Assembly (NCBI RefSeq): GCF_008831285.2 | Contig: NC_045146.1 | Span: forward strand, 16,981,149 to 17,045,148 | Direction: 5' to 3' | Length of the DNA: 64,000 bases | Source: Nymphaea colorata | Taxonomy: Eukaryota > Streptophyta > Magnoliopsida > Nymphaeales > Nymphaeaceae | Shown here: piece by piece, positions 1 through 64,000 of the stretch | Position numbering within the stretch: position 1 is the stretch's first letter | How the letters are laid out: each line of letters begins with the position of its first letter | Translations under genes and position numbers: made by a program | Notes under the pieces: model-generated | What the model was told of the DNA's origin: nothing | The model's input: only the letters and a program-made list of their open reading frames with translations | Database searches by the model: none

Positions 1-2322
1 TTTACTGCTGAAAGTCATCTTACCACTTTCGCTTTGTAGCTAGGAATGTATGCTTGATCAATGACTGAGCCTTCATGCTTTTCATGTTGAAGGTTTCAAA
101 TAATTTTATCCATGACTTAAGAGAGTCTTTCGTAGTGGAACTGCAACTGTGTCAACCTGGTTGTAATACCAAGACGTTGCTTTTTGATTCAGCTGGTTTA
201 ATAATTCAACAGAGATAAATTTTTTTACAGTACAAAATAAGAGGGTATTTCTTGGTTGAATAATCCCGATTGATACTGGTTAACAAAGCGCAGAAAGAAG
301 AGAGAAAACAAGGGGGAATTGGAGAACATGGGAGATGTTAAGCCAATTTTAACTTGAAAATTCTTGAAAGCTTCAGGGAAAGAAAGAACACGCAGGGAAC
401 GACAGCCTGCAGTGAACTTACTTGTGGCCTTTTACTGCAAGAAAGATATTAATCGAAGAAGAAAGGAAGACAGAAATTGTGCTTTGGGAAAGGGGGAAGA
501 AGATGAAACGCATGTTACCAGTCGCCATCTCTTGCAGTTATTAAATGACATTCACGTGCAAAGGGCCAGCGACAACGTGCGAGAAGCGTCAAGCGTTCAA
601 GTCTTGAACATGACATTTCATTTCTCTTGTTTTAAAAATTTAAACAGACTGGAAGCAAAAATGCAGTCCTCAAGGTCACGGGAGCAATAGAAAAACCAAA
701 GAACGTTTCTCAAGGAGATACGCTCGGGAAAAAATAACCATGACCAGAACTGCAAACCTACAGGAGAACCTACAGTTAGAAGAATCTGATTTAGTTCGAT
801 ATTTTACACCTTCCAATTCCGGTATTTGGAGAACGAGTGAACTTAATTGTAAAAAGATAGTCTATTCTAGTCCAAAACTAGTTATTCCTTATGATTATTA
901 ACATAGCCTTATTATTCGTAACATTGGCGCATCTGAGACAAACTTTGTTTTCTGATTTTAACTATGCTTATTGGCCTTTCTGATCAGGCCCACATGTATT
1001 GAAATAGACAGGCCTGACATGGGTACGGCATTTTTGTTTTTCACATATTTCTTTTGTAGAATTTTGAAGATTTTTTGTGAAATTGTGCATAATTTTTGTA
1101 AAATTTCAAGTATTTCCAACTCGTTTTGAAAAGTTTCAAAAACAAACAGATTGACCGTTGGAAAAGGTTTTTCATTTTATTTTCAAAAAATAAATGTTGG
1201 TGGAAATTTGATTTCAATGAAAAAGAACACGATTTCTCTTCTCTCGCTGTGTCTCTTTCTCTTCTTTATGAGGTAATTCGTTTAGGGTGAGAGTTTGTTC
1301 CTCTTTGTAACATGGGGAGTTCGTAGTTGACATTAGATTGACATTGCAAAGAATCTTTTGTTTCTTTTTCTCTTTCTTTTTTTCTCCTTTCTTGGAGGCA
1401 TGGAATTTGAAGTCTATGGCTAGGATCGAAGCAAATTGGTGTGAGTTATCTATCCTGTCCTATTGTTCTGCAAAAGACACATGTGGTTCTCTAGTTGTTC
1501 TTCTTCTTGTTTGTTACTCCCTTTTTAAGTGGGTGGCAATGTTGTTTAACTAAGAAAGCAATCACTGATATTATGCAACTCGGCTATCACGCTCCTGCAT
1601 GGAAAGCACTTGATGATCAGATTGTTCTTCCTTCTAAAAAGGAAGGCGGCCAACTTAAGCAGCTATTTCATTAGTACTTTCAATGCTCTATAGTCTATAC
1701 CTCGTGAAAACATAGTTTCTTTCTTCCCTGTGTTGTGAAGGCAGGAAGAAGTCTATGATGTTAGTAAAATTGTGATAATTCGGTGTTGGGCTTGGGGTTG
1801 TCTTAAGAAGGTGACAAAATAAAATAAAATTGAAAGTATTATGCTGTTGCCCATACAAAACAAGATAAAATTCTTTGGTGTAGTTGTTGGGGCATGGACT
1901 TCCTAAACTAGCAATCTGTGCTTCCAATTGTCCACGGGAAAAGTTTAACATCTTAATATCGTAATTCATCATATATGTGAATCAGTGCTTCATGTATTTA
2001 GCGAATGAAAACCCTTGGTCATATTGCTTTGTCAGTTCTTGGGATGTATTTGATAGGAACTAGTGAGACTTTAACAAGTTAAATTATTTTCTTTTCCCGA
2101 CTTTAGTTACTAGTTATGCACGTTCCTGTTAGCCCATTGCTGAAGAGAGTCCATTCCGTTTTATATATATGTAAGTTCAATCAATATATAATCAACTAGC
2201 GAGTATTAATAACAAAGTCAGTAGTTGCTTTGTATAATTCTCTTGAAGCTAACCTTGTCATGTAAAGGGCAAAGTTTCTGACAGGTTCAATGATTTCTTT
2301 TGTAAGATATGTGATTTCCTTT
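1..2322. other. Spacer, no gene recognised
   Basis: The stretch is AT-rich with only short, compositionally random open frames. I see no domain, repeat structure or RNA gene. The right edge is the Copia insertion at 2323. Confidence 0.5.
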
Positions 2323-2582
2323 TATTGGAGAGGAAAATGATTTTCAGGAATCAAGAAAAATCTTTCCTTTACATCAAAGAGGAAAATCAGAAAGTGAAAT
2401 TTCAGGAAAGAAATTATAATCTTTCATTCTATCACAAGATTGTGATCTTTCAATCCCAAAATTTGTGGGATCTGTATACACCTGTAAAGTTGTATAAATA
2501 CCTCATCATATATGAAATGAAGTATCTTTGTTGGCTCACTCATTTTCTTCTTTTCTCTCGTTTCATCACATTATTCTTCACA
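2323..2582 (+). repeat. 5' LTR of the Copia element
   Basis: It pairs with 7595-7863. It starts TATTGG where the 3' copy has TGTTGA, so the canonical TG has probably mutated to TA. It ends in TTCACA. A 9-bp gap after gaggaaaat accounts for the length difference. A tataaatacc box near 2495 is the probable LTR promoter. Confidence 0.92.
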
Positions 2583-2594
2583 TGGTATCAGAGC
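2583..2594 (+). other. Primer binding site (tRNA-iMet)
   Basis: TGGTATCAGAGC follows the 5' LTR directly. It is the standard Copia site complementary to the 3' end of initiator methionine tRNA, used to prime minus-strand DNA synthesis. Confidence 0.93.
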
Positions 2595-2910
2595 TACAGT
2601 AGAAAGAAAAGTGAGAAGAGGTGGCCATCGTTGATCTATCTAGCCGCTAGGACCAAAAAGTTGGGCGGAAGTTGTGCCCCAATCCTTTCTCTGGTTCTCT
2701 AAGCTGAGGATCTTGCTTTGTCCTCAACTCCTTGCTCTCCGCAAGAACCCATCTCTGTGGGACGTTCTTCCGCAGCACCGTCGGTCGAGGTCATCCTCCT
2801 CGATCCCATCTCTGCTCCAGCAGCCAGGGGAAGCCGACAAGAATCGAGTTTTTTTTTCTTGGGCATTTCTGTCTTCTCGGCGCCTCGTATTCTCCAGCAG
2901 CGTCTGCCTC

Positions 2911-3024
2911 CTTCACGCCATGAGGAGGAGGTCGCCCAACGAAAGAAGGTCTTCACGCCATTAGGAGGAGGTCGTCCATCTCCTCTGCCTTCTTCACGTC
3001 TTCAGGAGGAGGAGGTTGCCCATT
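2911..3024 (+). repeat. Tandem repeat in Copia leader, 3 units of about 40 bp
   Basis: Units beginning cttcacgcc or cttcacgtc start near 2911, 2951 and 2992. Each contains a ggaggaggaggt-like core. The repeat lies in the untranslated leader between PBS and gag. Open frames here are incidental. Confidence 0.75.
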
Positions 3025-3332
3025 GAAGGAGGGTTTTTCACCCACCGTCAGGGAGGGTTATCGACCATCACCGTCTCTCCTTCCTCTGTCTCTCAGACCG
3101 GGAGGTGTCTACATCTCTCTATCGCTCTCTCCTTCTCTTTCTTTTCAGAGATCAGAGGCGAAGAGGTCATTTGGCAGGGCAGACTCTGCATGTGTGCTGG
3201 TCATCTTCATCGTCTCGCTCAGACCTCTGTTTCTGAGCTTTTTCCTAGAGTGTCGCTCGATTCTTCAAAAGGAGCTCTTCATAAGGCCGTGTAGGGTTCT
3301 TGCGTCCGCAAGCCCCCGTCCCGGATTGCTCT

Positions 3333-3443
3333 CTTTGATTCGTTCCTGGATCGCTCTCTCGAGCGCTCCCCTTTGCTTCAGGCCGCTTCTTTGATTTGTT
3401 CTCGGATCGCTCTTGAGCACTCCCTTTTGCTTTAGGAAGCTTC
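3333..3443 (+). repeat. Tandem repeat in Copia leader, 2 units of about 55 bp
   Basis: Two adjacent units share tttgatt.gttc, ggatcgctct and cccttttgctt segments, at about 3336-3390 and 3390-3443. It also lies in the leader, so the leader appears to have grown by local duplication. Confidence 0.65.
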
Positions 3444-3561
3444 TTCGTGAGACAATCTAAGGGACGAATATTCCTAGCCAAAGAATCATTGGATTGAGTA
3501 AGGGATTCTCTTCTAATAGGATTCAGATTTGGATTTGAAGCTTCACGCACTATACTAATTT

Positions 3562-4581
3562 TTGTGTGCATTCAATATTTTTCACATGGCGACAACTCCT
3601 GTGGTTGATCGGACTACTGGTGAACAAAATGAATCACCTTTCATCATGCACCAATCTGATAATCATGGTGCTATTCTAGTGACAAATCCTCTTGTTGGCG
3701 ACAACTATTCTACATGGCGACGGACAATGAAGATGGCCCTTAGTGCCAAGAACAAGTTCGGATTTGTTGATGGTTCTATTCTAAAACCAACAACCACCAA
3801 TTCAGACTATATGGCATGGGTTCGCTGTAATGATTTGGTTCTATCATGGATTCTCAATTCATTATCCAAGGAGATAGCGAATAGCGTCATCTATGCCAGT
3901 GAAGCTCATGAAGTTTGGATTGATCTTCAAGAACGTTTCTCTCAAGGTAATGCTACTCGTATTTGTTAATTGAAGACGATGATATCTGATTTACGTCAAG
4001 AACAAAATTCGTTGGCTGTCTACTTTACTGCACTCAAAACTTTTTGGGATGAACTTGGATCTTATTCGACTGTGTCTGCATATACTTGTGGTGCATTCAA
4101 AGAGTTTCATTCATGCCAAGATCAGGAAAAAATTTATCAGTTTTTAATGGGGTTGAATGAAAGTTTTAGCAATCTTCGTAGTCAGATTCTTGCTATCGAT
4201 CTTCTACCCAACATTAATAGGGTCTATGCTATGCTGCTTCAAGAAGAGACTCAACGTCTTCTCACACCAAAAATGTCTGGATCAAATAACATAGCTCTTG
4301 CAGCCAGGTCTTCTCCTACATTATATACCAAAAAGAATCTGATAAGGACACCTAATGCTACTCGCAATCGTCCTCAACCAAAATGTGATCATTGTGGAAT
4401 GCTCGGCCATATAAAATCACGATGTTATGTGCTTCATGGATATCCTCTAAATCATCCTAAGGCTGCAAGTTCAACTGGCGATTCTTCTAAAATTGACATG
4501 GCGCAACAGGGTGGAACATCAACTAACAATGTAAAAGTCAACATTGTTTTGTCACAACTTACCGAAGAACAGGTCAGTTAA
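3562..4581 (+). pseudogene. Copia gag with in-frame stops
   Basis: Gag is the capsid/nucleocapsid protein that packages element RNA. The frame begins near 3562, with a likely true start at the ATG at 3586 (MATTPVVDR). It contains the Copia gag opening (LVGDNYSTWRRTMKMAL), the central LKTMISDLRQ...YFTALKTFWDEL block and a CCHC zinc knuckle, CDHCGMLGHIKSRC, near 4384. TAA codons at 3967-3969 and 4579-4581 interrupt one continuous frame. At both places the neighbouring codons read on as normal gag, so these are point mutations, probably CAA to TAA, and not true ends. Inactive. Confidence 0.88.
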
Positions 4582-5806
4582 TTGGCATCTTGGTTAAATG
4601 TTCATACTTCACCGACTGCTGCTAATCTAGCAGGTAAACAATCATTCCCAATTCTTTTTCCTTGGGTTATTGACACTGGAGCCTCAGATCACATGTCACC
4701 TCATTTACATTTGCTCTTTAATATCAAAACTCTACCAAAACATCGTGTGATCAACCTTCCAAATGGACATCAAACACTAGTCTCTATTACTGGAACCGGT
4801 TATCTTTCAGCCACTATTCAGCTTACTGATGTCCTATATATTCCTGATTTTAAATACAATTTATGATCAGTTCCAAAGTTTACCAAGACCACTAATTGTA
4901 TTGTTGTTTTTCTTTCAATCTATTATGCTTTCCAGGACCCTTTGTCGAGGAAGCTGATTGGAGTGGGTAACTTGAGCGGTGGACTTTACCATCTTCTTCT
5001 TCCAACGGCTTCACATGCTTTGTTTGCTTCTCCTAGTAATAAGACAGCTCATATATGGCATATGAGACTTGGACATCCTTCATTTGATCAGACTTTTTCA
5101 TTGAATAAAAACATTTCTATTTCCAAGCATGATTCTCCTTGTGATGCATGTCTTAAAGCTAAGTTCACTCGTTTGCCTTTTCCAACTAGTACTAGTAGAG
5201 CAAGTGATCCGTTCGGCTTGATTCATTATGATATTTGGGGAGGATATGCTACGTCATCACACACGGGAGTACAATACTTTCTCATCATAGTAGATGATTT
5301 TACACGAACAACTTGGGTCTTCTTGATGAGGTTCAAATCTGAAACATTTTCCTGCTTAACTCGTTTTTGTGCAACAGTTTTTACTCAATTCAATACTCAT
5401 GTGAAATGTATTCGGAGTGATAATGGTGTTGAATTTATAGCTAATAAAATGCAAACATATTTGCATGTGTTATGCCAAAAATTTAAATCCACTGCATAAG
5501 TTCTCATCACGTGCACACAAATGTGTTTTTGTAGGTTATCCTCACAATAAAAAAGGGTATCGTGTATATGATTTAGATACCAAACAAATTTTTACAAGCA
5601 GAGACATAACTTTTTTTGAGTATCATCTTCCATTTCTGACAAAAAATTATCATCCTAATGATTTGAACAACGTCGTTTTGCCTCAACCCCAAGATGATTA
5701 TCTCGATGAGAAGTATATGACACCGTGTGAGCATGGCATTCCAAAAAATTCTTCCCCACTATCATCCATTCAGTATCACGAGTCCATCAACAATGACCAA
5801 AATTAG
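4582..5806 (+). pseudogene. Copia protease and integrase, integrase core deleted
   Basis: The frame continues from gag. The aspartic protease motif VIDTGASDHMS lies near 4666. A TGA at 4864-4866 breaks the frame, which then resumes through the integrase H-H/C-C zinc region (RLGHP ... CDACLKAKF) and the first core aspartates (HYDIWGGY, RSDNGVEF). At about 5460 the sequence jumps from the second-aspartate region straight to the C-terminal NLNPLHKFSSRAHKCVFVGY segment in another frame. Roughly 100 residues are missing, including the catalytic glutamate of the D,D-35-E triad. The remainder to 5806 is the integrase/RT linker. Catalytically dead. Confidence 0.85.
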
Positions 5807-5886
5807 CCAGTCTCTCATGTCAGACTCACTTGCTCTATGCCGATCCAGTAGCACTCTGTCATTCCCCTTCCTACGTTTAAGACTAT

Positions 5887-6892
5887 GTGTGTTCCAATGT
5901 GATGGTTACAAGTTCACCGCCTAACGAATCTACTTCAACTAAGCATTCATCAGGTACACGTTATCTCATACACAATAATCTGCCTATTCACAAATTCTCT
6001 AAATCTCATTATTCCCTTTTAACCTCTATCATGAGTGATGTTGAACCTAGCTCGTATGCGGAAGCCATTAAGTATCAATATTGGCGAAGTGCTATGGCTG
6101 ATGAGATTCGGGCTCTTGAACAAAACAGTACATGGTCTATTACTACTTTGCCTCCAAACAAACGTCCAATTGGTTGCCGTTGGGTTTATAAGATAAAAGG
6201 GCAGTCAGATGGAAGTATTGAACGCTACAAAGCCAGACTTGTCGCCAAAGGGTACGCTCAACTAGAGGGACTTGATTACCATGAGACATTTGCTCCAGTT
6301 GCAAAATTAACAACCATGCGCACGCTCCTTGCTCTTGCCTCTATTCAAGGATGGTATCTATATCAAATGGATGTGAGTAATGCATTTATACATGGAGAAT
6401 TACATGAGGAAATATACATGACCATTCCACCAGACCTCTTGGGTGAGGGGGAGTATACTAGTAATAAAGAGTGTCGCCTTCATAAGTTTTGTATGGACTC
6501 AAGAAAGCGCCACATAACTGGTTTCACAAGCTGTTATCAGCACTCAAAGGTGCTGGTTTCATTCAATCATTAGCTGACAGTACTCTCTTTACTCGGAAAC
6601 ATGAAAAACAATTTATTGTTATCCTTGTCTACGTTGATGATCTTATCATTGCAGGAAATGATGAACCAGAAATTGCTTCAGTTATGCAATATTTACATTC
6701 GAAATTTTATATTAAGAACTTGGGAATATTTAAGTATTTTCTTGGCATAGAAGTTGCAAGAGTGCCATCTGGAATATTTCTAAGTAAGAGAAAATATATT
6801 GTAGATATTTTGAATGATGCAGGTTTGATGAGAGCCAAGCCTATAGACTTTCCAATGGAGCAAAAATTGCGGTTAACTATCAAATGATGGTA
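5887..6892 (+). pseudogene. Copia reverse transcriptase, frameshifted
   Basis: The reverse transcriptase opens with a typical Copia block (WRSAMADEIRALEQNSTW, then GCRWVYKIK, YKARLVAKGYAQ and ETFAPVAK), and QMDVSNAFIHGEL follows. The frame breaks around 6480-6490, inside the CRLHK/MYGLKKAP junction. It continues in another frame with the catalytic YVDDLIIAGND (about 6630) and KYFLGIEVAR, ending at a stop at 6885-6887. Residue content is good despite the shift, so the decay is moderate. Confidence 0.88.
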
Positions 6893-6936
6893 TTCCACTG
6901 GAAGATCCAGTTAAATACAGGAGGTTAGTTGGATGT

Positions 6937-7593
6937 TTGATCTATTTAACAATTACTCGTCCAGACATAATGTATTCAGTCCAAGTTCTCAGTCAGTTCA
7001 TGCAATCACCACAAATTACACACAATGAAGCGACACTTAGAGTATTGAAGTATTTGAAGGGTTCACCAGCAAAAGGAATATTTTTATCTTTATCAAGTGC
7101 AAAACAATTGAGAGCCTATTGTGACTCAGATTGGGCTAGCTGTCCTACCACTCGTAAATCAGTTAGTGGATATATTGTGTTCTTGGAGAAAAGTCCTATC
7201 TCCTGGAAATCAAAGAAGCAGTCTACTATTGCCAGATCGTCTGCTGAAGCCAAATACCGGGTAATGGCTTTTACAACTTGTGAAGTTGTTTGGTTAAAAG
7301 CCTTATTGAATGACTTGGGATTGAGTCATGATAAACGAGTCAATTTATATTGCGACAATCAAGCTGCTCTGCATATTTCAGCAAATTCAGTTTTTCATGA
7401 AAGAACGAAACACATAAAGCTAGATTGTCACTTTGTAAGAGAAAAAATTTAACAAGGAATAATTCGGGCTCACCATGTATCATCATGTTTAAAACTAGCT
7501 GATATTTTCACTAAACCATTGGGGAGAGACAAATTTTAAACTTTAAGAATCAAGTTGGGTGTTTCAGATTTGCACACACCAACTTGAGGGGGA
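6937..7593 (+). pseudogene. Copia RNase H domain and C-terminal tail
   Basis: The frame starts at a TRPDIMYSVQVLSQFM segment and carries the RNase H aspartates in AYCDSDWASCP and YCDNQAALHI. The usual A-E-A-E-Y-R motif reads AEAKYRVM here, a Glu-to-Lys change. A TAA at 7450-7452 cuts the frame. Beyond it the expected tail continues (LADIFTKPLGRDKF), then the usual LGV...GGVL ending that overlaps the polypurine tract. Confidence 0.85.
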
Positions 7594-7594
7594 G
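7584..7594 (+). other. Polypurine tract
   Basis: TTGAGGGGGAG lies immediately before the 3' LTR start TGTTGA. This is the standard plus-strand priming tract of plant Copia elements. Confidence 0.88.
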
Positions 7595-7863
7595 TGTTGA
7601 AGAGGAAAATTAGTTTGCTGATTTTCAGGAATCAAGAAAAATCTTTCCTTTACATCAAAGAGTAAAATCAGAAAGTGAAATTTCAGGAAAGAAATTATAA
7701 TCTTTCCTTCTATCACATGATTGTGATCTTTCAATCCCAAAATTTGTGGGATCTGTATATACCTGTAAAGTTGTATAAATACCTCATCATATATGAAATG
7801 AAGTATCTTTGTTGGCTCACTCATCTTCTTCTTTTCTCTCGTTTCATCACGTTCTTCTTCACA
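7595..7863 (+). repeat. 3' LTR of the Copia element
   Basis: It starts TGTTGAAGAGG and ends CTTCACA, with canonical TG...CA ends. It is 269 bp and homologous along its whole length to 2323-2582. Confidence 0.93.
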
Positions 7864-9075
7864 CTTTTTCACCTTTGAGCTGCATATATAATCGGTGGCT
7901 ACATGTTCTACGTTTCAGGATTTGTTCATTTATTTGATCACTTTGTCGCTCTATTGTATCGAAACGATGATTGTTGTTTGACATCGGTTATTGTGCTTTC
8001 AGCAATTGTACTATCACTATAAATGAGAACACGTGTACATGAACTTGGGTTCACATCTATGGTACTTATTTGGAAATATAATTTTATTTGATTACTTGCT
8101 TCGCTGCTAACTCTTCTTCAAATCACCATCAGGTTTTCCATAGAAGAACCACTAGTTAAGTTTATCTGATATGTGAATATTAGGATGAGACTGATGGAGA
8201 GACCTACAATCAATGGTGGAGTCAGAAAAATTGGTTCGAAGAACATTCGCGTAAAAATACCTATATCGTGGGTAGAAATTACTCTTATTTTCAGTAACGT
8301 TCAACCTTTTATTTTGAAGAACATTAGCCTATAAATGTTTTGGGCTAGTGAAAGGCTGTTCCCACTGATTGAGTGAATACCGAAGCCCCTCTTTCCTCCA
8401 TCCCCCCCTAATGTCCCATTCTGTTTTACCTCCGGGCTCTTTTTTTTTACACAAAGGGTTGATTGGATGAGAGTTCAAAACAAGAATTGACTGCTTTATC
8501 AGTCCTTGGTGACAACCTCTTGAGGACATTGTAGTCTATAAATTGATGCCATCTGTTGGATAGGACTTAGAATGGCTAATGTGAATATTTCCCTTTGACT
8601 ATTAAGTGCAAGAAACCCAAAGATCTAGAAAAGGAACATCATGTACTCTTCATTGGCGAGCCATCACACCCTTGATGTGCAAGTAAAGCGATAATTAACT
8701 GATCCTTTGAAATCATTTGGGCCCAGTGGAACTCCGTTCATATTAGTCCATCCTTTGGCACACAGTTGATGATAGTGAACCACCAAAAGGCCGTATGTCG
8801 GCAATATTATTATGAAACCCCTCTGGTTTGACACCAGAAATTTAATTTATTGTTCAAAATTAAAAACATTCCATGAAAAGATGAAAACAACTTAGGTGTT
8901 CAATATCTTTATTTTTAAAAATTTTACAATCATCGGCCGCCTAAAATAAAAGGGTACTGAAAATCTAATGCAAGTTTTACATGATCTCGTTTAATTTTTG
9001 CTAATGCCATTATCTACCTCGATCTCTACATCAATAGTAACCGTTGTACACTTTTCTTTTGGGTTTCATATATTT

Positions 9076-9077
<2 letters not shown>

Positions 9078-9106
<29 letters not shown>
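9078..9106. repeat. (AC)n microsatellite
   Basis: About 14 uninterrupted AC dinucleotides, followed by a looser tatg/cacaca tract. Confidence 0.95.
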
Positions 9107-9108
<2 letters not shown>

Positions 9109-9394
9109 ATATGTATATGCACACACATTGTTAATTTCAACCTGCCTTCTTTTCCAATTTTGGAAATCAGTCTCATTGTCAATCTCCTTTCCTCACTCGT
9201 TCTCTTATTAGGACCTTTTGGTTGAATCGTGGGATCTCTTATGTTCGTTTCAAACAAACAAAGGGTACAATAGCAACTTGATACTCATTGGTAGATGTAC
9301 AAGCCCAAGCCAACCGAATACTTTCCTTGGCAAAGGTCATCAATACTTTCTTAGGGTGGTACAGAGGTCTGTCAACCTTGAGTTGGCTAGATAG

Positions 9395-9740
9395 AGTTCA
9401 ACTCGGCATAGAAAGCTCGAGCTCAAACTTGACTCTAATTCAAGTCAAGCTCGATAGGACAAGATTGAGTTCAACTTGATGATACAATATTGAGCTCGAA
9501 CTCGACTCATTTAACTTGTTTATGTTAAGCATGTTTTTTTTTTAGCTCGTTAATTTTTTAATTTGTTTCTGTTTAACTATTTTCTTATTATAATTCAACA
9601 TTCATTATATAGTTGAGCTAAGTTGAGTTTAAATATACGAGTTCTTACAATTCTAACTTGACTCAAAGATACATTTGAACTCAAACTTGACTTGCTGAAT
9701 TTTGATGAGTGAGTTGGAGCCAAACTCGAGCTGGCTCCAT
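9395..9740. repeat. Degenerate agctcgag/aactcgac-rich repeat
   Basis: Short motifs such as gctcgagctc, aactcgact and ttgagttcaact recur in both orientations. Similar tracts are common dispersed repeats in plant genomes. A shorter related patch lies near 13420-13460. The element class is unknown. Confidence 0.45.
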
Positions 9741-10196
9741 TAGTTGTGCAACCCTTGCTTTAATCGATGAAATCCATGAACTCAACTTGCAGCCTGTCCC
9801 ATGATGGTACTTTGACAGCATGATGAGATGCCAGACTTTCAAATTCAAGATGCCAGACTTTCAAATTCAGGCGGATTGAATATACAAAACCCAAAAGCCA
9901 GATCCTTCTTATAAGGACCTAATGACACAGAAAACATGGGAACAGAGATCGCTCAGGAGCTCTTAGAAATATTATTTTATCTCAGAAATAAATTCTAACC
10001 ATCACAATACAGATGAACTCATAATAGGCATTTTCCACAAAATCCAGAATAAAGTCGCGGTAACCTTTTACTATTGACAGAAGAGTACAATTCGAGAGAC
10101 CTGGTTGTGGAGCACCGGCTGCTGCCATTTTTGCCAGCTGCTTGCCAGACAGGGCTACCCTCGTGACGGCAAGAGAGCTACCTCTGCCGACTCCAT

Positions 10197-12233
10197 TTAT
10201 GAGACCGTCGTCGACGTTGCCGTCGTCTCACTTCCGCTGGTGGTGAACAGAGAACCAATTCCCTCGTCCATAGGCTGCGCATAGACCAGCGTCGGCATCT
10301 TCCGCGGGAGGTTTGGGACCCCAGCCTGAAAGCTCAGCACTCTAATTGCCTCCCTCATCGTCGGCCTCCTCTCAGGGTCAGGGTGCACACACCACAGGCC
10401 CACCACGATCGTCCTCTCTATCTCCTGTTGATCGAATTCGGATCCCAACCTCTCATCCACAGCCGTCATGAAAGAACCATTACCGTAAAGCTCCCAAATC
10501 CACTCCACCAGACGTGCCCCTTTCTCACTGATCGGTCGAGTGGCCCTCCGACCGGTTGCGATTTCGAGCAGTACCACTCCGAAGCTATACACATCGCTCT
10601 CAGTGCTGACTTTGCCCGCAATCACGCACTCTGGCGCCAAGTAACCCAACGTTCCAGCAAGCACCGTTGTCTTCGTAGCTAACCCATGGTTCGTCAGTCT
10701 AGCCAGCCCAAAGTCACCTAGACGAGCATTGAACTCAGAGTCGAGCATGATGTTGCTCAACTTGATATCACGGTGAACAATGCACTGCTCCCACTCCTCA
10801 TGCAGGTACGACACTGCAGACGCCAGGCCGAGCACCACCTTTCTCCGTTGAGACCAGGGCAAGACTCCGCAATCTTTCTTGCTAAAGAGATGTGAATCCA
10901 GACTCCCGCCCTCCATATATTCATAGACAAGCAAGAACTCGCCCCGTTCGTGGCACCATCCAATCAGCCTCACGAGGTTGCGGTGGCGCAACCGGCTGAT
11001 CACAGTCACCTCTGCCACATATTCTTTTTTGCCCTGGTTCGACCCTTTAGAAAATCGCTTCACTGCCACCACTTCATTGGTATCCCTCAAGATACCCCTG
11101 TAGACACCACCAAACCCACCTTGCCCGAGCTTCCCTTCTTCACTGAAGTCATTAGTTGCTGCAGCGAGGTCTGTGTATGTGAATTTCCTGGGACCTGTCT
11201 GGAAATTCATCGCCACATCGGCAAAACCATTTTCCTCCTCTTCATCTTCCTCCTCCTCCTCCAACCTTCCGGTAGACTTTTTCCTCAATCTTATAATGAC
11301 TAGAATTATTACAATTACAACAGCGATAAATAGAGGAATAAAAAAAGCCACCAGGATGTAGACCGTCTTATTTTGCTTAACCGCCGTGGTTTGCGGCAAC
11401 TTGGAAGCGGTATCTGGCGTAGGGCTGGGGGCGGTAGCAGGTGTGGGGGTGATGGCTGGTGCGGGGACGGTAGCTGAGAAACTCCATGCCTTAATCCGGT
11501 GGGCTTCGAGGCAATATCCTGTTGCTGCCGAGAAGCCAACGACGACGGTCTCCGGGAGGACAGTGGTGATGTTAATGTCTAAGGATATCTTTAATGGGTG
11601 GGTAGCGTTCCCGTATATCAAAAGCGAGCTGAGAGTCCCCGTTTCCGTGTTGTACTCGACAAAGGCAGTTCCGTTCAACGATCGGGAATCGTCCGGCGTC
11701 CAATCCTTGGTCACGGTGGAGTTGGAAGAGTTAACATCGATCCCCATATGGTTTCCGCTCGGATCAAAGTCATTCCCGTAGGTATCAAACTCTATACCGA
11801 TGATTTGTCTGTTGACGGCGCCCAAGGTTGTGTTGAAGAGGCCAAGACCTTCACCACCTAACCATTTGTTCTCAGTCCAGCTGGCATGGGCGATGAAGAA
11901 GGCAAGGCCGTCGCCGGTGCAGGTGTTGTTGGCGGGGATTATTTCAAAGCTGAAAATGCTTTGGAAGTCCGCCGCAAATCCGGTGGCAAGATCGTAAAGC
12001 GTAATTGGCTGATTGTAGACTGCCCAACCGATGCCGCTGCTGCCGCTGCTGGCCGTAACATTGGACGTGAGCTCGAGGGCGTTAGACATGGTGACAAAGG
12101 TGTTGCCAAGACGTTTTATGAGTTGGTCGCCATCTGCAAAGGAAGTGAAATTGAAGATGGTTGTAAGGGCGGTAGAGCAGGGAATCAAGGGGAAGAGGAG
12201 GAGAAAGGCCACGAAGATGGACAGCCCAGACAT
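10197..12233 (-). CDS. LecRK-1: L-type lectin-domain receptor-like Ser/Thr kinase
   Basis: This is a single-exon gene of 678 residues. Residues 1-22 form a signal peptide (hydrophobic core FVAFLLLFPLIP). About 24-255 is the legume-lectin domain, with the metal/sugar-site segment IEFDTYGNDFDPSGNHMGID near 147-166 and several N-glycosylation sites. A Pro/Thr stalk (257-285) and a transmembrane helix (about 290-314) lead to an acidic juxtamembrane run (325-335). The kinase (about 353-625) has the glycine loop GQGGFGGVYRG (370-380), Lys392, HRD 488-490, DFG 507-509 and APE 533-535, so it is a predicted active RD kinase. The start is supported by conservation of the pyrimidine-rich leader and MS.. 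opening with the other copies. A TAA replaces the codon where the paralogues read on: about 13 further in-frame codons (MESAEVALL...) follow the stop, so the tail is slightly shortened. From memory the kinase resembles LecRK clade IX. Probably functional. Confidence 0.93.
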   Translation of the reverse strand: MSGLSIFVAFLLLFPLIPCSTALTTIFNFTSFADGDQLIKRLGNTFVTMSNALELTSNVTASSGSSGIGWAVYNQPITLYDLATGFAADFQSIFSFEIIPANNTCTGDGLAFFIAHASWTENKWLGGEGLGLFNTTLGAVNRQIIGIEFDTYGNDFDPSGNHMGIDVNSSNSTVTKDWTPDDSRSLNGTAFVEYNTETGTLSSLLIYGNATHPLKISLDINITTVLPETVVVGFSAATGYCLEAHRIKAWSFSATVPAPAITPTPATAPSPTPDTASKLPQTTAVKQNKTVYILVAFFIPLFIAVVIVIILVIIRLRKKSTGRLEEEEEDEEEENGFADVAMNFQTGPRKFTYTDLAAATNDFSEEGKLGQGGFGGVYRGILRDTNEVVAVKRFSKGSNQGKKEYVAEVTVISRLRHRNLVRLIGWCHERGEFLLVYEYMEGGSLDSHLFSKKDCGVLPWSQRRKVVLGLASAVSYLHEEWEQCIVHRDIKLSNIMLDSEFNARLGDFGLARLTNHGLATKTTVLAGTLGYLAPECVIAGKVSTESDVYSFGVVLLEIATGRRATRPISEKGARLVEWIWELYGNGSFMTAVDERLGSEFDQQEIERTIVVGLWCVHPDPERRPTMREAIRVLSFQAGVPNLPRKMPTLVYAQPMDEGIGSLFTTSGSETTATSTTVS

Positions 12234-13589
12234 TGTAGAACAGAGAGAGAGAGATTTCTCAGACTTGAGTTTTGAAAAGCAAGGTGGAGGAATGCGGCAA
12301 TCACATTTTCCTTGTATTCAATGCTTTGCAAGGGATTATTACCGCGAGAAGACTAGACTCGTCATTTTATGCCCTTGGGTTACTGAGTATTACTCAATTG
12401 GTATGACTGACGTTTCTTTAGGGTTGCCTTCGATTACCACAGTGATCTTAGATCACTTCCATTTGAAATCCACTGCTTCTAAATTCGACCCCTTTTCCCA
12501 ACCTAATCTCATTTCAAATCCACACTTTTTACATTGTGGATTGGAAATCCATGCTCGGGATAAAAGCTGAAATTCACAATTTAATACAACTATATATTTC
12601 AGCTATCACATATTTGAGATTCCCTTAGATTTGAGATCCATGGGGAGTCAAACGCATCCGAAGGTTGTTTCTGACGCCTTCCAAATTTTTCACTTTCAAT
12701 GCCACGGCAATTGTAGGTATAACAATTATTGTGAAGTTTGTTGAAAATAATTACCTTACTTTGGAAATTTTAAGCAGGACATGTACTGCCTGTTCATACT
12801 TTTCTTCATCCCCTATAAATATCAAAATTAAGATGCCAAATAAGTGTAGCTCAACTAAGCTAAGCGCACAAGGCGGTCCACTCAAAAGGAGGATTGCATT
12901 ATGAAACTTGTGGTCGCTATGTAGTACACTACTTTTCTAAACGAAAAAGGCGCCCAAACTCTGTAAACACTGGGGTCAAGGGGCGTAGGAGGAAGACTAC
13001 ACCTTTTCTTCCATGCAGTAGGGAAAATAACCATAAAAGAAAAAGAAGTAGTGAATTCAATTGAAAATGTGAAAATTTAATCAAGTGACATTTTATGCGC
13101 AATTTAAGAACTAATGCTTCTTGTCACTTAAAAATATAAAAGTCCACAACTCAAGAAGAAAAGTTTAAGTATATTGCAGGAAATAGTAGGAAGCCTGAAA
13201 AAGAAAGAGTACAAATATATCTATATAGTTTTTATGTTTGGTAGAGATTGAGTTGCGTGCATACCTTTGTGTATGCAAAAAATATAAACAAATATAAATA
13301 TAAAGCACCAAAGAAGGGTGGGAGTATTTTTAAAATTGTTTATAATTTTTGACTTTTTCACAATCTTTCTTTCTGTATTCCTCAAAGACATCTGGCTGGC
13401 TGGATCTAGGGGGCGTCTTGACGGGGCTCAACTCGAGTGAGGCTCTCACTCAGGTTTGGCTCTAGCTTCTTTTGAGATGTCCATCGAGCTGGTGGAGTGC
13501 AGTCAGGTTATGCAAGCTGTCTGCTGCTTTGGCCACGAGTGCAGCCGACTCGTCGAGTCTCGGCTGCTCCAGTTGCTGGGTTAGCCTCG
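12234..13589. other. LecRK-1 upstream region and spacer
   Basis: The first 40 bp upstream of LecRK-1, read on the minus strand, are a CT-rich leader (CTCTCTCTCTGTTCT) shared with the other LecRKs. I saw no convincing TATA box. Segments near 12316-12376 (tgctttgcaagggatta ... cgtcattttatg) and 12675-12730 recur in the repeat copies at 15.0-15.6 kb. No other gene was seen. Confidence 0.5.
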
Positions 13590-16060
13590 TTCTGCGGCAG
13601 TAAAAATAATTTGATAAATGCGATCTACAAAATATGTATAAGAGGTTTCAAATCACGTGAAGTTAAAAGCAAAAGAAAATGATCTTATCAAGGCATTGTT
13701 CTCTCTCCACCCAAAAAGTTAGGGTCCCGGATGGGGCGGATCTATATCTCTTTACTGCTTGTTCGCTACTCCTAAGCCACTTCTACAGAGCAGTCCCAAG
13801 AGGCTAAATTGCAATGAATATAACCGTAAGACGGCTATGTTTTTCATTTTATGTCAATATGGTGCGTTGGTTTGTGCATGTATAAATGAATTTCTATCAG
13901 GCTGCGAACAAGAAGGCTCTACAATGATGGCCACCCCATTGAGCACGGTTTCATCGTCAAAGACAGTCGCGTGACACAGCTTAAATGTTCGTTTCAAAGA
14001 ATTATCCACAACGGCCACAGGCCACACAAGTTACAATCTCATGAATATCTCGCATCAAACAGCTGGAACTGAGCGAGACGGCCTTCGTACTTTTCTTCAG
14101 TCAAGTCAAATTTATTTGGGGGGCAAGTTAAGAACAAATTGCCCTTAAAATAACAATTAAAAATAAAAATATTCACAATTGAAATGGAAATAAATAGCAC
14201 TTAAAAATAAAAGTTATTCACAATCGAAAAGGAAAATTTGAGTACAGCAGGAAGCAGGGAAAAAATAAATAGAAGTACATTGCATACCTATATTAATGCT
14301 AGATATTCTCAAGTTTGTGTGCATAAGTTGAATGGAGTCACTCAGTTGACTCATAAGGCTAGATGACAAAAATGCTTATTATTTTATTATTTTACTTGTT
14401 TTTCACTTCATTGTTCATCACAATATCACAATAGATCAGACTGCTCTCATGAGTGAACTAATACATGAAAATGTGTAAATAAATATTAGATTACCAATAT
14501 AACTATCACTTTCTTCTCCTTATTCTTCTCTTCACAACTAATCTCATTGTTCTCATGAGTGAGCTTAATCTTCACCATCCTTTATAAGTACAAATCAGAA
14601 CAAGAAAATTTTCTTGGACTGAAGATTAAATCTGTCGAAACAAGCTTGAGAGCAGTGTGTGTGCGTCGATATATCAAAGATCAGCATTTGGACAGTAAAA
14701 ATAATTTGATAAATGCGATCTACAAAAAATGTCTAAGAGTTTTAAAGTCGTATGAAGTTAAAAGCAAAAGAAAATTCTTGTGCATGTATTGTTCTCTCTC
14801 CACCCACAAAATTAGGGTCCCCGAGGACAGATTTGTATCTCTCTACTGCTTTTCTGCCTACTCCTAAACCACATCTAAAGAGAGTCATTTAGTAACTATA
14901 AATCTGCCGAAAAGAATGAAACAGATTCATGAAACACTTGTAACCATAAATCTGCCTCATTCTAGGGTATGTTATTAGTACAATAATAGAATGTTATTAT
15001 TACCAAACAGCCTCTAATGCATTCAGTGCTTTACAATGGATATGACTGTCAGAAAGCTAGAATTATCATTTTATGTAAATATGGTACGTTGGTTTGCGCA
15101 TGAATAAATGAATGTCTATCAAGCTGCAAACAAAAAAAAATTTGATCTCCACCCCAATCAACACGGTTTCATCGTCGCCATCCATACTTACATCATAAAT
15201 AAATGTCGGTTTCAAAGAGTTATCAACGCCGGTGGCCACAGAAGGTGCACTCTATAGTGACATACGCAATTAGACGTGACCTTTGTCTTCCTTCAATGTA
15301 GGAGAATCTTTTCTAACCAACCCTAGAGACAATGTGTAATGTTTTCCCAGTATTCCTCACACGGTGTGGCTGATATTTTTCTTGTCGTTGTTTTGATGCG
15401 TCCAAAATTTTTCACATTCAATACAAGAGGCAACTATTAGTATAAAAATCATCATGACATCTGTTGTAAAAGACATCTCATGAAATCTCGCATCAAACAG
15501 CTGCAACTGCTACGGCCTTCATCCTTTTCTTCAATCAAGTCATTTTTTTTTGGGGGGTGCAAGTTAAGAACAAATTGCCCTTTAAATAACACTTAAAAAA
15601 TAAAAATATTTACACTTGAAGCACGAACCATGGAAATAAACAGGAGTACATCATATGCCTGTATTGGTTTTGACACGCACATGTGTGTAGTTGTAAATTG
15701 AATGGACTCACTCAATTCACTCATATGTCTATCGTACCGTGATGCATAATTGAGAAAAAAACAAAGAGGAAAAGCTTTGAATTAAATATTAAATGAAGGA
15801 AAGGTTGTCACTTTTTTCTCCTTGTTTTGTTTTTCTCTTCACCGTTTACTATACTAAATCAGATTCCACTTATAAGTAAGCTAATCTATGAGAATGTGTA
15901 AATTAATATTAGATAATGAATATGTCTACCACATTTTTCTCATTGTTATTCTCTTCACTATCCATCACAACATGTCAGACGGTTCTTATGAGTGAGCTGA
16001 TATATATATATATATATATATATATTCTCTTCATTATCCATCACAATAGGTCAGACTGCT
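13590..16060. repeat. Tandem duplication of a non-coding block of about 1.1-1.4 kb
   Basis: Two diverged direct copies are present, about 13590-14560 and 14690-16060. Matched anchors include gcagtaaaaataatttgata (13599 and 14694), the gttctctctccaccca stretch, the tatggt.cgttggttt.tgcat stretch near 13855 and 15080, ggccacag near 14015 and 15232, the aagttaagaacaaattgccc stretch near 14125 and 15565, and the agaatgtgtaaat block near 14470 and 15890. Unit offsets drift from about 1095 to 1420 bp because of indels. Neither copy codes for anything I recognise. Confidence 0.8.
16000..16025. repeat. (AT)n microsatellite
   Basis: An uninterrupted run of about 13 TA units, inside the second copy of the tandem duplication. 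Confidence 0.95.
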
Positions 16061-16559
16061 CTCATGGTTGGAAAAGGCATTTATCATCTTAAAGACAATC
16101 GATGCACTGTTGATCTCTTTTGCCGTTTTATTTCCACTCTGATTCGCTATTTTCGAACCAATCTGTAAAATTCGAAAGTCCTTTGATGAATGAAGGGATG
16201 ATGACCTTCTTCAAACTCCAGTACCTGCCGTAAGGGTCATCAACATTTGAATGAAAAAAATTGTCTTAAGGTGTCAATATGAAAGTAAATGTTTTTTGTG
16301 GCTCGCTGTCGGCAATTGCCCATATGTTCTAATTAATCTTCCTTTTCATTTTATTGGTCCTTTAAAATTGTTTCCCTTGATATAGCCGGGAACAAACCAT
16401 TATGCAGAATGCACGAAACACAAGTGGAATAAAATGGTACTGACGTTGAATAAGGTCAAAATTGGAATTGCAACAAACAAAAGGGAAGAAATATAAGCTA
16501 TACCGAGGAAAATGGACTTAAACGAAGAACCTCAAAGGCCCGTTTAAATGGAAAAAGAG

Positions 16560-16745
16560 ATGCAAGTGAGCAAGGGTGGTGCTAAATTTGTTTTACGAAT
16601 AAAGTTGATTATAGTTTTAAAATTTTGACAAGGTTCGAAATATTATTTTTTTAATTTTTTTTTAACTAAAATACACAAAATATTTAGAATTTACATGTAA
16701 ATTTTTTTTTTTTTAAATTGAAGTGCGGTGGAGGGCAATCCAAAC
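16560..16745. repeat. MITE-like AT-rich repeat, copy 1
   Basis: This copy shares layout with 23220-23410 and 24535-24750: an opening near 'aattttgacaaggttcgaaat', an AT-rich middle with atttacatgtaaattttttt, and a closing patch rich in G (gtgcggtggaggg). It resembles the widespread plant 'gcggagccag' non-autonomous repeat. The class is not certain. Confidence 0.45.
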
Positions 16746-17434
16746 TTACGTGAGAGGAGGATAAATATCCGTTGGTTATGGAAAATATCCCGCTAGAACA
16801 AATTACCAGTGTCGCATCTAATTCACGACAAGGATTGGATATGAGCAAAAAGGGTTTGCAAGAAAGAAAGAAACAAAAAAGGTTGTGCTAAAAGGTTGTT
16901 CACTTTTAGATAATTTTTTGGGTGTCGGGGGAGGAATCAACAGCTCAAGGACGAGTTTCCCATCGAACCCTTCATATCCACTTTTCGGACATCTATATAT
17001 TTGGATTTGAATTCATAATCAAATTTGCTGCTTCACACCTGGCCTTGTGGTACTACTCAATGGTATAGTAGAAGGTCCACGGTTCGAGAACTGGCAGAGT
17101 TAGAAAGAACAAAGAATAACTATCTAAATCCAGATGAACAAAAATCTATATCGTATACTTATCTGAAATCCAAATTCATATCTGAATCTGAGTTTTAGAT
17201 TAACATCCAAATCTGACTTTTAACTGAATCCAAACCATACTATAGAAATCGAGTATAGGATATTTATTCAAAACCATATCTGTTTTGAATCTGAATCCGA
17301 ATCCGAATGGTCATGTCCGGTATCCGAATTCTTAATCGGATATCTACATTTTTTTTATATATATCTCATTTTTTATGCAGCTCGGTTGGATATCAGATTT
17401 AAAATGGATTGTTGACATTCTTAAACTCTTCTCT
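16746..17434. other. Spacer with degenerate 'aatctgaatc' repeat
   Basis: From 17130 to 17360 the sequence is a loose array of aaatctga/gaatccgaatcc-type words, with the same character as 39700-40110 and 59820-60180. The phrase gtggtactactcaatggtatag ... ggttcgag near 17050 superficially resembles a tRNA-derived promoter, but I could not fold it into a tRNA. No gene was seen. Confidence 0.45.
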
Positions 17435-17730
17435 CCTTGCACTTTCAAGAGGGGGTTAGAAACAAGGAATAAGACAAATATTTACGTGGTTCGAAGCAAT
17501 AATCTCCTACATTCACGGTCGTACAAATCTTTTACTATTCACTCACATATGAACACAAACACTCTTAAAAAAAAAACTAAAAAAAAAAAACTACGGCTCT
17601 TGCGAAACCCGTATTTTTACAAAATGACATAAATGTTCTTACAAAAAAATCCTTTATTACCATGCATGTTGAATCCACGGTATTGCATATTAGTGTTCAG
17701 TATAAATCAAGTTTAGCCCTTTGATTTAAT
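17435..17730 (+). repeat. Dispersed repeat, copy 1 (partner at 40985-41370)
   Basis: The two copies lie in the same orientation and share ttgcact.tcaagagggg, the ggttcg.a.caataatct block, the acaaatcttttactattcac stretch, atgacataaatg and atccacggtattgcatat. The fragment resembles the LTR of a non-autonomous retroelement, but no PBS or second end was found. Confidence 0.65.
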
Positions 17731-18820
17731 GGAGCATATGATAGATTAACAGAAACGTTTTTGTTGCGGAGCCTTTTCTTTCTCATCTTTTGGTTGGCTT
17801 TTCGCAAGATTGGATTGACATGATCCTGGATCGTTTGCATTACAACACCATCTCCCAGCGTGGACATTAATGCGGATTTTAGATTATCAATTTGGGGTCT
17901 TTTGCAGTCTTCGTTAACGGCACTCTGTACCTCCGAATCTCTCTCTGACGGTCATGGAGAGACTGGAAAAAACAAAAAACAACAACCTAATCCCTCGCGG
18001 AGTTGGCAACTTTTCTTGGTTTCCCTCTTAGGTTGATGATGCCTTATTTTAAATCCGATATAGTGCTTTTAATTTTCGAAAATAATGACTGATTTTGAAG
18101 CCTTTTCAGGGCAGGGCTGATCATTCACGAGGAAAAGATTGTTTGCTAAACTTCAGCCTTCACGTTTAATATTCCGGTAGATATCTTGCGGGTAAATGAC
18201 AATGATGTTTCCCGGCGGCAGAATTTTTTTTGAGCATAATGGTTAACAAATTTTTAATTGGTCACCCAGGTCACGTCTTGTGGAGCTGTCATATTACGAT
18301 TAAACTCAATTTCAACCATTAATTTAAGCTTTCAAAGAATGTGCTCCGTCAAGCCTCACCTTTATACATCTTGTCCCGGCCGTTGCTACCAGCAGTAGGC
18401 CATCTCTCTCTTTGTTGGGCACTGAATCATTTCACTTACTCACTCATCCGAAACAGGTTATATATGTCTCACACTGTACAAATTTCTTGTGCTAGTATAA
18501 GTAATCATGAAAATGCCCTTGATTAATAGAAAAAACACTTTTGTAATGATAAAAAATAAAACAAAACAAAGTTAAAAAGCTAAAGAAAACATTTTTTAAA
18601 ACAATTCCCAAAATTTCCCACCCCCGTCCTGTTTTCTTTTTTGTGTATATGTGTTGCAAGCGGCGCACACAACTCACCCTCCAGGAAGTCTCTAAGCCGA
18701 TGGAAGCCTGCGTCCGAGAGACCTCTTTCATTGTTTGTAAGAAGCGTTAGTTTTGAGATCCTATTTGAGTTGTCAGTTTTCTTGTTTTGTTCTGCTGCAA
18801 AAAAGAACCATTCACCGCAT
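17731..18820. other. Spacer, no gene recognised
   Basis: Short random open frames only. I see no domain and no clear repeat apart from fragments leading into the repeat block that begins at about 18826. Confidence 0.45.
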
Positions 18821-18914
18821 GGAGGCTGCTGTTATTTGATGGCTTGGATTTTTTTGAGGAGGATTTTTTTAAGTTGATGGCCTTGATTTTTTTGAGGGGA
18901 AATTTTTTCAAGGA

Positions 18915-19005
18915 AAATTCTCCACGGTAAAATGAGAAAAGGGTAAATTTTACTTTTTCTTATTTCATGTTTGATGGCACTGGAATTTTTTTGAAGGGTA
19001 AAAAA
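18915..19005 (+). repeat. Direct repeat, left member (partner at 21535-21625)
   Basis: Both copies read ccacggtaaa.tga, agggtaaa.tt, ctttttctt.tttca and catgtttgatggc, then a tttttt...aaggg end, over about 85-90 bp. They bracket a 2.5-kb interval that holds both candidate exons (19211-19358 and 20640-20771). Solo-type words of the same family (tttgatggc, catcaaacgtggc) continue to 22290. Confidence 0.6.
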
Positions 19006-19210
19006 TGCATGGTTTGATAAGTTTGGAATAAATTTTCACGGAAAAGTTTTTTGACCGTTAAAATTTTTTGACCGATTCATATCTTCCTGCCTTTTGCTAC
19101 CTTCCTGCTAGAAGGTGCGGATCATGCTGTTCCTTGCAATTTGTTCTCAATGAACTGCCAGAAGGAGAGCAGAAATGAACGATGGTGAGGGTTCGTGTGA
19201 AGGAGGTGTT

Positions 19211-19358
19211 TCAGTTTCTCCTTTGGCATTCTTGCAGCAAACCTCTGTCTGAGCACAAGTTCTCAAATCCCATGTACTCGTGCTTTTCGATCTTGTGGAT
19301 CATATTTGATATGCCAACTCCACCTGTGAACATAAATTTTGCACCAAAAGCGAATGGA
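19211..19358 (-). CDS. Candidate terminal exon, unidentified
   Basis: On the minus strand, an AT-rich tract ending in TTTACAG at 19359-19365 resembles a splice acceptor. It is followed by a 49-residue open frame with protein-like composition (PFAFGAKFMFTGGVGISNM, later GFENLCSDRGLLQEC), ending at a TGA at 19211-19213. I do not recognise the family. It could be a last exon of a decayed or transposon-captured gene, or a chance frame. No matching upstream exon was found with confidence. Confidence 0.3.
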
Positions 19359-20029
19359 CTGTAAATATATTGACAACTATGACAAGAAAAGAGAGATTGA
19401 AGATAGACAAACAGCGATCAGAAGGAGCAACAATAGAGTGAGTAAACTAAGAAACTGTAAGTTCAATTGAGAAGGTAAATTTTCAAGATGAAATCAACTC
19501 AAGTTGTTATTAGGAAAATGGTATCAATTCTGACAATTCAATTAACTGCTGAAAAGTCATGACATCTGATATGATCCTCATTGCACCTCTTCTAATTTCA
19601 AATGAAGATCATTTTAACCAGCATTGCTGAGAGCTTCTCTTGAAGCATCATGCTTTCCAAGACAACTCAAACTCAGTATTTTACTGTATAACATGATTAC
19701 TTCTAATTAAACATGTCCCTACCAATACATACTTTCAGCAATGGCACATTTCCAATACTAATTAGGCTTCGAAGGAAACTTGTAAGAAACTACACATTCA
19801 CCAATCAGCAGATAAAATAGTCATTGACAGTTGATAACAGATATACATTTACAGAAACTTGGGCTGCTGCAGATATACACTATCCTCAAGCAGAATAAAC
19901 ATATAGATTCCATTTACTTATTTGGATACAAAAACAAATAACAAGACTCAATGGCAGAAACTGTGGGAAACATGCGAGCCAGACAAAACGTCATAAAAGA
20001 AATGTTAATCATTGGCTTGAACCTATGTC

Positions 20030-20150
20030 ACCTGTGTGCGGGGTGCGGGTGCCGGTGCGGCACATCTCAAAAAAATTAGGTGCGGCGGTGCGGTGAAGAT
20101 ATTTTATTAATATTAATAATAATATTATTATTATTATTAATTTTTTGTAG
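20030..20150. repeat. G-rich ggtgcggtgcgg repeat patch with AAT-rich tail
   Basis: A gtgcggggtgcgggtgccgg patch is followed by cacatctcaaaaaaatta, then an aat/att-rich tract. The same module appears in reverse complement at about 62640-62790, so it is a dispersed element of unknown class. Confidence 0.55.
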
Positions 20151-20639
20151 AAATTAAATAACACAATTAAAATTATACATTTTATGATAGTGGGAAAAAA
20201 TAAAAAAAAATGTTTGAAAAAAAAGGCAAACAGATCGTTTTATGAAAGCCACCATTCTTTAGTCCTGTATCGTTTTTTTTTGAAAGGGAAAAGAGAACAT
20301 ATAATATATCTATAGATGTATTAACTTAAATGCAACGGCCGACGGGTGAGAATGGTGGATTATGGATCTGGTTTTTTCTCGAAATCAGATTTAGATCCAA
20401 ACCATAGAGGAACTTGGTTTGGATTTGGTTTCGACTCGAAAACTAAATCCAACCCCCAGGTGCGGTTTGGGTGCGAGCTCATCATCGGGTGCTCATTGGG
20501 TGCGCGGTGACTGTTCCTCTGCCATTTTCTCTTGTTGACAACATTTTAAATTGCTTATTTATGAAAGACATAAACTAATTGCAGGACAATGAAACTTAAT
20601 GGAGTAAACAAGCTAATTGCTGGACAGTGAAACACCCTG

Positions 20640-20771
20640 AAGGGCCTGAACCTCAACTGATATACTAAAGCCAATAAAGGCCTGCCTTCCAAAACATCAA
20701 GATTTCTGAAATTTGGGCGAAGGATGTTGAAAAAACCTTTGATGAATAAATGGAGCATATGCAATATCCAC
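20640..20771 (-). pseudogene. Decayed exon resembling lambda-class glutathione S-transferase
   Basis: Read on the minus strand, an acceptor-like tract ending AACAG (20772-20776) is followed by GTGGATATTGC, coding VDIAYAPFI then RFFQ. VDIAY.PF.ERF is a characteristic C-terminal-domain segment of plant lambda GSTs, which act as cytosolic/plastid thioltransferases. The frame then hits a stop near 20700. In another frame it continues as NLDVLEGRPLLALVYQ, matching the family's N-Y-D-x-x-x-G-R-P-x-L-A-x-W stretch. No thioredoxin-fold N-terminal exons with the CPF-type active site were seen nearby. I read it as a frameshifted, isolated exon, perhaps carried here by a transposon. Identification is from memory of the family and is not certain. 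Confidence 0.42.
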
Positions 20772-21337
20772 CTGTTAATCCAGATTTTTCACATTAGAAT
20801 TGATACTACAGCATCAGGATCCCTACATCAACGGCATGAAGAAATACACCAATATCGGAAGAGGAAAAAAAGGGCATTGGGAGGAAGAAAAAAAGGTATC
20901 GGGAGTGTCCCATACACTACGAGGTGCAGGGAGAGGGGAGACCGGCGGTTCCCCTCTACAGTGCTGGTGACGCCTGATAAGGCGCTGGCAGTTCTGGGCA
21001 GCCGGCGACGCTTCGCCAGGTGTTGCCAGCACCAGGAAGGGGAGGCGATGGCCTCCCCCAAAACACAGATAATGAGCATTCAATCTTGGATACACAGATA
21101 AGAAAAGGCAGAGGGAGAGAAATGAAGTGGAGATGGAGCGAAAGAGGGGAAGTGGAACGAGCTTACCTGTGAAGAAATACGATCGGTCGGTCGGTCAGTA
21201 GGTCGATCGAAGGAGGAAGAGGCAGATAGCTTGCTGAGCGAAAAGAGGCGTTCCGTCGATCGAAGAAGGAAGATGCAGTGGCAAGGGAGAAGGGGAACGC
21301 GCACGATGGAACTCAATTTTTTGCACGGTAAACTTTT

Positions 21338-21475
21338 CCATGTTTGATGGCGCTGGTTGAAACCATACAGAAAAGAAAAAAAACACCCCCATGAACACTA
21401 CCCATGTTTGATGGCGCTGGTATGAAACCATACAGAAACCATACAGAAAAGAAAAAAAACACCCCGATGAACACT
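21338..21475 (+). repeat. Two-unit tandem repeat, about 64-73 bp
   Basis: The unit starts ccatgtttgatggcgctgg, then accatacagaaa, gaaaaaaaacacccc and atgaacact. It begins at 21338 and again at 21402. It ends against catcaaacgtggcc (21488-21501), an inverted version of the opening word, which suggests a small inverted-repeat transposon with an internal duplication. Confidence 0.65.
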
Positions 21476-21625
21476 GTTTTTTCCTGGTCATCAAACGTGG
21501 CCTAAGGTAAAATCTTCACGAGAGGGTAAAAATGTCCACGGTAAACTGACAGGAGGGTAAAATTCTCTTTTTCTTGTTTCAAGTTTCAAGTCATGTTTGA
21601 TGGCCTGAACTTTTTTAAGGGAGAC

Positions 21626-23219
21626 TACCGCGAGCTGTCTGAAAGCTCCCATTTTTCAGTGTCTGAAGCTCCCGTTCCCCACGCTCTTGCCCTCGGCTCC
21701 TCTATTCATCACCGGTGGATTTTTCAGAAGCTCTCCCTATTCTGAGTTCTCCCTATCCTTCACCCGACTTCTCATTTTTTAGAACTTGGTGGACCGCTTG
21801 CCGTGCTCTCCACCACCACCACCGCCGCTGCTCCCCCAAACCTCAACTTTAGAGGCTCCCCATGAAGCCGCGAAAGGAAAAAACAGACGGCAATGAATAG
21901 AAAAATAAAGAACGCAGAATAGGGAGGGAGAGGTTGATGTACCTCAACTTGTTCGAAGACGACGGCTCAACTTGTTCGAAAGACCACGACGATAGCTAGA
22001 GGCAGAGCAGTGGCGGTGGAGGAGAGCACGGCAAGCAGTTGGGCGAGTGGTCGAAGAGGAACAAGAGTAACGAAGAAGCCGTAACGGGCAAAAAATTTAT
22101 CTCCGCAATAAAGTTGGACCCTTCAGGGTTCGACTTTTTTCCAAGGAAAAATTACCCTGGATCCAACTTTTCACCTGGGGGAAGTTAGCTGGGGGAAGTT
22201 CGCTGTGTTTGATAACACCGGTGTTCGATAACACCGGTTGAAATCATACACTTTTTTCATTTTTTTTTCCAGTGTTTCCCCCTGCCATCAAACGTGGCAA
22301 AATGTATCTAGTTTGACTCTAAATGGCAAAAGACACATTTATTGATGAGTTGGAAGGAGATGCATACACCAAAAAATGAAAAATTGAAGGTGTTCTGGCT
22401 CTACTAGATTTAAGCATTACCGATTACAGAGAGACCTGAAATTTGAAATATGAGAATTTCCTAGCGTTTTGGGGACGAGTACCAAGGGCGTCTGGTTGGC
22501 TTTTATGGTTTTGCACTAAGTAAAACAAATTCAACTATACTCAATTTAGTTAATTTCTTTAATATAATGTGTTAGGTAAATGAATTTTTTCTTTAGTAAT
22601 TCTAGAAAATTATATATGAGAAACTTATGTGTGGCCACAAAGCTATTTCCTGTTTCCTGTAAACTTTTACGAGGCAAGAAGGTGACCTTTTAGTGATTAA
22701 CAATTATTCTGACAAAAAAAAAAGATCTTTTTTATTAATACTGCAAAAACATGGGTTTGTTTTTAACACATAATTGATCATAATTAAGTTATTTAAATGG
22801 TCTTTTGGCAAATGAAACATTTTGTAAGTATTTCATGAATCTATTCCAAGATTGATATAGATTTATAGACAGTTAATTATAATATGCCATGAATCTGCAT
22901 CAATATTTAAGGTAGAATCATGAAAGACTCTTGTTCTAGCTACCAAACAATCCCTAAAGGTTCCAAAGAGTATGTAATGCATAATGAAAACTTGCTGGCT
23001 TCCACAACTAAATATGGAGATCGGTAATTCAACTTGTCATTTCTGATTTTTCTAATGGAACATGTATTTTGTAGGTGGCATTGGCAGCATTTACTTCTTA
23101 TGCTTATGCAACTCATCTTCAAATTTTTTCCTTGATAATCACGTCATATTTTCTAAAGTGAAAACATGTTCTTGAGTCATGCATCTTACAAACAACTGCT
23201 AGAAACACAATGGTTTTGA
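21626..23219. other. Spacer, no gene recognised
   Basis: The part from 21630 to 22150 is GC-richer with ctctcccaccaccacc-like tracts and no credible open frame. Near 22205-22290 there are further gtttgataacaccgg and catcaaacgtggc words of the inverted-repeat family. The rest is AT-rich and featureless. Confidence 0.45.
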
Positions 23220-23410
23220 GGGGTGAAACTAGGAATTTTTAGTCACAGAGCTTGATGTTTCAAAATTTTAGCAAGAGTGGAAATATAATTTTTCAATTTT
23301 TTTATAGATTAAACTAAAATTTTAAAAAATTACAGGTAAAATTTTGATTTTTTTTTTTTTTAAATTTGAGGGGAAGCCATGGTCCCTGCCGATCCCCTCA
23401 CCTCTGCTCC
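23220..23410. repeat. MITE-like AT-rich repeat, copy 2
   Basis: Matches the copies at 16560 and 24535: caaaattttagcaag.gtggaaat, a long T run, and a closing g-rich gaggggaagccatggtccct patch. Confidence 0.5.
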
Positions 23411-23779
23411 AGGAGCCCTATAAAGTACCATCCGTCTAGGCCCTTACTGTAGTCCACAAATCTGCCCTGAACTGTTGTGGAAGTATTTATTTGTTGGATT
23501 AGACCATGGAGTCATAACTCAAGATCACTGTTGCAGGGGTGAGGAACAATACTTAATGCCATCCATTTGCAACTTGGCAATTTATGAAAGCAGAAACAAA
23601 AGACTGCCATTAAAGGCGTGATGATATAGTGATTAGAGATTCTCACGCTAATTGACATAAGACTGCAAGTTAAGGATGTAAAATTGCAAATTAATGGCAA
23701 TGACAAAGCAAACGGAGCAATGAAAATAAAGAAGATTAGGGAAGATCTCAATAAACCAATCTTCGATTACTCGAAAATA

Positions 23780-24190
23780 AATAACGGTGGCGTTTAAGTA
23801 GGTTACCGAGGCCTGCTATACACATCTTAAATGTCGGCATCGAAGAATATCTTGCAGTGGCCACACAAGGTACGCTCTATAGTCACATGCAATTAAACGC
23901 GACCTTATCTTCCTTCAATCTCAAGAAATCTCTTCTAGCCAACTATAGAGACAAAATGTAATGTTTGCCAAGTATTATTCAAGTGATGTGGCTGACATTT
24001 TTCTTGATGTCGTTTTGATGCCTTTTAAAAATTGTTCACTTTCATTACAAGAGGCAATGATAAGGTACAAAAATTCATCTTGACGTCTGTTGTAGAAGAC
24101 ATCTCAGGAAAATCACGCCTAAGACAGTTGGAACCTGTGGGCGGGACACATACTACGGCCTCCATATTTTTCTTCACCCTCGTAAATGTG
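23780..24190 (+). repeat. Dispersed non-coding repeat, third copy of the 13.9/15.1-kb module
   Basis: It shares ggccacac, ctctatagt.acat, ttcttctagccaac-like, the gtaatgtttgccaagtatt block, tgtggctgacatttttcttg, the gttttgatgc block and cattacaagaggcaa with 15180-15480, in the same orientation. A shorter related piece lies at 46610-46800. Fragments of the same module sit upstream of LecRK-1, so these may be relics of LecRK flanks. Confidence 0.7.
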
Positions 24191-24534
24191 CAATCTGGTC
24201 TACCAATGTTTTATGCAAGAGACACATACTATCATTTTTGTTCTTGTTCCTGGACAGCTCACAAAGCGTTGAATCAACAGGTCCTACCTTAGGTTCACTG
24301 AATTTTCAAGCTCTCCATTTAAGTTGTCACTTGTTGTTTGAGTTCGAGCAAAAGACCAAATTTGCTGCAATAAACACATTGTTGGGATTTCATCTAATTT
24401 TGCTTTTCTTTTTCCAATTTTGATGCCAATCCCATTTTCCTGGCCATCCTCTAGCAGGTAGAAGATCATAGCAAACCGTCAAAATCAATGGCAACCACCG
24501 TTTTCATCCTACTCACTACTCAGGGCCAGTCAGT

Positions 24535-24750
24535 GTTTTATCAAGATCAGGAACGAAGCCAGAAAATTTTCATAAGGTGGATCAAGTCAAATTAAAGTTT
24601 TTAAATTTTGAATAGAGTCGAAATACAACTAAATTTTTTAAAAATTTACATATATTTTTTAAAAATAAATTTATATGTAAATTTTTTTTAAAAAAAAGAG
24701 GTGGGGTAGGCCCGTGCGGTCCCTACCTTGACTCCAGCCCTGGGCAAAAC
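24535..24750. repeat. MITE-like AT-rich repeat, copy 3
   Basis: It opens gaacgaagccagaaaatttt and closes ccttgactccagccctg, which are roughly inverted ends, around a T/A-rich core containing ttatatgtaaattttttt. It is the best preserved of the three copies. Confidence 0.55.
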
Positions 24751-26587
24751 AATTTATAAAATCTCGCTGGATCCTCTGGCTTATCACTGCCTTCATTTTC
24801 CATTTTTCCTTAACACAGCCAGAAAAGCCGGTTCACAGACAATCTTTCGTCATGCTTTTTTTCCCTGGCTATACTAAACGAATGAAAGTTCGGACCACCA
24901 AAAGTTGAAGTCATTCTAAATTTGCTTATTTGAACTCTATTAACGCATACTCTACGTAGCTAAAATTACTATAAAAGTGACTGCACACATTCCCCATGGT
25001 AGAGGGAAGGGAAATGCACCCAAAAGGCCAACTAGAGTTTTAGTCACATAGCTGGGTCTAAAAATGCAAGAATAGCGTTGTACACCATTGGGAGATGTGT
25101 CAATGCTTTTGCATCACTTTGACTACGAACTCGAATGAGATGCAACTCCAAATTTGATGGGCAGTTGACATGAAGAATTTATCAAAACTAGACAACAGAA
25201 AAGGTGCGTTGGGGATGCAACAGTACTGCCTAAAACAACAAACTCAAAATGTGGCAGATTCAATTTTTACTACCCTCATCCTTTTTCTTGCTCTCCATCT
25301 CAGAATATCTGAGTTCCAAATGATTTTTCTCAAGAATCTTTTGGCTACAAAGTTTCAGTGCAGAAACACTGAAAACTTTGTAAACCGAGATTTTGTCTTT
25401 TCCTTTTTTAAGCTCATTCTTAAGGCAAATCCCTTCCCCCACCCCCCCCCCCTTTTTTTTCTGGTTCTCCATCCAAATATCACAAAATTAAAATCCTTGA
25501 CTTTTTTTTTTAACTTTAACTTTCAAATCTAGTCTTTCAGAACTGAAGAGTGTGATAGTTGAAAACGAAAAGGAAAAGGATCATAGGCATGAATGGAAGG
25601 GAGCGTCTCTGTCGAAGCATCTACATCAAACGTCGGTGGCTTCTCACAGTAGATCAGCATTGTTGACTTGTCACCCATCTAACCATTGTTGAGTACTTCT
25701 CCCCTGAATTGCCAAGTTGCATTATGCATGTTCTAACCTAACAAGTAAAGGCTTTTTCAGACAACAATCAGGGAGATCGCTACAAGCTTATGACCAACAA
25801 GAAAGCGAATAATAAATTGTGTTTTTTCATACATTTTGATGAATTGCATGTTTCAAGAACATGTTTTTGTAGAATGTACGACGTAGAGCTGAGATTTAGA
25901 GCTGACCAGTGACATGATGCTAGAATTTGCTGTTATTTTTTTCCGCCTTCTTGCTGTTCCAAGTCTCTGATTTGAACCCAAAATCCTGTACAAAATTAGC
26001 ATTTTCAAATTTGAGCCCATATCACAAGACTCTTCTTGCCAAGCAGAGTAATTACTTACTAGAATCAGAAATACAGATCATGAGTCCTAGCAAAGCTGTC
26101 TGAAGAAAATTTATCATCTTAATGTCCATGAATTTTCAAGAGCGAGAAACATCATATACTTTAATGAGAAATAAGGTAGTGTGATGTCACCAGAATTTAA
26201 ATTACTAGTCAATATGGACAACTCCACTTGACGCTCAAATAAGTCGCTATATGCACAGTCTAGCAGCAAGAGAGAAAACAGAGCTACTGTGCAACCTAAT
26301 AGAGCATAACAGGTTTCGAGCAGCAGGAAGAAATGAGGTTTTCTTGCTTATGAGGTTCTGGTCATCAAGAAGAATTATTCAGAAGAAACAATAACATATC
26401 AAAGGGAATCAGACGTTTCAACAGATCATGAGTCCTAGCACAGCTTATGGAAAGAAATGAATAAAAAAAAGGGGTCAGTTCTCTTCAAATCGAATGATCT
26501 TCACACCGATAATTGTTTTGAGCTACCGAGGAAGAGATGAAGATCGGTGTGGCTCTGGATACCATCCACGAAAACAGAACGAATATT
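24751..26587. other. Spacer within left arm, no gene recognised
   Basis: Contains anchors shared with the right arm (25375-25740, 26070-26240) and a poly-C/poly-T stretch at 25433-25460. No coding signal was found. Confidence 0.5.
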
Positions 26588-26896
26588 AACCTGACCCACT
26601 CCTGAGCTCGAGCCCCTGGTTCGGCGAATCTCAACCCGCCTCCTAGCAATTTCAGCTTCAACCTCAAAAAGGCTAGGAACCAGGACAATCATCTCATTAA
26701 TAGCCTCCTTTTATAAGCCATTGAAGATCCCTCACAATATTCGATACGTGACTAAATTTCTGGGGTGTTACAATCCACCCCCTTAAGGCACACGCGTCCG
26801 CGCGTGTGGAACCCTAGGCTAGGAACCAGGACAATCATCTCATTAATAGCCTCCCTTTATAAGCCCTTGAGGATCCCTCAAATTTCTGGGGTGTTA
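26588..26896 (-). mobile_element. Broken copy of the TRIM element found at 51601-52057
   Basis: 26588-26772 matches a whole LTR (cctgacccactc ... ggggtgttaca). 26773-26818 is the short interior starting with the reverse-complemented polypurine tract (atccaccccctt). 26819-26896 is a second LTR lacking its first half. A degenerate primer-site remnant, gctctggatacca at about 26551, lies left of the first LTR, suggesting that a further LTR once lay there. Confidence 0.8.
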
Positions 26897-26904
26897 GTGT
26901 GTGT

Positions 26905-27300
26905 TGTGCACATGTAGCCCCAAATTTGTCGACACAAAAGAGGCACCATAAAAAAAACCCAAGTCCATTGCATGCCCGGAGAGAGACATGGAGAGAGACG
27001 CTAAAGGCAGCAAGAGAAAGAAAGAGAGATGAGAATAAAGACCTCACTGAGACTAAAAGATGAGGGTTTCCCCTCATCTGATTTTCGCTTGATCGTTGAA
27101 GTTTGTGATGTGAGTTTGATCGTTCTGTTTTTCCGATGTGGTGGACTCTTTGATGCATGCAATTTGTGAGACCTCACGAGGTTCTTTTCTGATTGTTTTT
27201 TTTTTTTCAACGATTTTAATCGAGGCATGGCATTGCGGTTTTCTTTTCAATACTTGCAGGGAGGTCTCTTGTATCTTCTCTGGTGAACTCAAAGGTTGGC
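26905..27300. repeat. Conserved non-repetitive block, inverted partner at 48690-49080
   Basis: About 390 bp aligns in reverse complement to the right arm: gcaccat/gtgcccc, gagagagacatggagagagac, tcatctgattttcgc, ttgtgagacctcacgagg-like and tcttctctggtgaa. It is one of the best conserved non-LecRK anchors. The right copy, read plus, ends in a gaactacag/gtaagg junction that looks like an exon end, so it may derive from an old first exon or leader. Confidence 0.6.
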
Positions 27301-29570
27301 AATAAAAGGATAGAACGCTTTACTGAGAGGAGGCACCAGTTGTTTCTGCAATCTAATTTCTTCTCCTTGTACCTGGGTAAATGGCTTTCTCTCTACTTGA
27401 AACATAATTTCTTGCAGTTCTAGAAGCTGCAATTGTGTTTTGTATGAATTGCTGCCCCCAGCTGCCCCTGCATACTATCCTAGTTGTATAAACTGCTGTC
27501 TATGTTCCTTCCCTCCCCTTGATGTTTCTACTTCCTTTTTTCTTCGCCTTTTGAAGAAAGTTTCATTTTAGGTGGGGAATCCAATTAAAACTGTACAGGT
27601 GCTCTTCATGAAGTATAGTTCCTGATAATTTGCTTTGTCACTAGAAAATAAAGAAGAGGAACACTGGTCACATTCCAAAAAATACTTCAAAGGTTTTATC
27701 TGCTACTACAATAGAGTTGGTGAATAAGGTAGAGAAGAGTAAATAGTGGGCGGTCAGTACCTAATCAGTCGGCGTGATTCGTTATTAACCATTCACGTCC
27801 AATGCATTTTCCATAGCTTCAGCTGGTAGTTACTATCAAGCAACATGTAAACCAAGCAAAAAAATCCTTTCGGTCTCAAGCATGTCATGCCTGGGGTTTA
27901 GGATGTTTGAGTTAGACGACTAAAAATTAAATCCTGTAAAATGTGAACAACGATTATGAACATTAGTTACTTTGTAAACAAAAATATCTAAATAATCTCC
28001 AAGACGGATTGAATTTAACAAGATAACAACCTTCCTATTCATTCTTATAGAAGTCTGATGAAGTGAGGGCTTCAAAAAGGTCTGGTCTCCTTGAAGCAAC
28101 AGATTCTCAGCTTCATAGTTTTTCTGGTCTGGGCACACCAAAAGCAGCATTACCAACTAAACTTCCATTAAGGAGCCTAGGCACAGTGAACCCATCTGTC
28201 TTTCTTTTTGCATCTTCACACGGCAATAGAGATATGAACATGATTGTGCCTTCGACGGCCCTGAGGCTTTTGTTTTATATGTAACACCAAGCTCATGCCT
28301 TGACCTTGTGACCAAGAATGATAGTTCTGGTGAGAGAATGACAGTGAATGCAATTGAAGGAGGAGACCAATCCAAAAGAATTTATGCCTGCAGATCAAGT
28401 GTCACGCTTACCACAGTTTACAACTCAAAGGAGTAACACACCATAGCATGATAGTGACCACGTACGAGATTCAAACCCTGGCCCCTTGAGTGCGAGCTGC
28501 CTTATATAGCTCAGTTGTGCTGTGTCCTTTAAAAAAGGTCCTTTACTTGCAGCAGACAATCTCGGCGATCTCAGTAGTTCTAGCTGGTTCAATCTCAAAG
28601 CGCACAACCGCAGACATGCTTAGGAGCCGACTGACTTTTCAATACCGCGAGGTCATCTTTAACTGCACAAATGGTTCTGTTCTCAGCTCTAGAGAACATC
28701 AATGCATCATCTGCAAAGGATAGAAAGCTGTGGCATATCATATGTTAATCAGTTCAAGAACGCCAACATATAACAATATGGAAAGGGAAGTTTCGCGGAC
28801 ACCAACATACAAAAGAGAGACTAAATCTATGGGATTGGACAATTATTTCAAAGTCAGGAAGCGCGTGCGCCCAAAGTAGAGAACTTCAAATTCCAGAACT
28901 TTCGAAGAAGCTGGATTCACGGTTAGTCAGTATTTTTCAAAAGCATCTGAGTTTTTTTTTCAAACTTTTTTAGAGTGCACAATAAGAAAGAAAATTTTAC
29001 TGAAGTTTCGCCGGCTACTAGGTCCCAAACTAATTAATTAATCACCCAGTTAGTTATATGTCCGGGCCCATGTAGAAAATGGCCCTTATGGAGGAAGATA
29101 TAAAAAAAGGTCTTCTTAAGAGCACATGACTTGACTAATTTTCACATCTATGTGGATGAGGGCAGGTATGAACTCGTAGTACAGGACAAAGGTCCTGTTC
29201 ACGATTTCCAACTGCATGCTCTACGCGAGATTCTCATAAGATGTCCTTTTACAAAAAACCTCAGCTGAGCAAAACTTGCCAAGGACATTATTCCGTCTCT
29301 CTAGATAAGATACTTTTAGAGGTTGAAAGAGGCATGGGACGATTATACATGCTATTTTTGGATTCAACAGTCAGACTTTGGACTTCATCAAACTAATTAT
29401 GTTTAATAAAGAAAGCAAGGTTTAAGATATATATTTCAGAAAAATATGTTCTAAAAGCTCTTCATCTCACCAAGAAAAACCGGAAATGGTGAAAGATGGA
29501 TATGAAGAAGAAATAATGGTCTAAATTCCGCTGATTGACAAAGTGACCAAATAAATATGAAGAAGAAATA
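27301..29570. other. Spacer within left arm, LecRK-2 distal upstream region
   Basis: Carries the anchors 28500-28600, 28735-29335 and 29341-29535 shared with LecRK-3's upstream region. A 22-bp direct repeat (29500-29521 and 29555-29576) sits immediately before the LINE. No coding sequence was recognised. Confidence 0.55.
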
Positions 29571-31330
29571 ATGGTCCGCACGCGTCAATCAAAGAATTGG
29601 GCTCTCTGCCGCCAAGTGGTGACCTGCATCCACCACCATCTTTTAAAATATCAGAAACCTCACTCAATCTCGGTCATGCTTTGTCGTGCGGCTATCGGTT
29701 TTCTTTGCTCGCCTGAGGGGGTTCGTCAAGCGCAGGCTTTGTCTTTCAGTTGGCAGTCTACTATCTTCAATTGCGTTTTCGCCGGCACACTTCAGCTGAA
29801 AGATGCTCGCGGGCTCCTCCAGGCCTTCCTCCCACCAGCGCGTTGTTGTTTTCTCCTTCTGCAGATGGGTGACTGTTCCTTGCGGCCGAGGCTCCCCAAG
29901 GTGGTCTCCGTTGGTAGGCCAGCCCCATCACCGTGGTGTGTCCCCTCTTCTCGGCGTGCTTCCAGGCTTCGTCACCTTCTCCGGTCTGTTGCTTCTATCC
30001 GAGTCAGATGGGGCCAGTGGCGGTGTCAGAGGTGTGCTTCCTTGAACGGCCGCCGGGCCGTCACGTGTTCTCGATGTCGCTTTCCTGCTTGTCAGAATGA
30101 TCGTCGCCTTTTTGCGCGACGACATGGTTTTGCAGCGGTCACTGCTTCCTTCTGGGTCCAGGTTCCTCTGCAAGTTGTTCAGCGGTCACCTTCTTTGGGC
30201 GAGAGCTCTATGTTCTTTGGCTCTATCAGACTTCCTTGGCCTGGGCCTACTTGTCCTGGAACGCGGGGTCCTCCTTTTTCGGTACAGGTTCCGCAGGTTT
30301 TCCGGCCAGGTGATCCGCCGCACCAGTGCTCTTCGGTGGTAGAGCTGCCGCCTTCTCAGCTTCCGCCCTTGCTTCCCTCACCGTGGGCGCCTGCCTCTCC
30401 TCAGCGAAGGAGTCTAGCCTGCTCTCTGCCACGCTCCTCTGAGGTACCCTGCTCGCCCTTTCCTTTTCCTGCTTTGCGAGCTGGGGCTCCACGCGAGTCC
30501 ACCTCGGGCTGCCCCGACCCGTTGCGAGTTGCTGCTAAGTCTGACCTTGGCGACGTCCAGTTGTCTGCACCGTCTCTTTCGGTTGCCCGCCCGTCGGCAG
30601 AGGGTCTTTCCCTTGAGGCTGCTGTTGTTGCTCGCTCTCGTCTGACTGCGGCCTGCGTTGTCTTGGCCTCTGGAGTCTCGGCACCCCCAGTAAGTCATTC
30701 TCCCTCTGTTGCCTATACGTTGCTCTTTACCTTGGTTACTGGCCCCCTATGCCCCCCCTTACACCCAGGACCTCCTCCTTTGCCTATCTGCCTTGGGTTT
30801 TTTCTGTTTCTTTTGACGGTAGCTTTAGCTCTTACTGGCCTTCCCTGCATATTCTGCTCCCTAGACTCAGTCGCTGCTCGACTCTAAACCCCACCTACCT
30901 GCCCCTCCCACCGGTTAGCCCTGCCCTCTCCCGCATCCCTTATGTTGGCTCTTTTTCCCCTGCCCTGCGGTCTGAGTCTGAGTTCACCTCTGCCCCCTCG
31001 TCCTCCCCTGTTCAGTTGTCTAGCCCCACCACGAGTCCTATGGGTCGTCACTCCCAGCCCGATAGGTTGCCACCTGTTGCCCCCTTGTTGGATGCTGAGT
31101 TGGGCATCTCCCTCCCGGATGCGCTTGACGCTCTTAAGGTCTCTCTTCCGCCTGAGCAACTTGATTTGTTGCGGTCCTCTTTTGCTGCCGCTGTGGTACC
31201 GGTCTCCCGCTCCAGCCTGGCCAGGTTGCGGCGGGAATTGCGTAGGATTGGGGCTTCTGCAGCCTCCGTCCTCCCTCCTGGTGCCGCCAGGGCGGCCAGA
31301 CGTTCGTCGCTTCACGTGGTTTCCCCATGA
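29571..31330 (+). pseudogene. LINE ORF1 (nucleic-acid-binding protein), frameshifted
   Basis: ORF1 proteins of plant LINEs bind RNA and form the particle with ORF2. The first frame (29571-30887) contains a Cys cluster, WRCQRCASLNGRRAVTCSRC, near 30022, reminiscent of the usual CCHC knuckles but imperfect, then a Pro/Ser-rich region. A second frame, open from 30617 and with an ATG at 30749, runs to 31330. It has a convincing helical C-terminal part (LDAELGISLPDALDALKVSL ... LARLRRELRRIG). Joining them needs a frame change between about 30617 and 30887. The stop codon overlaps the ORF2 start as ATGA. The N-terminal boundary is uncertain. Confidence 0.55.
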
Positions 31331-34300
31331 GGGTTGCATGTTGGAATGTGCGAGGCCTCAGTGCCCGTTATCGGCGTAGGTATCTCTCTTCTTGGATCCG
31401 TCAGCATGGGCCTTCGGTGCTTATTGTGGTTGAGACCAAGATGTCTGTCATCTCTCACGCTTGTGTTCGTACTTTGTTGCGCCAACCGTCCTTTGGGTTC
31501 CTTCCAGCTTGAGGAGCAGCGGGCGGCATCCTGCTGGCTTGGTCTCCACCCCTTACAGGGGCTATTGTGCATGTCGGAAGGTACTCTATCTCTGCTTCTC
31601 TCAGCGGATTTTGGCCTAATGGTCCGGTCCTGGTTACAGCGGTTTATGGCCCTTGCGTTGGGGCTTTGCGTGGGCAGCTGTGGGCTGAGCTGCATCAAGT
31701 TCGCCAGCTTGCAGCTTCCCCTTGGTTTCTGGCAGGGGACTTCAACTGTTTGCTTAGCCCTGCTGACTCATCCTCCCCTGTCACTTCTGGCCCGTCTATG
31801 TCTGCTTTTCGATCTTTCGTTGATGAGTTTGGTCTTTTTGACGTGCCTTCGACTAACGGTACGTTTACTTGGCCTAATAATAGGAACCCTCCGATCCTTC
31901 GTAGGTTGGACCGTATCTTCCTCTCGCCTGAGTTGTTCTCTGCTTTTCCTTCATCCTCCTTGGTTCTTGGCCCGAGGCACCTGTCTGATCATGCTCCGCT
32001 GCTCTTTTCCCTTCTTCGGGGTAGAGCTGGTACCGGGCACGCCAGGTTTCGTTTTGAGATCTGGTGGCTCCGTGATGAATCCTTTGTAGCTACCGTCCCT
32101 AATTGGTGGGCTCGTGCAGTCAATGGTAGGTGGGCAGCTTTCAGGCTCTCGCGGAAGTTGCACTCCATCAGGAGGGAGGCGCTCGCCTGGAAGCGCATTT
32201 TCTGGAGCAGCAAATTTTCGGAAGTGGCCGTTTGGGATGAGGAGATCATGTCCCTTCAGGCCTCTGATAATATTTCTGCGGATCAGTCTTCCCGTCTCCT
32301 TTGTCTGCAGTGTCTTGCCCAAGAGTGGCGCATGAGGGAGTCTATCCATTGGCAGCAACGCTCTAGGTTGGGTTGGCTCGCGCATGGGGACCAGAACTCT
32401 AGATTCTTCCACTTGGCCGCCTCTCAGAGGCGCCGTCAGACGTTGCTCCAGGCCATGGGTATCGGGGGCAGGATTTTTCTTGGTGATGACATCCTCCCGG
32501 CCCTGAGCGCTCATTTCAAGGATTTCTACTCTAAACCTCTTCGCTTCCGTGCCACGCTGCCGGATTTTCACCTCTCCTCTCTCTCTGTCTCTTGTGCGAT
32601 CGCTCTTGAGCGGCCCTTCCAACACCAAGAGATCAAGAACGCGGTCTGGGCCCTTGGCTCGGGTAAGGCGCCTGACATTGATGGTTTCCCAGTCGAATTT
32701 TTTCGTACTTTTTGGGAGGTTTGTAGCGCGGATGTGTTTGCGTTTTGTGATGAGTTCGCCTCCTATTCTGTTTTCCTCAAGGAATTCAATCAAGCTACCT
32801 GCGTCCTGGTGCCTAAGCGCCCTAACCCTACGGACGTCACCCACTTTCGCCCGATCTCCATCCTTGGCACGCCGTACAAGATTATTGCTAAGTTGCTCTC
32901 TATGCGGCTTGCACCAGTCATGCCTTCGGTCATTAACCTCTTCCAGGTTGCTTTCGTCAAGGGTCGGCGTCTGCAGGATGCGGTTGTCCTAGCCAATGAG
33001 GTTGTTCACTCCCTTTACTGTCTGCGGCTACCTTCATTCATCCTGAAGTTGGACATCTCTAAGGCTTTTGACTCGGTTAGTTGGGAGTTCCTTTCTGACC
33101 TCCTCACCCGTCTTGCGTTTGGTCCTTCGTTTAGGCAGTGGATCATGTCGCTTGTCACTGGGGCCCAGCTTGCGGTCTCCTTCAATGGGAAGTGTGGTGA
33201 TTTCTTCTGTCTCGAGCGTGGCCTCCGTCAAGGTTGCCCGTTATCTCCCTTGCTTTTCAACTTGGTTGCTGAGAGCTTTTCTGCGCTTTTCCATCACGCA
33301 ACGGTCGTTGGCTTCCTCACACCCCATTCGCTCCCCCACTTACCGTCCTTCTCCACCCTTCAGTATGCTGATGATTTTCTTCTGTTCGGCAGTGCTTCTC
33401 GCCAGCAGGTTGTGAGAACTTGGCTCATCCTTCGGGTCTTTGAGCTCATGTCAGGTCTTTCTATCAATTCCGCCAAATGTCACATCTCCTTCATTCACGC
33501 GGATCCGGCCACGGTACTTCTCGCGAAAGCTTGCTTTGGGTGTAAGGCTACTAGTCTGCCCATGGACTATCTGGGGCTTCAGATTACGTTGTCGCCTCCC
33601 GCTCCTTCTTTTTGGGATGGGGTGGAGCAGAAGCTTACGGATCGCCTTCAGTGTTGGCAGGGAAAGCTGCTTTCTCTTCCAGGTCGGATTACTTTGGCTA
33701 AGCACTGCCTCGCGTCGGTTCCTCTCCATGCTTTGTCTGTCTTTCGGCCTCCTGTGGCTGTCTTGCGTAGGTTTGATAAGCTTATTCGTAAGCTTGTTTG
33801 GGATGGTGATCGACCTTCAGATCGCCTAGCGCATTGGGATGTGGTTGCCTTTCCGCGTCTTCTTGGTGGTGCTGGGGTTACCAACCTTAGTCGGGCTTGT
33901 GAGTCTTCCCTGTGTTCTTGGTGGTGGCGGTTAGCTACTGAACATTCTCCCATCACCCAGTTCATTAGTTCAAAATTCGACCTGCCTTCCCCTAGCGTCT
34001 GGCATAGTTCTATATCTCACATCTCCCCTTCCCAGTTTTGGTCCGACATGCTTTCTGTCCTTCCTCTTTTCCTCCGCCTTGCTGACCTCTCATCGTTCAC
34101 GTCCCCATCCTGGCCCCTTTCACCTACCCGTGAGTTCACTTTTTCTTCTTGCTACCTGGCCTCCTTTGGTCCCTCTGTCGCGTCACTCCCCCCCCGGTCT
34201 CTTTGGTCTCCTGGCCCATCTCCTCGAGCCATTGCTTTTGTCTGGCTTCTTCTGACTGGCCATATCAACACTTTTGATCACCTACAGCGCCTTGGCATCA

Positions 34301-34662
34301 GTTTGGCTAACCAGTGTCCCTTATGTCTTGTTGCGACTGAGTCTAGGGTCCACCTTTTTACTTCTTGTCCTTTTTTCTTTAGTGTCCTTGCTTCTACTTG
34401 GCCTTCCCTTATTAGTAATCTTCCAAACCCACCATTTATTCGTCTTTTCTTCCTCTTTTGTCATTCCCCCCACCTGACTGCTTCTTGGGGTCATGTCTGG
34501 AGGCCGTGGCTCATTTCAGCTTGGTGGCACATTTGGGTGGAGCGCAACAACAGGGTCATCAGGGGCACCTTCTCTTCACCAGATTCTGTGGCTCGTCTTG
34601 TGCAAGGGGATATCCAGTTCGCCATTCGGATAAAGCGCCGCCGCCTGACTGCGGTTGGGTGA
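31327..34662 (+). pseudogene. LINE ORF2: AP endonuclease / reverse transcriptase, one in-frame stop
   Basis: ORF2 nicks target DNA and reverse-transcribes element RNA. From the ATG at 31327 the frame opens with MRVACWNVRGL, then the endonuclease residues VVETKMS, GDFNCLLSP and, later, RHLSDHAPLLF. A TGA at 31510-31512 interrupts this frame once. Immediately after it the expected GAAGGILLAW continues in the same frame, so the domain is otherwise complete. The reverse transcriptase has FRPISILGTPYKIIAKLL, LDISKAFDSVSW, LRQGCPLSPLLF and the catalytic LQYADDFLLFG (33361 onward). The C terminus has a zf-RVT-like segment (FVWLLLTGHINTFDHL ... CPLC ... HLFTSCPFF). The length of about 1110 codons is normal for plant L1 ORF2. 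No RNase H domain was seen. A single substitution separates it from an open frame. Confidence 0.9.
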
Positions 34663-34796
34663 CTGTGCCGTTTCGTCTTTCTTCTTCTCTCTTATTTTTC
34701 TGTGCATTGTATTGTTTATTTGTTCCTCTTGCTTGCGTAATTTTGTTCTTTGCGGATTGTTTTTATATTTAGGGGACCTCTTGTCCCCAAATTTTG

Positions 34797-34805
34797 TTAT
34801 ATATT
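34797..34805 (+). promoter_or_regulatory. Possible TATA-like sequence at the LINE/LecRK-2 junction
   Basis: TTATATATT lies at the LINE 3' end, about 45 bp upstream of the LecRK-2 ATG. It is the only TATA-like word between LINE and gene. It is unusually close to the ATG for a plant TATA box, so functional use is speculative. Confidence 0.2.
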
Positions 34806-34848
34806 CTCATTTTATCGGCTCTCTCTATCTCTCTCTCTTCGTTCTGCA

Positions 34849-36894
34849 ATGTCTCAGTTGCGCATCTTCTTCCCCTTCTTCCTCCTCGCCTTCATTCCCT
34901 CCTCCACCGGTCTCACAAACACCGTCAGTTTCCCTTCCTTTTCTGATGATGACTCGCGCTTAAAACGTTTCAGCGACACCAAAATCACAAACGAAGGCGC
35001 CCTTGAGCTCACCTCCTCAACGAACCAGAGTGGTGCGGCCATCTATACCGAACAAATCACTCTTTATGATTCTGGCACCGGATTTGAGGCGGACTTCACC
35101 TCCAATTTCAGCTTCCAAATCCTCCCCTTGACCAGCACCTGCACGGGCGACGGCTTTGCCTTCTTCATTGCCCGTCCCAACTGGACTCTCGAAAGAGATA
35201 ATAATGGTAGAGGTCTCGGCGTCTTCAACAAAAGCTTGGACTTTGTCAACAGCCAAATCATCGCTGTAGAGTTCGACACCTACAAGAACTACTTCGATCC
35301 GAGCGCAAATCATATGGGCATCGATGTCAACTCCTTGAACTCCAGCGTGACCTCAAATTGGACGCTGGACAGGACGCAATCTTTGAACGGAACTGCCGTC
35401 GTCAGGTATAACTCGAGAATAGGGAACCTCAGCCCGCATTTGAGTTACCGGAACAACACGTTGGATATATCTCATGGCATCAACCTCACCGCTGTTCTCC
35501 CGGAGAAAGTGGTCATGGGCTTCTCAGCAGCAAGTGGATCTTGCGGGGAAGCCCATCTGATACTGAATTGGAATTTATCAGCTACCGCCCCCGCCCAGAC
35601 GCCAACTCCCGCCCCCAGCCGAACGCCAAATGGTAGCCCCATCTTCACACCGAGCCCAACGGGCACGCAACATAAGACGGTCATCATTCTGGTGGCTTGT
35701 TTGGTTCCTCTACTTGTCATTATTGTGGTCATAGTTCTATTTGTTACAAGAATAAGAAAACAGAAAAGAGCAAAGTTAAAGGAGGAGCAAGGAGAGGAGG
35801 AGGAAGAGGAAGACCAAGAAGGTTTTGTGGATATAACATTGAATTTCGAGACAGGGCCGAGGAGATTCAGATATCGAGAGCTAGCTGCGGCTACCAATGA
35901 CTTCAGTGAAGAGGAGAAGCTTGGGCAAGGTGGTTTTGGTGGCGTCTACCGTGGTACGTTGAAGGATACCAATGAAGTGGTGGCTGTGAAACGGTTTTCT
36001 AAAGGGTCGAGCCAGGGGAAGAAAGAGTATATGGCGGAGGTGAGCGTGATCAGCCGGTTGCGCCACCGTAACCTCGTGAGGTTGATTGGGTGGTGCCACG
36101 AGCGAGGAGAGTTCTTGCTTGTCTATGAATATTTGGAGGGGCGGAGTCTGGATTCACACCTCTTTAGCAAGAAAGATTGCGCAGTCCTGCCCTGGACTCA
36201 ACGGAGGAAGGTGGTGCTCGGCTTGGCATCTGCAGTGTTGTACCTGCACGAGGAGTGGGAGCAGTGCGTGGTTCACCGTGATATCAAGTTGAGTAATGTC
36301 ATGGTCGACTCTGAGTTCAATGCTCGTCTAGGTGACTTCGGGCTGGCAAGGCTGACGAATCATGGATTCGGCACGAGGACGACGATGGTAGCAGGAACGA
36401 TGGGTTACTTGGCACCCGAATGCGTGTTCACAGGCAAGTACAACACAGAGAGTGATGTGTACAGCTTTGGAGTGGTATTACTTGAAATCACGACCGGTGG
36501 AAGAGCCATTCGACCAATCGGAGAGAAAGAAGCACGTCTGGTGGAGTGGATTTGGGAGTTTTACGGGCTCAGTTCTCTCACGGCGGCGGTCGATGAAAGG
36601 TTGGGATCTGAATTCGATCAACAGGAGATGGAAAGGATGATGGTGGTGGGTCTGTGGTGTGTGCACCCTGATCCTGAGAGGAGGCCGTCGATGAGGGAGG
36701 CGATTAGAGTGCTGAGTTTCCAGGCCGAGATGCCAAGTCTCCCACAAAGGATGCCGGTGCCATTCTACGCGCCCCCTCCTATGAACGAGTTCGGTTCTTT
36801 GTTCACGAGCAGCAGCAGCGGAACGACGGCAACATCGACGACGATTTCATCGATGGAGTCAGCAGAGGCGGCCCTGTTGCGGTCACAAGGGTAG
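34849..36894 (+). CDS. LecRK-2: L-type lectin-domain receptor-like Ser/Thr kinase
   Basis: A single-exon gene of 681 residues. I chose the ATG at 34849 over the upstream in-frame ATG at 34750 because the latter lies in the LINE end and leader, while MSQLRIFFPFFLLAFIPSST is a proper signal peptide that matches LecRK-3. The legume-lectin domain spans about 22-248, with VEFDTYKNYFDPSANHMGID at 140-159. Then come the Pro/Thr stalk, a transmembrane helix (about 277-300) and an acidic EEEEEED run. The kinase (about 339-620) has GQGGFGGVYRG, the VAVKRF lysine (381), HRD 476-478, DFG 496-498 and APE 522-524. The kinase is about 90% identical to LecRK-3 by eye, the lectin domain only about half. It sits tail to tail with LecRK-3 in the inverted duplication. 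A LINE ends about 50 bp upstream, so its ancestral promoter is displaced by 5 kb. The reading frame is intact, but expression is doubtful. Confidence 0.93.
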   Translation: MSQLRIFFPFFLLAFIPSSTGLTNTVSFPSFSDDDSRLKRFSDTKITNEGALELTSSTNQSGAAIYTEQITLYDSGTGFEADFTSNFSFQILPLTSTCTGDGFAFFIARPNWTLERDNNGRGLGVFNKSLDFVNSQIIAVEFDTYKNYFDPSANHMGIDVNSLNSSVTSNWTLDRTQSLNGTAVVRYNSRIGNLSPHLSYRNNTLDISHGINLTAVLPEKVVMGFSAASGSCGEAHLILNWNLSATAPAQTPTPAPSRTPNGSPIFTPSPTGTQHKTVIILVACLVPLLVIIVVIVLFVTRIRKQKRAKLKEEQGEEEEEEDQEGFVDITLNFETGPRRFRYRELAAATNDFSEEEKLGQGGFGGVYRGTLKDTNEVVAVKRFSKGSSQGKKEYMAEVSVISRLRHRNLVRLIGWCHERGEFLLVYEYLEGRSLDSHLFSKKDCAVLPWTQRRKVVLGLASAVLYLHEEWEQCVVHRDIKLSNVMVDSEFNARLGDFGLARLTNHGFGTRTTMVAGTMGYLAPECVFTGKYNTESDVYSFGVVLLEITTGGRAIRPIGEKEARLVEWIWEFYGLSSLTAAVDERLGSEFDQQEMERMMVVGLWCVHPDPERRPSMREAIRVLSFQAEMPSLPQRMPVPFYAPPPMNEFGSLFTSSSSGTTATSTTISSMESAEAALLRSQG

Positions 36895-37149
36895 ATGTCT
36901 CGGTCCAGTCGCCAAGTAAAATAGATGCATGACAGATCTGCTCCACCAAGTGTGAAAATGTACTTTTCTTACAACTGTAAAAGTTAACCATGCCTTTTTA
37001 CTAGAGCTTGTTGGAAATTCTGTGGACTCTACTTAAGGATACATTCCTCAGCTAAACTAAGATTCATTAGAGCTCCTCCGTAAAGTCTGTTCAATACAAG
37101 TCTTTTTCTTTATTGGAGTACGAGTCTCTAAGCCTCTGTAAACAGAGGT

Positions 37150-39190
37150 TTCAGACTTGTAGGCATGTGGTTTATGACAACAGAAAAATAACTGCTGGGA
37201 GATAGTCCCCCTCTAAAAGATATTTAGATGAACAAAATACAAAATGGGTGGACGATGACCAAAGCATTACCAAGAATGACTAGGAATGGGCTCCCGTTCT
37301 CCGCTGCTACCCTCCATTCACGACAGCTGTATTCCTAATAAACTGCAAAAAGAAGCCGAGAACATCCAGACACGGGTCTCCTCCTGGTGACTTGAATTTG
37401 ACAAAAAACACTTTTGTGTAAGGTTGGAATGTTTGGTTAGTATGGCTCTTTTCAAGTATCTTCAATCTTTTCCCTCCACTTTTTGTCATTAGCTTGTATT
37501 AAATTATTAATATACCAGCAGACCATATCTTTTCGTCAATGTCTTCCTGAATCGACTGTAAACACCTGCTAAATAACCCAGTGCTCCCTGCTATACCTGC
37601 AAATCTCATCCCACCTGACTATAGCTGGAGGATAAGTGCCATCTCAAAGATTAATCACCCCTGTAGTGCCTTGATTTCTATTTACAAACTGCTGAAATAC
37701 ATGTATATTCGCTCCATGTCGATTATCGCAAGACTGGCCCCCCAAATTTACCTTGTGAACAACCATCCTGTAATAGCGTCATACCCTTCTTCCTTGAAAT
37801 TGGTCATTCGTGCCTCAAGCGATTTCCCAACAACCAAATATACCAAACTCCTATGTGACAACAACATTTCCAGCAATTGTATAGAATTTTGTTTGGAATC
37901 TTTCTTCCACACCACCAGACAAACCCTGCTTGATGCTTCTGTTTCCGTTTCTGCTCAAAATATGTTCCAATTCTCTTCCACAATCTTTGTACAACAAGGC
38001 ATTGGAAGAACAGATGCTGTTCATCCTTCTCTGCCGCCTTACACAGGGCACATTGGGATGCCAAACTAAAACCTAGATGCTTGATTCCAACATACGTCTG
38101 CAATGTACTTTCACAACCTAGACACTGTCCAGCAGTCTCTTCCCATCTTTATCTTGTCCCACACATGACTTCTCCATGATTCAATACTCATACGATGTCT
38201 AATCTCCTCCCAAATGCTTCTTTTTTAATCTCTCTTCAGACATTGGTCCAATCTCCATGATTAATCTCTCTCTTCAGACTGGCTGTCTGTCTTCGTAATG
38301 TCTAATCTGGGAACTTCACAGTTAACTCGAGCATTATAAATGGAGAAAACACTCTCTTCATTATCCTGCAACACATATTTTTAATTGATGTGAAAAAGAG
38401 TTCCTTGGAACAGAGAATAAAGGGATTCAGAAATTTTACATTTAGAACTTGGTGACCCCAGTTATCCTCCCAGAAGTTAGCTAGACTGCCATCATTAACC
38501 CGCCATTTGATCTTGCAGCTAATAATATACCACGCCTTCCACACCACCGAGCTCTTTTGAAATGTTATTTTAAAATAATCCACATGCTACTTCTCTTTAG
38601 ATATTTATGACGAATAAAAGTAGTCCAGTTAGAGTGCGTAGTGAGATCTCTATACACAACAGAAAACGAGAGCAGCCTTGTTAGTATCAACTAATCTGCG
38701 AAGATCAACTCTCCCCTGTTTCTTTGGCCAGCACGTTGCTCCAGCTGATCAAATGTGGCTTTTTGGAGTCATTGTCACTTCCCGGTAGAAAGTTGGCACG
38801 TAAATTCTGTATTCTTTTTACAATCTGTCCAGGAATTTAAAAATTAAGACTCCAATAGTGAGGCAAAGCTGAATGGGCATGTCATAAGATAATATCCTCC
38901 TCTTCGAATGAGACTACTTGCTCTCCATTCTTAAAATAAGAGGCGACCGCCGGCCGCTAGCCGTTAGCTCATATTCCAGTGGGACAGATTTTCTCCTTGC
39001 TTACTAGCATGCCAGCTCTCTCTTCGAAGTGCCTAATAGCAGCCATTAGAGCTCCTACTTGCTGGCTGATCAGAGAATAAGAGAACGTACGTCATCTGCA
39101 TATAAAATAAAGGACAATTGAAGCAGTTACTTTCCACGTTTAGGAGCTCTGATTATCCCACACAGGAGAGAGCTTAACAGAAAATGCAAA
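37150..39190 (-). mobile_element. Degenerate LINE tail A (RT to zinc-binding C terminus)
   Basis: Read on the minus strand from about 39130: FYADDVRSLIL (the RT catalytic YADD box), then broken frames, the segment SSVVWKAWYIISCKIKWRVN / DGSLANFWEDNWGHQV (38302-38583), and IKHLGFSLASQCALCKAAEKDEQHLFFQC (zf-RVT) with FGWLLGNRLRHE-like end (37804-38103). The element's 3' end is near 37150. It belongs to a different LINE lineage from the intact element at 29.6 kb. Multiple stops and indels show great age. Confidence 0.85.
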
Positions 39191-40984
39191 ATAAGATATG
39201 GACAAGCATGTTAAGCATGCATTCCTAAATCAGCAAGTTTGTAACAATACCCAAAAAAAACATTAAAAAACGTTTTCGTTTCATCTGTCACAAGGAAAGA
39301 CTAACAAAAGAGAATTACAAATTTAATTTTCATTCATTTGGTTGAATGTCAGCTAACCACAAAGAAAACGACTGATGGAAGATTGAAAATGACATGGCTC
39401 TTTCGACTGTAAAAAAAAAAAAAAATGGAAGACAAAGCTGTGAAGTTAATAATCACAATTATATATAGAGAGAAATAAGCATGCACTGGAATACATTAAA
39501 TCTAATAGCTGTCACAAACAATCACAATCATTGAGTCTAACAGGGAGACGATGGTTCTGGCAAAAATCATGAGGGATCGAGCTGGATATCATAATATTAC
39601 TGAAGACGTGGTCAACTCTGTCCTGCTTCAAGTAATCCCACTAAACCAATTATTTGGCTACACTTTACAACCGTAAGGATGTATGTCAACCGAGGGGCCG
39701 GATTTTTCAGATGTTGATATTTGAATTTAGGTTTGAATAGGAAAAACAAAAGTTTAATACCATACAGAAATCCAAAAGTTTCATCGGAATCAGATGCAAA
39801 TCTGATTTTCAAATTAACATTCAGATCAAAATCTGACTTTTAAATCAAATCTGAATTTTATCACAATATATTATATATAAACCACTTTTCGAAATGTATG
39901 AACATTGGATATAGGACATTTACTTAAAATTAAATTTCATCCAAATCTGAATCCGATTCGATTCGATATTTTTCTAAAATATGAATCCAAATCCCATCAG
40001 ATACCATTTCTTAAACCTGAATTCAATTTGATTTTTTAATGATATTGTTAATTTTTTTTCAATATCCAAAATTTTGAAGATAATTCTGCCATACATTGGA
40101 TTTAAATCAAATTTATTGACATCCCTACTCAACAGGGATCGCAGGGCACCAGTTCACGTAAAATGTAAAACTGGCAGCACGTATGTGAATAGAACAACAT
40201 TAGAAAGGCATCATGCTTCCCGATAAATGATCAATGCACATTTGCAATTTCACTGGAAAGAGTTCAATGTGCATGCGAATTATGAATCTAAATTAAGCCG
40301 CTGACGAGCACTCAACATTCTTCCATACTGTATATGCTGAACCAGCTGGTGAAAAAGGCCTGGTGAAGAAGAAATTAAATCTACAAAAACGAAAACTTCA
40401 TGAAACCAACATTTAGGAACCATGCATGCCTTTGTACTTGATGTATTCGTTGAAAATACGTGCAGATTCTATTTGAGGAGTCTATACCGCTTCCTCTTGC
40501 ATTGAGACTGTCCTAATTATCTATCCTGCATGAACAATCATTCTCATAACTTTTTACAGCAAACCTCATAACAAGTTTTATACTTAAACTTGCCGGTCGT
40601 ATTGAAAGTGAAAACTTTGGAATCAAGCGTCAAAAAACACCGTAATTAACCCCTAAAGAAATGTCAGCCATATAATTGGAGCAATGTTTCGAAGGGGCAT
40701 CATATTTTCTCTCTGTAGTTGATTATAAGCGGTTTCTTGAGATTGAGAGTTGTAAGGTCGAATCAACTTCAATTGCTCGTCTCTACTCGGTTACGGCCAA
40801 AAAGCCAGGGACGACTTGAGATCCAGCATGACTGGTTGGAAAGCAGACGTGCCAGTTTTCATTTTGATTCCTGTAGTTGTTATTCTTCTGTGTCATTGAA
40901 TCTAGGGTACGTTCCGTCGAGTTGAAGGTGGCCTGCTGCCCACCCAAGCTCAATGTAATTTATGATTTTGAAGGCAGGAGGTGT
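39191..40984. other. Centre of the inverted duplication, no gene recognised
   Basis: AT-rich, with a poly-A run at 39413-39425 and a degenerate aaatctga/gaatccga repeat at 39700-40110. The symmetry axis of the inverted duplication falls near 40.3 kb. No coding sequence or strong hairpin was seen at the axis itself. Confidence 0.5.
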
Positions 40985-41370
40985 TAGGAACAACACACAA
41001 AACTCTCCTCTTGCACTCTCAAGAGGGTGATAGAAGCAACAAGGAAGAAGACAAAGATTTATATGGTTCGGAACAATAATCTTCTAAGTCCACAGTCGCA
41101 CAAATCTTTTACTATTCACTTTCAGATGAACACAGACACTCTCAGAGAGAAGACCAAAGATGAAACTGCGGCTCCCCTCACAACATAAGGATTAGGGCAA
41201 ACCCGTATTTGTATAAAATGACATAAATGGCCTTACATAAGAAAAAATGACATAAATGTCTTTACAAAATGACATAAATGCCCTCACAACATAAGGATTA
41301 GGGCAAACCCGGAGTTGGATCCACGGTATTGCATATGAGAGTGCCCAGTATAGATCAAGTTCCATACACC
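40985..41370 (+). repeat. Dispersed repeat, copy 2 (partner at 17435-17730)
   Basis: It begins tgttaggaacaacacac and contains the ggttcggaacaataatctt block and three internal atgacataaatg words separated by about 30-40 bp. The 21-bp phrase starting cctcacaacataaggatt occurs twice (41176 and 41282). It ends around atccacggtattgcatatgag. It is longer than copy 1 because of this internal duplication. Confidence 0.65.
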
Positions 41371-41639
41371 AATATGAAGAATAAAAGGCCTTCTAGCCTC
41401 ATCCGGGCTGTGGATAACCCAACCCACCCTGGCTTGACGTGGAACGGTGTTAAATGGAGTGTAAAATTTTTTTCTTTAATACTGCGTGAACGTAATGGGA
41501 TTTTGTTTGAGGCGCTATATTGAGATAAAATGACAAATTTATACTGCTCCCCGTTATCCATTGAGCACTCCATGGAATTAACAGATGAGCAGCCTTTCTC
41601 GGTCGAGGAATCTACTTCTATAGAAAGAATAGCACCTTT

Positions 41640-43415
41640 GTATGAATTTTACATTACAACATGTCATTTCAGCTTTGCCTCACTATTGGAGTCTAGTTTT
41701 TAAAATTCCTAAAGAGATTGATAAAAGAATACATAATTTATCTGCCAACTTTCCACCATGAAGTGACAATGACTCAAAAAGCCACATTTCATCAGCTGGA
41801 CCAACATGCTTGCCAAAGAAACAGGGGAGAGTTGGTCTTCGCAGATTAGTTGGTACTAATAAGGCTGCTCTCATTTTATGTTGCGAATAGAGATCTCACA
41901 AGGCACTCTAAGTGGGCTACTTTTATTCCTCACAAATATCTTAAAAGAAATAGCATGTGGATTGAAATAGCATTTCAAACGAGCTCAGTGGTGTGGAGGG
42001 CGTGTGCACAGGCGTGGTATACTATTAGCTGCAAGATCAGATTGCGGGTTAATGATGGCAGTCTAGCTAACTTCTGGGAGAACTGGGGTCATCAAGTTCC
42101 AAAATGTAGAATTCCTGAATCCATTCACTCTCTGTTCCAAGCAACTCTTTTTCACATCTATTCAAAATATGTGTTGCAGGACAATGGAGAGGGTGTTTTC
42201 TCCATTCAGAATGTTGGAGTCAATTGTCAAGTACCCAGATTAGACATTACGAAGCCAGACTGGCCAATTTGGGATCAATATCTGTTGAGAGAGATTAATA
42301 AAGAAGCATTTCGGAGGAGAATAGACATCGTGTGAATAGTGAATCATGGAGAACTCATGTATGTAATAGGATAAAGATGCGAGAGCCTGCTGGACAGTGT
42401 ATGTAGGTTGTGAAGGTAGATTGCAGACGTGCTAGAATCAAACATCTAGGTTTTAGTTTCGCATTTCAATGTCCCCTATGTAAGGCGGCAGGGGAAGATG
42501 AAAAACATCTCTTCTTCCAAGGCCCTGTTGTACAAAGATTGTGGAAAAGAATTGAAGCATATTTTGAGCAAAAATGGAAAGCAAGCAGCAGCTTCAAGCA
42601 GGGTTTGCTCTGGTGGTGTGGAAGAACGATTCAAAACAAAATTCGATACAATTGCTGGAAAAATTGTTATCAGATCGGAGTTTGGTCTATTTGGTTGTTG
42701 GGAAATCGCCTGAGGCACGAACGACTTAAAGATACTCATTTTGCTGCAAGGAATATCTGGAACCACTACAAGGAAACTTTCAATGCTTTCAATTTCAAGG
42801 AAGAAGGGTATAAGGCTATAACAGGATGGCTGTTCACAAGATGCATTTGGGGGGACTGGTCATGGGATAATCGGCATGGAGTTTATATACATGTATATCA
42901 ACGAGGTTGTAAATGGAAATCAAAACATTATAAGGGTGATTAAGCTTTGAGATGGCACTTATCCTCCAGCTATAGCCAGGTGGGATGAGATTTAATTGAA
43001 GGTATAGCAGGGAAGACGGTGAAATTTAATTGCAGGTATAGCAGGGAAGACTCTGTGCTTTAGCAGGTGTTTAAGGTGATTCAGGAAGGCACTAAAGAAA
43101 CGATATGGTCTGCTGGTATATTAATAGAAGCTAATGACAAAAATGGGGGCAAAAGATTGACAAGATACTTGAAAAGAGTCACACTAACCAAATATTCCAA
43201 CCTTATACGAAAGTTTTTTTGTCGAATTCAGGTCAGCAGGAGGAGACCCGTGTGTGGATGGAGAATAGCATTGTAGAATGGAGACCATTCCTTGTCATTC
43301 GTAGTAATGCTGAGGCGATCAGCCACCCATTTTGTATTTTGTTTATGTAAATATCTTTTGGACGGGGCTTATCCCCCAGCAGCGCTTTTTCTGTTGTCAG
43401 TAATCACATATCTAC
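41640..43415 (+). mobile_element. Degenerate LINE tail B, inverted partner of tail A
   Basis: Plus-strand frames at 41850-42335 (SSVVWRACAQAWYTISCKIR, then DGSLANFWENWGHQVPK) and 42410-42943 (IKHLGFSFAFQCPLCKAAGEDEKHLF, GVWSIWLLGNRLRHERLKDT) match tail A almost residue for residue. The non-coding end also matches (ctttgagatggcacttatcc, gggatgagattt, the gacccgtgt block, ttttctgttgtca). There is no YADD box here: homology starts later, at about 41640. It lies downstream of LecRK-3 exactly as tail A lies downstream of LecRK-2. Confidence 0.85.
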
Positions 43416-43929
43416 AAGAAACCACATATCTACAAGACATAGTTGCATGTTGTCAATTCGATTACTGTTGGTATTATTCTAAAGAGCCTTTTGTAGTGAG
43501 GTACCGGGGAAAATTAAAGGTGCAGTATTCCCATACCCAACTCTCGATGCATCCTAAAGGGAGTGGATGAATAACTTGTTAATATTGAAGGTGCCCAACA
43601 ATCAAAGTCACTATGATCAAATATACAAATCAAATATACAAAATTAGACCGCTGAAACCTCTGAGGACTAATGACTCAGAATCCCACAAAGAATCTACGT
43701 AGGAGTCTAGGAGCTCTAAGGATCTTAGCCCGGAGAATAGATTCTAAAAATCCCGGTATAAACCAATTGATATGGGCTCCTTAAATAGAGTCCACACAAA
43801 TTTCCAACGAGCTCTAATGAAAAAGGCATTGTTCCCTTTTACAATTGGCAAGAGAAGTATACATTGCGCAGCTGATAGTTGAGCAGATGTGTTATGCATC
43901 CGTTCTTCTTGGCAACTGGATTGAGACGC
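43416..43929. other. LecRK-3 downstream region
   Basis: Read on the minus strand it matches the LecRK-2 downstream region: gcctttttcattagagctcg with gcctttttactagagcttg, then ttggaaatt.tgtggactct, ttagagctcct and cagaggtttcag. These are probably homologous 3' UTRs. No other gene was seen. Confidence 0.6.
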
Positions 43930-45996
43930 CTACCTTTGTGAGCCCAACAGGGCCGCCTCTGCTGACTCCATCGATGAAACCGTCGTCGACGTTGCCGTCG
44001 TTCCGCTGCTGCTGGTCGTGAACGAAGAACCAAACTCGTTCGTAGGAGGTGGCGCGTAGAATGGCACCGGCATCTTTTGTGGGAGCCTTGGCATCTCAGC
44101 CTGGAAAGTCAGTACTCTAATCGCCTCCCTCATCGACGGCCTCCTCTCAGGGTCAGGGTGCACACACCACATACCCACCACCATCATCCTTTCAATCTCT
44201 TGTTGATCGAATTCGGATCCCAACCTCTCATCCACGGCTGCCATGATTGAACCGAGCCCGTAGAACTCCCAAATCCACTGCACCAGACGTGCTTCTTTCT
44301 CTCCGATTGGTCGAATGGCCCTTCGACCGGTCGTGATTTCAAGTAATACCACTCCGAAACTGTACACATCACTTTCTGTGCTGTACTTGCCTGTGATCAC
44401 GCACTCGGGTGCCAAGTAACCCATCGTTCCAGCAATCATCGTCGTCTTCGTGGCGAACCCATGATTTGTCAGTCTTGCCAGCCCGAAGTCGCCTAGACGA
44501 GCATTGAACTCAGAGTCGACCATGACGTTACTCAACTTGATATCACGGTGAACAACGCACTGCTCCCACTCTTCGTGCAGGTACAACACTGCAGATGCCA
44601 GGCCGAACACCACCTTCCTCCGTTGAGCCCAGGGCAGGACTGCGCAATCTTTCTTGCTAAAGAGGTGTGAATCCAGACTTCGCCCCTCCAAATATTCATA
44701 GACAAGCAAGAACTCGCCGCGCTCGTGGCACCACCCAATCAACCTCACGAGGTTGCGGTGGCGCAACCGGCTGATCACGCTCACCTCTGCCACATACTCT
44801 TTCTTTCCCTGGCTCGACCCTTTAGAAAACCGCTTCACAGCCACCACTTCATTGGTATCCTTCAAGGTACCACGGTAAACGCCACCGAACCCACCTTGCC
44901 CAAGTTTCTCCTCATCACTAAAGTCTTTGGTAGCAGCAGCGAGATCATTGTATCTAAATTTCCTGGGCCCGGTCTCGAAATTCATTGTCACATCAGGGGA
45001 ACCATCCGTCTCCTCCTCCTGCGCCTCCTTCTCCTCCTCCCCCTCCTCTAGCTCTGCCTTTTTCTTTTTCCTCTTTCTCATAACAATCGAAATTATTGCC
45101 ACCACTATAACGATAAACAGAGGAACCAAACAAGCCACCAGGATGAGGGGCATCTTATTTTGCTTCTTCGTCGTGATTTCCGGCAACTTGGGGGCAGTTT
45201 CCGGAGTCGGGCTGGGGGCGCTAGGTGGTTTGGGGACGGTAGCTGAGAAGCTCCAGGCCGTTATCCGGTGGGCTTCGATGCAATCTCCTGTCGACGCTGA
45301 GAAGCCAACGACGACGGTCTCCGGGAGGACCTTGTTGAGGTTAATGTCTAAGGATAGATTGAGAGGGGGGTTATCGTTCCCGTAGATCAACTGCGAGCTG
45401 AGAGTTGCTGCCGTCGAGTTGTACCTGATGAGGGCAGTTCCACTCAGATTCATCGACTCAACCACCGTCCAATTCGCGGTCACGTTGGATCTGTAGGAGT
45501 TGACATCGATCCCCATATGATTTGCGCTCGTATCCCAGGGGTTCTTGAAGGTGTCGAACTCTATGGCAACGATTTGGCTGTTGTCGGCGCCCGAGGTTGT
45601 GTTGAAGATGCCGATACTTCCACCATAGTTTCCTCGGTTGGGAGTCCAAGTGGAATGGGCGACGAAGAAGGCAAGGCCGTCGCCTATGCAGGAGTTGTTA
45701 ACGGGAACGATTTCAAAGCTGAAATTGCTTTCGAAGTCCGCCGCAAATCCGGTGCCATTATCATAAAGCGTGATTGGCTTGTCATAGATGGCCGAACCGA
45801 CCAGTTTAGAGCTGCTGGTGGTCTTGTCCAGGGAAGTGAGGTCGAGGCCTAACCGGTTAACAGCATAATCACCTGAGCAGTTTAGGCTTTGGCCAGTACA
45901 AGAGAAGGAAGTGGAATTGAAGAGGCTTGTAAGGGCGGTGGAGCAGGGAATGAAGGCGAGGAGGAAGGCCAAGAAGAGGGGCAGCTCCTGAGACAT
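43930..45996 (-). CDS. LecRK-3: L-type lectin-domain receptor-like Ser/Thr kinase
   Basis: A single-exon gene of 688 residues. The signal peptide is 1-22 (LPLFLAFLLAFIPCST). The legume-lectin domain is about 23-252, with IEFDTFKNPWDTSANHMGID at 146-165. It carries an extra Cys pair near the N terminus (SCTGQSLNCSG, 32-42) absent from LecRK-1 and LecRK-2. A short Pro-rich stalk, a transmembrane helix (about 283-306), a basic RKRKKKK stop-transfer and an acidic run precede the kinase (about 346-628). The kinase has GQGGFGGVYRG, Lys388, HRD 483-485, DFG 503-505 and APE 530-532, so it is a predicted active RD kinase. The C-terminal tail is Ser/Thr-rich and ends SSMESAEAALLGSQR. The ATG follows a CT-rich leader shared with LecRK-1 and LecRK-2. 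Of the four copies this one has the most ordinary upstream region and the most complete frame. Its ligand is unknown. Confidence 0.95.
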   Translation of the reverse strand: MSQELPLFLAFLLAFIPCSTALTSLFNSTSFSCTGQSLNCSGDYAVNRLGLDLTSLDKTTSSSKLVGSAIYDKPITLYDNGTGFAADFESNFSFEIVPVNNSCIGDGLAFFVAHSTWTPNRGNYGGSIGIFNTTSGADNSQIVAIEFDTFKNPWDTSANHMGIDVNSYRSNVTANWTVVESMNLSGTALIRYNSTAATLSSQLIYGNDNPPLNLSLDINLNKVLPETVVVGFSASTGDCIEAHRITAWSFSATVPKPPSAPSPTPETAPKLPEITTKKQNKMPLILVACLVPLFIVIVVAIISIVMRKRKKKKAELEEGEEEKEAQEEETDGSPDVTMNFETGPRKFRYNDLAAATKDFSDEEKLGQGGFGGVYRGTLKDTNEVVAVKRFSKGSSQGKKEYVAEVSVISRLRHRNLVRLIGWCHERGEFLLVYEYLEGRSLDSHLFSKKDCAVLPWAQRRKVVFGLASAVLYLHEEWEQCVVHRDIKLSNVMVDSEFNARLGDFGLARLTNHGFATKTTMIAGTMGYLAPECVITGKYSTESDVYSFGVVLLEITTGRRAIRPIGEKEARLVQWIWEFYGLGSIMAAVDERLGSEFDQQEIERMMVVGMWCVHPDPERRPSMREAIRVLTFQAEMPRLPQKMPVPFYAPPPTNEFGSSFTTSSSGTTATSTTVSSMESAEAALLGSQR

Positions 45997-46043
45997 TGCA
46001 GAACAGAGATAGACACAGAGAGAGGACCAAATGGTATTAAGTT

Positions 46044-46165
46044 GATGGAATCGTGGTGGAGATTAATAATTGACATTGACGAAGCCAATTTGTTGACCGT
46101 GTCGATCAGCGTAATTTTGGCCGTATATAAAGATGATGGAATCCTGGTGGAGATTAATAATTGAC
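46044..46165 (-). repeat. 31-bp direct repeat in the LecRK-3 promoter
   Basis: 46044-46074 and 46135-46165 are identical at 30 of 31 positions (gatggaatc, then g or c, then tggtggagattaat...ttgac), with starts 91 bp apart. A related single copy lies upstream of LecRK-4 (about 59645-59675: gatggtggagactcat ... attgacatgg). It could be a duplicated regulatory segment. Confidence 0.7.
46124..46130 (-). promoter_or_regulatory. Candidate TATA box for LecRK-3
   Basis: TATATAA on the plus strand, TTATATA on the minus strand, lies about 130 bp upstream of the LecRK-3 ATG and between the two 31-bp repeats. A start about 30 bp downstream would give a leader of about 95-100 nt. The orientation is ambiguous, so confidence is low. 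Confidence 0.3.
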
Positions 46166-46404
46166 GCCCGAGTTTCTTCTTTTGGGGGCAATTTAGACCT
46201 TCCTTTCTTTAGATCAGCCTTTCTTCCTTATTCATATGCATCTTTCACCATTTCTGATTTTTCTTGTTGAGATGAAAGTTGAGCTTTTGGATCATCTTTT
46301 TCTAAAATACATATTTTAAGAATACCTTTTTTTTTTTTTTTACATATATATATAGTGAGTCTGATTGTTGAATAAAAAAACAGCATTTATAATCGTCCGA
46401 TGCG

Positions 46405-46930
46405 ATGTCCCCAAATTTTGCTCTTGAGAGAGAGAGGGAGAGGTTTAATTAAAAAGTTAAGGTGTCCAAAAAGATATGCTGATTCCCTCTGAAAACTGAA
46501 AGTATTTTTAACTGTGATATACAACAGTTGTATATCGAGAGAATTAAAGTTTTAAAATCTAAAAAAGTCCGAAGATCATTTTTTTTGTAATGGATTACCT
46601 TGAGAATACTAGATTTGTCGTTCTATGTTAATGCAGTTGCTTGTTTTGTGCATGCATAAAAATGAATTTCCATCAGGCTGCAGTGCTAGGGAAAAAGTTT
46701 TAAGCGCCATTAAACAGGGTTCATCGTCAAGTCGTCGCTTCCTATTCACAACTTCCTCCCTATTCACAACTTCGCCCACAGCGTACTCTCTTGACAAATA
46801 ATTTAAAGTAATGGTGACAAGGGGCGGAGGGAGGGGGGGGGCGCCTAGGCCATGGCCCCACCCTGGCAAAATGAAAAAAAAACTTTTACATTGAAAAAAA
46901 AACATTACTTTTTAATCACTCTATGTATTT
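46405..46930 (+). repeat. Right-arm-specific insertion carrying dispersed repeat modules
   Basis: Left-arm sequence 29335-29341 is contiguous where the right arm has these 525 bp. The insert contains a copy of the 13.9/15.1/23.8-kb module (46610-46800: gtgcatgcataaaaatgaat, the tttccatcaggctgca block, ggttcatcgtcaa) and a G-rich ggggcggagggaggg patch of the gcggag-type MITE. Confidence 0.55.
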
Positions 46931-48447
46931 TGTAGATTTAAATTTAGTTTGGCCTTACCCAGATGGACTGTCTTACTCTTTCAACCTCTACAAGTCTCTT
47001 ATAATACTAGAGAGAGAGAGGAAAAAATGTCTTTGTTGGCTACCTCAAGTACTCAAAAGAAATAGGTGCCCTCGTCCTGTATTGCGACTTGCGAGTTCAT
47101 ACCTGCGCTCCTACGAAGTCTTTCTTTTTTGTCTTTCTCCAAAAAAGTTAAGGGCCATTTTCTACATGGGCACGAAAACATAACCAACTGGGTGATTAAT
47201 TAAATTAGTTTGAATCCTAGCTAGGAAACCAGATGATTTAAGATTGCCAAGTGATCGTGCACGCCAAAAAGTTTGAAAAAAAAAAACTCAGATGCTTGGT
47301 CTTGCCTTTGGAAATTACCGACTACACATATTTCTACGAACCAAGCTTCTTCGAAAGTACGGGACTTTGAAGTTCTCAACTTGGGTGCACGCGCTTCCTG
47401 ACTTTGAAATTGTCCAATCCCATCGATTTAGGCTCTCTTTTGTATGGTGGTGTCCGGGAACCTTCCCTCTCCATATTGTTCTATGTTGGCGTCCTTTGAA
47501 CTAATAATTAACATATGCCACAGCCTTCTAGCATTGACTGCAGATGATGTATTGATCTTGTCTATGGCTGGGAACAGCAGCATTTGTGCAGGTAAAGATG
47601 GTCTTGCGGTATTGAGAAGACAGTCTGCGGTTGTGGGCTTGCAGCTTGAACCAGGAGATCGCTGAGATTAAAGGATCTCCTAAAAAGGGGAGTAGCTCAA
47701 CCAGTTCCTTCTTACTCTTTTCACATGAATGCCTCGTATTTTTAGTTTCACTTGAATGAATATCGTGTTCTTAGAATGAACATCGTGTTCTATATTAACA
47801 GTACTTTGTTCTACTTCTGTTAAACATGGAGTGATCCTTCCAATGTTTAACTGTTGAATCTAAAATAGCAGTCTTAATCACACATGTTTTTTTGCAATAA
47901 AAACATTCTTTTGTTTTGAAGCATTTGTTTTACCAACTTACATTTCAAGCACACAATGTTCTTATGATTGAATTGCTTCCACCTGATAAGCCATTTTCGG
48001 GACATGTCTTTCTTTTTTTGGTGAAACCTATCAATATCCCTCAATCCGTTTGGACTTGGACACATCCATTCTTTGATCGGCTATCTACCAAATAAATTAA
48101 ATAATGCACTTTTCGGTAGGTTTGCAAGAAGAACGGGTTCCTTTTTATTCTTAGCCAGACTTCTGTGAACAATGATTAGTTCCTGGGTCCGAGTTTTTTC
48201 ATATATATTAACTAACCTTCTATTTTGTTACCAGAAAACCAAGTCATTCTATGTACAGATTAGATTTCACAATCCAAAGTGTTCCCGACTGCTTCGAACG
48301 TCTTCCCCAACGACGGAAATCTAAAGACAAATAGCTAAAGTTGATATGCTCTCAGACTGAGAGCTCGTTTGATTGGCATTCGCGGACAAGAAGAACATGA
48401 ATATCATGTAAATGTAATCAGAGGCGGAGCCAAAAGCTGTTAATTTG
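46931..48447. other. Spacer within right arm, no gene recognised
   Basis: Holds anchors 46930-47530 and 47650-47710, shared in inverted order with the left arm. 47330-47490 also recurs directly at 63840-64000. No coding signal was found. Confidence 0.5.
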
Positions 48448-48513
48448 GGGGTGCGAATGTCAAAATTTTCCAATATTGTTGAACTCCTATACGAATTTTG
48501 ACATTCGCACCCC
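48448..48513. repeat. Perfect 20-bp inverted repeat (hairpin)
   Basis: ggggtgcgaatgtcaaaatt (48448-48467) and its exact reverse complement (48494-48513) flank a 26-nt loop. It is preceded by gaggcggagccaaaagc, the usual opening of a widespread plant MITE type, so it is probably the core of a very short MITE. Confidence 0.85.
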
Positions 48514-48689
48514 AAGTAGTTTTGACATCAAGCAGTTTATACGACTAAGATGGTATGCACTGGCAGTAGTCTACGAGTAGGCAGTAGTTTAGAGCCAAAA
48601 TTTTCCAATATTACTTAGATATTCTGAACACAACCATTTAGAACAGCAAGAAATTATGTTTCAAGTACAGAGAAAGCTTTAACCTCCTC

Positions 48690-49080
48690 CTTTCACCAGA
48701 GAAGACACTAGAATACCTCCCTGTAAGAACTGAAAAGAAAACAACAATAACATGCCTCGATTAAAATCGTTGACTAAAAATCATAAGACAAATTTCATGA
48801 GGTTTCACCAATTGCACGCATCAAAGAGTCGACCCCATCGGAAAAACAGAACAATCAAACTCACCTCTCAAACTCCAACGATCAGGCAAAAATCAGATGA
48901 GGGCAAATCCTGATCTCTTACTCCCAGTGAGGTCTTTAGAGTTTCTTCTCAGCTCTTTTCCTTTATCGTGCCGTCCCTAGAGTCTCTCTCCATGTCTCTC
49001 TTTGGGCAAGCAATCAATTAGGGTTTTTTGATTGTGCCCCTTTTGTGTTACGAATTTGGAACTACAGGTAAGGCCTTCGC
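48690..49080. repeat. Conserved block, inverted partner of 26905-27300
   Basis: See the left-arm entry. Read plus, it ends with a sequence like a 5' leader (gtctctctccatgtctctc, attagggttttttgattgtg) and gaactacag followed by gtaagg at about 49066-49073, an exon-end-like junction. No open frame crosses it. Confidence 0.55.
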
Positions 49081-51600
49081 ATACCTAAACCCGGTAATTT
49101 TCCCCCCTTTTTGCTGTTTGAAACCTATTTTTGCTTTATGAGGTTGCAGATGAGCTCCGTGTTCACCCTTCGCTGCTATTCTTTACATTTAGCGACTTAT
49201 TTGAACATCAAGTGGAGTTCTCCATGTTGACTCGTAATTGAAACTCTGGTGACATCACACTACTTTATTTCTCATTAAAGTATAAGATGTTTCTAGCTTT
49301 TGAAAATTCATGGACATTAAAATAATATATTTTCTCCGTATAGCTACGCTAGGGCTCGTAACCTGCATTTCTGAACCTAGCAAGTTATTGCTCGGTTTGG
49401 CAAGAAAACTCTTGTAATAATGGTTAGAAATTTAAATATGCTAATTTTGTATAGGATTTTGGGTTCAAATCATAGATTTGATACAGCAAAAAGGGGGAAA
49501 AATAAGAGCAAGTATCGTATCGCTAGTAAAGGTGGGCAACCGGTTGGGTACCCGATGAATAGTTGAAAATGCAGCCGGTGGTGGACTGGGTTGGGATGAC
49601 TATTTGACATTTGGGTCAATAGATAAAAGAACACGTCCGGCCAGGTTAGCCTGAGTCGGGTATTAGGAGCTGAGTCAGTCCGACCTATGTATTTAAAATT
49701 CATCTTTTCACATTTTTTCATTATTATTATTTTCTCTCTCTCACACTTTCTTTATATATATATATATATATAATATAATATAAACTTTTGCCCATTGCCA
49801 AATGCTCCTTAAAACTCTTTGTGTATTAGCTTCCTTATAAAAACTCATGTTTGTTGGTTATGACTTTCTTAAAAACTCTTGATACAACTTTGATGGTTTT
49901 CAATATATTAAAAAATGTAACGTCAACCGATTCCAATAAAGGTAGCCATCTAAACCAAGTACCCAATGAATATAAAGTTGACGGTCGGGTTCTACCCGAT
50001 AACTAAACGGCCTATGCTTTAGGCAGTCAACAAGAGCTTCGGCCCAGCCCGAGGCCTAGTTTGTCGAGCCTGGGTCAGCCTGTCATGGCCCGATGCCCAG
50101 CCTTTAATTACTGGTCAACTAAATTTTACATCTACATAGTATTTTCTACAAAAATATGTTGAACCATGCATTTCAACCAAAATGTACGAAAAAACACTCT
50201 CTTACTGTTGATAAAAAAACCGTTAGCCAACTCCCAAATTGTTGCCTTAAGAAGTCTTTAATTGTTCGGTTAGACCATGCATAAGGCAACTTGGCAATTA
50301 GGGAAGAGGTACTCGACTATGATTAGATGGGTGACAAGTCAATAATGCCACAACGCATTTTTCGTGATCATCTGTGAAAGCCACCGACCGACGCTTGAGG
50401 CAGAGGCTTCGACACAGGTGGTCCATTGCACTTATGCTCGTCGCCCTTCTTTTCCCTCTTCAAATATCACACACTTGAGTTCTGTTTCTTTAGCCCATAT
50501 TTCATGAAAAAAAAAAAAACAAGATTTGAAAGGAAAAAATATAAAGGATTTTAATTTTGTGATATTAGGATGGAAAACCAGAAAAAAGGGGATTTGCCTA
50601 AAGATTGAGCCTAAAAAAATGACAAAGACAGAGAAAAATGAAAGGCAAACTTCGGGGAAAATCTCGCTTCATATCAAGGCATGCATCAAAATAGACTAAA
50701 TGAATCAATCCAAGCTTGTCTAATGTTGTCAATAAAGAAGATAAGAAACAAGGCACTCACAACTAATTGAGAACCAGTGCCTACTTTGAATTGAAAATCT
50801 TCAGGAATTCCTTCAACAAAATTCAAAGAAACCAAACAATACTGAAGGTCGCAAACACTAGCACAAAAACAAGAACTGCAACAGAATACACACAGCAAAA
50901 TATTCCAAACTCATATAATCCAATCTTAACCCAAAAACGCAGTCAAACAAACAGACTGGACAAGGGAACAAGTTTCTATAGTCATCATTTCCTTCAGGAG
51001 CATCCTTGAGACAAGCTGCATGCAGTTCATGACTCGGAGCATATTTGGGAGCCAAACAATCTGAAGGACATAATTCTTCAATTTGAACGAGCTATAAAAC
51101 TGCAGAGAACGCCTGCACCAGCCATTTCATCCTGGCAAGCTTGCACATAGTGAAGCTATCGAGCTGGTGGTGAAGCAAAAATTAAAGTTAAAAAGACCAA
51201 GCATGCTAAGACGACACTGCTTTCTTAGTTTCTGTCTTGTTTCATAAATGATTTTGTCTCTAAATAACATCCAAATTAACCAATTAGTCTCCAACATATT
51301 GATGACACTAATTCTGTATCAAAGTAAACCCTTGAAAATTCGTCGAAGGAGGGTGTAACCCATTCAACACGTCCAATTCGTAGTTCACAAACCAGTGCAC
51401 AAAAGATAAAAGCAAACTATGACGTGAGTATAACTTTGAGAAGTTTCCATCCAACCACCAGAACCAACTTACCCAACACTGCGTTTGGGTCTTGTCTTCT
51501 TCATACTGTCATTAGAAGCACAGAATCAACAATGTCATGCATTCAAATATTCTCTCCATCAAAGCGGAGAAACGACACAAAATGTGGACAGCAACAGGGG
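49081..51600. other. Spacer within right arm, no gene recognised
   Basis: Apart from the TA microsatellite it holds the anchors 49205-49345 and 50265-50640. The region 49520-50110 is GC-variable without a domain. No RNA gene was recognised. Confidence 0.45.
49752..49782. repeat. (TA)n microsatellite
   Basis: About 12 TA units, then tataatataatataa. Confidence 0.9.
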
Positions 51601-51791
51601 TGTAACGACCCGACCCACTCTTGGGCTCGGGCCCTTAGTTCGGCAGATCCCAAGCCGCCCCCTATCAGTTTCAACTCTAAACCTAAAAAGGCTAGAAAGC
51701 AGGACAATCATTTCATTAATAGTCTCCCTTTATAAACCCTTCAAGATCCCTCATAATTTTTTATACAAGACTAAACTTCTGAGGTGTTACA
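51601..51791 (-). repeat. TRIM 3' LTR
   Basis: 191 bp, starts tgtaacgacccgacc, ends ggtgttaca on the plus strand. It is the downstream LTR in element orientation. Confidence 0.9.
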
Positions 51792-51866
51792 ATCCACCCC
51801 CTTTAAGGCACACACGTCCATGCGTGTGGGACCCAAGTCCAAGTATTGAACCGGCTCTGATACCAC

Positions 51867-52057
51867 TGTAATGACCTGACCCACTCTCGGACTCGGGCCC
51901 TTAATTCGGCAGATCTCAACCTGCCTCTTAACAATTTCGGCTCTAAACATAAAAAGGCTAGAAACTAGAACGATCATCTCATTAATAGTCTCCCTTTATA
52001 AGCCCTTCAAGATCCCTCACAATCTTCGATACAAGACTAAACTTCTAGGGCGTTACA
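51867..52057 (-). repeat. TRIM 5' LTR
   Basis: 191 bp, starts tgtaatgacctgacc, ends ggcgttaca on the plus strand. It adjoins the primer binding site. Confidence 0.9.
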
Positions 52058-53145
52058 AGAGGAACTAGCAAAGCCTGGAGAAACAACAATATTCAATACA
52101 AGGGCAAGGTTTTTTCATTTAACTTAACATAAAATTAAAAACAAAAAGAAAAAAAGACAGCATTTGCTGTTCATTTTAAAAATGGAAAAAAGAGACAGCA
52201 CCATGCTTATGCATGCACCTCACTGCCGCTGTGATGGACACGCATCGGGTAAACGTGCGACCCTTGAAGTGTGCACTTCACAGCTTGAAGCACATGCACT
52301 TTACAACAGTGGTGAAAAGTAGAGATTCTTGCATTTTTAGAAACAACTGTGCGACTAAAAATCTAGTTGGCATTTTGGGTCCATTTCCCTTTCCTCTACT
52401 GTTTTGTTTAATTGGCATTTCATTTCTCCCCACTGTGTATTCTTCACTAGACACTTTACTTTGGGAGATCTCTGCAGTTTGGCTGCATAAGGATACATGG
52501 AAAAGGAAGGCAGTGAAATTAATAATTGTGATAATGTATGTGTGAAGAAATTGGATATGATGAAGAACAATGAGAACCATTCATTCTAACAAGTTTTGGT
52601 GATAGAAGCCAGAGGGATCCAACAGGATTTCATAACTGTATTGTCGACGTGCCCTGAGTAGGACGAAAACAGAGGGCCTCACGGATTTTGGCGGTTTGCT
52701 ATGATCATTTATCTATCTATCAAAGGATGGCCAGGAAAAAAGGGATTTTCTTCAAAAATGAAAAAAGAAAAACAAAATGAGATGAAATCCTAACATTGTG
52801 TTTATTGCAGTAAACTTAGTCTTTGCTCAAACTCAAACATCAAAGTTTAGAATCTTTGACAACATATGTTAGAATTGGTTTCTCAACGCTGCACTAGGTC
52901 ATGCGACTAATTTTTGCAACATTCAAAGTCCATCACTACTTCTCCTTCCTCGGTAAGGGGTCTCTACTTAAAAAGCTTTTAGTTTTGTAAAAAGAAACTT
53001 TTCTTGTCCGTTGTAAATAGACACTGTAAAATAACATGTGACCTCTTTGTATATATATTACAGTGCATAATGAAAGAAGAAAGTTTTACTCGCCATTTTT
53101 GGTTAGCCTCTCCTTGCTTTTGCACATTTTCCATGAAGAAGAAAT
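52058..53145. other. End of right arm and spacer before Copia 2
   Basis: Contains the anchor 52690-52890 (gcggtttgctatgatcat, the caggaaaaaagggattttc block, caaaatgagatgaaatcc), shared inverted with 24245-24480 and directly with 62805-62970. The part after about 52980 may be the decayed 5' LTR of Copia 2. Confidence 0.5.
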
Positions 53146-56100
53146 TCCACATAGTATTAGAGCAATGAGTTCAGTGGAAGAGCTTGGACCTAAGGAGATC
53201 AACAATGGATGCAATTTGGTGATGATGCTGATGTCAACATCAATGGTGCCAATACATTTCAAGTGATGTCTTATCTTTTTTATATTCATCATTCCGACAA
53301 TCCTGAAAATGCTTTGGTGTCTCCAAATTTTAATGGGGAAAATTATGGGATTTGGAGTAGAGCCATGATGATGGTTCTCTCGGCAAAAAATAAGATTAGT
53401 TTAATTGATGGTTCTAGAACCAAATAAGAGTGACCCTAACCACCGTATGTATAACTGATGTGGGACTCGATGGAGCTATTTTACAAATCATCTCTCATGG
53501 ATTATGTGTGTTAGATGCAACAATCTTGTATTGTCTTGTATCTAGAATTCAGTTACTAAGGATATTTTAGCCAGCATCGTATACTTAACTAATGCTACAA
53601 AAGTCTAGTAAGATTTGAAAGAATGTTTCACACAAAGTCTTGATCCTCGGATTTATCGTGTCATATGCCACCTACAACACGATGCTATGTCTGTTGCATC
53701 ATACTAAACAAAAATAAAATTCTTTGGGATGAGCTTAGTTCCTACTCTCTCGTTCATGTTTGCACTTGCGGTGCTATGAAGGCATACTCTGACCAAATCC
53801 AAACAGAATGTGTCATGCAATTCCTTATGAGTCAAAAAGAAATCTTACAACTCAATTAGAGGGCAGATCCTACTTATTGACCCTCTCCCAAATGTAAACA
53901 AAGTCACAAGAAAAAAAACAAAAAACAATAAGAGGCATGTTGTTTATAGTCATTGTTAAGGTATTCGACACATTAAAAAAAAGTGCTTCAAACTAATTGG
54001 GTACCTACCAGGGCACTCATTCTATGATCCCAACTTTAAAAATCCTATTGTAGCCAATGCAGTCAAAATAAATCACCCCAAATCTGAAATCCACTTTTAC
54101 TAATGACACCAATGGTCAAGGCAATGGAGGACATGATACCAAAAGCATCGCTCCAGCCTTCGCTCTTGAACAATATCGTAGACTTCTGTCCCTGGTGAAG
54201 GACGACCAGCTGGCCAACATCAACTTTGCATGTAATATAGTTTACAGATGTAATAATTGTTCAACTAATTTACATTCTCTTACTTGGATTATCGATTGAG
54301 GAGCAAGTTGGCATATTTGTGCCGATGCACATGCACTTCAAAAGGTAAAACCATGCAATGTGCTTGTGACATTGCCAAATGGGAGAACTCTCTTAATATA
54401 TCATATGGGTAAAATATCTATGTATTTATTTGATATAGAGGACGTCTTATGTAATACCATCGTTCAAGGTTAACTTGATCTCTGTTAATAAACTTACTAA
54501 AAGTTCAAAGTGTTCTATAATTTTTTTTCCTAATCATTGTGTTATCCAAGAACTAACATCTAAGATGACAATTGGTCACCGTGAGGTGAAAGACGGCTTG
54601 TATGTTCTTCAACAAGGACCAATGTTTCCCCACATCTATTTTACTGCTTCTTTGCATGAACCTTGGCACAAGAGATTATGTCATCTTTCATCTCCCTGTT
54701 TGAAATTACTGAACAAAAATTTTGGTTTACGTCTTAATTTGAATAATGATCATGTGTGTGATGTGTGCCATAGTGCAAAACAAACATGACTTAATTTTGA
54801 TTTGAGTGATATCTCTACTATTTGTTATTTTGACTTGATTCATTGTGATATTTTGGACTCTTACACTGAATTTACTATTTTTGGTGCTCATTATTTTCTT
54901 AGTATTGTAGATGATTTTTCACGTGCAATGTAGATTTTTTTAATGAAGTGCTCCACGTTATCAATTTTTTTTTGCCTTGATCAAAATCCAATTTAATTGC
55001 CAAATTAAGTCATTACGATTGGATAATGGGAATAAGTTTTTCTTATTCAAAATGAAAGATTTTTTACAAAAACAAGGGACTACTCATCAACATAGTTGTG
55101 TTGCTACACCACAACAAAATGGTATAATTGAATGAAAGGATAGACATCTTCTCAAGATTGTTATGGCACTTCATTTTGAATCAAATCTTCACTACATTTT
55201 TTTTTAAGGGAGTGCTTTTAACTGCCACTTATTTGATAAATTGTATTCCTTGTTGAAAACTCGATGGAAAAACTCCCTTTGAAAGATTATTTAAGAAAAA
55301 ACGCAATATTAAACACTTAAATTTTTTTTGTCCAGTGTGCTATACCACTAACTTAAATCATAACAAAAATAAATTTGAGTCTAGAGCATCCAAATGCATA
55401 TTTATTGGGCATCTTGAGGGACAAAAGACATAGAAGTTGTATGGCTCAGAAACCATAAGGTGTTTTCTAGCGGTGATGTCATATGTTTTTAGCATATTTT
55501 CTCTTTTCAAAATAATAAGGATGATGAAAATGAGGTTGTTTTATTCATTCTCTACAACCAAGATGGAAGAGAAAAGCAATAGAAGCAGACCACTAGATCT
55601 AGAAGCAACATACTTAGAGACCTAATCCCCCATTGAACTTGATACTGAACGCCAAGAAGACCCTATAGTACCTATGGACACCATCAAGCTAAACCACTCT
55701 CTTGAAATAGACTCAAATCAGACTCTAGAACCCATTAGGAGATCCACACGGGTTCGAAAGCCCACAACTTGGTTGAAGGACTACTATTGTACTCTCCTTG
55801 CCTCACCTCCAACCGACGACAATAAAAATGTCAAGCTGCAAACAAAGAACAAGGTATCCATTAAACAAATTTATTCTATTTCATCGCTTCTCTAAGAAGC
55901 ATTTTGCATTTCTTACTTCTTTTATATCTAAAACTAAGCCCCAAATTATGAAGAAGCTGTCCGACACAAGGAATGGCGAGATGCCGTGGATTACGGAATA
56001 CATGTACTTCAAGGAAATAGAACCTGGACCATTACGATGCTTCCAGATGGACTGAAACCAATCGGGTGCCAATGGGTCTACAAGATCAAATTGCAATCAG

Positions 56101-56830
56101 ATGGGTCTATTAATGATATAATGCTTGTTTGATAAACAAAGGATATTCTCAACAAGAATGGCTGGACTATAATGAAATCTTTGCGCCAGTCGTAAAGATC
56201 GTAACAATACGTACCCTTCTCACTACTGCAGCTAATCAAGATTGGATCACGTATTAAATGGATATTAATAATTCATTCTCACATGGAGACTTGTTTGAAG
56301 AAGTATGCATCCAAGTATCACAAAGGTATGCAAAAAACAGGGGAAGAACCAAGTGTGTAAATTACACAAATCTTTTTATAATTTAAAACGATCTCTAATA
56401 AATTGGTTTTACAAGCTTTCAACTGCTCTTAAAAAGTATGGGCCAAAACAATTCAAAGTTGATCAAGAGTTCTCTTTTAGACATGGTAAAATTTATATTG
56501 CTATTCTAATTTAAGTTGATGGTTTAATAATTGCTAGTAATATAAAATAAGCTATTGTCATATTGAAAGCTTTTTTATGCAAAAAATTTCACATGAAGAT
56601 TTAGGCAAATCCAAATATTTTTTAGGAATTGAAATTACTCATTCTACCAAAGGAATATATATTTCTCAATAAAAATATGCAACTGATGTTATTCATGAGA
56701 AAAAGACTTTCGAAGCGAAACCAATTGACCCCCTTGTGGAGCAAAAGCATGGTTTAGATATCGATCATGGAGACATTATTATCCATAATTTTCAGTGAGG
56801 GATCATGACATTCAAAGTATTGCCATCTTT
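53146..56830 (+). mobile_element. Second Ty1/Copia element, heavily decayed
   Basis: A degenerate primer site, tagtattagagc (about 53150), is followed by scattered Copia pieces in order. These are gag (VSPNFNGENYGIWSRAMMMV near 53317), a protease remnant (LTWIID*GASWHICADAHAL near 54277), the integrase zinc region and core (54640-54950, WHKRLCHLSSPCL, HVCDVCHSAKQT, LSIVDDFSRAM) and reverse transcriptase (WRDAV, GCQWVYKIKLQSDGS near 56065, DGLIIASN near 56520, YFLGIEITHSTKGIYIS near 56620). Stops and frameshifts are dense. No RNase H or 3' LTR could be found, so the 3' end is missing or beyond recognition. It is clearly older than the element at 2.3 kb. Confidence 0.85.
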
Positions 56831-57537
56831 TTTAGGTATATGACTGATGTTGTCAGGTGACTAAATATTTAAAAGTCGTGACCAAATACACTACAAACTG
56901 TAGTTAGAAAGCCAAAAACTATGAGCATACCATAAATCGTTGCCCAGTGTTTTAAATGACGGTGTTTAAATATTTTGTCATCAGACAACATTAAGCGATG
57001 ACTGATTTCAGTCTCTCAATGTTCCTAAATTTAAGCTTTTACAAGTTTTAGAGCCCAACAACCTTCCCCTTTCAGAAGTGAAAACGGCACCTGCCAATTA
57101 ACTTTTAAATGAAAATTTTGGAGTTTTCTTTAATAAGGATTTTTTTCATGACTGGATGAAGCATAATGTCTATTTTAGAGTTTCACGTCTACTTTGCTGA
57201 GCTTATAGGTGCATGTTTAACATGCTTATCCATCTCGATTTGATTTTGCTTTCGCTATTAAGCTACATTGCTCAGAGCTGGCCGATCAAATGGAAAGATG
57301 CATTAAAACAATATCCGGTGACAAGCATCACCAAATTTTTTAAATTCGGTAAGAAGAAAATAAAAAAAAAACACAATACGTCCAAGAGTAGATAACAGAC
57401 AGAGATTTCAAGTTTATCTAAATCGTGAAAAATTGATGAAAATTTTTGGTAACTGCAATTCCCCAAAACAAGCGAATCGACATAGATTACCTAACACCAA
57501 TTCCCAAGAAGTTTTATTGCAAAGGCATTGTTTCCTA
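56831..57537. other. Spacer downstream of LecRK-4
   Basis: 57000-57110 (agtctctcaatgttcctaaa, cttttacaagtt, cccctttcagaagtgaaaac, gccaattaac) recurs directly at 63010-63100. No gene was seen. Confidence 0.5.
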
Positions 57538-59591
57538 TTACAGTTGAGCTACTTTTGCTGACTGCATCGATGAGGCTGTTGTCGACGTCCCCGTTGTTCC
57601 ACTGCTGCTGCCAGTAAACAAAGAACCAAACTCGCTTGTTGGAAGTGGCGCGTAAAATGGCATTGGCATCTTTTGTGGGAGGGTTGGAACCTTGGCCTGA
57701 AAGCTCAGTGCTCTAATCGCCTCCCTAATTGTCGGCCTCTTCTCAGGGTCAGGGTGCACGCACCAGAGACCCACCACCATCATCCTTTCCATTTCCAATT
57801 GATCGAATTCGCATTCCAGCCTCTCATCGACGGCCGCCATGAGAGAACCGAGCCCGTAGAACTCCCAAGTCCACTCCACCAGACGTGCCTCTTTCTCTCC
57901 AATTGGGTGAATGGCCCTCCGACCAGTTGCGATTTCAAGTAGTACCACTCCGAAGCTGTACACGTCGCTCCTCGTGCTGAACTTGCCTGTGATCACGCAT
58001 TCTGGTGCCAAGTAACCCATAGTCCCCGCAAGCATAGTTGTCCTAGCGGTGAAGCCATGATTTGTGAGTCGAGCCAGCCCAAAGTCACCAAGACGAGCGT
58101 TGAACTCAGAGTCGACCATCACGTTGCTCAACTTGATATCACGGTGAACAACGCACTGCTCCCACTCCTCGTGCAGGTACAACACTGCGGATGCAAGGCC
58201 GAGCACCACCTTCATTCGTTGAGCCCACGGCAAGACTGGGTAGGTTTTTGAGCTAAAGAGATGCGAATCCAGACTGCCCCCTCCATATATTCGTAGACCA
58301 GCAAGAACTCACCTCGCTCATGGCACCACCCAATCAACCTTACGAGGTTGCGGTGGCGCAATCGGCTGATCACAGTCACTTCCGCCACATACTCTTTTTT
58401 GCCCTGGCTCGACCCTTTAGAAAACCGCTTGACTGCCACCACTTCATAGGTGTCCCTCACGATACCACGGTAGACACCGCCAAACCCACCTTGCCCAAGC
58501 TTCCCCTCTTCACTGAAGTCATTAGTAGCTGCAGCCAGCTCCCCGTATCTGAATTTCTTGGGTCCCGTCTCAAAATTCATGGTCATTCCTGCAAAATCAT
58601 CCGTCCCCTCCTTCTCTTCTTCCTCCTCCTTCAACTCTACCTTTTCATTTTTCCTCCTCCTTATGAAGCGAATGACTATTACCAAAACTAAGATAAGCAG
58701 AGTAGCCAAACAAGCCACCAGGACGATGACGGTCTTACTTTGCAAACCCGTCGAGCTTTGCTGCCAGTTGGGGGTTACATTATCTGAGATCGGGCTGGGG
58801 GCTGGAGATGGCGTCGGGTTGGGGACAGTAACTGGGAAACTCCCCAGGCTGGGGGCTGGAGATGGCGTCTGGTTGGGGATAGTAACTGAGAAACTCCTCA
58901 GGCTGGGGGCTGGAGATGGCGTCTGGTTGGGGACAGTAACTGAGAAACTCCAACTCTTTACCCGTTGGTCTTCGCTGCATAGCCCTGTAGATGCAAAGAA
59001 GCCTACGATGACGGTCTCTGGGAGGACGGTGGTGAGGTTGGTATTGGAAATTTTGGAAGATGTATACTGGAAGCTGTAGGTCGGGTCCGCCATACTAGTC
59101 GAGGTGAGGTTCCCTGTTGTCGAGTCGTACTGGACGAGGGTCATAAAGGTTGTGGCGTCGAAGACGAGGTCCTGGAAATCGAGACTTACGTTAACTGTGG
59201 AGATCCCAAGACCGTAACCACCGTTGCCCACATTGTAAGTCCAGTTGACAGGCGCCATGAAGAAGGTGAGGCCGTCACCGGTGCAGGTGGCGTTGAAGGG
59301 GGAGATATCGAAGCTGAAATTGCTTTGGAAGTCCGCCGCAAATCCAGTGCGGGCATCATAGAGGGTGATTGGGTTGGCATAGATGGCCCAACCGGTGCTG
59401 TTTGTGATGCTCTTGTTCTTATCCGTGGAAGTGAGATCTAGGTAGCCCTCCGCGTTGACGAAGGCATCGCCAAATTGCTTTACGTTTTGGGCATTAGTGA
59501 AGGAAGGGAAATTGAAGGTGCTTGTAAGGGAGGTGGAGGAATGAATGAAGGCGAGGAGGATGAAGGCGAAGAAGATGGGCAGCAGAGACAT
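57538..59591 (-). pseudogene. LecRK-4: L-type lectin receptor kinase, frameshifted and lectin-deleted
   Basis: The gene starts at the ATG at 59591 (MSLLPIFFAFILLAFIHSST, a signal peptide), not the upstream in-frame ATG at 59678. Frame 1 gives the lectin domain, a long Pro-rich stalk, a transmembrane helix (VIVLVACLATLLILVLVIVI), an acidic EEEEEKEG run and the kinase N-lobe. One base is missing at about 58277-58281, where LecRK-1 reads EYMEGGSLDSHLF; the frame then shifts and ends at 58212. In the other frame the kinase resumes as SLDSHLFSS...PVLPWAQRMK and runs intact through HRDIKLSN, DFGLARL and APE to the stop at 57538. Separately, the lectin domain lacks about 38 residues, including the EFDTY...NHMGID metal/sugar-site segment. 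Either it is a pseudogene, or the frameshift is a sequencing error and the protein is a LecRK that cannot bind sugar conventionally. Confidence 0.88.
58793..58954 (-). repeat. 54-bp x 3 tandem repeat coding an 18-residue stalk unit
   Basis: Unit starts are at 58793, 58847 and 58901, exactly 54 bp apart. Each codes S-F-(S/P)-V-T-(V/I)-P-N-(Q/P)-T-P-S-P-A-P-S plus two variable residues. The unit includes the end of the lectin fold, so duplication lengthened the Pro-rich stalk in frame. LecRK-1, -2 and -3 have single, shorter stalks. Confidence 0.93.
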
Positions 59592-60339
59592 GGTTGAACA
59601 CTGGGGGTGGGGAGAGAGAGAGAGAGAGGTTTTGAGATTTAAAAACGATGGTGGAGACTCATAAACCATAATTGACATGGACGAAGTCTCCTGGTCACTT
59701 GTCTTCCTTGACGGGCAATTTGGACCAGTTTTTTCTTTCTTTTACTCGCTTTTATCGTTTTTGTTTTCTTCTAATGCATTTGATGAGAATAATTGTATTT
59801 AAAAAAAAAACATGAAAATAATTTAATAGAATCAGGTTCGGACTTAAAACATTTATTTTGATTCAGACATAAATGCATACCCAATTGGATCCAAGTTCAA
59901 ACTCAGATTTATTTGAAAAAATATCTTAGGCCCAATGTCCACATATTTTGGAAGTCAGTCCGTAACATATCACAATGAGATTAGAACTGAGTTTAAAAAT
60001 CAGATTCAATTCATTAGTGAATTTAAAAATATTTTGAGTAGATTTGGATTGTGAATTTGGTTTTGTATTTAGATATGGAAGATACTCTTCGTTCATATTT
60101 GAATTGGAACACGTGAACATCTGAAAATTGGATATAGTTAAGAGTACATCTGATTTGATTTAGATCCATTGAAATCTCTAGTCATGAAAATAATAAAGGA
60201 TGTCTTCCTATGTAAAGATAACATTGCACAATTCAAAGAGTTAAGAGGTCTGTATGTTGAGAAAAGACACGTTGATTCCCTTGAATAAGCGAAAAGTACA
60301 CAGATGTTGCAGGAAGCCGAAATTGAAGGAGGAGCACAA
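59592..60339. other. LecRK-4 upstream region
   Basis: The CT-rich leader (read minus) and a single copy of the 31-bp motif seen upstream of LecRK-3 lie within 90 bp of the ATG. 59820-60180 is a degenerate aatctgaat-type repeat. No TATA box was identified. Confidence 0.45.
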
Positions 60340-60357
60340 AGTTTCTTTTTTGAGAGG

Positions 60358-60486
60358 AAACTTTCCTCCAATAAGCTTGCAAGGTAGTTTTTGGGTTCAC
60401 TATACACGTCTTTGAATATCTTGGCTTCCTTGGCTGCTGCGTACGTGACAAGCTCGACGTGCTCCACACGGTCTGCTTGAGATAAG
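60358..60486 (-). CDS. Candidate internal exon, unidentified
   Basis: On the minus strand a pyrimidine-rich tract ending TCTAACAG (60487 upward) precedes an open stretch reading LSQADRVEHVELVTYAAAKE, then AKIFKDVYSEPKNYLASLLE. The composition (charged, helical, no bias) is protein-like, but I do not recognise the family. The 3' boundary is unclear and the frame becomes unconvincing after about 60340. It may be an orphan exon or a chance frame. Confidence 0.3.
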
Positions 60487-61049
60487 CTGTTAGAGAATAA
60501 GGATCAATAAAACGAAGAGAAGAAACTTACATCCAATCAATCATTTTCATTTGTGAAATGCTGGTGAAAGTTGATGTTGGAAACATGTGAAGTACGTCAC
60601 GTGATTGACTAGGACCTGCGGGGTCGAGCTCAGTCAGCTAACCCGGGCTGGTTTTAGGCTACGTGGACCTGACCAAGCTTTGCACGACCCACAAATTACA
60701 ACTCGGCCTAGAGTTCGTTTTCTTCTATTTAAGTTTTTTGATTGCGACATAGACGGTGGTTTCGACAAAAATGTTGAAAACCAAATCAGCTGAAAAAGGA
60801 ACAAGCACTTTTTTTTTGAAAAAAAAAAGCCAAAATGAATAAAACACGTTGAAACAGCCGTACTTTTGAATGTTTATTTCTAAATATTTTAATAGTAAAC
60901 ATGTTTATGACAAAACTTATTTTAAATATTAAAATAAAAGCATGGCCCGTCATTTTTTTAATTTAGAAATTATTTTAAATATATTAAAGAATTAAAAAAA
61001 TAAATAAAACAGTAAAAGTTTAAACAATAAAAGAGAGATGTGAATGTTT
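60487..61049. other. Spacer, no gene recognised
   Basis: AT-rich, with homopolymer A and T runs around 60810-61030. No domain was seen. Confidence 0.45.
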
Positions 61050-61375
61050 ATCAAAATTTGGGGACAAGAAATCCCCTACGTACAATAATTAAGGATAAGA
61101 GGTCCTCTAGATACAGTAACAAACCGCAAGACAAAAACAAAAGAAAAAATATACAAAACAACGTATATAAAAAAACAAAACAAGAAGGGTGAAAAGACAG
61201 AACGACAACATCACCCAACCGTAGAAAAAGGACGACGCCACAACTGAATGGCAAAATGAACATCTCTTTGCACAAGACGAGCTACAAACTCCGGCGAAGA
61301 GAAGGTGCCTCTGAAGACCCTATTGTTGCACTCCTTCCAAATGCGCCACCAAGTTTAAATGAGCCACAAACTTCA
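61050..61375 (-). mobile_element. 5'-truncated copy of the 29.6-kb LINE family
   Basis: Read on the minus strand it matches 34490-34800 of the intact LINE: gtggctcattt, cttggtggc.catttgg, gcaacaa.aggg, the ggcaccttctcttc block, gctcgtcttgtgcaa, the cggttgggtga stop region and the end ttgtccccaaattttg. The shared end fixes the LINE 3' terminus. Only the last 0.3 kb is present, typical of abortive LINE insertion. Confidence 0.88.
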
Positions 61376-61854
61376 ACCATGACCTTAAGAAACAACTAAG
61401 TTGGGGGAAAGAGAGACAAAAAATATGGGTGAAATAATGTTAGTAAGTAAGTTGACTCTGAAAATAGAAAACTAAAACTTGAAACTCTTCCCATCAAACA
61501 TTTAGGAGAAAACCGTTTTCCATTTGAATCTATCCAAGGACAGACTCTTATCAAGGTGGTTTTAATTTAAATCGAACATTTTATTTCTGTACCATTTTTG
61601 GCGTGGCACTTATATCAACCAGATGCTGGTGCAAGTATGCCTTACATCACCCAGCCCTTTTCCATCCGTTTTGTTTTATTTTTAACAAATAGGGTATGCA
61701 CGATCTTCTCTCCCTCTGCGCTGCGACTCTCTCTCTTTCCGCGCTGCGCTGCGACTCTCTCTCTTTCCGCTGCGACGCTGCCACAGTGAGTAGGCTCCAC
61801 TCCAAATGTAGGCGGTTTCAGTGACCCCCTGTCCCGCTTCCTCCCTGCTCTCAA

Positions 61855-61887
<33 letters not shown>

Positions 61888-62639
61888 CTCTTCCTCCTCT
61901 TTTGGGGGCGCCATTAATTGCTGCTGCTGTTTATAGGTAGGTTATGCGAATTTGGCTTTGGTGGGAACTTTCCGGGATTGTGTTTCCAAGTGGGCGTTTG
62001 GTTACCTTCGTCTAGTTTTGGATTCCCGGTTTCCTCTAGGCTTGAAAATTGTTGTGGTGGAGGTTTTAGCGTTTTACTGGCTCTTGGTCACTTTTGGGTC
62101 GGATTCCGGCTCCACCCTTTCTTGAATCTGATTCCCTCCACTTCCACCGGGCGGTTTCCTTTTAGGTGCTACGTGCTTCTCTGTTATGTCTTCCTCATCG
62201 GCTGTATGGTCAGTTCTCTATTTGGGTAAACTCTTGTTTTTTTTTTATTGTTTGATTCCGAAATCACCGTCTTTGCAGCGTATTTTTCTTTTCACTTCTT
62301 TTTATTTTTATCTGTTCTAGTGTGTTGTTTTTTGTTGTAGTGTGCTGTTTAAAACAATAGTGATGCAACCTAATGGTTTGTTTATGTGGTCGGTCGAGAG
62401 AGTTAGAGAGACTTCGTATTAATACTTATTCGGTGGCTGAGTGGCTTTGTACTATAACGCTATTCAATTATTCTTAGGTTTTTATTTTCCTGCTGTTCTG
62501 TTTTTAGTTTTAGTTGTGATTCTTGTGAAATTTTTTTAAGTTTTGTTGTTGCTGCAGTGGTAAAAATAAAATTCCATGTTTTTCTCTAGTGTTTTAATTT
62601 ATATTCTATTATTTATTTTTGATGATTTTTTGATTTTCT
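61376..62639 (+). other. Possible leader and first intron start of an undefined gene
   Basis: 61680-61915 has ctctctctttcc-type tracts and 61915-62230 is relatively GC-rich with tttatag/gtaggtt near 61934. This could be a 5' leader with an intron donor, or just spacer. I could not trace an exon. From 62230 on the sequence is AT-rich and featureless. Confidence 0.25.
61853..61890. repeat. (CT)n microsatellite
   Basis: An uninterrupted run of about 14 CT units, then tttctttctc. Confidence 0.93.
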
Positions 62640-63100
62640 CTTTGTTGTTTTGCTTCATTATTATTAATTTATTATAATAAATTAAAAATAATAATAACAA
62701 TAAAATACTTTCGTCACACTACCACACTTAAATTTTTTGAGATGTGCTTTGCTTGCACCTGCACCCGCACCCTGCACTTTGGTGACATAGGGTTCGCTTG
62801 CAAAAATGAAAAAAAAAAAAGAAAAACAAAATTAGATGAAATTCTGACAGGTTGTTTTTTGCAGGAAATAATTTGGTGGTTTCGACTCTGTGAGAGAATG
62901 CTTGAAATTTCAGTGAACGTGTGGTGGGGCATGTTGATCCAACGGTTTGTGAGGACAGGAACAATAATAACCCTTCAAAGAGCATCAACCGTTGGACTCA
63001 AAAGTTGGCTCAATTTTTCAATGTTCCCAAATTTCACCTTTTACAAGAATTAGCCATCCCCTTTCATAAGTGAAAACGTTACCCGCCGATTAACCCCCTT
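62640..63100. repeat. Direct copy of right-arm spacer, second LecRK unit
   Basis: 62640-62790 is the reverse complement of the 20030-20150 G-rich module. 62805-62970 matches 52750-52900 directly and 24240-24400 inverted (aaaacaaaattagatgaaat, gttgatccaacg, the tttgtgaggacaggaac block). 63010-63100 matches 57000-57110. Confidence 0.65.
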
Positions 63101-63839
63101 TTTTCTTTTCTTTTCTTTTGGGTAACTAGTGTAGCAGAGAGGTGATCGTATAAACCACCAAATGAATGCCGTCGGATTTTCATACCCAAATTCCGTAGAT
63201 TTTAGAAACATGGACAACAAAAATTCGGTCGGTTCGCACTAGTATTTTTTTCTTCTTCTTCCAAAGAAGGTCAACCAATGTAAAAACATCAAACATCCGC
63301 TCAAATGATGCCTTCTTGAGCGTGGCCCTAGGTATAGTTCAGGAATTGCAGGAAGCCCGAAAATGAAAGAGTATTTAAAGACAGGTTTCTACATTTTTTT
63401 TTTTATGAATGAACTGATGATAACATTGTTCAAGCTCCAGTTGAGACTACCAGCTCCCATTTATTTGTAGGGCCAAAATTGACTCGATCTTGGTTGAAAT
63501 CCATTTACTATCTAAAAGGACAAAGGGTTTACATTTTTCTTACATCCCCAACCACCCAAGGAGCTTTAAAATTTTCTTAAATTTTCCACTACTCAAGGGT
63601 AATGTAGCTTAGCTGATCTGACTGGTGGCCCAGCTGCTAGTACCATTACTACCGGCGCTACTTCTTGAAACTGCAAATGGTGTGTGATACTTAGACGACC
63701 ATGTCTTGCTTCCTACCTACAGCTCTTGCTTGTGTAGACAGGAGAAAAGGAAGAGGGACTTCGGCCTCTTTAGAGTATCCCCAATCCCCAACTACTGGAG
63801 ATGCTTCATTTGAAAAAAAACCTCAAAAAGCTGAGATGA
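63101..63839. other. Spacer, no gene recognised
   Basis: AT-rich, no open frame of interest and no clear repeat partner within the window. Confidence 0.4.
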
Positions 63840-64000
63840 TCTGTGAAAAATACAGACTAACCATATTTCGACAAATAATCAAGCTTCGCCAAAAGTACTG
63901 GACTTTGAAGTTCTCAACTTTGGGTGCACACGTTTCCTGACTTTGAAATTGTCCCATCCTATCGATTTAGTCTCTCTTTGTTCTTTATTGTATGTTGGTG
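63840..64000 (+). repeat. Direct copy of the 47330-47490 spacer segment
   Basis: Shares aagcttc, agtac.ggactttgaagtt, ctcaactt.gggtgca, cctgactttgaaattgtcc and atcgattta, and runs off the window edge. It also appears inverted at about 28780-28920. It implies that another unit of the duplicated block continues beyond the window. Confidence 0.7.

Follow-up and report, generated by a model that had tools for sequence, protein, structure and literature searches.

Inverted arms of two divergence classes around a tail-to-tail LecRK pair in Nymphaea colorata: probable old inverted duplication with later homogenisation of the inner half

Local expansion of LecRK genes, opposite-facing neighbours and gene conversion among duplicated receptor kinases are already known, as outlined in three reports (PMC5322546, PMC6368629, PMC7023750). 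For the L-type LecRK arrays of the Brassicaceae and relatives, the outline in PMC5322546 gives nine head-to-tail arrays, with a single head-to-head pair as the exception. The locus of Nymphaea colorata described here resembles these arrays in that legume-lectin receptor kinases are clustered as a result of local duplication, but differs from them as outlined there by a tail-to-tail pair with long inverted flanks. A second parallel are the tandem families of CRKs, where, according to the summary in PMC6368629, nearby receptor-kinase duplicates are kept alike by conversion, as we propose for the genes g2 and g3 of our locus. The CRKs are however tandem duplicates, and inverted arms are not mentioned in that summary, whereas the divergence between g2 and g3 is split near the boundary of ectodomain and kinase and the contrast runs on into the flanks. 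The third parallel is provided by the palindromes of the Salix W chromosome, which in the brief description of PMC7023750 have inverted gene-bearing arms with evidence of conversion; the arms of g2 and g3 are likewise inverted and gene-bearing. The Salix palindromes are described there as 200 kb in size, with 20-kb highly conserved stretches, and lie on a sex chromosome. In contrast, the arms of g2 and g3 are 11–15 kb long and lack clear conversion tracts, and their flank blocks are 79–87% identical at aligned sites, so that the near-identity of the arms which marks a gene-converting palindrome is not found. Judged by title or start of abstract, none of the open-licence papers listed for LecRK or RLK clusters with inverted duplication or gene conversion described such a locus.

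The stretch of DNA analysed here (the window) comprises 64,000 nucleotides, C9:16981149-17045148 of a 408-Mb assembly in 783 contigs, and contains four LecRK genes (g1, g2, g3 and g4, Table 1). Both arms are part of an eight-gene LecRK cluster on C9 (g0 to g7, frames or frame pieces), which beyond the window harbors more direct and inverted copies of pieces from both arms. In g1, g2 and g3, Pfam finds a legume lectin and a protein kinase domain in one protein, as in L-type LecRKs, and a hydrophobic stretch, putatively the single transmembrane helix expected between these domains, is visible in the translations. Among neighbouring LecRK genes of the genome that are 2–50 kb apart, 29 of 41 pairs are direct and 12 are opposite-facing (six tail-to-tail, of which two in the C9 cluster, and six head-to-head); this count is based on 79 places obtained from 113 matches, with pieces of one gene merged and broken genes included, and leaves aside several small contigs, one weak chromosome match and pairs less than 2 kb apart. 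Opposite-facing LecRK neighbours are thus a minority in this genome, not a rarity. The remark that LecRK clusters are usually direct holds both for this count and for the arrays in the outline of PMC5322546.

Table 1. Features of the inverted locus, in positions of the window.
Feature	Position	Strand	Remarks
g1, LecRK	10197-12233	minus	Lectin_legB and Pkinase both above Pfam cut-offs
Left arm, outer (5') non-coding half	24331-29519	+	13 collinear matches; reverse homology to 52843-46218; cluster-private or nearly so
Short repeat in left arm, not an anchor	26589-26885	+	internal repeat; 26588-26818 belongs to a high-copy family
Young 5'-truncated L1-type LINE	29677-34837	+	ORF2 31798-34662; RVT_1 and zf-RVT domains
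g2, LecRK, 681 aa	34849-36894	plus	frame unbroken; Lectin_legB and Pkinase above cut-off
Left arm, inner (3') half: 3' flank and degenerate LINE tail (LINE minus strand)	37156-38991	+	
Spacer, resembling the upstream DNA of an absent plus-strand LecRK	40546-41644	+	collinear inverted matches to g6 and g7 upstream flanks, ending at 41643/41644
Right arm, inner half: 3' flank and LINE tail (LINE plus strand)	41644-43625	-	
g3, LecRK, 688 aa	43930-45996	minus	frame unbroken; tail to tail with g2; Lectin_legB and Pkinase above cut-off
Right arm, outer half	46218-52843	-	parts with direct copies at ~70-79 kb and 113-115 kb, outside the window
Repeat insertion in right arm, not an anchor	51601-52070	+	empty site in both direct copies of right arm
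g4, LecRK	57538-59678	minus	broken frame

By aligning the left arm with the reversed right arm (blastn) we obtained 16 collinear minus-strand matches with 5692 bits, which form an inverted chain from 24331/52843 to 38895/41646. All but one of these matches (3636 bits) are found outside the LecRK gene match, 13 of them upstream of the gene and two downstream. With the gene included, 6355 of 14565 bases of the left arm are aligned, or about two thirds when the 5.16-kb LINE is left out. With the genes cut out, dinucleotide shuffles gave no match in any of 20 cases, the reversed control yielded no chain and the same-strand control a chain of three matches with 354 bits, the same kind of match as the same-strand short repeats at 26.6 and 51.6 kb. 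The midpoints of the three inner matches fall at 40.27–40.42 kb and those of the 13 outer matches at 37.7–38.7 kb, or ~40.3–41.3 kb after discounting the LINE. The initial annotation had predicted such an antidiagonal with a break at 29.6–34.8 kb, at least nine reverse-order anchors comprising genes and non-coding blocks, and midpoints near 40.3 kb once the LINE is removed. The antidiagonal was recovered, its gap at ~29.7–34.8 kb is the young LINE left of g2, and the corrected midpoints come close to the predicted value. The matches are not limited to the LecRK genes and the LINE tails, as collinear inverted non-coding anchors are present on both sides of the gene.

The main anchor blocks are not due to dispersed repeats. 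The block 37100-38990 is found at three places in the genome, all in the C9 cluster (3 of 3 candidates scored), and 24320-24530 matches the cluster only (7 of 7). The stretch 24990-26480 has, besides the cluster, two weak short matches on C3 (114 bases at 76% and 45 bases at 89%; 6 of 6 candidates scored), the longer of which touches part of the anchor 25927-26325. For 26900-29530 the large arm matches are restricted to the cluster, and copies elsewhere were found for ~27327-27503, 27460-27855, 27963-28231, 28219-28388 and 28388-28533 (22 of 22 candidates scored); the first of these, with a 93% copy on C3, includes the small anchors 27384-27422 and 27462-27497. A common repeat occupies ~24546-24764 (40 of 922 candidates scored), and the stretch containing it was searched anew as the two pieces 24320-24530 and 24990-26480. 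Short repeats were not counted as anchors. As the genome searches skip very common words, absence of a match is no proof. The collinearity of the non-coding blocks that flank the genes on either side, and their almost exclusive match to the LecRK cluster, support an inverted segmental duplication.

The two arms have not diverged uniformly. The pooled K2P, a low estimate because BLAST-trimmed blocks lean to high identity and calculated without the 3' UTR block and seven of the 13 outer matches (29–75 bp), amounts to 0.216 for the outer 5' flanks (95% 0.182–0.256; 2052 sites, six blocks) and to 0.144 for the inner 3' flanks (0.122–0.164; 1644 sites, two blocks; left 37156-38895). This order was reversed in none of 1000 bootstraps, and transversions alone agree with it (0.096 outer vs. 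0.060 inner). The 3' UTR block is above its inner neighbours with K 0.258 (145 sites). With K of 0.14–0.22 the duplication can be called old, as had been proposed. The genes are divided in the same manner: Ks between g2 and g3 is 0.513 for ectodomain plus TM and 0.217 for kinase plus tail, in detail 0.486 for the lectin domain, 0.652 for the TM/linker, 0.264 for the kinase and 0.106 for the C-terminal tail. The synonymous difference is 0.376 in the outer and 0.204 in the inner half (permutation p 0.0004), and nine other pairs subjected to the same test gave no p below 0.05 (lowest 0.06). The best change point is at amino acid 370 of g2 (p 0.0005), inside the start of the kinase domain. Ka/Ks is 0.73 for the lectin domain and 0.12 for the kinase. 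Due to their broken frames g4 and g6 are absent from the main codon alignment; they were instead compared with g5 and g7 one codon at a time. Neither flanks nor genes thus display the uniform divergence of a single event without later exchange. As the adjoining non-coding DNA differs in the same way, the pattern is poorly explained by protein-level selection alone.

It is established for this locus that the arms are inverted and collinear, that they fall into two classes of divergence, and that insertions entered them later. These observations are most simply explained if a segment of the LecRK cluster was duplicated in inverted orientation long ago and the inner part of the arms was homogenised at a later time. 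We regard this account as probable; the main alternative is the replacement of one ectodomain. The inverted duplication would have produced two arms, each with 5' flank, receptor gene and a 3' flank in which the LINE tail was already inserted. The inner halves, which begin near codon 370 of g2 and extend over the 3' flank and the LINE tail, would later have been re-homogenised, most likely by arm-to-arm gene conversion or by a second local exchange, and the outer flanks and lectin-bearing halves would meanwhile have gone on diverging. Afterwards, parts of the right outer flank and the neighbouring g4 would have undergone direct duplication, the 3' flank with its LINE tail would have gained a third copy ~56 kb rightward in reversed orientation, and a short repeat would have entered the right arm and the young LINE the left arm. 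We infer that gene conversion was responsible, in which direction the copying went, and that the locus began with an inverted duplication instead of a direct one that was inverted later. Direct copies of parts of the right outer flank and of g4 with its flanks are found ~22–26 kb rightward (K 0.085–0.127), with an additional copy of an outer flank part at 113–115 kb (window coordinates, outside the window; K 0.119), and these copies are younger than the inverted arms.

The opposite order, in which the genes were first duplicated head to tail as in most of the cluster and one unit was inverted later, appears possible but rather unlikely. This order would fit the predominance of direct pairs among close LecRK neighbours (29/41) and, in particular, the spacer, which carries the upstream flank of a plus-strand LecRK and ends sharply at 41644, as if g2 had once been part of a direct array. 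Position 41644 is not the fold point of the duplication but a junction, at which the LINE tail abuts DNA from the promoter side of a plus-strand LecRK that is missing. The expected reciprocal junction, in which the LINE would continue into a LecRK promoter truncated at the corresponding position, was however not seen, and the genome search for LINE-tail DNA gave no copy beyond the known three. The spacer also matches the upstream flank of g1 in reverse, less well than those of g6 and g7, and is interrupted at ~40979-41372 by a high-copy repeat (40 of 1297 candidates scored). A descent of the spacer from the g1 upstream flank is not supported, g6 and g7 being nearest (K 0.79 each in whole-region alignments, distances too large to be trusted).

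A further reading, which we consider unlikely, takes the locus as a single inverted duplication of moderate age, and the main later change as the replacement of one lectin half from another paralogue, either by a g1-like donor into g3 or by a lost donor into g2. The gene trees, which count in favour of inner homogenisation too, speak for it: the kinase tree strongly joins g2 and g3 (99/99; g1+g3 rejected, AU p 0.0005), and the ectodomain tree places g3 with g1 (93/95; g2+g3 rejected, AU p 0.02). In addition, Ks between g1 and g3 drops to 0.34 in the windows starting at amino acids 180 and 210. What such a replacement leaves unexplained is the higher divergence of the outer non-coding flanks, kilobases off, compared with the inner flanks. 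The closest genome matches of both the g2 and the g3 ectodomain are within the C9 cluster; outside the cluster, the genome-wide search for an ectodomain donor gave nothing above 38% identity over at least 100 residues or above 41% over shorter stretches. That the ectodomain pattern could stem from one replaced lectin half, g1 and g3 being nearest to each other there, counts against inner homogenisation.

Other pairs of the cluster allow the flank and gene distances to be calibrated. The direct pair g4/g5 has flank K of 0.120 (5') and 0.127 (3') and Ks of 0.208 for the ectodomain and 0.271 for the kinase; the nearly equal flank values show that there is no general 5'/3' rate difference in this pair. 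In the direct pair g6/g7 flank K is 0.106 (5'), 0.147 (3') and 0.072 (far 5'), and Ks is 0.267 for the ectodomain and 0.174 for the kinase; since the 3' flank exceeds the 5' flank, flank K can vary along a unit. A kinase Ks below the ectodomain Ks is seen in the direct pair g6/g7 as well, and the opposite direction in g4/g5 and g5/g7, the permutation test having been applied among these three to g5/g7 alone (p 0.16). Taking the near flanks, Ks is 1.2 to 2.5 times flank K. On this scale, outer K of g2/g3 (0.216) fits an ectodomain Ks of ~0.5 (2.4 times) and inner K (0.144) a kinase Ks of ~0.22 (1.5 times). The spread between the calibrating pairs is a warning, as g6/g7 also has the lower kinase Ks. 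The search for conversion tracts at third positions gave a weak signal, the longest g2-g3 run having p 0.04 in the whole CDS and 0.17 in the kinase half. This weak tract search, the high K of the 3' UTR block, the half-differences in other paralogues and the flank K of g6/g7 all count against inner homogenisation.

Receptors of the immune type must vary in sensing and yet keep a working kinase. The pair g2/g3 is a natural case of unequal silent divergence between the two halves of a receptor, and the adjoining non-coding DNA differs likewise. We speculate, with considerable doubt, that the inverted layout itself keeps the signalling module and the 3' end alike through pairing of the inner arms and leaves the ectodomains free to diverge, the outcome being set by the distance from the palindrome centre. 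If so, one half of the receptor would undergo concerted evolution and the other would diverge. The inverted layout is ordinary in kind; it is the two-age mosaic which is the interesting part of the locus.

The LINE tail shared by the arms contains zf-RVT remnants, in the left arm at 37804-38148 (minus; 6.2e-07, above the Pfam cut-off) and in the right arm at 42407-42943 (3.1e-05, below the cut-off). The 3' flank and LINE tail occur a third time at 98029-100016 (window coordinates, beyond its end), in reversed orientation with respect to the right arm, and no LecRK was matched next to this copy. The three copies are 74–83% identical as BLASTN matches and 86–91% at aligned ungapped sites. The third copy pairs with the right copy (K 0.098, vs. 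0.13–0.15 to the left copy); of 272 variable sites among 1564, 130 are unique to the left, 70 to the right and 62 to the third copy, and at 10 all three differ. For 38895-38991 the third copy is the sole match, as homology between the left and third copies reaches ~95 bases deeper into the LINE than that of the right copy. These sequences are by far best read as a single ancestral insertion that was subsequently copied. Two separate gene duplications, each with a LINE insertion of its own, are very improbable: relatives of the LINE are common at the protein level (at least 148 matches), but those elsewhere are at most 42% identical (150 of 739 candidates scored), the LINE-tail DNA is found at only three places, all in the cluster, and the collinear, nearly private non-coding anchors contradict this scenario. 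The initial annotation had likewise preferred an inverted segmental duplication to two separate gene duplications, which the nearly cluster-only blocks flanking the genes bear out, and had deduced a single event from the shared LINE tail. The tail does look like a single ancestral insertion, but the single event does not follow from it: the tail is located in the younger inner half and thus cannot witness the first event, as a later exchange could have carried it. The LINE tail shows common descent of the inner parts and not joint copying of outer and inner parts. Independent evidence for the first event comes from the outer blocks, which are collinear, nearly cluster-private and similar in K (0.193–0.243). 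As a caution, a shared transposon is no proof of a single duplication when the stretch in which it resides may have been exchanged later.

Each arm has in addition received insertions of its own. The repeats 26589-26885 and 51601-52070 are 82–83% alike, on the same strand and not inverted, and are most likely independent insertions judging from their copies. They were rejected as anchors: they share the strand, the left one belongs to a family with ~85–91% matches to 26588-26818 at dozens of places on many scaffolds (40 of 1940 candidates scored), and the right one has empty sites. A false inverted duplication introduced by the assembly can be practically dismissed: the only circumstance to name is an assembly in 783 contigs, no supporting sign was found, and ~13–21% differing aligned sites between the arm blocks and different insertions in each arm contradict it. 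The tail of the young LINE is CT-rich and stops 10 to 30 bases upstream of the g2 start codon; the 3' limit, within 34816-34839, is unsure because the g2 leader itself is CT-rich. A search for a target-site duplication, carried out before these limits were mapped, gave exact repeats between the two ends of at most 8 bp, neither pair of which fits the limits, and we claim no such duplication. Copies on C1 and C5, which continue further 5', share 98% identity with the element. With a divergence of ~2% the element is far younger than the arms, and it now lies between g2 and its former upstream DNA.

The reading frame of g4, a lectin receptor kinase (LecRK) gene of the cluster, is interrupted, and the same gene contains a 54-bp direct repeat. 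Internal direct duplications of 72–86% identity are found in the upstream flank of the LecRK gene g1. Near the left end of the window the 245 bp terminal repeats of a Copia-like element are 97% identical and lie on either side of an RVT_2 frame.

Positions of the features (window coordinates, except for chromosome C7)
Feature	Position
Copia-like element	2338-7863
Its terminal repeats	2338-2582, 7619-7863
g1 upstream flank	13598-15958
g4	57538-59678
g4 frame interruption	near 58212
g4 direct repeat	58790-58843, 58898-58951
Ectodomain fragment, outside window	~86.7 kb
g6, outside window	~103.2-105.4 kb
Lectin-domain groups, C7	13.2-13.8 Mb, 22.4-24.7 Mb

Beyond the window, g6 has an open frame of just 349 aa and is 94% identical to its direct partner g7 in the kinase half and 81% in the ectodomain half. 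The nearest match found for the N-terminal part of g3, one gene of the tail-to-tail pair, is a LecRK ectodomain fragment whose protein is 77% identical to the g3 N-terminus. Chromosome C7 carries big groups of lectin-domain matches in mixed orientations, numerous copies being broken or partial.
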